Shown: piece by piece, positions 1 to 64,000 of the stretch | Numbering within the stretch: position 1 is the stretch's first letter | Layout: every line of letters starts with the position of its first letter | Source of the DNA: Atrina japonica | Taxonomy: Eukaryota > Mollusca > Bivalvia > Pterioida > Pinnidae | Length of the DNA: 64,000 nucleotides | Assembly: GCA_030159075.1 (NCBI GenBank) | Contig: BROG01000079.1 | Location: 466,001-530,000, forward strand | Direction of reading: 5' to 3' | The notes under the pieces: model-generated | The model's database searches: none | Told to the model about the DNA's origin: nothing | Seen by the model: only the letters and a program-made list of their open reading frames with translations | Position numbers and translations under genes: made by a program

Positions 1-1231
1 GTTCACATCCATTGATCTATGTTGTTCGCACCTGATGTTCTCATCCATTGATTTATGTTGTTCACACCTAAAGTTCAGATCCATTGATTTATGTTGTTCA
101 CACTTGAAGTTCACATCTATTGATTTATATTGTTTACACCTGAAGTTCTCATCCATTGATTTATGTTGTTCACACTTGAAGTTCTCATCCATTGATTTAT
201 GTTGTTCGCACCCGAAGTTCTCATCCATTGATTTATGCTGTTTAGACCTAAAGTTCTCATCGATTGATTTATGTTGTTCACACCTGAAGTTTACATCCAT
301 TGATTTATATTGTTCACACCTGAAGTTCTCATCCATTGATTTATGTTGTTCACACTTGAAGTTCACATCCATTGATTTATATTGTTCACACCTGAAGTTT
401 TCATCCTTTGATTTATGTTGTTCACACTGGAAGTTCACGTCCATTGATTTATGTTGTTCGCATCTGAAGTTCTCATCCATTGATTTATGTTGTTCACACC
501 TGAAGTTCACATCCATTGATTTATGTTGTTCGCACCTGAAGTTCACATCCATTGATTTTTGTTGTTCGCACCTGAAGTTCTCATCCATTGATTTATGTTG
601 TTCGCACCTGAAGTTCACATCCATTGATTTATGTTGTTCGTACCTGAAGTTCTACTCCATTGATTTATGTTGTTCACAGTTGAAGTTCTCATCCATTGAT
701 TTATGTTGTTCACACCTGAAGTTCACATCCATTGATTTATGTTGTTCACATCTGAAGTTCACATTCATTGATTAATTTTGTTAACACCTGAAGTTCACAT
801 CCATTGATCTATTTTGTTCGCTCTTGCAGTTCACATCCATTGATTAATGTTGTTCACACCTGAAGTTCACTTCCATTGATCTATGTTGTTCGCACCCGAT
901 GTTCTCATCCATTGAATTATGTTGTTCACACCTGAAGTTCTCATCCATTGATTTATGTTCTTTGCACCTGAAGTCCTCATCCATTGATTTATATTGTTCG
1001 CACCTGAAGTTCACATGTATAGATTTTTGTTATTCGCACCTGAAGTTCACATCCATTGGTTTTTGTTGTTCGCATCTGAAGTTCATATCCATTGATTTTT
1101 GTTGTTCGTACCTGAAGTTCTACTCCATTGATTTAAGTTGTTCACAGTTGAAGTTCTCATCCATTGATTTATGTTGTTCACACCTGAAGTTCACATCCAT
1201 TGATTTATGTTGTTCACACCTGAAGTTCACT

Positions 1232-1480
1232 TCCATTGATTTATTTTGTTAACATCTGAAGTTCCCATCGATTGATACATTGATTTATGTTGTTCGCACC
1301 TGAAGTTCACATACATTGATTTATATTGTTCGCACCTGACGTTTTCATCCATTGATTTATGTTGTTCGCACCTGAAGTTCACATCCATTGATTTATGTTG
1401 TTCGCACTTGAAGTTCACATCCATTGATTTATGTTGTTTGCACCTGAAGTTCACATGCATTGATTTTTGTTATTCGCACC
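1232..1480. repeat. Higher-order block Z, copy 1, within the 36-bp array
   Basis: This run of variant units (TTTTGTTAACATCTGAAG, then a CATACATTG unit, a CTGACGTTTTC unit and a CATGCATTG unit) reappears in the same order at about 3890-4130, an offset near 2658 bp. Matching order of rare variants indicates segmental duplication inside the array rather than independent mutation. Confidence 0.75.
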
Positions 1481-2813
1481 TGAAGTTCCCATCCACTGAT
1501 TTTTGTTGTTTGCACCTGAAGTTCACATCCATTGATTTATGTTGTTCGCACCGGAAGTTCACATCCATTGATTTTTGTTGTTCGCACCTGAAGTTCACAT
1601 CCACTGATTTTTGTTGTTCGCACCTGAAGTTCTCATCCATCGGTTTTATGTTGTTCACACATGATGTTCTCACCCATTGATTAATGTTGTTCACACCTGA
1701 AATTCACATCCATTGATTTATGTTGTTTACACCTGAAGTTCACATTCATTGATTAATGTTGTTCACATTTGAAGTTCACATCCATTGATCTATGTTGTTC
1801 GCACCTGAAGTTCACATCCATTGATTTTTGTTGTTCGCACCTGAAGTTCACATCCATTGATTTATGTTTTTCACACTTGAAGTTCACATCCATTGATTTT
1901 TATTGTTCGCACCTGAAGTTCACATCCATTGATTTATGTTGTTCGCACCTGAAGTTCACATCCATTGATTTTTGTTGTTCGCACCTGAAGTTCACATCCA
2001 CTGATTTTTGTTGATCGCAGCTGAAGTTCTCATCCATTGATTTATGTTGTTCACACCTGATGTTCTCACCCATTGATTAATGTTGATCACACCTGAAATT
2101 CACATCCATTGATTTATGTTGTTTACACCTGAAGTTCACATCCATTGATTAATGTTGTTCACACCTGAAGTTCACATCCATTGATCTATGTTGTTCGCAC
2201 CTGAAGTTCACATTCATTGATCAATGTTGTTCACACCTGAAGTTCACATCCATTGATCTATGTTGTTCGCACCTGAAGTTCATATCCATTGATTTTTGTT
2301 GTTCGCACCTGAAGTTCACATCTATTGATTTATGTTTATTCGCACCTGAAGTTCTCATCCATTGATTTTTGTGTTCGTACCTGATATTCACATCCATTGA
2401 TCTATGTTATTCACACCTGAAGTTCACATCCATTGATTTATATTATTAACTCCTGAATTTCTCATCCATTGATTAATGTTGTTCACACCTGAAGTTCACA
2501 TTCATTGATTAATCTTGTTCACACCTGGAGTTCACATCAATTGATATCTGTTGTTCACACCTGAAGTTCACATCCATTGATTTTTATTGTTCACCACCTG
2601 AAGTTCTCACCCATTGATTCATGTTCTTTGCACCTGAAGTTCTCATCCATTGATTTATCTGTTTGTTTGCCCCTGAAGTTATCAACCATTGATTTATGTT
2701 GTTCACACCTGAAGTTCACATCCATTGATTTATATTGTTCACACCTGAAGTTTTCATCCATTGATTTATGTTGTTCACACTTGAAGTTCACATCCATTGA
2801 TTTATATATTTTT

Positions 2814-3330
2814 CACACCTGAAATTCTCATTCATTCATTATGTTGTTCCACACTTGAAGTTCACATCCATTGATTTATATTGTTCGCACCTGAAGTTAA
2901 CATCCATTGATTTATGTTGTTCGCACCTGATGTTCACATCCATTGATTTTTGTTGTTCGCACCTGAAGTTCACATCCATTGATTTTTGTTGTTCACACCT
3001 GAAGTTCACATCCATTGATTTATGTTGTTCGCACCTGAAGTTCACATCCATTCATTTTTGTTGTTCGCACCTGAAATTCACATGCATTGATTTTTGTTCT
3101 TCGCACCTGAAGTTCACATCCATTGATTTATGTTGTTCACACCTGAAGTTAACATCCATTGATTTATGTTGTTCGCACCTGAAGTTCACATCCATTGATT
3201 TTTGTTGTTCGCACCTGAAGTTCATATCCACTGATTTTTGTTGTTCGCACATCTGAAGTTCTCATCAATTGATTTATGTTGTTCACACCTGATGTTCTCA
3301 CCCATTTATTAATGTTGTTCACACCTGAAG
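2814..3330. repeat. Higher-order block X/Y, copy 1, within the 36-bp array
   Basis: The block starts with an unusual unit (GAAATTCTCATTCATTCA, then a CACACTTGAAG junction) and ends with a unit carrying TCTCATCAATTG followed by ACCCATTTATTAATG. The start variant recurs near 5576, 8788 and 9311; the end variant recurs near 6016, 7328 and 9799. X-to-Y spacing is 442 bp here and 440 bp in the 5.6 kb copy, so the two blocks are duplicates about 2.76 kb apart. Confidence 0.75.
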
Positions 3331-3889
3331 TTCACATCCATTGATTTATGTTGTTTACACCTGAAGTTCACATTCATTGATCAATGTTGTTCGCACCTGA
3401 AGTTCACATCCATTGATTTATGTTGTTCACACCTGAAGTTCACATCCATTGATTTATATTGTACACACCTGAAGTTCACATCCATTGATTTATGTTGTTC
3501 GCACACTTGAAGTTCATATTCATATGATCAATGTTCATTCATTCAATTATATTGTGCACACCTGTAGTTCACATCCATTGATTTATATTGTTCGCACCTG
3601 AAGTTCACATCCATTGATTTATGTTGTTTGCACCTGAAGTTCACATCCATTGATTTTTGTTGTTCGCACCTGAAGTTCACATCCATTGATTTTTGTTGTT
3701 CGCACCTGAAGTTCACATCCATTGATTTATGTTGTTCACACCTGAAGTTCACATCCATTGATTTATGTTGTTCGCACCTGAAGTTCACATCCATTGATTT
3801 ATCTTTTTCACACCTGGAGTTCACATCAATTGATCTATGTAGTTCACACCTGAAGTTCTCATCCATTTATTTATGTTTTTCACATCTGA

Positions 3890-4130
3890 AGTTCATATCC
3901 ATTGATTTATTTTGTTAACATCTGAAGTTCTCATACATTGATTTATGTTGTTCGCACCTGAAGTTCACATACATTGATTTATATTGTTCGCACCTGACGT
4001 TTTCATCCATTGATTTATGTTGTTCGCACCTGAAGTTCACATCCATTGATTTATGTTGTTCGCACTTGAAGTTCACATCCATTGATTTATGTTGTTTGCA
4101 CCTGAAGTTCACATGCATTGATTTTTTGTT
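3890..4130. repeat. Higher-order block Z, copy 2, within the 36-bp array
   Basis: Second copy of the ordered variant run seen at 1232-1480. It is followed at about 4128-4200 by a damaged stretch that departs from the 36-bp phase (TTGTTCGCATTCGCTCATCC and onward), where the array has suffered a local insertion/deletion. Confidence 0.7.
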
Positions 4131-5575
4131 CGCATTCGCTCATCCTGATTTAGTTTAGACCTAAAGTTTCTCACTGATTTATGTTGTTTCACTAACCTGA
4201 AGTTCACATCCATTGATTTATGTTGTTCGCACCGGAAGTTCACATCCATTGATTTTTGTTGTTCGCACCTGAAGTTCACATCCACTGATTTTTGTTGTTC
4301 GCACCTGAAGTTCTCATCCATCGGTTTATGTTGTTCACACTGGAAGTTCACGTCCATTGATTAATGTTGTTCACACCTGAAATTCTCATCCATTGATTTA
4401 TGTGTTGTTTACACCTGAAGTTCACATTCATTGATTTATGTTGTTCGCACCTGAAGTTCACATCCATTGAAGTTCGCACATCACATCCATTGATTTATGT
4501 TGTTCGCACCTGAAGTTCACATCCATTGATTTTTGTTGTTCGCACCTGAAGTTTACATCCATTGATTTATGTTGTTCACACCTGAAGTTCACATCCATTG
4601 ATTTATGTTGTTCGCACCTGAAGTTCACATCCATTGATTTATGTTGTTCGCACCTGAAGTTCACATCCATTGATTTTTGTTGAATCACAGCATTGATTTT
4701 GTTAACACCTCATTCACATCCATTGATTTTTGTTCGGTTCACATCCTGATGTTGTTCTCACCCACTTGATTAATGTTGTTCACACCCGAAATTCACATCC
4801 ATTGATTTATGTTGTTTACACCTGAAGTTCACATCCATTGATTAATGTTGTTTGCACCTGAAGTTCACATCCATTGATCTATGTTGTTCGCACCTGAAGT
4901 TCACATTCATTGATCAATGTTATTCACACCTGAAGTTCACATCCATTGATCTATGGTGTTCGCACCTGAAGTTCACATCCATTGATTTTTGTTGTTCGCA
5001 CCTGAAGTTCACATCTATTGATTTATGTTGTTCGCACCTGAAGTTCTCATCCATTGATTTTTGTGTTCGTACCTGATATTCACATCCATTGATCTATGTT
5101 ATTCACACCTGAAGTTCACATCCATTGATTTATATTATTAACTCCTGAATTTCCCATCCATTGATTTATGTTCTTCATATCTGAAGTTAACATTCATTGA
5201 TTAATGTTGTTAACACCTGAAGTTCACATCCATTGATTAATCTATGTTGTTCGCTCTTGCAGTTCACATCCATTGATTAATGTTGTTCACACCTGAAGTT
5301 CACATCCATTGATCTATGTTGTTCGCACCTGATGTTCTAATCCATTGATTTATATTGTTCACACTTGAAGTTCTCATCCATTGATTTATGTTCTTTGCAC
5401 CTGAAGTCCTCATCCATTGATTTATGTTGTTCGCACCTGAAGTTCTCATCCATTGATTTATGTTGTTCACACTTGAAGTTCACATCCATTGATTTATATT
5501 GTTCACACCTGAAGTTTTCATCCATTGATTTATGTTGTTCACACTTGAAGTTCACATCCATTGATTTATATTATT

Positions 5576-6090
5576 CACACCTGAAATTCTCATTCATTCA
5601 ATTATGTTGTCCACACTTGAAGTTCACATCCATTGATTTATATTGTTCGCACCTGAAGTTCACATCCATTGATTTATGTTGTTCGCACCTGAAGTTCACA
5701 TGTATTGATTTTTGTTGTTCGCACCTGAAGTTCACATCCATTGATTATTCTTGTTCGCATCTGAAGTTCACATCCGTTGATTTATGTTTTTCACACTTGA
5801 AGTTCACATCCATTGATTTTTATTGTTCGCACCTGAAGTTCACATCCACTGATGTTTGTTCTTCGCACCTGAAGTTCACATCCATTGATTTCTGTTGTTT
5901 GCCCCTGAAGTTCACATCCATTGATTTATGTTGTTCACACCTGAAGTTCACATCCATTGATTTTTGTTGTTCGCACCTGAAGTTCATATCCACTGATTTT
6001 TGTTGTTCGCACCTGAAGTTCTCATCAATTGATTTATGTTGTTCACACCTGATGTTCTCACCCATTTATTAATGTTGTTCACACCTGAAG
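5576..6090. repeat. Higher-order block X/Y, copy 2, within the 36-bp array
   Basis: Duplicate of the 2814-3330 block, with the same rare start unit (CTCATTCATTCAATTATG) and end unit (CATCAATTG then CCCATTTATTAATG). Internal units differ from copy 1, for example by a TTGATTATTCTTG variant, so unit exchange or gene conversion has continued since duplication. Confidence 0.7.
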
Positions 6091-7061
6091 TTCACATCCA
6101 TTGATTTATGTTGTTTACACCTGAAGTTCACATCCATTGATTAATGTTGTTCACACCTGATGTTCACATCCATTGATCTATGTTGTTCGCACCTGAAGTT
6201 CATATTCATTGATCAATCTTGTTCACACCTGAAGTTCACATCCATTGATCTATGGTGTTTGCACCTCAAGTTCACATCCATTGATATATTGTTTGTTTCG
6301 CATCCTGAATTTTTGTGTTTGTACCATATTCATTGATCAATGTTGTTCACACCTGAAGTTCACATCCATTGATTTATATTATTCGCACCTGCAGTTCACA
6401 TCCATTGATTTATGTTGTTCGCACCTGAAGTTCACATTCATTGATTAAATTGTTGTTCGCACCTGGAAGTTCACATCCATTGATTTATGTTGTTCGCACC
6501 TGAAGTTCACATCCATTGATTTATGTTGTTCACACCTGACGTTCACATCCATTGATTTATGTTGTTCGCACCTGAAGTTCACATCCATTGATTTTTGTTG
6601 TTCGCACTTGAAGTTCACATCCATTGATTTATGTTGTTCACACCTGAAGTTCACATCCATTGATTTATGTTGTTCGCACCTGAAGTTGACATCCATTGAT
6701 TTTTGTTGTTCCCACCTGAAATTCACATCCACTGATTTATGTTGAAATTCTCACCTGATATTGTTCTTGTAGTTCATCCATTGATTTTTGTGTTCGTACC
6801 TGAATTTCACATCCATTGATCTATGTTGTTTGCACTTGAAGTTCACATCCATTGATTTATGTTGTTATGAAGTTCACTCCATGATTTTTCTTGTTTCTCA
6901 TACATCCATTGATTAATGTTGTTCACACCTGAAGTTCACATTTATTGATTAATCTTGTTCACACCTGGAGTTTACATCCATTGATTTATGTTGTTCGCAC
7001 CTGAATTTCACATCCATTGATTTTTGTTGTTCGCACCTGAAGTTCACATCCATTGATTTTT

Positions 7062-7400
7062 GTTGTTCACACCTAAAGTTCACATCCATTGATTTATGTT
7101 GTTCGCACCTGAAGTTCACATCCATTCATTTTTGTTGTTCGCACCTGAAATTCACATGCATTGATTTTTGTTCTTCGCACCTGAAGTTCACATCCATTGA
7201 TTTATGTTGTTCACACCTGAAGTTAACATCCATTGATTTATGTTGTTCGCACCTGAAGTTCACATCCATTGATTTTTGTTGTTCGCACCTGAAGTTCATA
7301 TCCACTGATTTTTGTTGTTCGCATCTGAAGTTCTCATCAATTGATTTATGTTGTTCACACCTGATGTTCTCACCCATTTATTAATGTTGTTCACACCTGA
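7062..7400. repeat. Higher-order block, third copy of the 2990-3330 segment
   Basis: An ordered set of rare variants (CCATTCATTTTTG, then CATGCATTGATTTTTGTTC, then GTTAACATCC, then CATCAATTG) matches 2990-3330 at a near-constant offset of about 4072 bp. Of the duplicated segments I could trace in the array this looks the least diverged. Confidence 0.7.
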
Positions 7401-10400
7401 AGTTCACATCCATTGATTTATATTGTTCTGATGTTTTCATCCATTGATTTATGTTGTTTACACCTGAAGTTCACATCCATTGATTTATGTTGTTCGCACC
7501 TGAAGTTCACATTCATTGATCAATGTTGTTCACACCTGAAGTTCACATCCATTGATCTATGTTGTTTGCACCTGAAGTTCACATGCATTGATTTTTGTTA
7601 TTCGCACCTGAAGTTCACATCCATTGATTATTCTTGTTCGCACCTGAAGTTCACATCCATTGATTTATGTTGTTCGCACCTGAAGTTCACATCCATTGAT
7701 TTTTGTTGTTCGCACCTGAAGTTCACATCCATTGATTTTTTGTTGTTCTCACGCATTGATTAATGTTCACACCTGAAATTCATCCATTGATTTATGTTGT
7801 TCGCACCTGAAGTTCACATCCATTGATTTATGTTGTTCACACCTGAAGTTCACATCCATTGATTTATGTTGTTCGCACCTGAAGTTCACATCCATTGATT
7901 TTTGTTGTTCGCACCTGAAGTTCACATCCATTGATTTATGTTGTTCACACCTGAAGTTCACATCCATTTATTTATGTTGTTCGCGCACCTGAAGTTCACA
8001 TCCATTGATTTTTGTTGTTCACACCTGAAGTTCACATCCATTGATTTATGTTGTTCGCACCTGAAGTTCTCATCCATTGATTTATGTTGTTCGCACTTGA
8101 TGTTCTCATCCATTGATTAATGTTGTTCACACCTGAAATTCACATCCATTGATTCTATGTGTTGTTCGCACCTGAAGTTGACATCCATTGATCATTCTTG
8201 TTTGTTCCCACCTGAATGGTGTTCGCACCTGAAGTTCACATCTACTGATTTATATTACCTGAAGTTCACATCCATTGATGTTGTTCGCACCTCACATCCA
8301 TTGATTTTTGTGTTCGTACCTGATATTCACATCTATTGACACCTGAAGTTCTCATCCATTGATTTTTCTATCGTACCTGTTCACACCTGAAGTTCACTGA
8401 AGTTCACATCCATTGATTTATATTATTAACTCCTGAATTTCTCATCCATTGATTAATGTTGTTCACACCTGAAGTTCACATTCATTGATTAATCTTGTTC
8501 ACACCTGGAGTTCACATCAATTGATATATGTTGTTCGCACCTGAAGTTCACATCCATTGATCAATGTTGTTCACACCTGAAGTTCTCACCCATTGATTCA
8601 TGTTCTTTGCACCTGAAGTTCTCATCCATTGATTTATGCTGTTCGCACCTGAAGTTATCAACCATTGATTTATGTTGTTCACACCTGAAGTTCACATCCA
8701 TTGATTTATATTGTTCACACCTGAAGTTCTCATCCATTGATTTATGTTGTTCACACTTGAAGTTCACATCCATTGATTTATATTATTCACACCTGAAATT
8801 CTCATTCATTCAATTATGTTGTCCACACTTGAAGTTCACATCCATTGATTTATATTGTTCGCACCTGAAGTTCACATCCATTGATTTAGCACCTGAAGTT
8901 GATTGTTTGCACCTGAAGTTCACATGCATTGATTTTTGTTTTTTGCACCTGAAGTTCACATCCATTGATTTATGTTGTTCACACCTGAAGTTCACATCCA
9001 TTGATTTTTGTTGTTCGCACCTGAAGTTCACATGCATTGATTTTTGTTGTTCGCACCTGAAGTTCACATGCATTGATTTATGTTGTTCACACCTGTAACA
9101 TCGCACCTGAAGTTCACATCCATTGATTTATGTTGTTCGCACCTGAAGTTCACATTGATTTTTGTTGTTCACACCTGAAGTTCACATCCACCTGAATTCA
9201 CATTCATTGATTTATGTTGTTCACACCGGAAGTTCACATCCATTGATTTATGTTGTTCACACTTGAAGTTCACATCCATTGATTTTTGATTTCGCATGAA
9301 TTCACATCCACACACCTGAAATTCTCATTCATTCAATTTATGTTGTCCACACTTGAAGTTCACAACCATTGATTTATATTGTTCGCACCTGAAGTTCACA
9401 TCCATTGATTTATGTTGTTTGCACCTGAAGTTCACATGCATTGATTTTTGTTTTTTGCACCTGAAGTTCACATCCATTGATTTATGTTGTTCACACCTGA
9501 AGTTCACATCCATTGATTTATGTTGTTCGCACCTGAAGTTCACATCCATTGATTTGTTGTTGTTCGCATTCATTGATCAATGAAGTTCACAAGCACATTG
9601 ATTTTTGTTGTTCGCACCTGAAGTTCACATCCATTGATTTATTGTTATTCGCACCTGAAGTTCTCATCCACTGATTTTTGTTGTTACCTGAAGTTCACAT
9701 CCATTGATTTATGTTGTTCGCACCTGAAGTTCACATCCATTGATTTTTGTTGTTCGCACCTGAAGTTCACATCCACTGATTTTTGTTGTTCGCACCTGAA
9801 GTTCTCATCAATTGATTTATGTTGTTCACACCTGATGTTCTCACCCATTTATTAATGTTGTTCACACCTGAAGTTCACATCCATTGATTTATGTTGTTTA
9901 CACCTGAAGTTCACATTCATTGATCAATGTTGTTCGCACCTGAAGTTCACATTCATTGATCAATGTTGTTTACACCTGAAGTTCACATCCATTGATCTAT
10001 GGTGTTCACACCTGAAGTTCACATCCATTGATCTATGGTGTTCACACCTGAAGTTCACATCCATTGATCTATGTTGTTCGCACCTGAAGTTCACATTCAT
10101 TGATCAATGTTGTTCACACCTGAAGTTCACATCCATTGATTTATATTGTTCGCACCTGAAGTTCACATCCATTGATTTATGTTGTTCGCACCTGAAGTTC
10201 ACATCCATTGATTTATGTTGTTCGCACCTGAAGTTCACATCCATTGATTTTTGTTGTTCGCACCTGATGTTCTCACCCGAATGTTGTTCACACTGAAATT
10301 CACATCCATTGATTTATGTTATTTACACCTGAAGTTAACATTCATTGATTAATGTTGTTAACACCTGAAGTTCACATCCACTGATCTTTTGTTGTTGAAG

Positions 10401-11589
10401 CACATTCTGAAGTTGTTCACCACCTGAATCACATCCATTGATGTTATGTTGTTCACAGCATTGATGTTGTTCACCCATTTATTAATTTATGTTGTTCACA
10501 CCTGAAGTTCACATCCATTGATTTATGTTGTTCGCACCTGTTTACATACCTGAAGTTCGCACAGTTTTCATCCATTGATTTATGTTGTTCACATCTGAAG
10601 TTCACATCCATTGATCAATGTTGTTCGCACCTGAAGTTCACATCCATTGATCAATGTTGTTTACACCTGAAGTTCACATCCATTGATCTATGGTGTTCAC
10701 ACCTGAAGTTTCACATCCACTTGATTTTTGTTGTTTCACAATCCATTGATCTCCACCCATTTATTAATGTTGTTCACACCTGAAGTTCGCATTTATGTTG
10801 TTTACACCTGAAGTTCACATTCATTGATCCACCTTTCACATTTTGATCAATGTTGTTGAAGTTCGCACCTGAATGGTGTTCACACCTGAAGTTCACATCC
10901 ATTGATCTATGTTGTTCGCACCTGAAGTTTACATCCATTGATTTTTGTTGTTCGCACCTGAAATTCACATCCATTGATTTATGTTGTTCACACCTGAAAT
11001 TCACATCCATTGATTTATGTTGTTCGCACCTGAAGTTGACATCCATTGATTTTTGTTGTTCCCACCTGAAATTCACATCCACTGATTTTTGTTGTTCGCA
11101 CCTGAAGTTCTCATCCATTGATTTATGTTGTTCACACCTGATGTTCTCACCCATTGATTAATGTTGTTCACACCTGAAATTCACATCCATTGATTTATGT
11201 TATTTACACCTGAAGTTCACATTCATTGATTAATGTTGTTCGCACCTGAAGTTCACATCCATTGATCTATGTTGTTCTCACCTGAAGTTCACATTCATTG
11301 ATCTATGTTGTTCACACCTGAAGTTCACATCCATTGATCTATGTTGTTCGCACCTGAAGTTCACATCCATTGATTTATGTTGTTAGCACCTGAAGTTCTC
11401 ATCCATTGATTTATGTTGTTCACACCTGAAGTTCTCATCCATTGATTTATGTTGTTCGCACCTGAAGTTCACATACATTGATTTATATTGTTCGCACCTG
11501 AAGTTTTCATCCATTGATTTATGTTGTTCACATCTGAAGTTCACATCCATTGATTTATGTTGTTATATTAGTGTTTTACGTCTCATCAA

Positions 11590-11880
11590 GGATTTTTTAG
11601 TTATATGGAGATGTTATCAACTTAAGATGACGTGCCACAAGCTTTGACCTGTGCTATGGACTTACGTCAATGCAGTAGAGGTTCTGTGAACTGCAACCTT
11701 TGTCGTGAAACGGGACCTCGGTTTTATGTCTCATCCTCCGAAAAACTCTGGACTTTCCCTTCTTGTACTGACATCTACGTTGTATAATTCTTAGGAATGG
11801 AATGGTATCAGATATAAAACTTTCTGCTTGCGACTTGAGCGCCTTACCTCTAGACCACAACTAGTAGTGTATACCTAGTT
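11590..11880 (+). repeat. Dispersed repeat module (family R-A) abutting the satellite
   Basis: The segment runs from about GTTTTACGTCTCATC through ATATGGAGATG, GCCACAA, CAATGCAGT and GTCGTGA. The same ordered words occur in the window at 57580-57734 (plus) and, reversed, at 37521-37700, so it is a divergent member of a dispersed family. I associate such modules with mollusc genomes. No ORF or transposase signature is visible. Confidence 0.6.
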
Positions 11881-12452
11881 AAAGCTTTTTATATTTTAAA
11901 AATTTTAAAAAGTTTAAAATATGCTGGGCTCAGCCGAAGACATGCTAAAATGAATACTTCTCGACTATAAGCCGAAGCCTCATAACTCTTGATTCAAACG
12001 AATGGAACAGAAAGTTTAACTTTAATTTCGTCTACATTCTTCTTTCCAATAATATGTTAAAGAAAGTATGTATTATATGGCATATTATATATGTTAGTGT
12101 CCAACTTCTGCAATTATTTTATATGAAGAACCAAACTAAAGACTAATTTATGCACTATGTAGTTCATTATATTATTATTTAGGTCCTTTTTAACAGTATT
12201 CACTTTGAGTGCCATGGCGAACAGTCTTTACCATTTTAGAAGTCTTTGGTATAATCCAGGACCTTCCAGTTGAGATTCTTAATCTCAACAACTAGACATT
12301 AAGTGCTCATCTTAATTGCCAATACACTAACTAAATATATAATATTAATAGTTTCAGGAAAAATAATAACTGCAACAGATTATTTACAAATAATAATGGA
12401 TTTGGTATATACAGATACACAAATAAATAGACACATGTATTTATATGTATAT
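11881..12452. other. AT-rich spacer, nothing recognised
   Basis: Very AT-rich sequence including a near-palindromic TTTTAAAAATTTTAAAAAG stretch near 11,893. I see no ORF with family resemblance, no RNA gene and no repeat shared with the rest of the window. Confidence 0.6.
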
Positions 12453-12453
12453 C

Positions 12454-12513
<60 letters not shown>

Positions 12514-12562
12514 GTGTACATAAATACATACATACATACATACATACATACATACATACATT
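12453..12562. repeat. Compound (TG)n then (CATA)n microsatellite
   Basis: A (TG)n tract with one TTTG interruption runs to about 12,512, followed by TTGTGTACATAAA and a (CATA)n tract to about 12,562. ORFs reading as poly-CV or poly-HT/MYVC here are artefacts. Confidence 0.95.
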
Positions 12563-12949
12563 TAAATAAGTAATTTCTTTTTAAATTATGATTACCGTAG
12601 TTCCAATTTGCATTTTTGTGTAATACATCTTGTTTTATGTCTATCAATTATATATATATATACATATATAAACAGGTTTTTCAAGATGAGAATTTTACAA
12701 TTATATCACAAGGAAAACTTTGTTTTGTTTTGTTTTTACCGAGACATATTTTTATTGACTGAGCTAGTGTTAGGCTGCTCTAGTGCCACCCATTTTACAT
12801 AATTGTGCCTTCAAAATTGCAATTGGCGGAGAAAAAAACATATCCCTTACACTCGATCTATGCTTACATATGTACTATATATGATATACATAAATACATA
12901 CTTATAAACACAACCATACACACAATTTTTACATAAAAATTATACATAC

Positions 12950-12955
<6 letters not shown>

Positions 12956-13026
<71 letters not shown>
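12956..13026. repeat. (AT)n microsatellite
   Basis: About 70 bp of pure AT dinucleotide repeat, followed by TACATACATATA variants. Confidence 0.97.
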
Positions 13027-13031
<5 letters not shown>

Positions 13032-13093
13032 CATATAATGTACCTACATACACACATATATAATTATACTTACACCTGCATATATAAACGAAC

Positions 13094-13345
13094 CGGCCGG
13101 GCTCAGTCGGTGGCGCGCTCGACTCTTGATCTCGTGAGTTCGAGTCCAGCCGGCGGCAGGTTGATTTCCTGTCCTTCGGATGAGACAGTAAAACTCGAGG
13201 TCCCGTGTCGCAGTAGGTGTCGGCACGTTAAAGAACCCTCAGTGCTCAATGGCATAGGCCAAACTTTGAAGTCCTTCACCGGCATTTGATATGAGTTAAA
13301 GATTCTTGAGTTGGGCGTTAAACAACAATAAACAAACAAACAAAC
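13094..13345 (+). mobile_element. tRNA-derived SINE, family 2, with (AAAC)n tail
   Basis: The head is tRNA-like: an A-box-like GGCTCAGTCGGTGGC type segment (GCTCAGTCGGTGGCGCGC) and a good B box (GAGTTCGAGTCC) at 13136-13147. The body is unrelated to tRNA (GTCGGCACGTTAAAGAACC, AATGGCATAGGCC, GGGCGTTAAAC). It ends in ATAAACAAACAAACAAAC, a simple tail typical of a LINE-mobilised SINE. This is the only copy of this family I see in the window and it looks comparatively fresh. RNA polymerase III transcription from the internal A/B boxes is the expected mode. Confidence 0.8.
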
Positions 13346-13875
13346 AGCATATATAAACAATTATTCATACATTATATATGAATGTGTACTGAGACCGTAA
13401 TCATTGGCATTTGCCTGTAGACATTTGGTATGAATATACTAAGCATGCATGAAAACCATATTGCAAGCAAGCTTCTTATTTAGTGGATGAACTCATACAT
13501 TCATTTCCATGTATTTCACGTCTATGTGCCTACATACATACACATACACATATATATAATACATTTCCGGCTATTTTGTCGGGTTTATTATTCCATATAA
13601 AATTGAAATACATCAAATATTTTGAGGATGGCACATTTTGACATTACATCTTAATACGTTACCTGGTAAACATTGGTATACGCACTGCGTCATACAAGTC
13701 ATTTAGACAAGACCTGATGAGGACATAAGTCGCGAGTCCTAATTCTTTGTAAGACGGTTGCAGGTCGTATGAGAGGTCCTAAAACAACTGAAGACTTACG
13801 ACCTTTCATTAAACGAACCCCCGCAACCCCCTTGGACCTCAAAACACCTCTTTAAAACGAAGTACCGATGGATAA
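13346..13875. other. Spacer, no gene recognised
   Basis: AT-rich spacer with CATA-rich stretches near 13,520-13,560. The portion 13,690-13,870 is richer in GC and reads like an old mobile-element fragment (AAGTCGCGAGTCC, AGACGGTTGCAGG), but no second copy or ORF supports this. Confidence 0.5.
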
Positions 13876-14010
13876 TCGAAACTCAAACTCCATTAGATTA
13901 CGGCAAATTAGATGTACAAATGGTCTCAGCATCAAGAACAATTCCAAATCCCAAATCGGGATGGGACCAGATGTCCGGAAGACGTCCTCATCGATCTGAT
14001 GAACATCTTT
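13876..14010 (+). repeat. Dispersed repeat (family R-B), copy 1
   Basis: The ordered words TCGAAACTC, CCATTAGA, TACG, AATTAGAT, GGTCTCA, GAACAATTCC, AATCCCAAA and GGACCAG reappear at 53735-53870. The 3' part resembles the GGTGGGATCAGGTG segment of family R-C in reverse orientation, so R-B and R-C may be parts of one larger element. Confidence 0.55.
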
Positions 14011-14500
14011 ATTCAACAGGTAGATAAGAACGTTAGCAATTTAGTAAGTGCTTTTATGACTCTCCTCTGAATATGGATATGCGTTTGAGGGTGTTTCGAC
14101 GCTGTTGTCTTTGTATCACTTGTTTCCATAGGTGGTTTGACTCAAACAAACCACATATATTTTGTAGTGCTATATAAATTACTTTTGATTTTAACGAACC
14201 TATGCCCTAAAAGGTTTACGTGTATTAACGTTTACCTCGTCTCAGAGCTCGAGCATATTGTACCAGCTATCAGGGATGTTTTGTAGCCAAGTTTACCTGA
14301 CTGTTAACGGTATAAATGTATGCTTATACAGCTAATAGTTAGTACACGCTCGTATGTGAGCATTCTTCAAACAATACACAAAGATAGAATGACTCAACGA
14401 AAGTGTTCGATTCCAGTCAAATGGTAACTATTAATGTAATAGACAATACATATGGATTCAAATAGAAGAAAGAATTACAGTCCTTATACCAAACATTAAT
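14011..14500. other. Spacer, nothing recognised
   Basis: No ORF, RNA gene or shared repeat is apparent in this interval. Confidence 0.5.
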
Positions 14501-14635
14501 GGTCAGTATGCCAAGGACACAAATATACAAATCCAGTGAACATCCCCTGTTGACTGGTTAGCTGGCGGCGACTCCACAGTAAAATTCATATGATAGAACT
14601 GAGGATTAAATCCCCGTCACAATGGTCAATACTAC
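14501..14635 (-). repeat. Dispersed repeat (family R-C), damaged copy
   Basis: Shares CATCCCCTGT, GACTGGT, GACTCCACAG and CCCCGTCACA with the better copy at 24862-25070, in the same orientation, but lacks the CCTCTGGATTTCCAGAGG-type segment present in other copies. It is an internally deleted copy. Confidence 0.55.
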
Positions 14636-15099
14636 TCAACAACCGCTATCGAACAGGTAACTCAACATTTCATTTAGTGAAACATAATATTTGCAAACCA
14701 GTTCATTTTTCCGACCACAGAATTTGCGGAACGTTGATGTAGGTAAAGTTTTAATTTCATCTTTGTTTTACAACAATCGTATACTCTTGAAAGTTTCCTT
14801 TTTTCCTCCGTTCAGTTTATATGTCAATAGTAAAAAAAAATATGGAAAGCAAATAAGCTTCAGAAGGTTTTGGTTTTAAGGCAGCTATTTGCTTCAAACG
14901 CATCAGTCTTGTAATTGTGTGAATAGCGCTATATGAATACTATGTAAGACTGGGAATTTCAGTTTACCTTTATATCTAATACTCTTAATTTTCATGTAAA
15001 GCTTTCTTGAAATAAATATTTTATATAGATAGTGCATCTAAAAAAGTGTTGCCTTGAACTTTTTGAATTCCAAAGTTTTTACCATTTTGCATATGCAGC
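14636..15099. other. AT-rich spacer, nothing recognised
   Basis: Contains a 62-codon plus-strand ORF at 14691-14879 that resembles no family I know. I treat it as chance. Confidence 0.5.
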
Positions 15100-15282
15100 T
15101 CTACAGTGACTAACCAGTCGGACTTAAGAAGGCCCCATCCTAACAGTTAGCCAAAGACAGAATTACCAAGAGGAAAAAGAGGATGCTACTCAGATTCACC
15201 GTTTAAACCTATTCCCTGGGAGCGAGTCTGTGTAACAATCACAACCATGAGACAAGTAAAACAAAAACAGTACCGGTGTCAT
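15100..15282 (+). mobile_element. Left part of dispersed element R-D, split by a minisatellite
   Basis: The segment aligns by eye with 55210-55400: AAGGCCCC, an AAGAGGA stretch, CTATTCC, GCGAG, GTGTAACAA, then AGTACCGGTGT against AGCACCGGCGT. The match breaks exactly where the tandem repeat at 15283 starts and resumes at 16013 with GTGTGGCACGG (GTGTGGCAAGG in the other copy). Confidence 0.6.
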
Positions 15283-15850
15283 ATAGGATGATTTGTTATG
15301 ACATGGAGATGATTTGCTATACAATGGAGCATCCCGGCGGATGATCTGCTATACACTGAAGCATCCCCCGGGGGTGATCTACTATATACTGAAGCATCCC
15401 CCAGGGAGGATCTTCTATATAGTGAAGCACCCCAGGGGATGATTTGCTGTATATTGTAGCATCCCACGGGGTTGTTCTACTATATAGTGAAGCCCCCCCC
15501 CGGGGGGATGATCTGATATTTAGTTGAGCACCCCCAGGGATGATCTACTATATACTGAAGCATCCCCCAAGGAGGATCTACTATATAGTGAAGCACCCCC
15601 AGGGGATGATCTGTTGTATATTGTAGCATCCCACGGGGTTGGTGTACTATATAGTGAAGCACCCCCGGGGGATGATCTGCTATTTAGTTGAGCACCCCCG
15701 GGGATGATCTGCTATATATTGAAGCATTCCCTGGGGTTGTTCTACTATATAGTGAAGCCTCCCCGGGGATGTTCTACTATACTGTGAAGCTTCCCCAGGG
15801 GATGTTCTACTATATAATCAAGCATCCTGGAGAAGAATTGCAATATAGCA
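15283..15850. repeat. 33-bp minisatellite, about 17 units, with a pentameric higher-order repeat
   Basis: Units of about 33 bp have the form GATCTACTATATAGTGAAGC followed by ACCCCCAGGGGAT, with variants GAAGCATCCC, TTGTAGCATCCC and TTTAGTTGAGCACC. A fixed order of five variants starting at 15376 repeats at 15542 (166 bp later) and partly again at 15706. The C-rich/G-rich half of each unit (CCCCCNGGGGG) is itself a short palindrome. Short ORFs across it on either strand are periodic artefacts. Confidence 0.9.
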
Positions 15851-15900
15851 GATCATCCTGTTTTTTCTATAGATAATCAAGGACAGATCTGCTAGGGGGA

Positions 15901-16007
<107 letters not shown>

Positions 16008-16009
16008 TA

Positions 16010-16075
16010 TAACCCAGGGGTGTGGCACGGTATTTTAGTCGTCACGCCGTACGTTTAATCAATCAACTCTGCTGT
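16010..16075 (+). mobile_element. Right end of dispersed element R-D
   Basis: GTGTGGCACGG, TAGTCGTCACGCCGTACG and TTTAATCAATCAACTC correspond to GTGTGGCAAGG, TAGTCACGCCGCACG and TTAAATCAACTCCGATTGATTG at the end of the intact copy (55115-55460). The orientation agrees with the left part at 15100-15282. Confidence 0.6.
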
Positions 16076-16358
16076 GATCCCATGTGTTCACTTGTTGATC
16101 AACATTTTTATTGTAAAAAAAATTATTGGTAAGTACACATAATAAATCAAAATGTCTAATTCGACTTCAGAATGAAACTTAATAACACTGTACGAGATGG
16201 AAATACCGAATACTAAAAGCTTTACAATTATATTTAAAGGTCATATTTTCTCCACTTTGAGGCCATGCACAAGTATTAGAGTATTATTCGCCATCTCCAA
16301 TTGCAAAAAACGTACACTTTAATTTACACAATCTTTCTTACAATTTTCATTATAACCT

Positions 16359-16612
16359 TGGGCCTCCGTAGCCGAGTGGTTAGAGCATCGCGCTTGGAAC
16401 CACGAAGTCTCTCGCTTCTGGTCATCGCATGTTCGAGTTCCGGTGGAACCTAAGCTGATTTTTGTGAGAAACTTTACCAGTTTACTTGTGGAGGGTCAGT
16501 GGTCTTTTCCCGAGTACATTATAATCCGGATCTCTCCTGAACCACTAAAAACTGGCCGCCACCATATAACTTAAAAACTGCTGACAGTGGCATAAAATAA
16601 AAATGAAAAAAA
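16359..16612 (+). mobile_element. tRNA-derived SINE, family 1, copy 1
   Basis: Head: GGCCTCCGTAGCCGAGTGG with TTAGAGC (A box) and GTTCGAGTTCC (B box, about 16,432-16,442), a long-variable-arm (Leu/Ser-like) tRNA layout. Body words shared with the six other copies: GCTGATTT, TGTGAGAAA, a TTTAC tract, GTGGTCT, GTACATT, TCTCTCC, ACCACTAAAAACTGGCCG and a TATAACT stretch. It ends in an A-rich tail (AAAATAAAAATGAAAAAAAA). The tRNA part is too diverged and too clearly joined to the SINE body to be a functional tRNA gene. Confidence 0.8.
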
Positions 16613-20180
<3,568 letters not shown>

Positions 20181-20345
20181 AGTTCGGGTTTTGCCGCGTG
20201 GTTAAAGAATTGCGACTCTTGTTTCCAAGCACGTGTAACGTCGCTTCGATATTAAGAGGTGTGTGCATCAATTACATCTGAAAATAGTTCCATTCCCTCT
20301 GAATCAGACATGTCTTTCTGTGCCTGAGTGTAATTTGTATATAAT
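20181..20345 (+). mobile_element. Possible degraded tRNA-derived SINE
   Basis: TTGCCGCGTGGTTAAAG resembles an A-box region, and CGTCGCTTCGATATT about 50 nt later resembles a decayed B box. The downstream AAGAGGTGTGTGCATCAATT does not match either SINE family seen here, so the call is weak. Confidence 0.3.
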
Positions 20346-22756
20346 GTAAGTTAAGTTGAAGTCGATGACGCATTTTTTCAATCTGCACGCGCGCCCACCA
20401 CACCTCGAAGGGAAAAATCGTGTTCTGTGAGAATAAAATGAATCTGACTTCTAATGTGCAATCACCTGCTTTTTATAATTTTATATGGGTGAACAGATGC
20501 CCATTTAATGATCAACTTTTAGATAAAGTAGCAAATTTAGAGCGGACGTTCTTTTAATATGTCTGCATAACAGCTTTCGACCCCCTAAGATGGTACAATT
20601 ATGTAATAGAAATGTGTAAGTCTTTTCAATCCTTGTTGCATCTTTAGTCTTTCACACACTTATGCCATCATGATGCAAAATTATAAGTCTCTTGTCGATC
20701 TCTCTGGAGAACTGGGCTTCCGCCGTCAGCCAAATATTCAGCTATGAATAATTCATTGTGCGCTACCAGGATATTAGCTCTTAAAGAAAATTAAATTTCT
20801 AAAGAGTGTAAAGAAAATTACATAAAGTATGATATAATTATCTAAACAACAAATACTCAAAACGACAGCTTTTCTAAAACCTTTCCTCATCAAACAGATG
20901 TTGGAATTTCAGTTGTGATCAAATTTGAAAGAAAGTTCTTAAGTGCAGTCAGAAAGTCACTCGACCCCTCGAGTTCATCATGAATTTGAAACTTTATAAT
21001 AAAGAGAGGGTTAAAGTTCCACTTGAAGACATGATGGAAGTTCAAGAATTGAAATACATTTGCTTTTATGTTGATATCAGAAGGTTCCAATTATCCTGTC
21101 ATATTCATTTTTCATGTAAAATACTGCATTCAACTAATGGAGTTTTCTATTTAGGTTCGTTTATTTAATATTTATCCCAATTTTATCATTTAATATGTTT
21201 TATGATCACACATATACAAAATAATGACGTTTTCTACACTTTAACACGGTAAATATAGCGTCAAATAAACTTTAAGGAAGTTTGTTAAAGTTTTTCAATT
21301 TAAAAAAAGTTTTCATTTTGTCGCACCTCTTTTTAAGAACACGTTGCGCTCTGTTTGCTTTGCCGCGCACCTGCCTTGTTTTTTGTCAACATTCACAACA
21401 CATTTAAGTGCATCTTTGGCATATATTTTAGGTTTTGTCTTTTTCTGATATTGAAATATTTCACAATATTGCCATATGTATGTATTCAGATTATTCTGGC
21501 GGTAAAATTTTGAAATATTTTCCTTCCCGGCTTTCTTTGTATTACAATTTTTAGCAAACATCCGGTGCATCAGCATGTTCTATTATTATTGAAATTAGCC
21601 TTTGTGTTCATTCATTGAATGGCTGCATAGTGCACGCAGTGCAATTGTACCGGGGTTTATACTGAAGGAACATACATTTAGAACCGTTAAGACTCTCAAC
21701 AGAATGATGGCGTTTTGTTTCTTAATATCAAATATAGATATAAATATTATTAAATATTAGATATAAACAAAGAGTATTGCAATTTAACCGAAATTAACAT
21801 ACAACGATTTCAGTTCGCTCTATCTTCGCGGAATACAACTAGCACGACTATAATACCATTTAGACGTAGCTAGACATTTTTCAAATATAAATACTTTTAC
21901 ACTATTTTAGTGATCCTTTCCTTTTAAGATATGTATATTAATTCCTCAAATATAAAAAAATTGAAAAAAAGTTAAAATTATTAAAATTAAAACTATGAAA
22001 CAAAAGGTCTTTTTTTCCCATTCTCTAACCCCTCTATATGCCGGTATAGTTATTGTTTGTACCATTTACTTAATTAGGATTTAGAATTTAATTTTTAATG
22101 ATAATAATTATAATACTATACTTCCTGACCTTTATAAAAATTTCTTTAAAAATAAGAAACATTAACTCAAAGCAAAAAGAGATTAAGAAATTGCGCAAAA
22201 TTTATGAGCGGTAAAACTCGACACTCAACAAATAGCTGAAGTCGGTGGTAGGTGTGATACAGTCATTGTAATTTAAATTAGATATTCTATATTACACAGC
22301 GATGTCGATTATTATCAAACATAAATAATTCTTAAGAAAAGGATACATCTCTAGTTCCTAGTTTGAGGTCTAAGAAAATGATAGTTGAAATATTATGAAA
22401 TGAAGATATTTCACGCGAAATGTCACGTAAAGCCAATTGGCAAATTTACGATTTAGACAGCGTGCTGCAAGGGGAGGCAATTTCATTTAGCGATATAAAG
22501 TAAATTCTCGTAGCAAACTCTTAGAGTAGGTTTTCGTGCATATATACAAATATATACAAAGAGGTTTTTATCGTTCTACATAAAAATTACCATCAATTTT
22601 TAGCATGTTATGGCTCCCCTTACTGCATAATTAGACGGATAACATTTACTCCAGTAATTATACTTTTTGTTTAAAATAATTCAATAATACATATATCTAC
22701 CTTTAACATAATTTTCAGTATATATGAAGATCATGATTCTGTTATACATTTTTTAC

Positions 22757-22759
<3 letters not shown>
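20346..22759. other. Low-copy AT-rich interval, no gene recognised
   Basis: The largest ORF is 87 codons at 21313-21576 (minus), rich in Lys/Asn/Arg with a C-terminal half (KTKPKIYAKDALK, AAKQTERNVFLK) that vaguely recalls a helix-turn-helix. The resemblance is too weak to name. No splice-linked neighbours or repeats are visible. Confidence 0.45.
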
Positions 22760-22808
<49 letters not shown>

Positions 22809-22815
22809 TTATTTT
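22760..22815. repeat. (ATT)n microsatellite
   Basis: TTATTATTA repeats with one TTTTTA interruption near 22,797. Confidence 0.95.
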
Positions 22816-24861
22816 GCTAATTTATAATTTATTTGGACAATTATCCGTCGTACATATCAATGATACGTGATATATTGTTCTCTATTTACAGATATAAACA
22901 ATATTTCACTATTCTTTCATGTACAAAAATGCACAATACATACATGTATATCACGAATGGAAATAAAAAATGGTTTCGTTGTTGCAGAAAAAAACAAACA
23001 TTGTATAAATTTCTTTTTTTTAATATAAATCAATAGCATTTATGAATAGGTTACCACCAATATTGAAGATCTTTTAATTTTACTTTTTATATAAAACTTA
23101 TTGCCATATCAAAAGATTAAACAGCTGATAACCGTTTTCACACATTCAAGATGCCATCTTCATCTAAACCATACCCGCATTCCCATCTGACGTGATTTTA
23201 ATGACTGTTTTATTTACACCTGTTTGTTTGGTTTAAAATGGCGACGGTTTCTTAGTGAATGATAGATGCATTGTGAGGCTTTAAATATCACGGGTCTATC
23301 TCATCCAATTGTCCTTTAACACTATAGTCCCAAATGAAGCTTATTTGCTTATTCCATGCGTTAGCCATGGGGGCACTTTTTTAGCTGTAAGAAGGTTTTA
23401 AACGAGAAATGAACAAGACATAGAACCGCGTGTCTTGAAGAAACGGGAGAAATTCCATTTTCTTTCTTACGGACAAAGAATTAAACAATATGCCGATATC
23501 CCCTGTCCAGACAGAGAGTTAAGTGTTCGGGTAATGTACCAGAAATAAAGATGGAAAATTATTCTCTTGAACTGATGGGTTGAAGAATGTTTCCTTTCTG
23601 TTGAATCAATGGAGCGATCTTTTGACTGTATAATACGATTAAAACCCAATATTATGAATTTAGATTCGAAATTTTGTCTTTATTCCATAACAATATATAA
23701 AAAGCATGTAAAGGTGTTGAATTATAAAAAAGCCACTCTTTATTATGTAGCGCGGTGAGTTAATGGCTAATTCGGCCGTCACTATTTGGCTTTCTATCAA
23801 ACGCGTATACAATAGATCGCCATATAGCAGGATAAACGGGTTACCAGAAAATGACCGTCACCCTTTTAATCTATAAGCCTCTCTTTCCAGCTGTAGATAC
23901 GCAGGTGGGCGTAAAAACAAAGTACGTTAAACTTTCTGCTTCGGGATACAAAAATGATTTACAATGTTTTAGGTACAGTTGGATATTGACAGATGAACAT
24001 ACCAGGCTTTACAAACGAAGTCAATATTTCCTCATATAAAGTCGATATTTATTACATTTTAATGTTGCGGGTATTGTTTGGAAGTCGCAACTATTATTTG
24101 AATGTCACATATAAGCTTTAAACCTTACAGTCATCGTTCAGAATCTCTTGAGATAATTAGACTAATAAAATACATGGTGAAATGGGAGTGTTACTATCAA
24201 CATTTATATTGGGAGTTTTATATGCGATTTAGAGGGTGGGAACACTGAAGCGGAAAGGTGTTTGTATTGAGTAAAACCTAATATTAAACGGTTGATACAA
24301 CTTGACACTACACATCCGTAGCAATGTATTGGGTGTCTCACAAGTATCGTGAATGTACACAAGTATACATAATACCGACAAGGTATCAGATTTACCGGGG
24401 TTACAGCCAGCCATAGAAATCATTGACCCAGGTATTTAAGTTTTGGAGTGTATTTTAAAGAAAGTGTATTTATTTCTTATTTGTAATGCATTTAAACGCA
24501 GAATTATTTATGCATACAAAGAAAAGCCGTACAGGCATGGTGCTTTATAGAATTTACAAACTTCAGGTAGTTAAGTGATGGTATTTTTACCAGATAAAAA
24601 CAAAATTATACCAATTAATGAATAATCAAGTTTCTGATTAAATTTTATCATCCAAAACCACGATATTAGATCTGCTAAATTATACACTTAACCAATACCT
24701 TTAAACCAAATTGTCGGACGAACTTGTATATTTAAATCTGTATTAATGTTGTAACTAATTTTCCTTAATATTTTTCAATCCAGCTTCGAAAATCATTGCA
24801 TAACTTTGTAATAACCCATGTATTTAGAATGATTGTTTTTTATAGAATGCTTTTACAATAT
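22816..24861. other. Low-copy AT-rich interval, no gene recognised
   Basis: Only short ORFs (60-67 codons) without family resemblance. No repeat in it could be matched elsewhere in the window. Confidence 0.5.
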
Positions 24862-25070
24862 AAAACATCTCAGATACCAAATTATAATCTTTAGGATGTC
24901 CAGGACACAGATACAAATCCGGCAAGAATGGACAAACACGGATCTCTGAAAACCAAGAGGTGGGATCAGGTGCCATGGAGGAGTAAGCATCCCCTGTCGA
25001 CCGGTCACACCAGCCGTGAGTCCACAGGCAAGTGCAAATGAAATACGTGAGGAACGAATCCTCGTCACAG
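24862..25070 (-). repeat. Dispersed repeat (family R-C), good copy
   Basis: Diagnostic words on the plus strand: CATCTCAGATACCAAA, GGATGTCCAGGACA, TGGACAAACACGGA, GGTGGGATCAGGTGCCATGG, CATCCCCTGTCGACCGGTC, GTGAGTCCACAG and CCTCGTCACAGG. Reverse-oriented copies lie at 27364-27530, 27755-27895 and 58546-58715, with damaged copies at 14501-14635 and 44690-44790. No coding capacity. Confidence 0.7.
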
Positions 25071-25368
25071 GTAAATACTTTCCTTGATCTAATAGTACAG
25101 TGTTTGCAAATGTAAAGTTCCAGGTCCGATTCTCGGTACTATGTAGAATAATGGGTAGTGAATGCAAATGGTCTTTGGGATGAAATAAAAGAACCATCTA
25201 ACGACAGGCGAGGCTAGGCTAATTATCTATGCAATGGCATCAGTCCTTAGAAAAGGTCAAAATTTGTGTCGTTTGTAGCATTTCAATTACATTTATATGA
25301 GTAAAGCAAAATCAAACAATTTTGACAATGTACGTGGAACTGATATAATTTCGAATCATTTACATATA

Positions 25369-25524
25369 CAGTAAAACCTTCTTATAATGCCCCCCTTTCC
25401 ATTTGCAAACGCGCTTAACGACACCATATTTTTAAAGTCAACTTCATTAATTTTCCCTATAATTTCATTTAAGGTCTCCCTGAACCTATCGCCAAACTAC
25501 TTTATAATGCCAATATAGCAATTT

Positions 25525-25525
<1 letters not shown>
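25369..25525. mobile_element. Pogo/mariner-like MITE fragment
   Basis: TA followed by CAGTAAAACCT at 25,369 matches the terminal inverted repeat of the intact MITE at 40406-40584 for 11 bases. The interior (TTATAATGCC near both ends) differs from that MITE, and the right terminus is not intact, running into the (CT)n tract. Confidence 0.5.

Positions 25526-25529
<4 letters not shown>

Positions 25530-25620
<91 letters not shown>
25530..25620. repeat. (CT)n microsatellite
   Basis: About 90 bp of uninterrupted CT repeat. Confidence 0.98.
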
Positions 25621-25622
<2 letters not shown>

Positions 25623-25875
25623 AAATGTATATATATTTGGATATATTTTATATGGAAAGTTATGCATGTATATGTATGTACTTTTCTATTATCGTATAGT
25701 CTATAACATGGTATATTGTCAAAAATCTGTTAGATTTGTTCAAAATCAGGGTTTAAAAAGGTTTAAATTTGTTCAACCTCCAAATTGTGTATGTCACTCC
25801 GTGTAGCAGGAGCTCTTGTTACTATAATAAACATCGGAAACGAATTAGGATATTAATAAGACAAATAATAAGATA

Positions 25876-26235
25876 TTAAATGGGCATTAGCTGTGTTTAC
25901 CCAAAATAATTATTTCGATTTTTTTTGTACTTTAACTACTACTACTTAATGTACAATAGCATATAAGAGCTATACACTGGCATACAAAATCTTATATTTC
26001 TGTATATTTTGCGAAAATGAGGTCAGGTCCAGTGTGGTATGCATATACAACTAGAAAGGAAGACTTAATCAATTGCAAGTGAATAATTGACACACTAGGT
26101 TTCCCAGGCAAATTTCACAAAATATATTGGAAATTCAGAATATACACATGAATTTTTTATTGCACATTTTGTATATCAATATAAATAGTAAAAAAAGGAA
26201 AGAAAATAAAAAACACAACCAATGCCCCTTTTAAA
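25876..26235. mobile_element. MITE-like element with GGGCATT termini
   Basis: The left end ATTAAATGGGCATTAGCTGT and the reverse complement of the right end (CATTTAAAAGGGGCATTGG) form imperfect terminal inverted repeats in a TTTAAA-type context. Related termini occur at 26726-27144, 56886-57780 and 38105. About 360 bp, no ORF. Confidence 0.5.
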
Positions 26236-26725
26236 TGATACCGAACCTGACCAAAGAAAAAATGGAATTTAAATGTTTCCTTCAACTGTTAACAACATGC
26301 AGAAAATTATACTTAATAACTATGAAATGTGTTTAAAGGCATTTAATTGGAAAGAATTTCTGTTTTTAAATATATACAAACGATAAAAGAGAACGAAATG
26401 GATGGTTTGAAATATAGATATTGCTTTTCCACTCATGATTAACAAATTGTTCAATGTTTTTACCTAATATAAGTCTCTAGGGTATCGACCAACTACACAA
26501 CGTTATGACGTCACAAGGCGATTTTGACGTAGAGCTTCTATGGCTGCCATGTAATAAAATACAGTGAATAAAGAGTTATGTTAGTCTTTGTAGTCAAAGA
26601 AGGGTGTGATGTTGGAAACAGAAATCTCAACCCTTGTATAAGGATCAGAAGGTGTGTTCTTACCATTGTTGTGGATATTTCCTTATCTACAACACACACC
26701 CATGAAGAATTATATCATTATTATA
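26236..26725. other. Spacer, nothing recognised
   Basis: AT-rich with no feature I can support. Confidence 0.5.
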
Positions 26726-26829
26726 TAAAGGGACATTAGCTTTGGGTTTCCAGTTAAGATTAACTTTTTTTACTTCTTAGATAGATATACAATAACATTA
26801 AGCGAGATATACCCAGGCACAGAAAGTCT

Positions 26830-26920
<91 letters not shown>

Positions 26921-27144
26921 AAAATGCTTTGTAGACCCGGTTTGACTATTATTCGTTTGCAGGTGATTAATTTAACCTTTCTATTTATATGTAAATACGA
27001 CACAGGACCTGATTTTATTTTCAAAAAATATATAGAAAAATAAAAATTTAATGCCTGTGTATATCTTTCTTTCGTTATAGTTTATCAATCTAAGTAATAA
27101 CAAAAAAAATATCTTGAGGAAAAGACAGCTAATGCCCATTTAAT
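26726..27144. mobile_element. MITE-like foldback element with internal (TA)n
   Basis: The left arm (AAGGGACATTAGC, then TTCTTAGATAGATATACAAT, then GATATACCCAGGCACAG) is an imperfect inverted copy of the right arm (GCCTGTGTATATC, then AATCTAAGTAATAAC, then CAGCTAATGCCC). The arms are about 110 bp and flank a (TA)n core at 26835-26918 plus a segment (GATTAATTTAACC, ACGACAC) shared with 37868-37935. It belongs to the family of 56886-57780. Confidence 0.55.
26835..26918. repeat. (TA)n microsatellite inside a MITE
   Basis: About 84 bp of TA repeat at the same relative position as the TA tracts at 37943-38015 and 57219-57306 in related elements. Confidence 0.95.
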
Positions 27145-27272
27145 AGGAAATTGATATATTTCAATTTTAAGTACACATTGCACTCTAACAACATAAATAT
27201 TTCTACAAAATAAAATTAACTCTCATGTTAAATCATGATAGGTAATTTTTACCGCGACTGTATTAATGTTAA

Positions 27273-27273
<1 letters not shown>

Positions 27274-27363
<90 letters not shown>
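27274..27363. repeat. (AT)n microsatellite
   Basis: About 90 bp of AT repeat directly abutting an R-C copy. Confidence 0.97.
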
Positions 27364-27366
<3 letters not shown>

Positions 27367-27530
27367 CTGTGGACTCACGGCGGGTGCGACCGGTCAACAC
27401 GAGATGCCTTCTTTTCCATGCCACCTGATCCCACCTCTGGATTTCCAGAGCTCCGTTTCTGTCCAATAGTCATCATATTTGTATATCGTATCCTTGACAT
27501 TATTTATACTTTGGTATTTGTGATTTTTAT
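27364..27530 (+). repeat. Dispersed repeat (family R-C)
   Basis: GTGGACTCACGGCGGGTGCG, CCGGTCAAC, CCACCTGATCCCACCTCTGG, TTTCCAGAG, TTTGTATATCGTATCC and TTTGGTATT give the reverse-complement order of 24862-25070. Its left end is at the (AT)n tract. Confidence 0.7.
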
Positions 27531-27754
27531 AATTAACGGATAAAGCACACACACATATTAAAGAGTACATGGTTATATTACAGAGTCAGGTACATTTGTT
27601 TAAGGACAAATGAAAGTTTTAGTATAAAACCATATTAAAATATTTGCCATGTGGTTTATATTTTATCAACTGCGGAATAAGTATGCTGTAAAAGATGTCT
27701 AAGACTTGAGTGACAAAAGTGCTTACAATTTGTATTAAATACCTTGCTGCATCG

Positions 27755-27895
27755 CATGGTAAACAGGGGATGCTTACTACTCCATGACACCTGAACCCAC
27801 CTCTGGATTTCCAGAGGTCCGTGTTTGTCCAATATTCACCGTATTTTATATGTATCCTGGACATCCTGAAGATTTACATTTTGGTATCTGAGATT
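27755..27895 (+). repeat. Dispersed repeat (family R-C), 5'-truncated copy
   Basis: Retains GGGGATGCTTACTACTCCATG, CCACCTCTGGATTTCCAGAG, GTCCGTGTTTGTCCAATATT and ATCCTGGACATCCTGAAGAT. The GACTCACGGC start is missing. Confidence 0.65.
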
Positions 27896-28039
27896 TTATA
27901 TTGTTTAAAGAAAAGATATGTAAAAACGTATATTTGAATAAAACATTGAAAGGTAATATCCCATCGTGTGAATGGAGTGTCATTTATTTTCGTATTGCTA
28001 TTTGAAATATTTTTGTTGCAAACAGGAATTTGAATTTTT

Positions 28040-28290
28040 ATAGTGTTTTACGCCACACTCAACAATAAACAATTTTTCAATTATAGGGTGACGGCCAGTT
28101 TTTATTGGTGGAGGATTGAACCCGGTTACAACATACCCAGGAAGACACCACCAGCCTTTCGCAAGTAAATTGGCAAACTTTCCCAAAAACATTGGCGGAA
28201 GTTCTAGGGTAGATCGCACCAACGCTGACCAGAAGTGAAATACTTCATGGTTCAAAGCGCGGTGCTGTAACCACTCGACCACAGAGCCCC
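28040..28290 (-). mobile_element. tRNA-derived SINE, family 1, copy 2
   Basis: Minus-strand copy. The tRNA-like head lies at the right end (GGGGCTCTGTGGTCGAGTGG with TTACAGC on the minus strand), then a decayed B-box region, then the family body (AAACTGGCCGTCACC on minus). It ends in GTGTTTTACGCCACACTC on the plus strand. Confidence 0.75.
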
Positions 28291-28536
28291 ATCACTGAAA
28301 ACTGTAATAAATGTGTACTTTGATGGAATTTTTGAAAAGCATTTTCCCATATAATGCTTGTCACTGGACACTTATAGTCGTAATGTATACTGCTGATTAT
28401 GATAAGTAGTATGTCGTACAGATATTTTACTATGTATTAGTGATATCTTAAGTCAGCTAGTGACGAGATGCGTAATAAACTAATTTGAGTTTAAATTTCC
28501 AAATATAGTTATCGAGAAAACAGAGGTGAAAATTTG

Positions 28537-29160
28537 TCAGTATACGGGGGTTAATTGATAAGTGTTTATCCTCATATGTAAGTATTTGTCTTTTGGGAGA
28601 TGCATTGCGCCATTTTCATCATAATATCCTTCAGTGTCTATAAACTTCTGCCAGTGAAGTTTAAGAGCCTCAATGCCACTTTTAAAGAAGTGCCTTTTCT
28701 TCACTGTGCAGAAGTCCTCCATTGCATGTCTGACGTCATTTTTTTTTCTGGAAATGGGTACTGGAGATATATATATTTTTTTAATTTTGTAGAATATATA
28801 AAAGTCCGATGGAGCGAGATCAGGTAAGTAAGGGGATGTTGAATGTATTGAAAGCTACAATCATTAATGGCAGCCATAGTAATGACAGAATTGTGAGCAG
28901 GGGAATTGTCCTTGTGAAACCAGACACCTTTACTATGCTTTCCACGGCGCTTGGTCTTAATGTTTTCTCTTAACTGCCAACAAAGTGAGGCATAATATGT
29001 CACCTATGTCATGGGATTAAGTTATTATTTCAGGAGATGCCACTGTGACAGGAATTCCAGGACGGGGGTCATCCTGACGTCTGTGTCTGCCGCGTTTAAA
29101 ATCTGTCTCCCACCGTTTTACGGTGACATGTGGAGTGACATCCGCTCAATGTTGCTACCA
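28537..29160 (-). pseudogene. Broken mariner-type transposase with internal deletion
   Basis: A Tc1/mariner-superfamily transposase (DDE/D cut-and-paste enzyme) read right to left on the minus strand. The N-terminal part at about 29145-29040 encodes TVKRWETDFKRGRHRR and DDPRPG, the linker after the paired helix-turn-helix of mariner enzymes. At about 28990-28860 a second frame gives RRGKHSKGVWFHKDN and SPAH, the second catalytic Asp motif. About 28840-28800 encodes PDLAPSDFY, the third catalytic Asp, in another frame. The C-terminal end at about 28735-28600 encodes EDFCTVKKRHFF and LHWQKFIDTEGYY. The region between helix-turn-helix and second Asp, including the first catalytic Asp, is missing, and frameshifts separate the remaining blocks. 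It is non-functional. I did not identify terminal inverted repeats with confidence. Confidence 0.8.
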
Positions 29161-29974
29161 TGACAGCATGCCTTAGGGGCTAGACCTTTCTTGAATAAAT
29201 ATTGATTCACTGCTCCCTCGGCAATGTTGTCCATTTTGCAAAGTCAATTGCCCTGCTTACTTTAGAGTGTTACTTCTTCAACAAAAATGATCAAATAACA
29301 TCGTTTGTTGGTTACGCAGCCCTGTTTCACTCCTTTAACTTAAGGCCTAAAACTTATTATTCAACCCGTGTTTGTGAACAGAACCACGATGCACAAAACA
29401 GTTTTCTATCGGGCCCCTATATTTAGCCTTTCGTAAACAAACGTCTGTGCCAATATCAGCTCCATCACCAAAACATTTAAAGGTTAGAAAAGTGTTAATC
29501 AAGTATCTACAACATGACCATTCACATTATACATATTTTGTTTTACTCTGAGTATATAGGCGTCGCGTAAGTGTATTACGGAAATAGAAATAAGTAAATG
29601 ACGACCGAATGTATGCTGCATATAGGTTAAGCGCGGAATGAGCCCATGTTGTTGTCACTAGAGGGGACAGATAACTCTAAACGAAGTATTTAAAGTGGTA
29701 ATATTTCCCTGATGTGATCATTTATCAATGGAATGTCGTTTAAATAGAGGTATGCTTTTAACTAAGAGAAATTGAAAGGAAGGCGAATCTTAAATACATG
29801 TTTTAGATTATACATTAGACATGTAGTGAATGGGGAAATGTAATTGTGTCAGCAGGTTGCATGCTTCACGTCTAACTTCATGTCATCAAGAATACGATGT
29901 GTTCACGCCAGACCTATATTTCATTCGAACAAATCTATCTTGTCCGATGTTTGATTAACTGTATGAAAAAGAGT
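29161..29974. other. Spacer, nothing recognised
   Basis: The first few hundred bases may be the 5' part of the mariner element, but I find no matching terminus. Otherwise no feature I can support. Confidence 0.45.
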
Positions 29975-30139
29975 TACTGTAAATCCGGCTACATTTTGTT
30001 TACGTCAAAACTCGCGAATGTTCTCGTTCGTGAAAATATAATAATCGGCTAATGAAGTTTGTGATAGTATGGCGAAATGAACATTCGAAATAGTGATAAT
30101 ATCATATCGCGAAAAAAATTTCAACTTGTATTTACAGTA
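29975..30139. mobile_element. MITE with TACTGTAAAT inverted ends
   Basis: The left end TACTGTAAATCCGG and right end TGTATTTACAGTA give a perfect 10-bp terminal inverted repeat that includes the TA target, typical of the Tc1/mariner superfamily. The interior is relatively rich in CpG (ACTCGCGAATG, TCATATCGCGAAA). 165 bp, no ORF. Confidence 0.6.
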
Positions 30140-30875
30140 TCAGTGAATTAATCAAAAAATTCAAAAACTTTATTTCATTCCGAATGGTATTCCAACGGTT
30201 CCTCATAGCTGTATTGACATACGACCACCACATAGCTTGATATATCTTTAACTTCAGCGATAACTGGCGCCATCTCAGTTTAAATATAATTTCTTGGCAA
30301 GACTCGAAAAAACGTGCCACCAAAGAAAACCTAAAAATTTGATATTGTACTTTTTATATCGCTGCTTGACCCGTTGGCGTAGAATATCGTATATTATCAA
30401 TGTAGAAATGATTGACTTAATTGGATTATAATAAGAATTCATTCGCATATTTAGTAAAAATTAAAGTACTCTTCATTCGAGTCAGGGTAAGACAAGATGT
30501 TTTCTTTCGCACATAAAATTTAAAAATCACTACTCGCATTTATCTATTGGTAAAGATTTCAAACTCGCAAACTGAAGTTATTATTCTCGATTCCTGGTAA
30601 TACCTAAGAATTAAAAAAAAAAACAGTGACTTTTTCTTCACCAAGATCTCGCCATAGGAAGTAAACTCGGGGTTTTTTGTTGGCAAAAATAATTTGCACA
30701 GGTAAACCTTTATGAAACTGATGACGTCTCCTTATGATAGAGCGAAAAATTGTCGAAAGTAAACACAACAATAAAAACAAACAAATATGTAAACAAGTTG
30801 TTATTTACGCGGGTTTCGTATGCAAACTATACGCGTGGGTGGTATTTACGCGACGTCACAACTTACTATGAGCAG
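30140..30875. other. Spacer with CpG-containing segments
   Basis: The interval 30,800-30,860 contains several CG-rich words (TTTACGCGGG, TATACGCGTGG, TTACGCGACGTCAC). These may belong to the neighbouring MITE family rather than to a CpG island; no transcription unit is apparent. Confidence 0.4.
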
Positions 30876-30978
30876 TACTGTATTAAACGATAGTTCATAT
30901 CTCAACTGTGGGACTGGTACTCTTCACCGCGTATTTAGTGTAAATTACCCCAACGCGTAAATTTCCACGTTTACAGTA
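30876..30978. mobile_element. Short MITE, same terminal type as 29975-30139
   Basis: Starts TACTGTATTAAACG and ends CGTTTACAGTA, giving an imperfect terminal inverted repeat; the interior includes CACCGCGTATTTAG and CAACGCGTAAATTT. Probably a diverged relative of the 29975 element. Confidence 0.45.
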
Positions 30979-31197
30979 TATTATCATATAGCAGATGGAA
31001 TTATGAATATTTTTTAAGATAACAGTGAAGTAAAATAACAAAATTCTGACACTAAATCAAAAATGGTGTTCACGACGCTTTCTAAATTGATTCTTAAGAT
31101 TAATATTATTATAAAGTAAAGTAAAAACATAATAAAGAACTAATATCGTGAAACTTTAAACATGTGCCTTGTTTTTCGATTTACAATTGACAGAAAA
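30979..31197. other. Spacer, nothing recognised
   Basis: AT-rich, no supported feature. Confidence 0.5.
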
Positions 31198-31437
31198 TGG
31201 GGGCACCATTGTCTGAGAAGTTAGAGCAATGCTCTTTGAACCATGTTGTCTCTCATTTCTGGTCAGCGGAGGTGTGACCGCACCGAAACCTGAGCTGATT
31301 TTGTGAGAAAATATGCCACTTTACTTCCGGAAGACCTGTGTTATCTTCTGAATACCTTGTAAACGGATTCTCTTCTCTACCATCTAAAACTGGCCATATA
31401 ACTGAAATCTTGTTGAGTGCGGTGTAAAACACCATTC
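31198..31437 (+). mobile_element. tRNA-derived SINE, family 1, copy 3
   Basis: Head GGGGGCACCATTGTCTGAGA with AGTTAGAGCAATGC, a decayed B box (GGTGTGACCGCACC, the TTCGA lost), then the shared body GAGCTGATTTTGTGAG, TTTACTTCCGG, ATCTAAAACTGGCC and GAGTGCGGTGTAAAACACC. Confidence 0.75.
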
Positions 31438-31691
31438 AAAAATTGACAGAAAACGTAAGGTTTCGTGTTCTCCATCATATCAGTTTCCATTTTGGCTTTT
31501 AGTCATTGGGTGTATGGTTCATTTCATGAATCCGTGTAATCATAATTATAAGTTATTCCAACAATTTTCCCGTCTTAAATATAATGCATTGTTTATTGTT
31601 CTATTCAGACTTTAGCTTGTTTGAATTGAACACTTAGAGCTGAAAATCGGCAAAATATAGTCATTATTTGTTTTCAGTTAGACCCCTCCCT
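31438..31691. other. Spacer, nothing recognised
   Basis: No supported feature. Confidence 0.5.
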
Positions 31692-31720
31692 GATACAAAT
31701 GTAATGATTACATTTGTATC
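31692..31720. repeat. Perfect 29-bp palindrome
   Basis: GATACAAATGTAAT, a single G, then ATTACATTTGTATC. The arms are 14 bp and perfectly complementary with a one-base centre. It could form a cruciform or be a dimeric protein binding site; function unknown. Confidence 0.9.
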
Positions 31721-33650
31721 TTCCCTTCTGATTGAAATCATTCGTATAATGACGTGAATCACGTAATAACATAAGATCCCCTGGGCATCGTATTTATAGC
31801 TCTTAAAAAAGACCAGGTAGATGTGACTGCTAAGGTGAGAGGACGTTAACCTGGCTCTGTATTATCCGTTGGCGCATCACCCCATTTGCAGAAAATGAAT
31901 TATTTCTGCCTCATTGATCTGAATGATACACTGTAATTACAGCAACAACATTATACAATAGTTTTTTTAATTCATTCTTCTTTGACCTTTCACAAATGTC
32001 TTCAAGAAACCATTAAAGAAGGCAAAGAGAGGTTAGATATTTTCGTTTGTGTACGACGACGGAACTTGACTCTTTTTATTCGAGCATTTTGTTTCCATAA
32101 TAATGCCTTTGAAAATGTTCCCAGTCTGTTGCTGTACGAATAAATTGCATGTAGCAAATCTTTTGGGTGATAATTTACTTTCTGGCTCTTATTCATCCAG
32201 CCGCTCTACATAGAAATGACACAACTATTTAGTTAAAGACTTTTATATATCTGTGTATTTAAAATATTTGTGTATTTTATCTACAAGGGTATCATTATTG
32301 TTTTTTCACTAGCCATTGTTTTTATTTTGTAATATTGTTGCACATCGTTTTTGTCAAGGAGTTTTCTTTGATATGGAGTTGCCAAAGACTCTGATATTTG
32401 CCCAGTTCTCCACGAGCTTAGGGAAATACAGTGATGTTTTTCCTGGTGGAGCATCTTTAAATCTCATCCAAAAGATCCATGACTTTCAAAATAAAGTGTA
32501 GGTTCGATCCGTGACACATTGGAATATATCGTTGTGAATCCGGACTGCGTAAGAACGCTCTTTTCTACATGGATAAAGTTGACATCTTGGTAAAAAAAAC
32601 CATTTTCACTCGAATCGCTTTACAAGGAATAAGTTCAAAACAAGATTAAAAAAAAATGTGAAAAGTTGTGGAGCGATATATCTGTACGATAGGGTTTATA
32701 CATTTAGTAACTCACGTACTAGTATATAAAACATGTTTATATCACATAGACAAACTGGAAAGGACAATGCTTAAGAGGTCATAGGCATGACATTGTATAA
32801 CCCTTTGAAGACATCGTCTGATTCTTTCCTTTTAATCGTCGTTGATTTAGTTCCTTCATGACTGTTACTGTAAAGTTCCAATTTCATAGGATGGCTTTCT
32901 TTAAAACAATAAAAAGTATTACACAGACGGGTAGAAATTCGTAACATTTTCTAAATTCTTAGAAAAATAAATACGCAATCTAAAATATTTAATAAATCAC
33001 GCTACATGGGAAATGTATCCAAGGTTTCTATTTCTTTAAATGAAGAAACCACAAAAAGGCTTTTTATTTAAACTTGAATTTAGGGGACCAGCTTGTCAGA
33101 AGAAACTAATCTAATTGTGTTTTGCTCTCGTGTGATTTGATTTACAATTCCGGGAACCTAATTTACGAAATAGTTCATGAGACATCAATACCAGATTTGA
33201 CTATTGTAAAGTGGTCTAATGACTCCGAAGACGATATGACGAGGATTCTGAGAATTCTAGACTCATTTAATCTAAAGTTTTAATTCTTTGATGATGAAAC
33301 AAAACTACTCCCAACAGATTACACAAAATGAATTTCATTTTCGTTTATGGTGGTGAAGGACTGTCTCTAAATAATGTTATCAACGAAACATTATCAAACA
33401 AAATCAAAGTCTTCATCTTGCAAAATACACATACAAATCTATATCATATTGATTGTCCGATATGAGCTGTCACGTTGACCTGCAAAATAATATGTATATA
33501 TACTTGGTGTTTGTGACGTCACTTGAACTTAAAATTTTGTTGCATTCAAGTTGGAAATTTTGCTCATTTCAACATCTGATAAAGTATGCTTATATGTAAA
33601 TAATAATTTGAAATGTAGGCTAAATAAATGTATTCAAATGTAGTTTCCTT
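31721..33650. other. Low-copy interval, no gene recognised
   Basis: ORFs of 60-64 codons without resemblance. A B-box-like GGTTCGATCCGTG at about 32,502 may mark a decayed SINE, but no A box or body match was found. Confidence 0.45.
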
Positions 33651-33727
33651 TCATATCACATTTATGATACTCGCCAGAGGCTCGCAAAATGGAATGTTCA
33701 AAAACTTGTATCATAAATGTGATATGA
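33651..33727. repeat. Perfect 20-bp inverted repeat with 37-bp spacer
   Basis: TCATATCACATTTATGATAC at 33651-33670 and its exact reverse complement at 33708-33727. The spacer contains its own partial inverted repeat (CTCGCCAGAGG / CTCGC). Could be a small MITE or a cruciform-forming site. Confidence 0.85.
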
Positions 33728-33885
33728 ATGGCTACTCGTGACGAACCTATACATATAAGTTATTTCTATTTCAAATGTTAGAGAATCTTACCAAAATGGC
33801 AGTCCTACATATATAATATATATATACCACATAAGATTAACTGGTGTTGTATACATATCTGTAAGTTATAACAAATATATAAGTG

Positions 33886-33894
<9 letters not shown>

Positions 33895-33965
<71 letters not shown>

Positions 33966-34090
33966 TATATATATATGTGTGTGTGTATGTGTGTAAATGT
34001 GTGTGTGACGTGTGTGTCACATGTGTTTATGAGTGTGTCTGTGTGTGCATTTGCGTGTATCTGTGTGTGCATTTGCGTGTGTGTCGTATC
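33895..34090. repeat. (TA)n tract followed by degenerate GT-rich repeat
   Basis: TA repeat to about 33,962, then TGTGTGTGTATGTGTG-type sequence to about 34,085. ORFs reading poly-YI or THTH are artefacts. Confidence 0.93.
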
Positions 34091-34720
34091 AAAATACATA
34101 CACATTGATCACATGTAAGACTCGTAAGTACACAAAGACAAATTGTGTTAATATAAAGCTAGGTAAATGAGAGTCTTAGACTTCTGTAGTATTCACAAAT
34201 AGTTATCATAACGTCTATCTTGTTCGACCTTAACAAAAGTATCCACCTCGTGCAGATATCAACACAGGAGTGTAATAATAACACATTTTACAACCGGAAA
34301 GTATTAAAATGCATGATGGTGTAAATAATATGAATGGTTTAATATGCAACTTTATGGATTCTATTTGCGACGATTTGTCGGAAGACAGGCTGCTTTTTCA
34401 TGGTGATAACTTAATTCCTTTTAAACCCGATAATAAAATATTCATAAATTATAGTAATTGAAGACTATTGTATTCTTGATAAATGCAAAAGTGATTCAAA
34501 TCTTGCGTTATCAAGGTATTGATTTTTTTATTTGTGCCGTACTAAAAAGTTAAGAAAAATATCATTTGATATTTTCCCTGTACATATTGACTTCGGATTT
34601 TATCAATAGGTATCAATGAAGGTGTGAGCTAGGGCATGATCCTCATGTCAAATGCTTTTATATCATGACTCCGCACCTGCAACTCTCTGACTTGATTATG
34701 TGTTCAGTTTAATAAACCGA
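34091..34720. other. Spacer, nothing recognised
   Basis: AT-rich, no supported feature. Confidence 0.5.
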
Positions 34721-34750
34721 TGGCAAGCCAAATTCTACCCCGCCCACATC

Positions 34751-34800
34751 TTTTTATAAAAGGCGGAGATCTTTCGTTCAAGGAATTCTTCTTTCAGTCT
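34751..34800 (+). promoter_or_regulatory. Possible core promoter (TATA box), weak
   Basis: TTTTATAAAAGGCGG has a canonical TATA box (TATAAAAGG from 34755), and a TTTCAGTCT initiator-like motif lies about 40 bp downstream, slightly too far for ideal spacing. The downstream sequence has no gene I recognise. A solo LTR of a retrotransposon is an alternative: TTTGGCCAGACCCTCGTC near 35,019 is loosely like a primer-binding site but was not matched to a tRNA. Confidence 0.25.
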
Positions 34801-35206
34801 CTATACTTTGTGCACGTGTTTTTGTTTACTATTTATATGTTACACAATTGTATGTCTTCTTCTTGTACCCTTGTTAAGCTCGTCGTGTCATTATCATTTA
34901 ATATGTTTTTTCTCCGTCACCGCTTTAATGTTTGTTCACCCGAGTGACAATTTATCAGAGTAATTTGTGTATTTTCATCATCAACGAATCAATATCACTT
35001 TAATTATCAACATCACATTTGGCCAGACCCTCGTCATTTTGTGTTTCTCAAGTGTTTTTATTTTTTATTAGATGTAAAGAAGGATTCATTCACGAATTAT
35101 ACTCTCATACCCATTTAAATTTTAGCAGTTACACGCTGTTAGGATTTCGACAACTTTAACAGAAAGGTGTAGATCTGATGAAATTTTTAAGTCATAAATA
35201 CACTTT
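34801..35206. other. Spacer or possible LTR remainder
   Basis: T-rich sequence downstream of the TATA motif. No gene is supported. Confidence 0.4.
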
Positions 35207-35218
35207 TATATATATATA

Positions 35219-35307
<89 letters not shown>

Positions 35308-35332
35308 TATATACACTTATATATATGTTATA
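35207..35332. repeat. (TA)n microsatellite, interrupted
   Basis: TA repeat with TATTTTATAT and ACACTTAT interruptions. Confidence 0.95.
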
Positions 35333-35514
35333 ACTTACAGATATGTATATGTATACAGATATAGGCCCACTTCCACTTCCTGCTTTCGTCAATATTAACG
35401 TAGAAAAATCCGCTGTTTATTGAAACCTTTCGAAATATAATCACAATTTCTCAATGAATCCCAAGTCAGGTGTAAGAAATACTAATGGAGAATTATAGTA
35501 ATTATCTTTAAATA

Positions 35515-37520
<2,006 letters not shown>

Positions 37521-37939
37521 GGCATGAGTATTTCAGATGATACTAACAAGGGAGATCCCTTGTCACGACAGAAGTGAGGCATTCGATAGCCCTCACTGCA
37601 TTGTCACGAGTCCATTTAGCAAGTCAATATTTGTGGCCCTTCATCTGAAGCTGGTAATATATCCATATCAGTGACAAATTATTGGAGATATGTAAGACAA
37701 ATGACATTAATATTTAATGATAAATTCATAAACGTTACAGGGACATGAGCATGTTTTTACTACCTAGACTGATATACAAAACCAAAAAAGAGAAAATTGG
37801 TTGTTGTTTTTTTTCATATTTGGAGAAAAGTGCAAGAGAAACCAAGTTTGGCAAATGTTCGTTTGGAAATGATTAATTTGACCTTTAAGTTACTAATTTG
37901 CATATGCATACGTACGACACTATTTCTGACTTTATATTC

Positions 37940-38009
<70 letters not shown>

Positions 38010-38105
38010 ATATATGGAGGTGTATGTGTATGTTTGTATATCTCTTATTTGTTATATTACATCAATGTAAGCTGTAAAAACAAAATAGCTAACAGCCCTT
38101 TATTT
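37521..38105 (-). mobile_element. MITE-like element, inverted partner of 57301-57734, with internal (TA)n
   Basis: 37521-37946 is a very close inverted copy of 57301-57734; I see only scattered substitutions and one replaced stretch (about 37,786-37,803). It contains an R-A module (GTCACGACAGAAGTGAGGC, ATTGTCACGAGTCC, GTGGCCC, CCATATCAGTGAC). A (TA)n tract follows, and the right end AACAAAATAGCTAACAGCCC resembles the GGGCATTAGCTG-type terminus of related elements. The opposite terminus seems lost. Confidence 0.7.
37943..38015. repeat. (TA)n microsatellite inside the MITE-like element
   Basis: TA run with one ATTATAT interruption, at the same position as the TA tract beside the partner copy. 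Confidence 0.95.
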
Positions 38106-38566
38106 TTATGAGTGGATGAGAGTAATTCTGTTTTATCCATTGTTAACATAAAATTACATTAATTAAGCTTCATTATAGGAATAATACTTGAAAATGAAAA
38201 TATATGTTTTAAACACACCCGAGTTTGTTATCGGGTAAGCTATTAAATCGTCATTATTGTAAATGTCTGGAAAAAAGTTCGCTATTCTGACCACGAAGAG
38301 ATACCATTTTCAAGAATTCTCGAAAATTTTCAACAGTTCTTATTCTCCACAAAAAGAGAATAATTGAAGTGTTTTTATGCTAATTATAATAGCCCCTTTA
38401 TAATGCTTACAAGTTGAGGTATGTTAGCATAACATTTTTTTAAAAGCTAAGATAGTCATCTTTTTACGGTGGTTACTCTTAGACGGATTTGGCTATGCAT
38501 TTAGATTTATTTTTTGGCATTATCTTGTACCACTTTTCCTTTAGAAAACTTTTTTGGAAAATTGGA

Positions 38567-38610
38567 GCTCAACTGATGAAGTCTAATTGACAGAAACGGT
38601 CGTCTTGAGC
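38567..38610 (+). ncRNA. Type I hammerhead ribozyme, copy A (core intact)
   Basis: Helix I 5' strand GCTCAA, then the catalytic core CTGATGA, stem II AGTC with loop TAATT and GACA, then GAAAC, a 3-bp stem III (ACG, loop GT, CGT), cleavage-site C, and helix I 3' strand TTGAGC, perfectly complementary to GCTCAA. Every invariant core position of the hammerhead is present (C3 to A9, G12 A13 A14, A15.1-U16.1, C17). The position 10.1/11.1 pair at the base of stem II is A with A instead of the usual G-C, a family-wide oddity. Predicted cleavage is after the C preceding TTGAGC. Such ribozymes define metazoan retrozymes and the terminal repeats of Penelope-like elements. Confidence 0.75.
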
Positions 38611-38916
38611 ACTTTGACTTTGGTATTATGTTTATAATATTTATAACCACTAGGTCGTTGTCACTGCTGGTGGACCATTTGAGTCCCCGGGGGTATACAT
38701 AAGCCTAGTACCTGGTATTTCGGTACCAGCTGATAATCTTATACTAAAGTAATCTTTGGCACTGATAACACCATTTAAATTCTATTTTTTTTAAATGCTA
38801 AGATAGTCATCTTTTTACGGTGGTTACTCTTAGACGGATTTGGCTATGCATTTAGATTTATTTTGTGGCCTTGTCTTATACCACTTAACCTTTAGAAAAC
38901 CTTTTTGTAAAATTGG

Positions 38917-38930
38917 AGCCCAACTGATGT
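38917..38930 (+). ncRNA. Truncated hammerhead remnant
   Basis: GCCCAACTGATG preserves the start of the motif, after which the sequence jumps to TTAGCATAGCATTTTTT, the body. It marks the unit junction in locus 1. Confidence 0.6.
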
Positions 38931-39073
38931 TAGCATAGCATTTTTTAAAAATCTAAGATATTTATCTTTTTACGGTGGTTACTCTTAGACGGGTTTGGCT
39001 ATGCATTTAGATTTATTTTGTGGCCTTGTCTTATACCACTTAACCTTTAGAAAACTTTTTTTGTAAAATTGGA

Positions 39074-39117
39074 GCTCAACTGATGAAGTCTAATTGACAG
39101 AAACGGTCCTCTTGAGC
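39074..39117 (+). ncRNA. Hammerhead ribozyme, copy B (stem III damaged)
   Basis: Same layout as copy A with perfect helix I (GCTCAA / TTGAGC) and intact CTGATGA and GAAAC. Stem III reads ACG, GT, CCT, so one pair of the three is broken. Activity is probably reduced. Confidence 0.7.
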
Positions 39118-39135
39118 ATTTCAACTTTGGTCTTA

Positions 39136-39762
39136 TTGTTTACTTCCGAGCTAGTTACCACGTCTGCATATTCGTTGTATTTTCGATTTGAAGTTATCAA
39201 CCAATTGTAATAGTTGTACCTGGCAATGAGATTAGGAACTAATTAATTTACCGGACACCTCATGAAATTGAATGTAAGGTATGTTCGCATCCAGTATCAT
39301 ATCACCGTATACATTTTCTAGAAAAATTCTTTTTCCAGAACTACGGATACCGTACCCAAGAATTCCAATCTGCTGTTAATTGCTTTTGTCTAATATATTA
39401 TTAGAATTATTCACAGTTCCAAGCCTCGTACACCTTCTAAGGTCACTAAAAGTTGATGAATGATTAATAACGTGCTTATCAAAATAGTTATGGAGATTAA
39501 ATTCAAGTTGTTACAGAAATTTTAATCACGATATAAATTTTCGTTGGCTAGACAAATTAGTATTCGTGAAAACTTATATAGAACAATCACACATTTATGT
39601 TATTCCATATACGGCCTATACTCTTTCCAACATACTATTTATTTTATTGAAATATCAAAGCACAATGGCACTCGTCTTTCTTCCTGTTGTGTCGGTCAAG
39701 ACCTCAAAACAATCTCATATTTTAGAACTGTTGTTTTTAATAGTGTTTTGTGGATTTGAATA
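39136..39762. other. Spacer, no gene recognised
   Basis: Includes a 71-codon ORF at 39544-39759 with no resemblance. Otherwise AT-rich low-copy sequence. Confidence 0.5.
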
Positions 39763-39998
39763 GCATTCGACGCCACACTGAACATTTTTCCAGTTATCTG
39801 GTGGCTGTCTGTTATTAATGGTGGAGGAAAAAGACCCATTAAGCCAAAAAGAGACCACCGGCCTTCAGCAAGTAAAATGGCAAACTCTCTCACAAAAATC
39901 AGCTTATCTTCTAGCCGGGCTCGTTTCTATGCTGACCAGAAGTGAGATACTTCATAGTTTAAAGCGTGATGCTCTAGCCATTCGTTCACGGAGGACCC
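39763..39998 (-). mobile_element. tRNA-derived SINE, family 1, copy 4
   Basis: Minus-strand copy. The plus strand shows CGACGCCACACTGAAC, GTGGCTGTC, AGAGACCACCGGCC, AAAATCAGCTTATC, CTGACCAGAAGTGAGATAC and GCTCTAGCCATTCG near the tRNA-like end. The GGTTCGA of the B box is decayed. Confidence 0.75.
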
Positions 39999-40403
39999 TG
40001 GCGTTGTGTTTACTTTATTCTTGTTTTCCACCCTGTCTAGCTTATATGGACACGTCATCAACGAGGTTAAATACTTCAAATTTTGTTTAGGCTGATACCG
40101 ACGTGATTTTCTGTTTTATTCACACAATGCAAAACTTATAATTTTCCCACATCAATAATTCATATATACTCAACATATTGATACTAATTATTGCAAAAAG
40201 TGATTGTCATTGATATGCGAATGTGGTAAAGCCCCGTGTAATCTACAACTGTAACATTTCCCAATCGTTGAAATGAAATACGTTAATGTGGGATATTTTA
40301 ACTCATCATCCACTGAAAAACGATGGGTCCTTATGGTAAACAATGACGTAGACCAGTCAAAATGCGTCATAAGGGGTGAAAGAGTTAATATGTATAAAAC
40401 AAG
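39999..40403. other. Spacer, nothing recognised
   Basis: No supported feature. Confidence 0.5.
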
Positions 40404-40405
40404 TA

Positions 40406-40584
40406 CAGTAAAACCTGCTATAGTGGTCACCTCTATATAAGGATCACCTGTCTATAAAGGCCAGTTTTGAAAAGTCCCTTGGCTGCATACTCTAACTAAA
40501 TTGAACCCGTGTATAAGGGCCACCTGCACATAAAGGTCAATATTGCCTGGTCCCTTGGTTGACCCCTATATACAGGTTTTACTG
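40406..40584. mobile_element. Intact pogo/mariner-like MITE, 179 bp
   Basis: Terminal inverted repeats CAGTAAAACCTG and CAGGTTTTACTG are perfect over 12 bp and flanked by TA on both sides (40404-40405 and 40585-40586), the Tc1/mariner/pogo target duplication. The interior has repeated GTCACCT, ATATAAGGATCACC and ATAAAGGCCAG motifs. A second copy at 50271-50440 has lost its outer ends. No ORF; a transposase would act in trans. Confidence 0.8.
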
Positions 40585-40685
40585 TAGTTATTCCTTTTTA
40601 GACGGACTGTGATATTAATGATTCTCACATTCATACTTTCAAAATTGTGTGTATCTGTGGAATACAATTTTACTCCATGGAGTAC

Positions 40686-40687
40686 AT

Positions 40688-40718
<31 letters not shown>
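40686..40718. repeat. (AC)n microsatellite
   Basis: About 33 bp of AC repeat. Confidence 0.95.
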
Positions 40719-40878
40719 AACAGAATCCGACATGCGTTTGCAATCAGATCACATTAATGATACTTGTTTTGGATATTTTCAACATCCTGAAACGGCTTTC
40801 CACATATATCATCTAACATAAAGGGTATCGCAGGATATCCAAGTCTGTTTCAGTGCCACGTGTTTAATGAAATGGTCA

Positions 40879-40937
40879 GTGGTTACAATAATCGCGCAAC
40901 ATTCACTCACCAAATACATCAGATGTATTGTAACCAC
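40879..40937. repeat. Nested inverted repeats
   Basis: GTGGTTACAAT (40879-40889) and its exact reverse complement ATTGTAACCAC (40927-40937) enclose an overlapping palindrome AATACATC, A, GATGTATT (40913-40929). Two alternative hairpins share the right arm. Confidence 0.7.
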
Positions 40938-41399
40938 TTTTTAGCTTACCTGGCAGACAGCAGGTATGGCTGTAATGTAGTGTCATGTTAAAATAGTAAG
41001 TTATTCTATGCTTTGTACGAAAGTCATATCACACTAAAGAATTTGTACGTGTCAGTCTCTAAGTATGGTGTGGCCTAAAACACTATTCAAAACTCAAATT
41101 TATTCACACTTATTATGGGTGTAATATAGTAATTATAGCATTAAGTATTCCTAAAATATTTTGTCGCACTATGGTTGATCATAAGTCAGTATGTCAAAAG
41201 TTGGACGTCACAATATAAATAGTGATTCTCACGTAAGTCTTGTCATGTATGGGTCATGTGTATCTGTTTTCTTTAGATCACCAAGTAATACCAGTCTTTT
41301 CTGATCAGTCAGTATATCATAGTATTATGGACAAACATAGTATATATTTCCCATGCAATCGTTCGCACCTTTCGGCGTATGTAGTATTCAAACTCAATT
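40938..41399. other. Spacer, no gene recognised
   Basis: A 73-codon ORF at 41240-41461 runs into the retrozyme segment and is not a gene. Confidence 0.5.
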
Positions 41400-41404
41400 T
41401 TCGG

Positions 41405-41661
<257 letters not shown>

Positions 41662-41773
41662 CTCCGACTTCCAGACAGAGGACAGAGTACATATCAAGAC
41701 TGTTTCTTTTATACTTTTACCACGTATCACTTCTCAGATACAAAATCTAACTAGTTTACTGATTTTGCACTCC

Positions 41774-41995
41774 CAGGGACCAGTTTCACTAAAGGTGGTA
41801 ACGTAGACGTAGGTAATTCGTAACTTAGTCTTATATGAGTTTCACATACGGTTGTATCTTTCTCCCTACCTATGAAATTACGTCCGAGTCTACTTCTGCC
41901 CCTAAGTCACACGTAACTTCGTGTACGTTAACGTGTATCGTAACTCGAATTGTGTCTAAAGTTACGTTTAGGTTTACGGGTAGAGGTGATCCCTG
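41774..41995. mobile_element. Possible MITE with CAGGGAYCA ends
   Basis: Starts CAGGGACCAGTTTCAC; the reverse complement of the right end reads CAGGGATCACC. The interior is full of ACGTAACTT/GTTACGT motifs, giving strong self-complementarity. No target duplication was confirmed. Confidence 0.4.
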
Positions 41996-42228
41996 TTAAT
42001 CATTTCCTGTATGAGATAATTCGTTTGATCTATCTGATTATAATGTAAGGAAACTCAGATACAGCGTTATTATTCAATCTAAAGGATACATCTTTTGATT
42101 CGATTCGGTCGTGCTTGAAATGTGAAAACTAAAATAGCATTGTTTTATAACATAAGACTGTGGTAAAGTCAAAGTTTTACTAGTGTAAATTCATCAACAG
42201 AAAACTTTCAAGGCACACACCGTTGCGT

Positions 42229-42230
<2 letters not shown>

Positions 42231-42301
<71 letters not shown>
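42231..42301. repeat. (CA)n microsatellite
   Basis: About 70 bp of CA repeat. Confidence 0.97.
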
Positions 42302-42302
<1 letters not shown>

Positions 42303-42495
42303 AACAGGTCCTGATGGAACTATCAATATATAATAGTAAAACATTCCCCATGACTTGAATTGAACATTCTTTAACGCTCGAATGCATGTATTTTAGTAAT
42401 ACTTTTTTCGTCCGATAAACAGCACTTAATATATAAATAACTGACAAAAAGATGGCTAGTTATTAATACTCTTCAGTGGTATCTTATTTCCAATA

Positions 42496-42755
42496 GGGGC
42501 CTCCGTGGCCCAGTGGTCAGAGCATTGCGTTTTGAACCATGAAGACTCTCACTTCCAGTCAGCGCAGGTTCGAGCCCCGCTGGAACCTAGGCTGATTTCT
42601 GTGAGCAAGTCTGCTACTTTATTTACGGAAACCCGGTGGTCTCTTTCCGGGTACATTGTAACCGATTTCTCTCCCCCACCATTAAAAACTAGCCGTCAGC
42701 GTATAACTGGAAAGTTGTTGATTGTGCTGTAAAACACTGTTCAACTTTCAAAATT
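42496..42755 (+). mobile_element. tRNA-derived SINE, family 1, copy 5 (best preserved)
   Basis: GGGGCCTCCGTGGCCCAGTGG, TCAGAGC and a near-perfect B box (GGTTCGAGCCCC) keep the tRNA-like head readable with a long variable arm. Body: CTAGGCTGATTTCTGTGAG, CCCGGTGGTCTCTTTCCGGG, CATTAAAAACTAGCCGTCAG, GTATAACTGG and GTGCTGTAAAACACTGTTC. It reads as the least diverged member and is the natural reference for the family. Confidence 0.85.
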
Positions 42756-44458
42756 CCAAGTTCATTTTCAATATCAGATCACTTTTATGCAATTCAATAT
42801 TTTACGGTTGTTTATTCTATCATTTACCGTTGGAGTCACTGAAATTTTACATATACGCACAATGTTGACAAAGCATTAATCATTCGTATTCTGGATAACA
42901 GAAACATCAATAGCCGTTTTATCACCATGGCTATTTTCACCATCCATCTCCTTGTAGCCCCATCAAAGATTAATAAATATGCGATATACCCATCAATTAC
43001 CCGCATTATAGATATTGGCTAATTACAAACGGACATCGAACATTGTGAATCAGTTCGGATTATATAGCCACGTAATCGCCCAAACACGTGCATTTCATGC
43101 CATGAACGTGTATTCCATGTTTTTATAACGTGACCAGCAGTGCTTGAATACAAAAGCCCTAAGTAACATATTGAAATTATATTTTGTCTTGGAGCGTTTG
43201 ATTTGAAAATGCATATAATTGTTAAACAATGACCGGGGTAATTTCCTTTTAAACATGGTTAAATTTGAATGTGCCATGTCTCCTTTTCACTGTATGAAAC
43301 TGATCGACACAAAATTAAACCTGATAAGGGTTGCAATTTGCACGTGTGACGGAGAGAAACATGTACAGGATCAATGGGTTTAAATTAGTTTTATTGAAAT
43401 CCTTGAACAAAATATTTTACAAGCAATTGATATTAGAACTTAGCAGATTAACGTTTGGAAACACAAACCCGGCTTATGTAAACATTAGACTCAAAACATT
43501 TCGTTGTAAATCCATGATCTGGGGACACGATATATTACCAGGTGCAAAATAAATAGACTACAATAGCTAATGTCAATCTTCCCGGTCACCTGTAATAAAA
43601 GGGTTCCTTCGATCCGATTCGCCACGTCGATGGGATGACAAAAGGGTTGATCCGTAAGGATCAAACGCTCAGATAATTCCGACGGTCTCGCAGTGAAACC
43701 CTATGAACGGCATGCGACTGTGATCCCATGGTTTAAATAATTCTTAGTCATATTACAAGCTGTTTGTAACACATACATCCGTGCGTAAACGTCTGCAATC
43801 TTTCGATGTCGTATCTCGAAAGAATAAAAAAATAACTGAAATGATTTTGTAGTGAGAAACGAAATGATGAATTTTTCTCTTCACAGGATAGAAATGCGTT
43901 GAACGAACATTGTTACAATATAGTTTTCAATGGACGTTCTACGGGTTGAAAGATTACTACGGGTCAAATAACATTTGTTATTCCTGTACAAATCTAACAC
44001 CAGTTATTGTCCCAGAGATTACAATTAATCCCAAAGTCAATTTGCCCGTAACCAATCTCGGGTAAACTGAGGATAGATATATGTCCAAAGCCTTGTCCAA
44101 TTAAAGAAAAAGCGAGTGCACACTCCGCAGGGGAGACGACGTTGGAATAGTGTTCGACAAATTGCGATAACCTCAAATGTCAACCTTCAGTACTAACGGG
44201 AAAACGTGGAATTTGATTAAACAAGCATTCAGGATACACCCTTACACGAGATAAAGATGAAAAACGTATTTTTAAAAGCCAAATGCGTCAGTTTTATAAA
44301 TGACCGCGACTTCAATTATAAAACACTGCATTCGTATGTCAGTGTTATACTGAAGTTGAAGATTAAACAATAGTGGAGGCTAATTTGCATTCTGTCAGTC
44401 ATTGATTGAAAATTAATTATCTTGAGACATGTTTGTTACGGTCAAGGTAACTTAGAAG
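42756..44458. other. Low-copy interval, no gene recognised
   Basis: ORFs of 60-73 codons (43095-43277 minus, 43331-43552 plus, 43994-44176 minus) show no domain. No repeat was matched elsewhere. Confidence 0.5.
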
Positions 44459-44494
<36 letters not shown>

Positions 44495-44565
44495 GGATGG
44501 ATGGATGGATAGATAGATAGCTGGGTGGATGAATATGTGGAAGAATGGAAGGATGGATGGATACA
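44459..44565. repeat. (GATA)n/(GATG)n microsatellite
   Basis: GATA repeat to about 44,490, GGAT units, GATA again, then degenerate GGATGGATG to about 44,561. Confidence 0.95.
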
Positions 44566-44689
44566 GTAGCAATAGTTACATAACTGACATTTCAATGAAA
44601 GTCATTATTAAGAAAGAGATCATTAATGATAAATTCAAATATATGATTACGGATTCATACCGGTATGGGATATGTCGACGGGCACTAGG

Positions 44690-44795
44690 CCTCCATGATA
44701 CCTCATCACACCTCAAGATATTTGGAGGTCCTTGTTTGTGCAATATTCACCCTTTTTGTATACTGATTGTTGTGAATTTTCGTAGACGTCCTTAC
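44690..44795 (+). repeat. Dispersed repeat (family R-C), diverged fragment
   Basis: CTCCATGATACCTCATC, GGAGGTCCTTGTTTGTGC, AATATTCACC and TTGTATACTGATTG parallel the CTCCATGACACCTGA, AGAGGTCCGTGTTTGTCC and AATATTCACC of 27755-27895. Confidence 0.5.
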
Positions 44796-45738
44796 GGCTA
44801 ACAAAATGTTATCTGTAGTATTTACATCAAAACTTTAATCATTCTTGTACATTATTTTTTCTTGCATGTTTCACAGCAATTAAGAGTATATAGGTTTCAA
44901 ACAAATGGCGTCCAAAATTGGGAAGGACCAGGATTTTCACTCCTTTTGCTGGTCAAGTATATTGCCTTAGGATTTTGTAAGTAGATATGTAATCTTGTAT
45001 AATGTTTATAAGAGACCAAAGCAGACAACAGGAAGAATTGTTATAAAACATGCAAATATAAAGCATTAGATCCTTTAGAAAAAGTTCCTGAAATGCATTT
45101 TGTTAATGATATTATGTTGTACATACACGAGCGATGGCGTATCGCTTTCATTATTCGACACAAATTATGTAATTAATGGTACTTCTCCATCTCATGCTGG
45201 GTTAGTAGCATGACTATTAAATCCCAGCAGATTTTCTAGTTTATCTTTCAAATGTAACCGTGGCAAACAAAAGGATTAGCATCTCTATAAACAAATATTC
45301 CTTAGTCTGTCTGTTGGCGCAATATAAAATTCAATGTAATTTCAAACATTTATTATTTAGCAATTAATTTAAGTTTCATATAATTTTAGCTAATCAGTTG
45401 CTACAGTTTTGCATAAAACTGATAAATTATTAATAACATCTAACGAGTGTTCTTCAGTATAATGCAGAAATAAGCAATTTTTTCAAATGCCCAACAAAAT
45501 GGGTTAAAAGTGTTGTTGACTATTTCAAATCTTATTCTTTAGAGAGAACGGTATATACAGTTATTCATGATGATATACATATATGCAAATAAAAAGTTCA
45601 TTCATATTTAAATTAATATTTCATCGAACCATTAATATTTAAATATATGTATATATTGATGATACATGATGTTGGGAATGAATGCAACACATGTATGCTA
45701 AATAATGTGGTATTCAATTAAAATCCATTGTTAGAATG

Positions 45739-45746
<8 letters not shown>
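44796..45746. other. Spacer, nothing recognised
   Basis: AT-rich, no supported feature. Confidence 0.5.

Positions 45747-45829
<83 letters not shown>
45747..45829. repeat. Compound (CA)n and (AT)n microsatellite
   Basis: CA repeat to about 45,781, then AAACAG, then AT repeat to about 45,829. Confidence 0.96.
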
Positions 45830-45831
<2 letters not shown>

Positions 45832-46379
45832 AAGAAAAATAAAAAAAGCAACACGTGTTTACAAAAACGCAAGCGCTTTCAGGCGTTTGGTTTATATAGC
45901 TAACAACTGTAGTTACTATTAATTATTATGTATTTATTATATATACATGTATGTGTTCTTATGTAGAAGAAACACAATCAGATTTGTTCATCGATTTATA
46001 ATTTTATACTAGTTTGCTGTGCATTACAAAATTACAACAAAGTGCAGCAAAGTCACTAAATGATGAATAATTTCCACTTATGATTGTTTATTTTGCAATA
46101 GAATTATCATCCATCCTGTTTGGTCCTGATATCGATTTATATAAGTTTAAGTGGCAAACATTTACACAGATTTAGGTTTTTATTTAGTTCATGTTTTTGT
46201 ATGTTTTTCCAACAGTATATGTGTTACATAGACAGCATATTTGATATAAACTGCAGATAAGTATCTCTATGAGCTACAAAGATATTCACTTTGGTTAGAT
46301 TCAGTCATATAATTAATTTTCTCAACCTAACTAATCCATATTTGAAAAATATATAGCAATTGATAAATACTGGACAATA
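45830..46379. other. Spacer, nothing recognised
   Basis: AT-rich, no supported feature. Confidence 0.5.
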
Positions 46380-46384
46380 ACCAT

Positions 46385-46700
46385 TTAAATACATAAATCT
46401 AGTAACTGGTATGTCGGTACTAGCTTATTATCTTATACTAAAGTAATAGTTCGAACTAGTCACACCATTTAAATTCTAAATTCTTCGAAAGATAAGATAG
46501 TAATCTTTTTACAGTGGTTACTTTTAGACGGATTTGGTTATGCATATAAATTTTTATTATTTGGTCTTGTATGATACCACTTTCCCTTCAGAAAATCCTT
46601 TTAGAAAATTTTAAATTGTAGCTGAACTGACGAAGTCTGATTGACAGAAACGATGTCTTGAACATTATAACTTTGGTATTATATTCATAATATTTATTTT
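46385..46700 (+). mobile_element. Retrozyme-like repeat, locus 3, single near-complete unit
   Basis: Starts in the body at AAATCTAGTAACTGGTATGTC, passes the hairpin region (diverged here), TATACTAAAGTAAT, CACACCATTTAAATTCTAAA, TTTTTACAGTGGTTAC and TATGATACCACTTTCC, and ends after the hammerhead in ACTTTGGTATTATATTCATA. It is more diverged than locus 1. Confidence 0.7.
46621..46663 (+). ncRNA. Hammerhead ribozyme, copy C (degenerate)
   Basis: GCTGAA, CTGACGA (variable position 7 changed), AGTC, TGATT, GACA, GAAAC, then GATGTC with one base lost from stem III, and TTGAAC. Helix I retains only part of its pairing. Probably inactive or weak. Confidence 0.55.
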
Positions 46701-47887
46701 TTCATTTTATGGTACCCGTTACTTAGATAAATATTTAATAAAACTACTATCATTCAATGTACCTCCAAGACACTTTTAAACATAGAACTGGCGAATCTAT
46801 ATGAAGACAACGATTGGCATGAGAAACGATTTAGTTTTATTATGCCCCTCGAGTTGAACTTCAAATTGTGGTGCCGTGTTGTTTGCGAATTCTCACTGTT
46901 CAGGTAGACACCCATAAGATAAGTCAAGTTTGTGTCTCCTCGTCACTGGCTGGGATCGTCTCAACATCGGTGGAAGGTGGAATACAATTACAGTGGAACT
47001 TGGAAAAAACAACAATTAAACAAACACACATTTTTAGATTTTAGAAAAGACCTGAAACACATTTATGTCTAAGCGGTAAAGCTTACCAACCAGCACGATG
47101 CTGATTGCTACCTGCGTCAGACATTCACGTTTGACAGACATATTTTGAAAAAAAAAACAATAGTTGACTTAGCATCCATCTTTTAACCAAAACCGTCATG
47201 GACAGACTTACAACAAAGTGTTTTAATTATACTGACATACCTGTTATACAGGTCAATACGACAGGTCACGATTTCAAGATTAAGCGATCTGATAATTTGA
47301 ATAAACTGGGTCAGATAAGTATTAGAATAATTATGATAAGCAATAATTTATTAAACCATTACAACCTTCGAATCATTTTTATGGGATATTTGAAATTTCA
47401 CATAGAATAAATTAAATTTTGACTAGTAAATAAACCAACATACGATACAGCACATTTTGAAAGAGTTTGAAATGTACACTAGATGTTTGGTGATAATTCA
47501 CAGCAACGCGTCGAAACTTTTCATTACTTTATATAGCATGTTTCTGGTAAACTTATGATCTACATCTTAATTTAATTACAGGACCAGACATTCGTCTGTT
47601 AATAATTTCTGGGATCACCGTAACTGGCTATGGTCTGTTGAAAATATCTAAACCGTCATGTGCAAATTTAAATGAAAATGCATGAAATCTGTAAAACAAA
47701 TGCCACTACTTGGAAAGAGCCGACTATTACGTGATCGCAGAAAGTACTCTTTACTGCATTTCGATTATTTGTTCTGGGTCATTTGGTAAGTCTAAAGTTA
47801 AACCAATATAACCTGGCGGGTGGGATCTTATGAACTCTTTCTTGACCTGGGCGAGTTAAAAGTTTAGGTAGTAAAGTATAACATTAA
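46701..47887. other. Spacer, no gene recognised
   Basis: The 46,840-47,000 stretch is GC-richer (GTGGTGCCGTGTTG, GGCTGGGATCG) but has no ORF or repeat match. Confidence 0.5.
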
Positions 47888-47924
47888 AATTACACTGACT
47901 AGAGTAATCGTTCCTACTTGTCAC
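47888..47924 (+). repeat. 37-bp direct repeat, copy 1
   Basis: AATTACACTGACTAGAGTAA followed by TCGTTCCTACTTGTCAC is identical to 49755-49791. Flanks differ on both sides. Confidence 0.85.
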
Positions 47925-48357
47925 CAAACATAAGAGAGTATCCAGTGAGGAATAAAACGTCTTTCCCCGTGCAGCATGTCATAACCGAAAAGTGAGTAGA
48001 ATCATTCGTATGATAATCGAAAGGTTACTCCACCCCGCCATCTTATGTGAATCGGACAATACCTCCATTAAAGATGGAAACGCGGATATATATATATATC
48101 GCGGATTCCTTTAGAGGACAGACAGAAAATAAAATGTCAGTTTTCAGATTTCTATCTTTATTAGGGTTACTTGTTCATTATATAAAATGATGGATACTGT
48201 AATTATTTTCAGTATTTGTGTTATTCCAAAATGTCCAAATGGACGTAACAATTGCTTACCTGCATTATATCTGATCAATATATCATTAACATGTGACCGG
48301 TTAGAAATCAAAAGTAGTTTTCTTTGTTGGTGTAAATTTGTAGGGGTGCACATTGAT

Positions 48358-48500
48358 CCATTATTATTATTATTATCATAAGACTGTTTCTCAAATACTT
48401 CTAGCTTTTTTATAACTAATATCATCATCATTATTATCATTATTGTTGTTATTGTTATTATTATTGTTGTTGTTACTGTTGTTGTTTTTGTTGTTGTTTT
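48358..48500. repeat. (ATT)n / (GTT)n trinucleotide-rich stretch
   Basis: TTATTATTATTATTA at 48,361, then ATCATCATCATTATTATC and GTTGTTATTGTTATTATTG to about 48,497. The 192-codon minus ORF across 48144-48722 is composed of this and the GT tract and is not a gene. Confidence 0.9.
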
Positions 48501-48605
48501 GTGGTCTTCAAGAATACAGTAAATTTGCTGTGTAATTCGCGTGTACTTGAATAAAACATAATAATGTTTTATTACTATAATAAATAATAAGTTCTGCTTA
48601 TTATG

Positions 48606-48755
48606 TGTGTATGTGTTTGTGTCTATGTATGTGCGTGTTTGTGTGTATGCGCGCGAGTGTGTGTGTGTGATTGAGTGTGTATGTGTGTGAGTGTGAATGT
48701 GTGTGTTTGCGTGAGCGTGCATGCGTGCGTATGTGTGGATGTGTGTGGCTTTGTC
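48606..48755. repeat. Degenerate (GT)n-rich stretch
   Basis: TGTGTGTATGTGTTTGTG-type repeat with GCGCGAG and GCATGCGTGCG interruptions. Confidence 0.9.
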
Positions 48756-49754
48756 TGACCATAGATATGAATCAATGGGGACATAACTGGCTTAAAGTGA
48801 CACGGAAAACATCATAACAACACCATACGTCAAATCTATATCAACATAGAATACAAAACGTTATAAAATAAATCGGCATTAGAAAATCCACAGGCTGGTA
48901 GAACGCACGTGCTCCAAGAGGAATTTGATATTTATTAAATTAATATATTATTTGACATTTTTTGACGAAATCATTGTCATTTTACGAATATTGTTACAAT
49001 TTTCCCAAACAATACTTTTCGACTGTGTTATGTACAATTGCCCTATTTAATGTCGAGTATCTGTAACTGCAGACTAATGTTACCTTCTTCAGATTAAAAT
49101 ATTATTAACTGTATCGTCAGGAACACGATATGGAATGCACTTGATAGAATATCATTCCTTTACTGCTATTTGCGAATGATAAAACGCACATGAAACATCA
49201 AAAGCCAAGTATATTAATATTTTACTGCAAAATTAAACTTCATAGTTCTCTTATCGATAATGTATATATAGGTATATAACGTATATTACACGAACGATCA
49301 GTTACTGTGGGATACGAAATATTATTTTGTATTATTGTTAAAAAGGATTTCCAGTGTAACATAAATTTTGTAAAGTAAGCATAGTACAGAATTTAACTAA
49401 TATGAATGTAAATATACAACGTCCAACATGTATGTTGTAGTGTTCACATTATTGAACAGAGCGAGTTAACACGGACGACCAAAATTCCAAAATTCAAACT
49501 TTCCAAAATTGCTCATTTTACACTGATGATGATAAATACATTTTCCAATTTAATGATGAAAAACACATTGGATTTATCAATGACAAAGGCAAAATCAATA
49601 TCAAAGTTAATGGAATACATTTTCCGTCGTTAATTGTATGTAAATGTCTTTCTTATAAATACAAAAATAAATAATTGACTGAAAAACATTTACAATTAAT
49701 GTTCATTAACATAGTATCTATTCATTCACACTTTTCTCTTTTTGAAATTTTTAG
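48756..49754. other. Spacer, nothing recognised
   Basis: AT-rich, no supported feature. Confidence 0.5.
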
Positions 49755-49791
49755 AATTACACTGACTAGAGTAATCGTTCCTACTTGTCAC
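49755..49791 (+). repeat. 37-bp direct repeat, copy 2
   Basis: Exact copy of 47888-47924, 1867 bp away, in the same orientation. Confidence 0.85.
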
Positions 49792-50104
49792 TTGCATATT
49801 AAATTTATCTATTACGAAACTCCCGATCAAATTTACAATTAAACGACTATTTATTGATCATTTGATTGGCACATTATACGTCTGTTTTCGATTCATTAGT
49901 CGGGAAGTACATTACATGTACTTGGCGAGGCGCTCGACAAATACAAAGAAAGTATTTGGTCTTTCACGCCAAGATATGAATCTGAAGCTCGTGTCAGGAG
50001 GAGTGATAAGATAGAGAGGACACATTGTAATGTTGTGAAACTATACAAAGGCAATTCATAGCTTGGCGTACAACAAGATGAAAAATACGCGTATGAAATA
50101 TCAT
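49792..50104. other. Spacer, nothing recognised
   Basis: No supported feature. Confidence 0.5.
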
Positions 50105-50150
50105 ATATATAATACCAAAGTTATAGTTTAAAATACGGGCAAACACAAAT

Positions 50151-50188
50151 GCTCAAGACGATCGTTTCTGTCAATTCGACAGTTGAGC
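50151..50188 (-). ncRNA. Hammerhead ribozyme, copy F (core deleted)
   Basis: Helix I and GAAAC are preserved, but 6 nt (GATGAA on the minus strand) are missing from the CTGATGA core. Catalytically dead. Confidence 0.65.
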
Positions 50189-50193
50189 TCTAA

Positions 50194-50195
<2 letters not shown>

Positions 50196-50270
<75 letters not shown>
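50196..50270. repeat. (TA)n microsatellite inside retrozyme locus 4
   Basis: Begins directly after the unit sequence TCTAATTTAA, where intact units read AATTTAAAATGTATGTG, so it expanded from or inserted at that point. Confidence 0.95.
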
Positions 50271-50274
<4 letters not shown>

Positions 50275-50440
50275 CCTGCTATAGCGGTCACCTTTATATA
50301 ACGATTACCTATTTATAAGGGCCAGTTTTTTCAAGTCCCTTGACTGCATACTTCAACTAAATTAAACCTGTGTATAAGGGTCACCTGCAAATAAAGGTCA
50401 ATATTTTCTGGTCCCTTGGGTGGCCCCTATATATTATAAA
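50271..50440. mobile_element. Pogo/mariner-like MITE, second copy, ends eroded
   Basis: AAAACCTGCTATAGCGGTCAC, AAGGGCCAG, AAGTCCCTTGACTGCATAC, GTGTATAAGGGTCACCTGCA and GGTCCCTTGG match 40406-40584 throughout. The outer CAGT of each inverted repeat is replaced by (TA)n or AT-rich sequence. Confidence 0.75.
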
Positions 50441-50459
50441 ATAATACCAAAGTTATAAT

Positions 50460-50496
50460 GCTGAAGACGGTCGTTTCTGTCAATTAGACAGTTGAG
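50460..50496 (-). ncRNA. Hammerhead ribozyme, copy G (core deleted)
   Basis: Carries the same 6-nt core deletion as copy F, plus changes in helix I (GCTGAA on plus). Catalytically dead. Confidence 0.65.
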
Positions 50497-50502
50497 TTCC
50501 AA

Positions 50503-50504
<2 letters not shown>

Positions 50505-50571
<67 letters not shown>
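50505..50571. repeat. (AT)n microsatellite inside retrozyme locus 4
   Basis: Starts after CCAATTTAA, the same unit position as the tract at 50196-50270. Confidence 0.95.
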
Positions 50572-50575
<4 letters not shown>

Positions 50576-50596
50576 ACATAATACCAAAGTTATAAT

Positions 50597-50640
50597 GATC
50601 AAAACGATCGTTTCTGTAAATTAGACTTCATCAGATGAGC
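50597..50640 (-). ncRNA. Hammerhead ribozyme, copy H (core intact, helix I and cleavage site altered)
   Basis: Minus strand: GCTCAT, CTGATGA, AGTC, TAATT, TACA, GAAAC, ACG/CGT, T, TTGATC. The core is complete, but helix I has mismatches, stem II lost a pair, and the cleavage-site base is T instead of C. Activity is doubtful. Confidence 0.6.
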
Positions 50641-50843
50641 TCCAATTTAAAATGTATGTGTATTTTCTAAACAGAAAGTGGTATCAAGCAAGGCCAAATA
50701 ATAAATCTAAAAAGTATATAACCGAAATCCGTGTAAAAGGATTACTATCTTAGCTTTATACCCTCGGGGATTCAAACGGTCCACCAACAGTGTCAACGAC
50801 CTAGTGGTTATAAATATTATAAGAATAATACCAAAGTTATAAT

Positions 50844-50887
50844 ACTCAAGACGATCGTTTCTGTCAATTAGACTGCATCAGATGAAC
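50844..50887 (-). ncRNA. Hammerhead ribozyme, copy I (A9 changed)
   Basis: Minus strand has CTGATGC in place of CTGATGA, intact GAAAC, stem III and C, with partial helix I (GTTCAT against TTGAGT). Probably inactive. Confidence 0.6.
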
Positions 50888-51136
50888 TCAAATTTCAAAA
50901 GTATGTGTATTTTCTAAACAGAAAGTGGTATCATACAAGGCCAAATAATAAATGTAAAAAGTATATAACCGAAAGCCGTCTAAGAGTAACCACCGTAAAA
51001 AGATCAGTGCCAAATATAACATTAGTATCAGATTTTCAGCTGGTACCGAAATACCAGGTACTAGGTTTATATATACCCTCGAGGACTCAAACGGTCCACT
51101 AGCAGTGGCATCGACCTAGTGGTTATAAATATATAA

Positions 51137-51210
<74 letters not shown>

Positions 51211-51228
51211 ATATATATATATATATAT
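51137..51228. repeat. (AT)n microsatellite
   Basis: AT run with one GTGT interruption between retrozyme locus 4 and the hAT-like element. Confidence 0.95.
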
Positions 51229-51760
<532 letters not shown>

Positions 51761-52668
51761 AATGGACCAAAATAAATACGAAGACGGTTTTTTTTTGGGG
51801 GGGAGGGGGCAAATAACAAATAATATTATGTGACAAGTAGTGCTATGTGCAACATTTCGGACAGTCTTTTGACTAAACTCAGTTTTAGAGGCGGTTTATT
51901 GCGTAATGCATTTGAACAAAAATAAATACTACAGGGTTAATCGTTCTGAGAGATATCCAGGGGGATTATTTGAGAATTGCAAACTATAATTTAATACCTT
52001 GTTCAAATTTCGTGAAATTTATATCATTATCATTTAAGTCATTTAGTCCTTCATATGATAAATCCTTGAAATTTTATTAGATAACGCCACCATTCGTCTA
52101 ACGCAAATGTTGCATATAGCGGGTACATCACATTTCTTGACAAAGTCACCGTTCCTTAACAGGATTACCTACCGTACTGTAGATGGCGTCTCACTGTTTT
52201 GTATAGACATATAGACAGTGATGAGAAACCATGATAGAGAACAACTATCATAATAACTAAGGTTATACCATGTGATGTTCTAAACACAGCAATGCAAAGT
52301 GTCTCGTTGAACACTATGCCCTCGTAGTTTTACTTTCGGGTCACATTGCTTCCCAAAACAAAACTATGAGACCATAGTATCCAAGTTAATATGCATTATT
52401 AGGTGAGGGGAATGTCTACGTCATTTACAGTGAATAATTATTTTAGATCCTGTTGACCGAATATAATGCAAATAAAATATTTTGTTACACAATCAATAAA
52501 ATGTCAACTAGAAAAATAACCATTTGACCACTTTTTGGCTCGGGTTTAAAAATTACATAGTGAAATAGGGGTCACGTGTTACAAATATGCCGATGAAACA
52601 GAATTGTAAATGTTTTATCATTATAACCAATCTATTGTTTTCATTAGAAATAGAAGAGGTAGTAGTAA

Positions 52669-52670
<2 letters not shown>
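51761..52670. other. Spacer, no gene recognised
   Basis: Includes a T8/G-rich stretch (about 51,787-51,810, TTTTTTTTGGGGGGGAGGGGG). No supported gene. Confidence 0.5.
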
Positions 52671-52710
<40 letters not shown>

Positions 52711-52731
52711 GTGATGATAATTGTGATAATG

Positions 52732-52807
<76 letters not shown>
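52671..52807. repeat. (GAT)n microsatellite, about 137 bp
   Basis: GATGAT repeats with GGTGAT, AATTGTGATAAT and GGTGAT interruptions. The Asp-rich ORF (52587-52832) is an artefact of the repeat. Confidence 0.96.
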
Positions 52808-52808
<1 letters not shown>

Positions 52809-53734
52809 ATTAGTATACTGAAATGTATTTAACCTCTCCACAGTTAGAATCTAGAACAGTTGCAGTTGAAACCTTGAAAAAAGAGCAAGTAAGCAAACTG
52901 GATTTGCAGACAGCTTGTTTTTTCACTGAAGCGTAATTAATACAAGATAATCTCATATAGTGGTTGCTTGTGATATCAAGAATACAACATTTCCTTTTTA
53001 CTTTTTCTTGTGCATTTCACAAATTGCCCACCCATGTCTCATACTTAATACTTAAATGGGTATGGATCAAACCAGTGACATATTTATGCAAGATGCATTA
53101 AAATAAATCACAGAGTAAAGAATGAAATGAAATGTTGTGTTAGGTTAAAGATGTATTATGAGCAACACCTCAGTTTGTTAAGCCCCACAAAAGTGGTGAT
53201 CAAACATTTGCACGCGACGTGTTAAACAACCAATCAAAAGCGCATTTATAACCATATCTAATTGATAATTTGTGAGGAATTTGGAAGTTGTCCATATACA
53301 TTTTGCACTTCTGGTGCAAGAAAAACGTAACATGCAAACACCTTAAGATCATATTTCTAAAAGAAACATTCATAAATACTTAAGCGATTTTAGAACATTT
53401 TATTTAATGAACTTGAAAGCGGTCTGTACAAAACAAGAAACATTTTATTTCTGTATTTTCACGGAGAAATTTAAACAAAGACGTTTGGTAATGGTATTTG
53501 TCGAGGTGTTTACAAGCAAGCACTTACTAAAGTGTAAAATTTAACACGTAGAAGCACACCATGGTCAATTCATGTCACAATCGAGTGAAACAATACACAC
53601 AAAAGATAATTTAGATACATTACATGGTAACAAAGGTATAATATGGACAGAAAAATAAATAAACAAGGGAAGAATCCTGCACATATTGTCTCAGAATGTT
53701 GTTTCAAGTATAACAAAGAAGTACTAATGGATAT
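52808..53734. other. Spacer, nothing recognised
   Basis: No supported feature. Confidence 0.5.
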
Positions 53735-53870
53735 TCGAAACTCCAAGTCCATTAGAATACGACGAATTAGATATTAAAACGGTCTCAACACGTAGAACAA
53801 TTCCTAATCCCAAACGGGGCAGGACCAGGTGTCCTGAACGAGTCAGCGTCCCCTGATAGCATGCCACGCC
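53735..53870 (+). repeat. Dispersed repeat (family R-B), copy 2
   Basis: TTCGAAACTCCAAGTCCATT, AATTAGATATTAAAACGGTC, AACAATTCCTAATCCCAAAC and GGACCAGGTGTCCTGAAC match 13876-14010; it continues into GTCAGCGTCCCCTG, like family R-C. Confidence 0.6.
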
Positions 53871-55100
53871 CGTCGAAAATGTTCCATGGAAATATCTCGA
53901 TTTCAGTGAAAAGGTCAAGCTCGGTTAGAAGGTTATCAATCGGATTCAGATATATTTGGCGAAAAAAGTCACAGTATATTGTCGTGATTCGGAATACTCG
54001 CAGAAGCTTCTGTACGGTTTTTGCCCTATTTTGTCATTGTATAAAATACAGAATATTTCTTACAAAATGATAATGCAATAATGAAACTTCTATAAAAAGA
54101 AATTCTAGGGACCTCCTGGAAAAGTTCGAAACATCATTACTTCGACTCATGCATGGTAACCGAGAATCATATAGTGTTTAGTTTCAGAAGTTCTTTGTGG
54201 TATATTTGATTGCTTCAAAACATATAAGACATTTACGGTCATAAAATTTGATAATAAATGCTAAAATGAACTTAATTTTCGTGAAATTTAAATATTGTGA
54301 TTTTCCAAGGAGTGGAATTGTCATAGGGCGATTTCGTACACATGTAAATATTGAATTCGATTTATTTGTAATTATCTATGTTTCATAGAAATGGATCACA
54401 TAAATTATTCGAAACATCGAGAAATTCGACTCATTGAAGTTCGACTGACCAAAGTTCTACTGTATATCATTTCTACTTTTCTTATAATTTTTCGTCGTAC
54501 ACAAAATATCAATTCAAATGATACTACGAAGCGATATCATAACAAACTAAATAATATCATACAGAATGATGATATCGTACATTTCTTTCTGTAATAAGCG
54601 AAATCACTTTCAATTATCATCGGGAAATCTGTGTTCTAGATAGCTGGTCCTCATATCTCTACGTCAAAACTATCAACAGTGTACAAGACCAGTCCCCACA
54701 CCCCCTTGGTCTGCTGTAATTAAAGTTTCCCCCTTGGTCAAAGTACATAAAACCAGTACCACATCTAACCTGCACCACACACAATACTCCTAATATGACC
54801 CTACATTCAGCGGATTAGTACCGCTCCCTTAAATAAGCTTTAAGCTCCCAAAATACCTTTCAAAGTAACACAAAATACATTAACACCTAAATAATGTTAA
54901 TGTTGGGCATATGCACATAATTCTGTTTACCTCTTATAGGTACTCAGAGGTGCGAGCATGGACAACTCCACGTTAAACACTTCGGTTATATCATTCGGTT
55001 AATGCACTTCTTCTATCATATTGGCATTTCTCTATAAATAAATATCTTACTTAGACTGTCCGTCAAAAATTAGGTGGCCGTAAATCCTCTAAATTCAAAA
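53871..55100. other. Spacer, no gene recognised
   Basis: ORFs of 64-69 codons without resemblance. The part 54,640-54,850 is C-rich (CAGTCCCCACACCCCC, GTTTCCCCCTTGG) and could be another old repeat; no partner copy was seen. Confidence 0.45.
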
Positions 55101-55104
55101 TTCT

Positions 55105-55462
55105 ATAGCCGTTGTGACTTAGCAGCTGTGCCTCACTACCCACCTCGGACCCGGGGTCTCCACATGCATCGGACCAGAGCCACAAGACACAGAGGAGTCG
55201 GTCGATGATTTACCAGAAGGCCCCTCCCATCCGGGAGCCGAGGGCCGACCAACCCAGGGAGAAGAGGACACTTAACCGGCCAACGCCACTACCAGATCCT
55301 CAGCTCAAGTCTATTCCGTAGGGGCGAGCACGTGTAACAAATTCCATCATGGTTGCACGTTAAACACAAGGAGCCTCTCCGGAGCTACAGTGGTAGCACC
55401 GGCGTGTGGCAAGGGCTTTGAGTAGTCACGCCGCACGTTAAATCAACTCCGATTGATTGATT
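55105..55462 (+). mobile_element. Dispersed element R-D, uninterrupted copy
   Basis: GC-rich against its surroundings: CACCTCGGACCCGGGGTCTC, CCATCCGGGAGCCGAGGGCC, CTTAACCGGCCAACGCC, GGGGCGAGCACGTGTAAC, CACCGGCGTGTGGC and AGTCACGCCGCACG. Its 3' end TTAAATCAACTCCGATTGATTG has a simple-tail look. It lacks the minisatellite that splits the 15.1-16.1 kb copy. No ORF; probably a non-autonomous retroelement. Confidence 0.6.
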
Positions 55463-55824
<362 letters not shown>

Positions 55825-56054
55825 TTTAATTGTTGGCTTGTTGACAACTTGACAAAAGAACAAAGATGAACAGATAAATAAACATCGAAAATAATATCAA
55901 AGTGTAATTTTATGAAATATATTATTTCTGTTTTTTATAATTTTGTGGTCGTTGATGATTTATTTTATTCTAATAGCTGTAGAAAATAAGGGATTAAAAG
56001 TGAAGGCATGTAACATGTTACAGACATTTCATTTGTATCTAATGATATTATGTT

Positions 56055-56600
56055 TTCCACACAACAGCATGGTGACAAAAGTCTTTCCTTTTTCCATCAG
56101 TTTTTTCTTTGTTTTATATAAAACCAACAATTTTTTAATGTTTATAAAATCATAAAATCTGAACAGAATTTCACAAATTTTTATAGAATTATAGTTAATT
56201 CGATTCATATTTATAGAATCCATACATCATAAATTTACTTGATATATTTATGGGAATACTTAGGTTTTAGCCACAGAGAAAGTTTTAAAATCCTTATTTG
56301 TTCTTTAAGTGTATTTAAGTCATCTCTGATGTAATATAATTTTTTCTCTCATAAAATCATTGTATATTCTAAATATGCAGGGTAGTTATATATATTTTAG
56401 AATAGATTCAAAATATGAATTTGATTTGCCACAGATAGAAATGTTTTAATTTAGTTTCCACTTAAATTTGTGGAATATATCAACATTTAATTGTTGGTTT
56501 TATATAAAACAAAGATGAAAATGGTAGAATAAGGAAAAACTTTTGTCATCATGCTGTTTTGTAACTGACAGCGTCACCATGCTGTTTTGTAACTGACAGC
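56055..56600. mobile_element. Foldback element with long imperfect inverted arms
   Basis: The left arm (AACAGCATGGTGACAAAAGT, TTTGTTTTATATAAAACCAA) is the inverted copy of the right arm (TTGGTTTTATATAAAACAAA, ACTTTTGTCATCATGCTGTT). The arms are at least 75 bp and may extend inward (CATATTTATAGAATC against GATTCAAAATATG). The right arm tip is tandemly duplicated: CCATGCTGTTTTGTAACTGA and CAGCGT occur twice at about 56,551-56,602. The 70-codon ORF here is a chance frame. Confidence 0.6.
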
Positions 56601-56885
56601 GTGCTATTTGACATATGATTTTCCTACTCACAGAGAGCAAAATGAAAAAGTATCGAGATCATTTATATTTTTAATGTTACTGCTATAACGAATATAAATG
56701 TATTTTCAAAACCTTGGATAGGTATATTATTCCTGTTTTATATTATACAAATTAATATAAACTATTAATTTCATAAGTGTCAGGTATTGAGAAATACTGC
56801 TGTATGTATGGTAGACCAAAATCCTACTAATTTATCTATGTAACAATTCAATTTACATGTAAATATATATTCATGTTTTGCATGG

Positions 56886-57213
56886 ATTTAAAGGAGCATA
56901 AGCTGCGTTTTTGTTTTTCGATTTTTTTTCTTTTTTTTTTTGAATTTTTTTTTTTTTATTTATTTATTTTTTTTTTACTTCTTATATTGACATTTTAAAA
57001 ATTCTTAGATTCCTATATAGTTTGTGGACATTGCTTGCAAAACCCATGTTTGACATTTGATTAACTGAACCTTACTATATGTATATAAACAACACACTGG
57101 AACTGACCGCATTTTCACAAAATATGTAGGACTATAAGATTTTTGTATGCCTGCTTATGGCTCTTATCTGTTTTTGTACAGTAGTAAAAGCCGAAAAAAT
57201 CGATATATAAATA

Positions 57214-57312
<99 letters not shown>

Positions 57313-57780
57313 GATATAAAGTCAGAAATAGTGTCGTACGTATGCATATGCAAATTAGTAACTTAAAGGTCAAATTAATCATTTCCAAACGAATATTTGC
57401 CAAACTTGGTTTCTCTTGCACTTTTCTCTAAATATGAAAAAAAAAAACAATTTTATGCCTGTGTATATCTCTTTTTTGTATATCAGTCTAGGTAGTAAAA
57501 ATATGCTCATGCCCCTGTAATGTTTATGAATTTATCATTAAATATTAATGTCATTTGTCTTACATATCTCCAATAATTTGTCACTGATATGGAGATATTA
57601 CCAGCTTCAGATGCAGGGCCACAAATATTGACTTGTAAAATGGACTCGTGACAATGCAGTGAGGGCTATCGAATGCCTCACTTCTGTCGTGACAAGGGAT
57701 CTCCCTTGTTAGTATCATCCGAATTACTTATGCCAATATATTTATATATATTTTTTGGTAAAAACAGCTAATGAACTTTT
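56886..57780 (+). mobile_element. MITE-like composite element with poly-T, (TA)n and an R-A module
   Basis: Left end TTTAAAGGAGCATAAGCTGC, and the reverse complement of the right end reads AAAAGTTCATTAGCTGTTTT, so both match the GGGCATTAGCTG-type terminus. Inside are a T-rich stretch (56,919-56,985), a (TA)n tract (57219-57306), the segment 57301-57734 shared in inverted form with 37521-37946, and within that an R-A module. This is the most complete member of its family in the window. Confidence 0.6.
57219..57306. repeat. (AT)n microsatellite inside the MITE-like element
   Basis: About 88 bp of AT repeat, positionally equivalent to 37943-38015. Confidence 0.95.
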
Positions 57781-58024
57781 GATATTTTCATGCCATTCCA
57801 AAAATACAAAAAAATTACATAGAGAAATAGCATATTTATAGTCTTTACCAATCTAATTCTAATTCAGTTCTGAAATTAACTTTCCTTATACTAGATACGT
57901 TTTGCTCTATTCCCGTTTGTACGTTTCAAAATTGGAAATCTACTACCAATTTTACAATTCCCGAAAACCTCCTAATGTTGCTTTTTAATCTAGTCTTTTT
58001 TTACCGAAAGCTATAGCTAGTTAT

Positions 58025-58290
58025 ACCATCGTACTTCGTGTCATAAACATGATGCCAAAGTTATAGTTTTGCAAAAAAGACAAAATAAATGCTCAAGACG
58101 ATCGTTTCTGTGAATATGATTTCATCCTACAGTTGAGCTCGAGTCAAAAATATGTGTAGAGTTAAAAAAAAACAGAAAGTAGTATCATACAAGGTCAATT
58201 AATAATAATAGATGTATAAGAGAATCCGTTTAAGAGTAACAGCCTTGAAAAGATGGTCATCTTAGCTTTTGAGGAATTTAGAATTTTAAG
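58025..58290 (-). mobile_element. Retrozyme-like repeat, locus 6, partial
   Basis: Plus strand: GATGCCAAAGTTATAGTTTT, then the hammerhead, AAACAGAAAGTAGTATCATA, CAAGGTCAATTAATAATA, CGTTTAAGAGTAACAGCC and ATGGTCATCTTAGCTTTTGA. The rest of the unit is missing. Confidence 0.65.
58091..58138 (-). ncRNA. Hammerhead ribozyme, copy J (insertion in core)
   Basis: Perfect helix I (GCTCAA / TTGAGC), GAAAC and stem III, but four extra bases split the core (CTG, TAGG, ATGA) and stem II is altered. Inactive. Confidence 0.6.
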
Positions 58291-58545
58291 TATATAAGCT
58301 ATGCAAAACCCATGCAAACAATTGTCATGTTATTGACTACTCGATTATTTATTTTGTTTGAAGTCAATTAGGTTATATTCGATTCATTGACATCAGTTTA
58401 TGCTTAAATACAAATTTAACTCTTTGCCTAACAATTAAGATAATTAAATCATATGATACTGTCTTCGATTAATTTTTTTTATTACTATTATTCGTCTGTA
58501 TCATTTGTGACGGAAATTTATTCCTCACTTATTTCATTTGAATTC
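58291..58545. other. Spacer, nothing recognised
   Basis: No supported feature. Confidence 0.5.
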
Positions 58546-58715
58546 GATTGTGGACTCACGGCAGGTGCAACCGGTCAACTGGGGATGTTTACTCCTCCAT
58601 GGCACCTGATCCAACCTCTGGAATTCCAGAGGTCCGTGTTTGTCCAAAATTCACCAGATTTGTATAGTGTATCCTTGACAACCTGAATATTAATACTTTG
58701 GTATCAGTGATTGTT
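58546..58715 (+). repeat. Dispersed repeat (family R-C), good copy
   Basis: GTGGACTCACGGCAGGTGCA, CCGGTCAACTGGGGATG, TCCTCCATGGCACCTGATCC, AGAGGTCCGTGTTTGTCC, TTTGTATAGTGTATCC and CTTTGGTATCAGTGATT. Same orientation as 27364-27530. Confidence 0.7.
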
Positions 58716-59429
58716 TATGTCTAGGGCGGTGTTACTATGAAACTTATATCTGTGTAGTTGTCAATCAAATGCACCTTGTCGTATACTTAATTAAATAATA
58801 AAAGTAAGCATTTATTATTTCTTAACTTTTTCATAAAAATAACCCTTTCTGTGGTACTTTTTCCATTACACTTCAATCTAGTGTGAAGTGTTGAGGAACA
58901 TATTTATTATATACTTTATTTTTTTTTTTCTTTTGCTCAGAAATTAGCCTCTAAAATGTGTCAATGTAAAATAATTCCTTCAGTGCTAATTGCATCAAAT
59001 TGTCTGCCGAATGTATGTATGCTTTGATATAATTTATTGAGGTATTATATTGTTAGTGATATTAGATTATGTATTTTAAGGCTAAAACAATTTTAGTGGT
59101 GTTGAAATTAGATACAATTCATAATTGAACAGGAACCTTTTATATATCACAGCACATTTTTTATTATCATTACAATATTTCACTTTAAGACGTTGTCTAC
59201 CCATTATACAACGTACACTGACTCATAAAAGCCATCATATAAATAAGATGGAAACTAATTTCACATAACTTTATTTTATACTTTATTGCTTCAAAGAAAC
59301 AATATTTCAGAAAAAAAATTCAACCGATGCATTTTATCAAGAGAGGGAATAAAAGGTTGAGCTAATATGCCACAAATCTGAAATGTGTTACGAATATATA
59401 CCATTGCAATCTGACAAAACGCGTGAATT
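58716..59429. other. Spacer, nothing recognised
   Basis: AT-rich, no supported feature. Confidence 0.5.
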
Positions 59430-59655
59430 GCATTCCCTATGCGAGCGTGGACGAGTGATATGAGCACAGCGCTATACCTCTAGTCAACGCTGGTTTTAGA
59501 CTCGATAGAACCTAATTGTTTGGTATGATAGCTTTCTTGTGGAACACCAATGCACTCTTTATTGGTACATTGTAACCAGGTTCTCTCCCCACCATTAAAT
59601 AACCACATAGCTTAACATTGTTGAGTGTGACGTAAGCACATTTAAACGAAGAAAC
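59430..59655 (+). mobile_element. tRNA-derived SINE, family 1, copy 6 (degraded)
   Basis: ATGCGAGCGTGGACGAGTG, GAGCACAGCGCTATACCTCT, a lost B box (GGTTTTAGACTCG), TTGTGGAACACC, GTACATTGTAACC, TTCTCTCCCCACCATTAAAT and TTGTTGAGTGTGACGTAAGC follow the family order. Confidence 0.65.
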
Positions 59656-59904
59656 AAAATCAAAAGTCGAGAACTAGGCAAATATATTTCAATGATATGG
59701 AAAAGTCTACGTCGAACCCCATTTCGAATCGAACTGCCAATTGCTAGGCGAATGTCTTTCCATGAGACAATCCTAATCAGGTCATGTTAATAAATGTAGA
59801 ACTGATATTTTTTTCCGTTAATGTAAAACTTTAAAAGCAACTGGTAAACACTGCAATTAGAATATCAATATTTATACAGTATACCTCCATTATGCCGATG
59901 CGAA

Positions 59905-60255
59905 ATATCATGGCTATAGTTAAAGTTTAACAACAGAGTCCACAACAAATGTTCAAGACGATCGTTTCTGTCAATAAGACTTTATCAGTTGAGCTCCAAT
60001 TTAATATATAGATATTTTTCCGAAGGAAAAGGTGGTATCATACAAGGTCAAATTATTAATTTAAATATGTTGCTAAATCCGTCTACCCACTGTAAAATGT
60101 ATATCGTAACCTTTGAGAAGTTTAGAATTTGAATGGTTGTATCTTAGCGAATTATTTCTTTAGTATAAAACAATCGGCTGGTACCGAAATGTCAGGTGCT
60201 GGGTTTATGTATACCCTCGGGGACTCAGGCGGTCTACCTACAGTGGCAAAGACAC
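59905..60255 (-). mobile_element. Retrozyme-like repeat, locus 7, nearly complete single unit
   Basis: Plus strand: AATGTTCAAGACGATCG, then AAGGTGGTATCATACAAGG, TTTAGTATAAAACAATCGG, CTGGTACCGAAATGTCAGG, TATACCCTCGGGGACTCAGG and GGTCTACCTACAGTGGCAAA. About 350 bp, matching full unit length. Confidence 0.7.
59951..59994 (-). ncRNA. Hammerhead ribozyme, copy K (G8 changed)
   Basis: Minus strand: GCTCAA, CTGATAA, AGTC, TTATT, GACA, GAAAC, ACG/CGT, C, TTGAAC. G8, a catalytic base, is replaced by A, so cleavage should be abolished; one helix I pair is also lost. Confidence 0.65.
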
Positions 60256-60434
60256 AAACGTTGAAACAAAATTAACATGAAATCTTTTGTAACGGTACCT
60301 ATTTCATCAAAGTCAATTTTATCTTCCTAAATTGTACATCGTTTAAAGCAACATTCCGTGGAGTAATGTTTAGAAATCAACTTTGCTGTACACACTTAAT
60401 GTTTATTCGCATTCTCATCTATACCAGTTCAAGA

Positions 60435-60625
60435 ATTTTTTACAGTGGTAAAATTTGGATTTGACTATACATTTGGATATATTTTTTGCCTTGTATGATA
60501 CCACTTTCTCTTTAGAAAATACACATATATTTTAGATTGAAGCTCAGTTGATGAAGTCTAATTGACAGAAAGATCGTCTTGAGCATTATAACTTTGGTAT
60601 CATGTTTATGATATTTAACTAATTG
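60435..60625 (+). mobile_element. Retrozyme-like repeat, locus 8, partial
   Basis: ATTTTTTACAGTGGTAA, GACTATACATTTGGATAT, TTGTATGATACCACTTTCTC, the hammerhead, then ACTTTGGTATCATGTTTATG. Opposite orientation to locus 7, about 180 bp away. Confidence 0.7.
60542..60584 (+). ncRNA. Hammerhead ribozyme, copy D (C3 changed)
   Basis: GCTCAG, TTGATGA, AGTC, TAATT, GACA, GAAAG, ATCGTC, TTGAGC. C3 is replaced by T and stem III has lost a base. Probably inactive. Confidence 0.6.
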
Positions 60626-62187
60626 AATAATCAAAGGAAACGCCCAGCGTGTAGATCCAGTACTCCAATACTAAACTCTTAAAATAGTATGGTAATGAGG
60701 AGACGTCGGGAAAAAAGAGCACGAGAACGAAAGCAAACTGTCCATGATAAATCGAGAACAGCATGTACAAGTATATATAAAACTTACATTAGCCTATGTT
60801 GCCGCGATTAAACCCTGTTGAACAGGACATACATTAGTCCGAAATTCTCTCCCTAATTTAAGTTATTTTGTTTGGTAAAATCAGTCGGCTTATTCTTACT
60901 CGAAGCAAGACGGGCCATGCGGTGACACATTGTCACCGCAACATATCGTTCTGTTCATTTGTTTCTTGTCGATACCGTCTGCAATTGGGTCAATTGCTTT
61001 CTAGTATCAAATCTATTATTTTCATTAATCCGTCGGCAACAAGTTGTGTTATGGCATAATTACAACTAACTGAGACGTGAATTCCAGGTTCTCACTTTCG
61101 TGTACATAGCATCATGAGTCCATCAAATTATCGCAAGAATCTCGCATGATACGCTCGCTGATTGGCTAAAGGTAAAGCCTTCAAAGCATGTGAAATACCA
61201 TATAGGTAAATCGCTCCAGATTGTCAGCCAATCATAGCTGAAGCGCAGTAAGGTTTTCCTTATTTGGAATGTCATTTCCATAGGAAATTTCAGCTCTCCA
61301 AATATTTTTTTTTAATTTTTCATTTGCTTCAGTCAGATATGGTTTAGAAAAGAAAATGTCAAATATTACAATACCTTCACCGGAATGTGACTTTAACCTT
61401 TAGTAACTAACTTCTGATTCATATTTAATTCATGTTCTTTACTAAGTCTTACATTCTTCATCAAATTAAAAATAGAATTAGCACAGGTGGCAATCGGTTG
61501 TTCCCGTGGGATGGAAATATCTGTTAAGGGGATAGAAATTATATAAAAGATAAACATATTTTTGCATCGGAAAATCTCTTAATAATAGAACATTATTCAC
61601 AAACTATAGTTCATGAAATGTGTGCAACGGAAATTAAAGTTTTATATTTTACGGAATATCTTAAGTGTTTGAGATAGATGGTGGGTTGACTGAAATGGTT
61701 AAATTTACAAATAATCAATATATATGTACTAATCATATATCATGAAACCAGTAAAATAAGGTGCTACCCCTTGGCAGGGTGCTGCCCTATAGATTTAAAC
61801 AAAGAAACAAAATCAATGATATGTCTGCATGAAATGTGATTACAAAACCAATTCTGTATATATTTTATCAGAAATTTTAGTAGACACGTTGAACATTGCA
61901 GCTCCGATGTGTACAAGGATTTGACATTTCCATAATGACAATAGCTGTTATAGGAATTCGTTTGTTCCTTCCATTTTTTTTTTCTTTATACTGATCACCA
62001 TCATATATAATATCGTCATCAGCAGCGGCAACATTATTACCATCATTATCGTATACATTGTCATCGTCATCATCACCATCATCATCATGGGATTGATTGG
62101 TATGCAGGAATTACAATGAATAACATCATCGATTTTCAACGCCCTTTTCATCATTATCATCATCGTCACCTAATAATTATCATTATT
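60626..62187. other. Low-copy interval with an inverted CCAAT pair
   Basis: TGATTGGCT at 61159-61167 and its exact inverse AGCCAATCA at 61226-61234 form a 9-bp inverted repeat with partly matching flanks (CGCTCGC / GCTGAAGCG). It could be a small MITE or paired CCAAT boxes. No gene is visible downstream. Confidence 0.4.
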
Positions 62188-62229
<42 letters not shown>

Positions 62230-62299
62230 GTTATTATTATTATTATTATTATTGTTATTATTGTTATAATTATTGTTATTATTATTATTATTATTATTA

Positions 62300-62334
<35 letters not shown>

Positions 62335-62359
62335 GTTATTATTATTATTATTATTATTA

Positions 62360-62390
<31 letters not shown>

Positions 62391-62411
62391 CTTGTTATTA
62401 TTATTATTATT

Positions 62412-62468
<57 letters not shown>
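62188..62468. repeat. (ATT)n microsatellite, about 280 bp, with GTT interruptions
   Basis: TTATTATTA with GTTATT, ATAATTATTG, TCTTGTTATTA and TTTGTTATT interruptions. The long poly-Ile and poly-Leu ORFs on both strands are artefacts. Confidence 0.97.
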
Positions 62469-63350
62469 CAATGTCGTTTTTGTTGTCGTCGTTTGTTTCG
62501 TTTCTCATTATTAAAACTTGTAATTACAAATCTTTCTGACCATGTTTCCGTGTCGTTTATCGTGATGCCATTATTATCAACCCATGCGTTTATTTTATTT
62601 TCCAATATATTGCTTCTCCTGATATCTGTCAATACATCTATTATTTTATCATTTATTATCGTCGTTGTTACCGCTCTCATGTTTTTGTTCCATGCAAACT
62701 TTGATTTGTATCAAGATAATTTATATTTTTTCCGAATCAAGACGCAAACAATACTATCACTGAACATAAAATAAAATCCTGTCAGATTGCAACGTGTCTA
62801 AATGTAGTAATCAGTAGATCATCGCAGCTTAGAACACAACGACCCTTTCATATCAACAGTACGGGTTCGATCCCTAACGTGTATTAATCTAACGGAATGG
62901 ATAACGTTCACTTCATTTGGGCATTTTCCCCGGATTCCTACTCAGAAGCTAACAGATAGTAACTTTATAATTAAAATATTAACAAATAAAACAGAAAAGA
63001 ATAAAACAATTTACTGATATCAATGTTATTTTATTGATATCTCGGTGTGTTTTCTTTTTTTCTTTCTTTCTTTCTTATCTCGCCTCACACATTTACTTTT
63101 TAAAAACATATTGTTAGAATTTCTGATAACAACGTATCATTTATTTCCGAAGATATTTTGTACTTTTAAAAAGCGTAATTTTAAGATTCGGTTGGAAATG
63201 GAGAAAGCTTTTGTCTGTATATTTTGTAGATAGGGTTACCTATGTATGAATACTCGTATTGAATTTATCAAATAGTATAATATTTATCGTTATGTTACAC
63301 CTTTTGAGATGTGTCATTTTCATATCCCTTTACTTTTCCATATATGCATA

Positions 63351-63352
<2 letters not shown>
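62469..63352. other. Spacer with possible tRNA-like remnant
   Basis: At 62,800-62,885 a B-box-like GGGTTCGATCCCTAA sits about 60 nt after GTAATCAGTAGATC. The layout suggests a decayed tRNA-derived SINE, but no body match was found. The adjoining 63,050-63,075 stretch is (TTTC)n. Confidence 0.35.

Positions 63353-63420
<68 letters not shown>
63353..63420. repeat. (ATT)n microsatellite
   Basis: Uninterrupted ATT repeat. Confidence 0.97.
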
Positions 63421-63422
<2 letters not shown>

Positions 63423-63446
63423 CATCTGTGTGTGTTTGTGTAAGTT

Positions 63447-63450
<4 letters not shown>

Positions 63451-63509
<59 letters not shown>
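63451..63509. repeat. (TA)n microsatellite
   Basis: TA run following TGTGTGTTTGTGTAAG. Confidence 0.97.
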
Positions 63510-63512
<3 letters not shown>

Positions 63513-64000
63513 TTTTTTTTCAAAATGACAAAAGTTTTTACAAAAGTACTTTTTGCATTTTTCAAATTAATTAAGGACAAATATTCGCTATACGACTACT
63601 GTACTTAATAACAATAAATAACAACAAAAGGTATAATTTGCAAAAATCACTTTGTTCATATTTGAGTATATATGTATATATGCAAATGTATATGTATTTG
63701 TATGTTTGAGTATTTTTGTTTTAATTCTTCCCGTATATTCGTGTAAGCTCGTGTATAACCTCGTTATTCTTTTCCTCGAGTTCTTTGTTGATGATTTGTT
63801 GATATCCTGTCTGCATATCTTAAGAAAATTACGTCTTCAAATGCCGTTAAAACAACAATCTTGACATATCGTATTACAAAATAATACACACAACATATTA
63901 ATTCCTTGCGAAAAGAATTTTCAAATAAATAATAACGGTTAAAATATAAAATGGAAATGTAACAGATTATAATTACACAACGTTAATAATGCAATATGTC
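63510..64000. other. Spacer to the window edge, nothing recognised
   Basis: A 70-codon ORF at 63652-63864 shows no domain. The feature content is cut by the window end. Confidence 0.5.

Follow-up and report, generated by a model that had tools for sequence, protein, structure and literature searches.

Are the short repeats scattered over a 64-kb stretch of the Atrina japonica genome (contig BROG01000079.1; the whole stretch is hereafter called the window) retroelements that spread by way of a ribozyme, and if so, how are they copied? The original prediction described a repeat of roughly 350 bp on both strands and called it retrozyme-like. At all of the places it named, we found a ring-like repeat of 351 bp, each turn of which has a single type I hammerhead. 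The repeat forms eight clusters on both strands; as had been claimed, seven of them hold a hammerhead segment, the exception being the cluster at 51.5 kb. Among the 11 hammerhead segments of the window, two are intact and nine are broken.

Copies of the repeat in the window

Copy A (38418..39142, + strand) is composed of a 5'-truncated unit, then nearly one full turn and then a rearranged third unit, and includes a 155-bp tandem duplication. Its hammerhead A1 (38567..38610, +) is intact, with cleavage predicted after the C at 38604; hammerhead A2 (39074..39117, +) is damaged by a GUC to CUC change. Downstream of A1 lies a hairpin, TATTAT-GTTT-ATAATA (38624..38639, +), and most sampled insertions of the family stop a few bases past a hairpin of this type. 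The 3' ends of copies A and B are not at this usual place: copy A ends ~10 nt short of it, and copy B (41417..41512, −), which is short and 5'-truncated, lacks the usual hairpin in its tail and has an uncertain end position. The hammerhead of copy B (41434..41477, −) is intact, with a palindromic stem III, ACGAUCGU. Copies C (46389..46697, +) and H (60437..60617, +) are both 5'-truncated with the usual 3' end. Helix I of the copy C hammerhead (46621-46663, +) is weak and one stem III base is lost, while the hammerhead of copy H carries a C3 to U substitution in its core. By reading, the hairpin of copy H (TATCAT/ATGATA) has kept its pairing through a two-sided change, and it is the sole copy for which we claim this.

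The remaining copies are on the minus strand. Copy D1 (50093..50196) has (AT)n upstream, a hammerhead without six core bases and a ~23-nt insertion in its tail. Copy D2 (50428..51143) carries three hammerhead segments, none intact: D2a has a core substitution, D2b has a weak helix I, as in copy C, and D2c, separated from D2b by (AT)n, is without six core bases, as is D1. Copy E (51481..51725) has no hammerhead and runs into (AT)n. This cluster (50.1-51.7 kb) is interrupted by a 158-bp repeat, a second copy of which lies at 40410-40567 (86.7%), and by a 144-bp insert, both within (AT)n tracts. The four hammerheads supposed to form a clean tandem at 50 kb are all broken and lie amid (AT)n and another repeat. 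In copy F (58040..58308), the hammerhead is broken by an insertion and the tail again contains ~23 extra nt; copy G (59903..60278) makes nearly one full turn, with a G8 to A substitution in the hammerhead core. The 3' ends of D1, F and G were placed by eye.

The copies of the window do not bear out the low divergence from which recent activity had been proposed, as pairwise identity is just 61-90% (whole aligned lengths, pairs with more than 80 columns). The sub-units of copy A are 88-90% alike over their whole lengths and 93-94% over the best 144 bases; better matches to copy A elsewhere in the assembly reach 95%, among the matches listed.

The hammerhead and its ring

In the window, a strict descriptor, composed after the motif had been seen and allowing a mismatch at the stem II base, detects two hammerheads as intact, at 38573 on the plus and 41471 on the minus strand; when the last 52 kb were dinucleotide-shuffled 300 times, it matched twice, both strands being scanned. 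In the Rfam check suggested with the original prediction, the window yields no match at gathering scores, and no hammerhead appeared at E ≤ 10 on 23.5 kb; in 101-base scans, sub-threshold Hammerhead_1 matches were obtained for A1 (23.0 bits, E 7.6e-4) and B (24.6 bits, E 2.3e-4), the gathering score being 34. Hammerheads as short as these escape long scans: at E ≤ 1, none was listed on 9.9 kb holding four intact copies, and none on 14.3 kb holding minimal Penelope-like hammerheads. The absence of an Rfam match is therefore insensitive as a refutation.

In the 832-Mb assembly, scoring the best 40 of 4805 first-look candidates gave at least 113 matches, and we analysed 76 further loci of the same assembly (sets S1 and S2, 38 loci each). 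By rule, 51 of 90 hammerhead segments in 58 loci are intact, the 90 comprising only segments that have a fixed spacing and do not exceed a mismatch limit; at least one motif is intact in 54 of the 76 loci, half of these loci having been found by hammerhead likeness. In S1, whose loci were not selected solely by the ribozyme, conservation is 95.1% in the 44-nt hammerhead and 92.3% in the body of the unit (paired test, 63 units, p 3e-7); every 44-nt body window falls below the hammerhead, the top one reaching 94.8%. Conservation of the tail does not clearly exceed that of the body: 24% of the windows in the body score as high.

In 86 of the 90 segments, A.A takes the place of the usual 10.1-11.1 pair of helix II. 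For A1 alone, the predicted best fold (−10.3 kcal/mol) is not a hammerhead, and the hammerhead fold is at −5.3 kcal/mol. Both observations suggest that a single motif may be poor at cleavage. In the predicted double-hammerhead fold, B is less than 1 kcal/mol from its best dimer and A1 is 5 kcal/mol off.

The units adjoin one another directly. Their GC content is 0.34-0.36 (0.36 for the composite ring), and, as predicted, there is no ORF, the longest frame between two stops of the doubled ring having 56 aa; ORFs for a reverse transcriptase (RT) and GIY-YIG are absent from the unit. Folded as a circle, the ring reaches −84.6 kcal/mol (z −3.1), and 0 of 200 shuffles were as low, for one composite ring. 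A type I hammerhead with a conserved core, a unit within ~150-450 bp, dimers to multimers, low GC without an ORF and a highly self-paired ring are traits of metazoan non-LTR retrozymes, and all are found here. Exact-pattern scans of viral_contigs and genome_contigs gave no matches. Overall, the original observations are confirmed in part, and the retrozyme interpretation is supported by unit length, low GC, the type I hammerhead, dispersed insertions and the self-paired ring.

Insertion ends and the template

The insertions of the family are dispersed, in differing flanks, and have a nearly uniform 3' end. In 69 of the 76 loci (33/38 in S1, 36/38 in S2), the profile puts this end at position 348-353 of a 354-position model; it is blind to extensions of less than ~30 nt beyond its own end. 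BLAST against a wrapped ring, which has no edge, places it at ring 31-46 in 68/76 loci (33/38 and 35/38, respectively); the exceptions are thus seven or eight loci, depending on the method. Counted from the ribozyme cut, the usual end is ~38-45 nt further downstream, just after the small AU-rich hairpin. Inserts span the cut site, and within 5 nt of it BLAST placed the 3' end of none of the 76 loci. In S2, the 3' ends are clustered (Rayleigh p 7e-16), whereas the 5' ends are scattered (p 0.74 by BLAST, 0.19 by profile). Seven S2 5' ends placed by BLAST at ring 306-307 look like artefacts of subfamily differences; their profile starts differ, and one of these suspect cases supplies the shortest BLAST length, 0.24 turn. 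By profile, the 76 insertions are 114-1206 bp long, or ~0.3 to 3.4 turns. Starts at ring 4-14 occur in 5 of 38 S2 loci against a uniform expectation of ~1.5. No S2 locus of the 38 starts at ring 1, so run-off at the cut 5' end gets no demonstration. As for target-site duplications, no clear excess of shared words over controls was seen at 66 end pairs, at seven places in the window or in 33 loci.

In 47 of 50 loci, the likeness of neighbouring units of one array ranks higher than the median for units elsewhere (Wilcoxon p 9e-10); in an earlier, smaller comparison (S1 and the window), a unit's own pair ranked top in 14/45. In one locus (L044/L088), four intact hammerheads are spaced exactly 350 bp apart, and the units are 95-100% alike.

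A fixed 3' end beyond the cut, with none at the cut, indicates a template uncut at that ribozyme, either a circle or an uncleaved multimer; judging from the sequence, reverse transcription seems to begin internally on such RNA. Such evidence induces us to propose, with high confidence, that these repeats are a retrozyme family whose RNA is cut, circularised, copied from a fixed internal start and inserted without a detectable target-site duplication. The type I hammerhead would cut transcripts of one or more units into ~351-nt RNAs, which, by analogy with published work on mussel and axolotl, would be closed into circles. A borrowed RT, presumably primed at the target, would start ~38-45 nt past the cut, just after the hairpin, and proceed round the ring to a varying extent, anything between roughly one third of a turn and several turns, before the cDNA is inserted.

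The most serious alternative is that the template is not a circle but a multimer transcribed from a source array and left uncleaved, the ribozyme cut being irrelevant to insertion. The crossing of the cut site agrees with it, as does the anole Penelope-like element, whose insertion in vitro is described as unaffected by catalytic mutants of the ribozyme (PMC11167929). Uniform source arrays would also give alike neighbouring units, so the likeness reported above, which local duplication might produce as well, is no privilege of the circle. However, no 44-nt stretch of the unit is better conserved than the ribozyme, and most loci keep at least one intact copy of it, which suggests that its activity matters, and circles are described as abundant in mussel (PMC7229834). 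We regard the uncleaved multimer as less likely than not.

Two other explanations seem to us far less probable. That the repeats belong as pseudo-LTRs to Penelope-like elements, and are not an independent element, might be supposed from the type I hammerhead, the tandem arrangement, an internal start a short way 3' of the ribozyme and the several pieces in the window that touch (AT)n; moreover, the genome does hold Penelope-like elements that carry hammerheads as well as RT and GIY-YIG domains. Yet the hammerheads of these residents are minimal (GAAAGCGC) and lie in unrelated sequence, (AT)n was found within the first 60 nt of the 3' flank in 0 of 76 sampled retrozymes, and the 351-nt units follow one another directly without an ORF, all of which makes this origin highly improbable. 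It is equally hard to believe in an ordinary satellite or SINE with a decorative hammerhead-like stretch, which the broken majority of segments in the window and the lack of an Rfam match at gathering score might favour. Two intact motifs compared with 2 matches in 300 shuffles, the stronger conservation of the motif across the family and dispersed insertions with differing flanks and a fixed 3' end speak against it; ARAGORN found no tRNA in the window either, a weak test for the diverged tRNA-like heads of SINEs.

Relation to known retrozymes and Penelope-like elements

From its sequence features, the family fits as a further member of the metazoan non-LTR retrozymes known from mussel, coral and axolotl. 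With the retrozymes of the mussel Mytilus galloprovincialis, as described by Cervera and de la Pena in 2020 (PMC7229834), it has in common a type I hammerhead, ~350-390-bp repeats, low GC, no ORF, monomers to multimers, a self-paired ring and the presence of Penelope-like elements in the same genome. It also resembles the retrozymes of axolotl and newt (satellite 2), as described there, in the ~330-350-bp units, the short stem III with a palindromic loop, the mismatch at the helix II base (present in one of their families) and the likely action as a dimer (PMC7229834). The axolotl Amex2 motif has U.U at this position, unlike the A.A found here (PMC7229834). For metazoan retrozymes, target-site duplications are reported as longer than 4 bp "when present" (PMC7229834), whereas we detected none, and the fixed internal 3' end is not mentioned in the available part of that account. 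Plant LTR retrozymes share non-autonomy, the hammerhead and circular RNA with the metazoan kind but differ in their type III hammerhead, LTRs, length of 600-800 nt and 4-bp duplications (PMC7229834).

The insertion end has a parallel in Penelope-like elements, where it is set by reverse transcription that starts internally, in a stem-loop several tens of nucleotides downstream of the cut made by the hammerhead, and where tandem copies also occur (PMC11167929). Those elements encode RT and GIY-YIG (PMC11167929), however, which the retrozyme unit does not, and their hammerhead is minimal, without most of helix III, as seen in stem III ACGAUCGU of the retrozyme versus GAAAGCGC of the residents. 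Resident copies abut (AT)n, unlike the 76 sampled retrozymes: an (AT)n tract lies no more than 220 nt downstream of 14 of the 15 resident hammerheads, and in 13 cases its distance from the motif is 43-97 nt. Separately, we observed that the word AAUAUUUAU is common to the retrozyme end and to Penelope-like ends; it is AT-rich, was noticed after the fact and serves only as a lead.

We infer that the retrozyme works like a Penelope-like element, with an internal start 3' of the hammerhead, yet is not one. The fixed end beyond the cut in 69/76 loci indicates that RNA cut at that ribozyme was not the template, and it marks the ~40-nt tail with its hairpin as the likely recognition site. An insertion end so nearly uniform just past the cut hints at how retrozymes are copied. 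It is tempting to suppose, as a conjecture to which we give almost even chances, that animal retrozymes in general are inserted by reverse transcription rolling round an RNA circle which the ribozyme has made, always from a stem-loop ~40 nt past the junction. This would be the Penelope-like internal start acting in trans, its targets being chosen differently, and the hairpin tail would be the recognition signal that eluded the published work.

The repeat family and its hammerheads in the window

When copy A was compared with the window, the repeat came up at all of the places named in the original prediction, namely at 38.4, 41.4, 46.4, 50.1-51.1, 51.5, 58.0, 59.9 and 60.4 kb. We laid out the retrozyme unit as a ring of 351 bases, numbered from the predicted hammerhead cut (after base 38604). 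The window contains eleven hammerhead segments plus one fragment. The hammerhead of copy B reads GCUCAA-CUGAUGA-A-GUC-UAAUU-GAC-A-GAAAC-GAUC-GUC|UUGAGC, and the palindromic stem III of the retrozyme hammerhead, ACGAUCGU, has two or three pairs. A descriptor consisting of CUGANGA, three stem II pairs, GAA, stem III closed by A...U and five or more helix I pairs matched the window twice, at 38573 (+) and 41471 (-), while 300 dinucleotide shuffles of its last 52 kb (both strands) gave 2 matches. On stretches of 101 bases, Rfam Hammerhead_1 scored 23.0 and 24.6 bits, short of the gathering score of 34, and no hammerhead was listed for the long stretches scanned.

Among 90 segments taken from 58 loci, 86 have A.A at the position of the 10.1-11.1 pair; the 90 were collected at fixed spacing and within a mismatch limit, with 20 of the 58 loci picked by hammerhead likeness. 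For the lone 44-mer of A1, one of the hammerheads of copy A, an alternative fold is predicted to be favoured (-10.3 vs. -5.3 kcal/mol for the hammerhead); predicted double hammerheads reach -25.4 (B) and -21.2 kcal/mol (A1), the best dimer of each lying at -26.2. In the axolotl Amex2 motif, helix II has a U.U at its base, and dimeric constructs of the motif cleave much better (PMC7229834). By analogy with this motif, the retrozyme hammerhead likely acts as a dimer. Folded as a circle, the composite ring has a predicted energy of -84.6 kcal/mol, a value as low being reached in 0 of 200 shuffles.

Insertion ends across the assembly and in the window

A DNA search of the 832-Mb assembly with 38567-38930 as query gave 4805 first-look candidates, 40 of which were scored, yielding 113 matches. 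The first set of loci, S1, comprises the 39 scored places outside the window, or 38 once one with duplicate flanks was removed; the second, S2, comprises 38 loci covering 39 non-window places from a search with copy B, two loci with common flanks being retained. In S1, the tail after the last hammerhead stops at ring positions 33-45 in 35 of 39 loci. BLAST on the wrapped ring put the 3' end at 31-46 in 33/38 (S1) and 35/38 (S2) loci, the exceptions being L013, L016, L017, L019, L030, L066, L071 and L085. With a unit profile, the 3' end fell at positions 348-353 of 354 in 33/38 and 36/38 loci, respectively, a region where the profile itself ends, so that short extensions are invisible to it. 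The usual end consists of GGTATTATGTTTATAATATTTA, a 6-pair hairpin, followed by a few bases.

The 5' ends of S2 are scattered (Rayleigh p 0.74 by BLAST, 0.19 by profile); those of S1 gave p 0.0016 and 0.013, respectively, with a query that favours more than one turn. Insertions in the 76 loci measure 114-1206 bp, or about 0.3 to 3.4 turns. Flank duplication showed no clear excess in 66 loci: the mean longest common word was 5.33 vs. 5.00 in mismatched pairs, and words of at least 8 occurred in 3/66 loci vs. 2.8% of mismatched pairs. No poly(A) was found in the 3' flanks of the sampled retrozymes.

In the window, the usual end directly behind the hairpin is seen in copies C, H, D1 and D2c, and approximately in F and G; copy A stops about 10 nt short of it, and the tail of copy B has no clear hairpin. 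Copies D1 (50093-50196), F (58040-58308) and perhaps G (59903-60278) have about 23 extra nt after the hammerhead, ahead of the tail hairpin, possibly marking a second retrozyme subfamily.

Several retrozyme pieces in the window touch (AT)n, and such tracts at 50198, 50507, 51124 and 51372 keep copies E, D2a-b, D2c and D1 apart. A 158-bp repeat with internal similarity (50271-50428; second copy at 40410-40567, 86.7% identical) has one copy adjoining an (AT)n tract inside the cluster. Between two (AT)n tracts lies a 144-bp stretch (51229-51372) with loosely inverted ends, CAGGGTTTTAAC / TTAGAGTTGTCAAA; no second full copy of it was found in the window, and it is possibly a small DNA transposon. 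We infer that the 50-kb cluster arose from several insertions in and around an (AT)n tract, with splitting afterwards.

Elsewhere in the window, a 36-bp satellite of about 318 copies, scored at period 108 too, fills the left end (1-11564), and a 33-bp tandem repeat (15308-15827; 15.8 copies) contains CCCCCGGG stretches. A 114-aa frame at 24853-25197 (-) shows similarity, for the most part in short regions, to 27 unnamed proteins from metagenome-type contigs (best E 3e-14) and is perhaps a dispersed repeat.

Template and selection

Copying of a cleaved linear monomer from its 3' end would terminate inserts at the ribozyme cut, and none of the 76 loci has its 3' end within 5 nt of it. It thus seems that the template had an uncut or re-joined junction and that copying started inside it. 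In 47 of 50 loci, neighbouring units of the same array outrank the median for units found at other loci. Such likeness fits the repeated copying of a single circle, and it would also result from a uniform multimeric transcript or from local duplication. In 9/76 loci, two intact hammerheads lie at a distance of one unit. In the array at L088 5973-7284 (reverse strand), which is also that of L044, four intact hammerheads follow one another at intervals of exactly 350 bp, and adjacent units are 95-100% identical; the locus is young or was duplicated recently. Conservation across the unit in S1 is highest in the hammerhead: its 44 nt reach 95.1%, vs. 92.3% for the body and 94.8% for the top body window, a pattern that points to selection on the ribozyme in the source copies.

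Comparison with known retrozymes and Penelope-like elements

Metazoan retrozymes of similar size have been published for a mussel (PMC7229834), and, according to a review from the same laboratory, the partner is not indicated by any conserved motif (PMC7761336). A literature search on animal retrozymes and how they insert, covering titles and openings of abstracts in mostly non-subscription journals, found no work on fixed insertion ends other than a study of a Penelope-like element (PMC11167929). With the purified anole element described there, reverse transcription begins within a stem-loop 3' of the hammerhead, at a site not homologous to the target, and genomic copies end at this start site.

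Penelope-like elements are resident in the A. japonica assembly: a reverse transcriptase probe gave 147 matches among 150 scored candidates, and a 739-aa frame carries RVT_1 and GIY-YIG. In twenty such loci (L089-L108), a minimal hammerhead of one exact pattern occurs fifteen times. An (AT)n tract comes within the next 220 nt in 14/15 cases, against a background of about 10% of the window's 220-nt stretches. The distance past the motif is 43-58 nt in seven cases, 72-97 nt in six and 3 nt in one, the two main classes being reminiscent of the published optional tail.

While the resident Penelope-like ends thus meet (AT)n in 14/15 cases, 0/76 retrozymes have it within 60 nt after their 3' end; within 60 nt before the start it occurs in 2/76, compared with 2/296 further-off stretches. 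Unlike these sampled copies, several pieces in the window do lie against (AT)n. The target preference of the retrozyme does not match that of the resident elements, so its partner may or may not be among them. The sampled retrozymes, as Penelope-like elements, end shortly past the hammerhead, and their presumed internal start works like that of a Penelope-like element.
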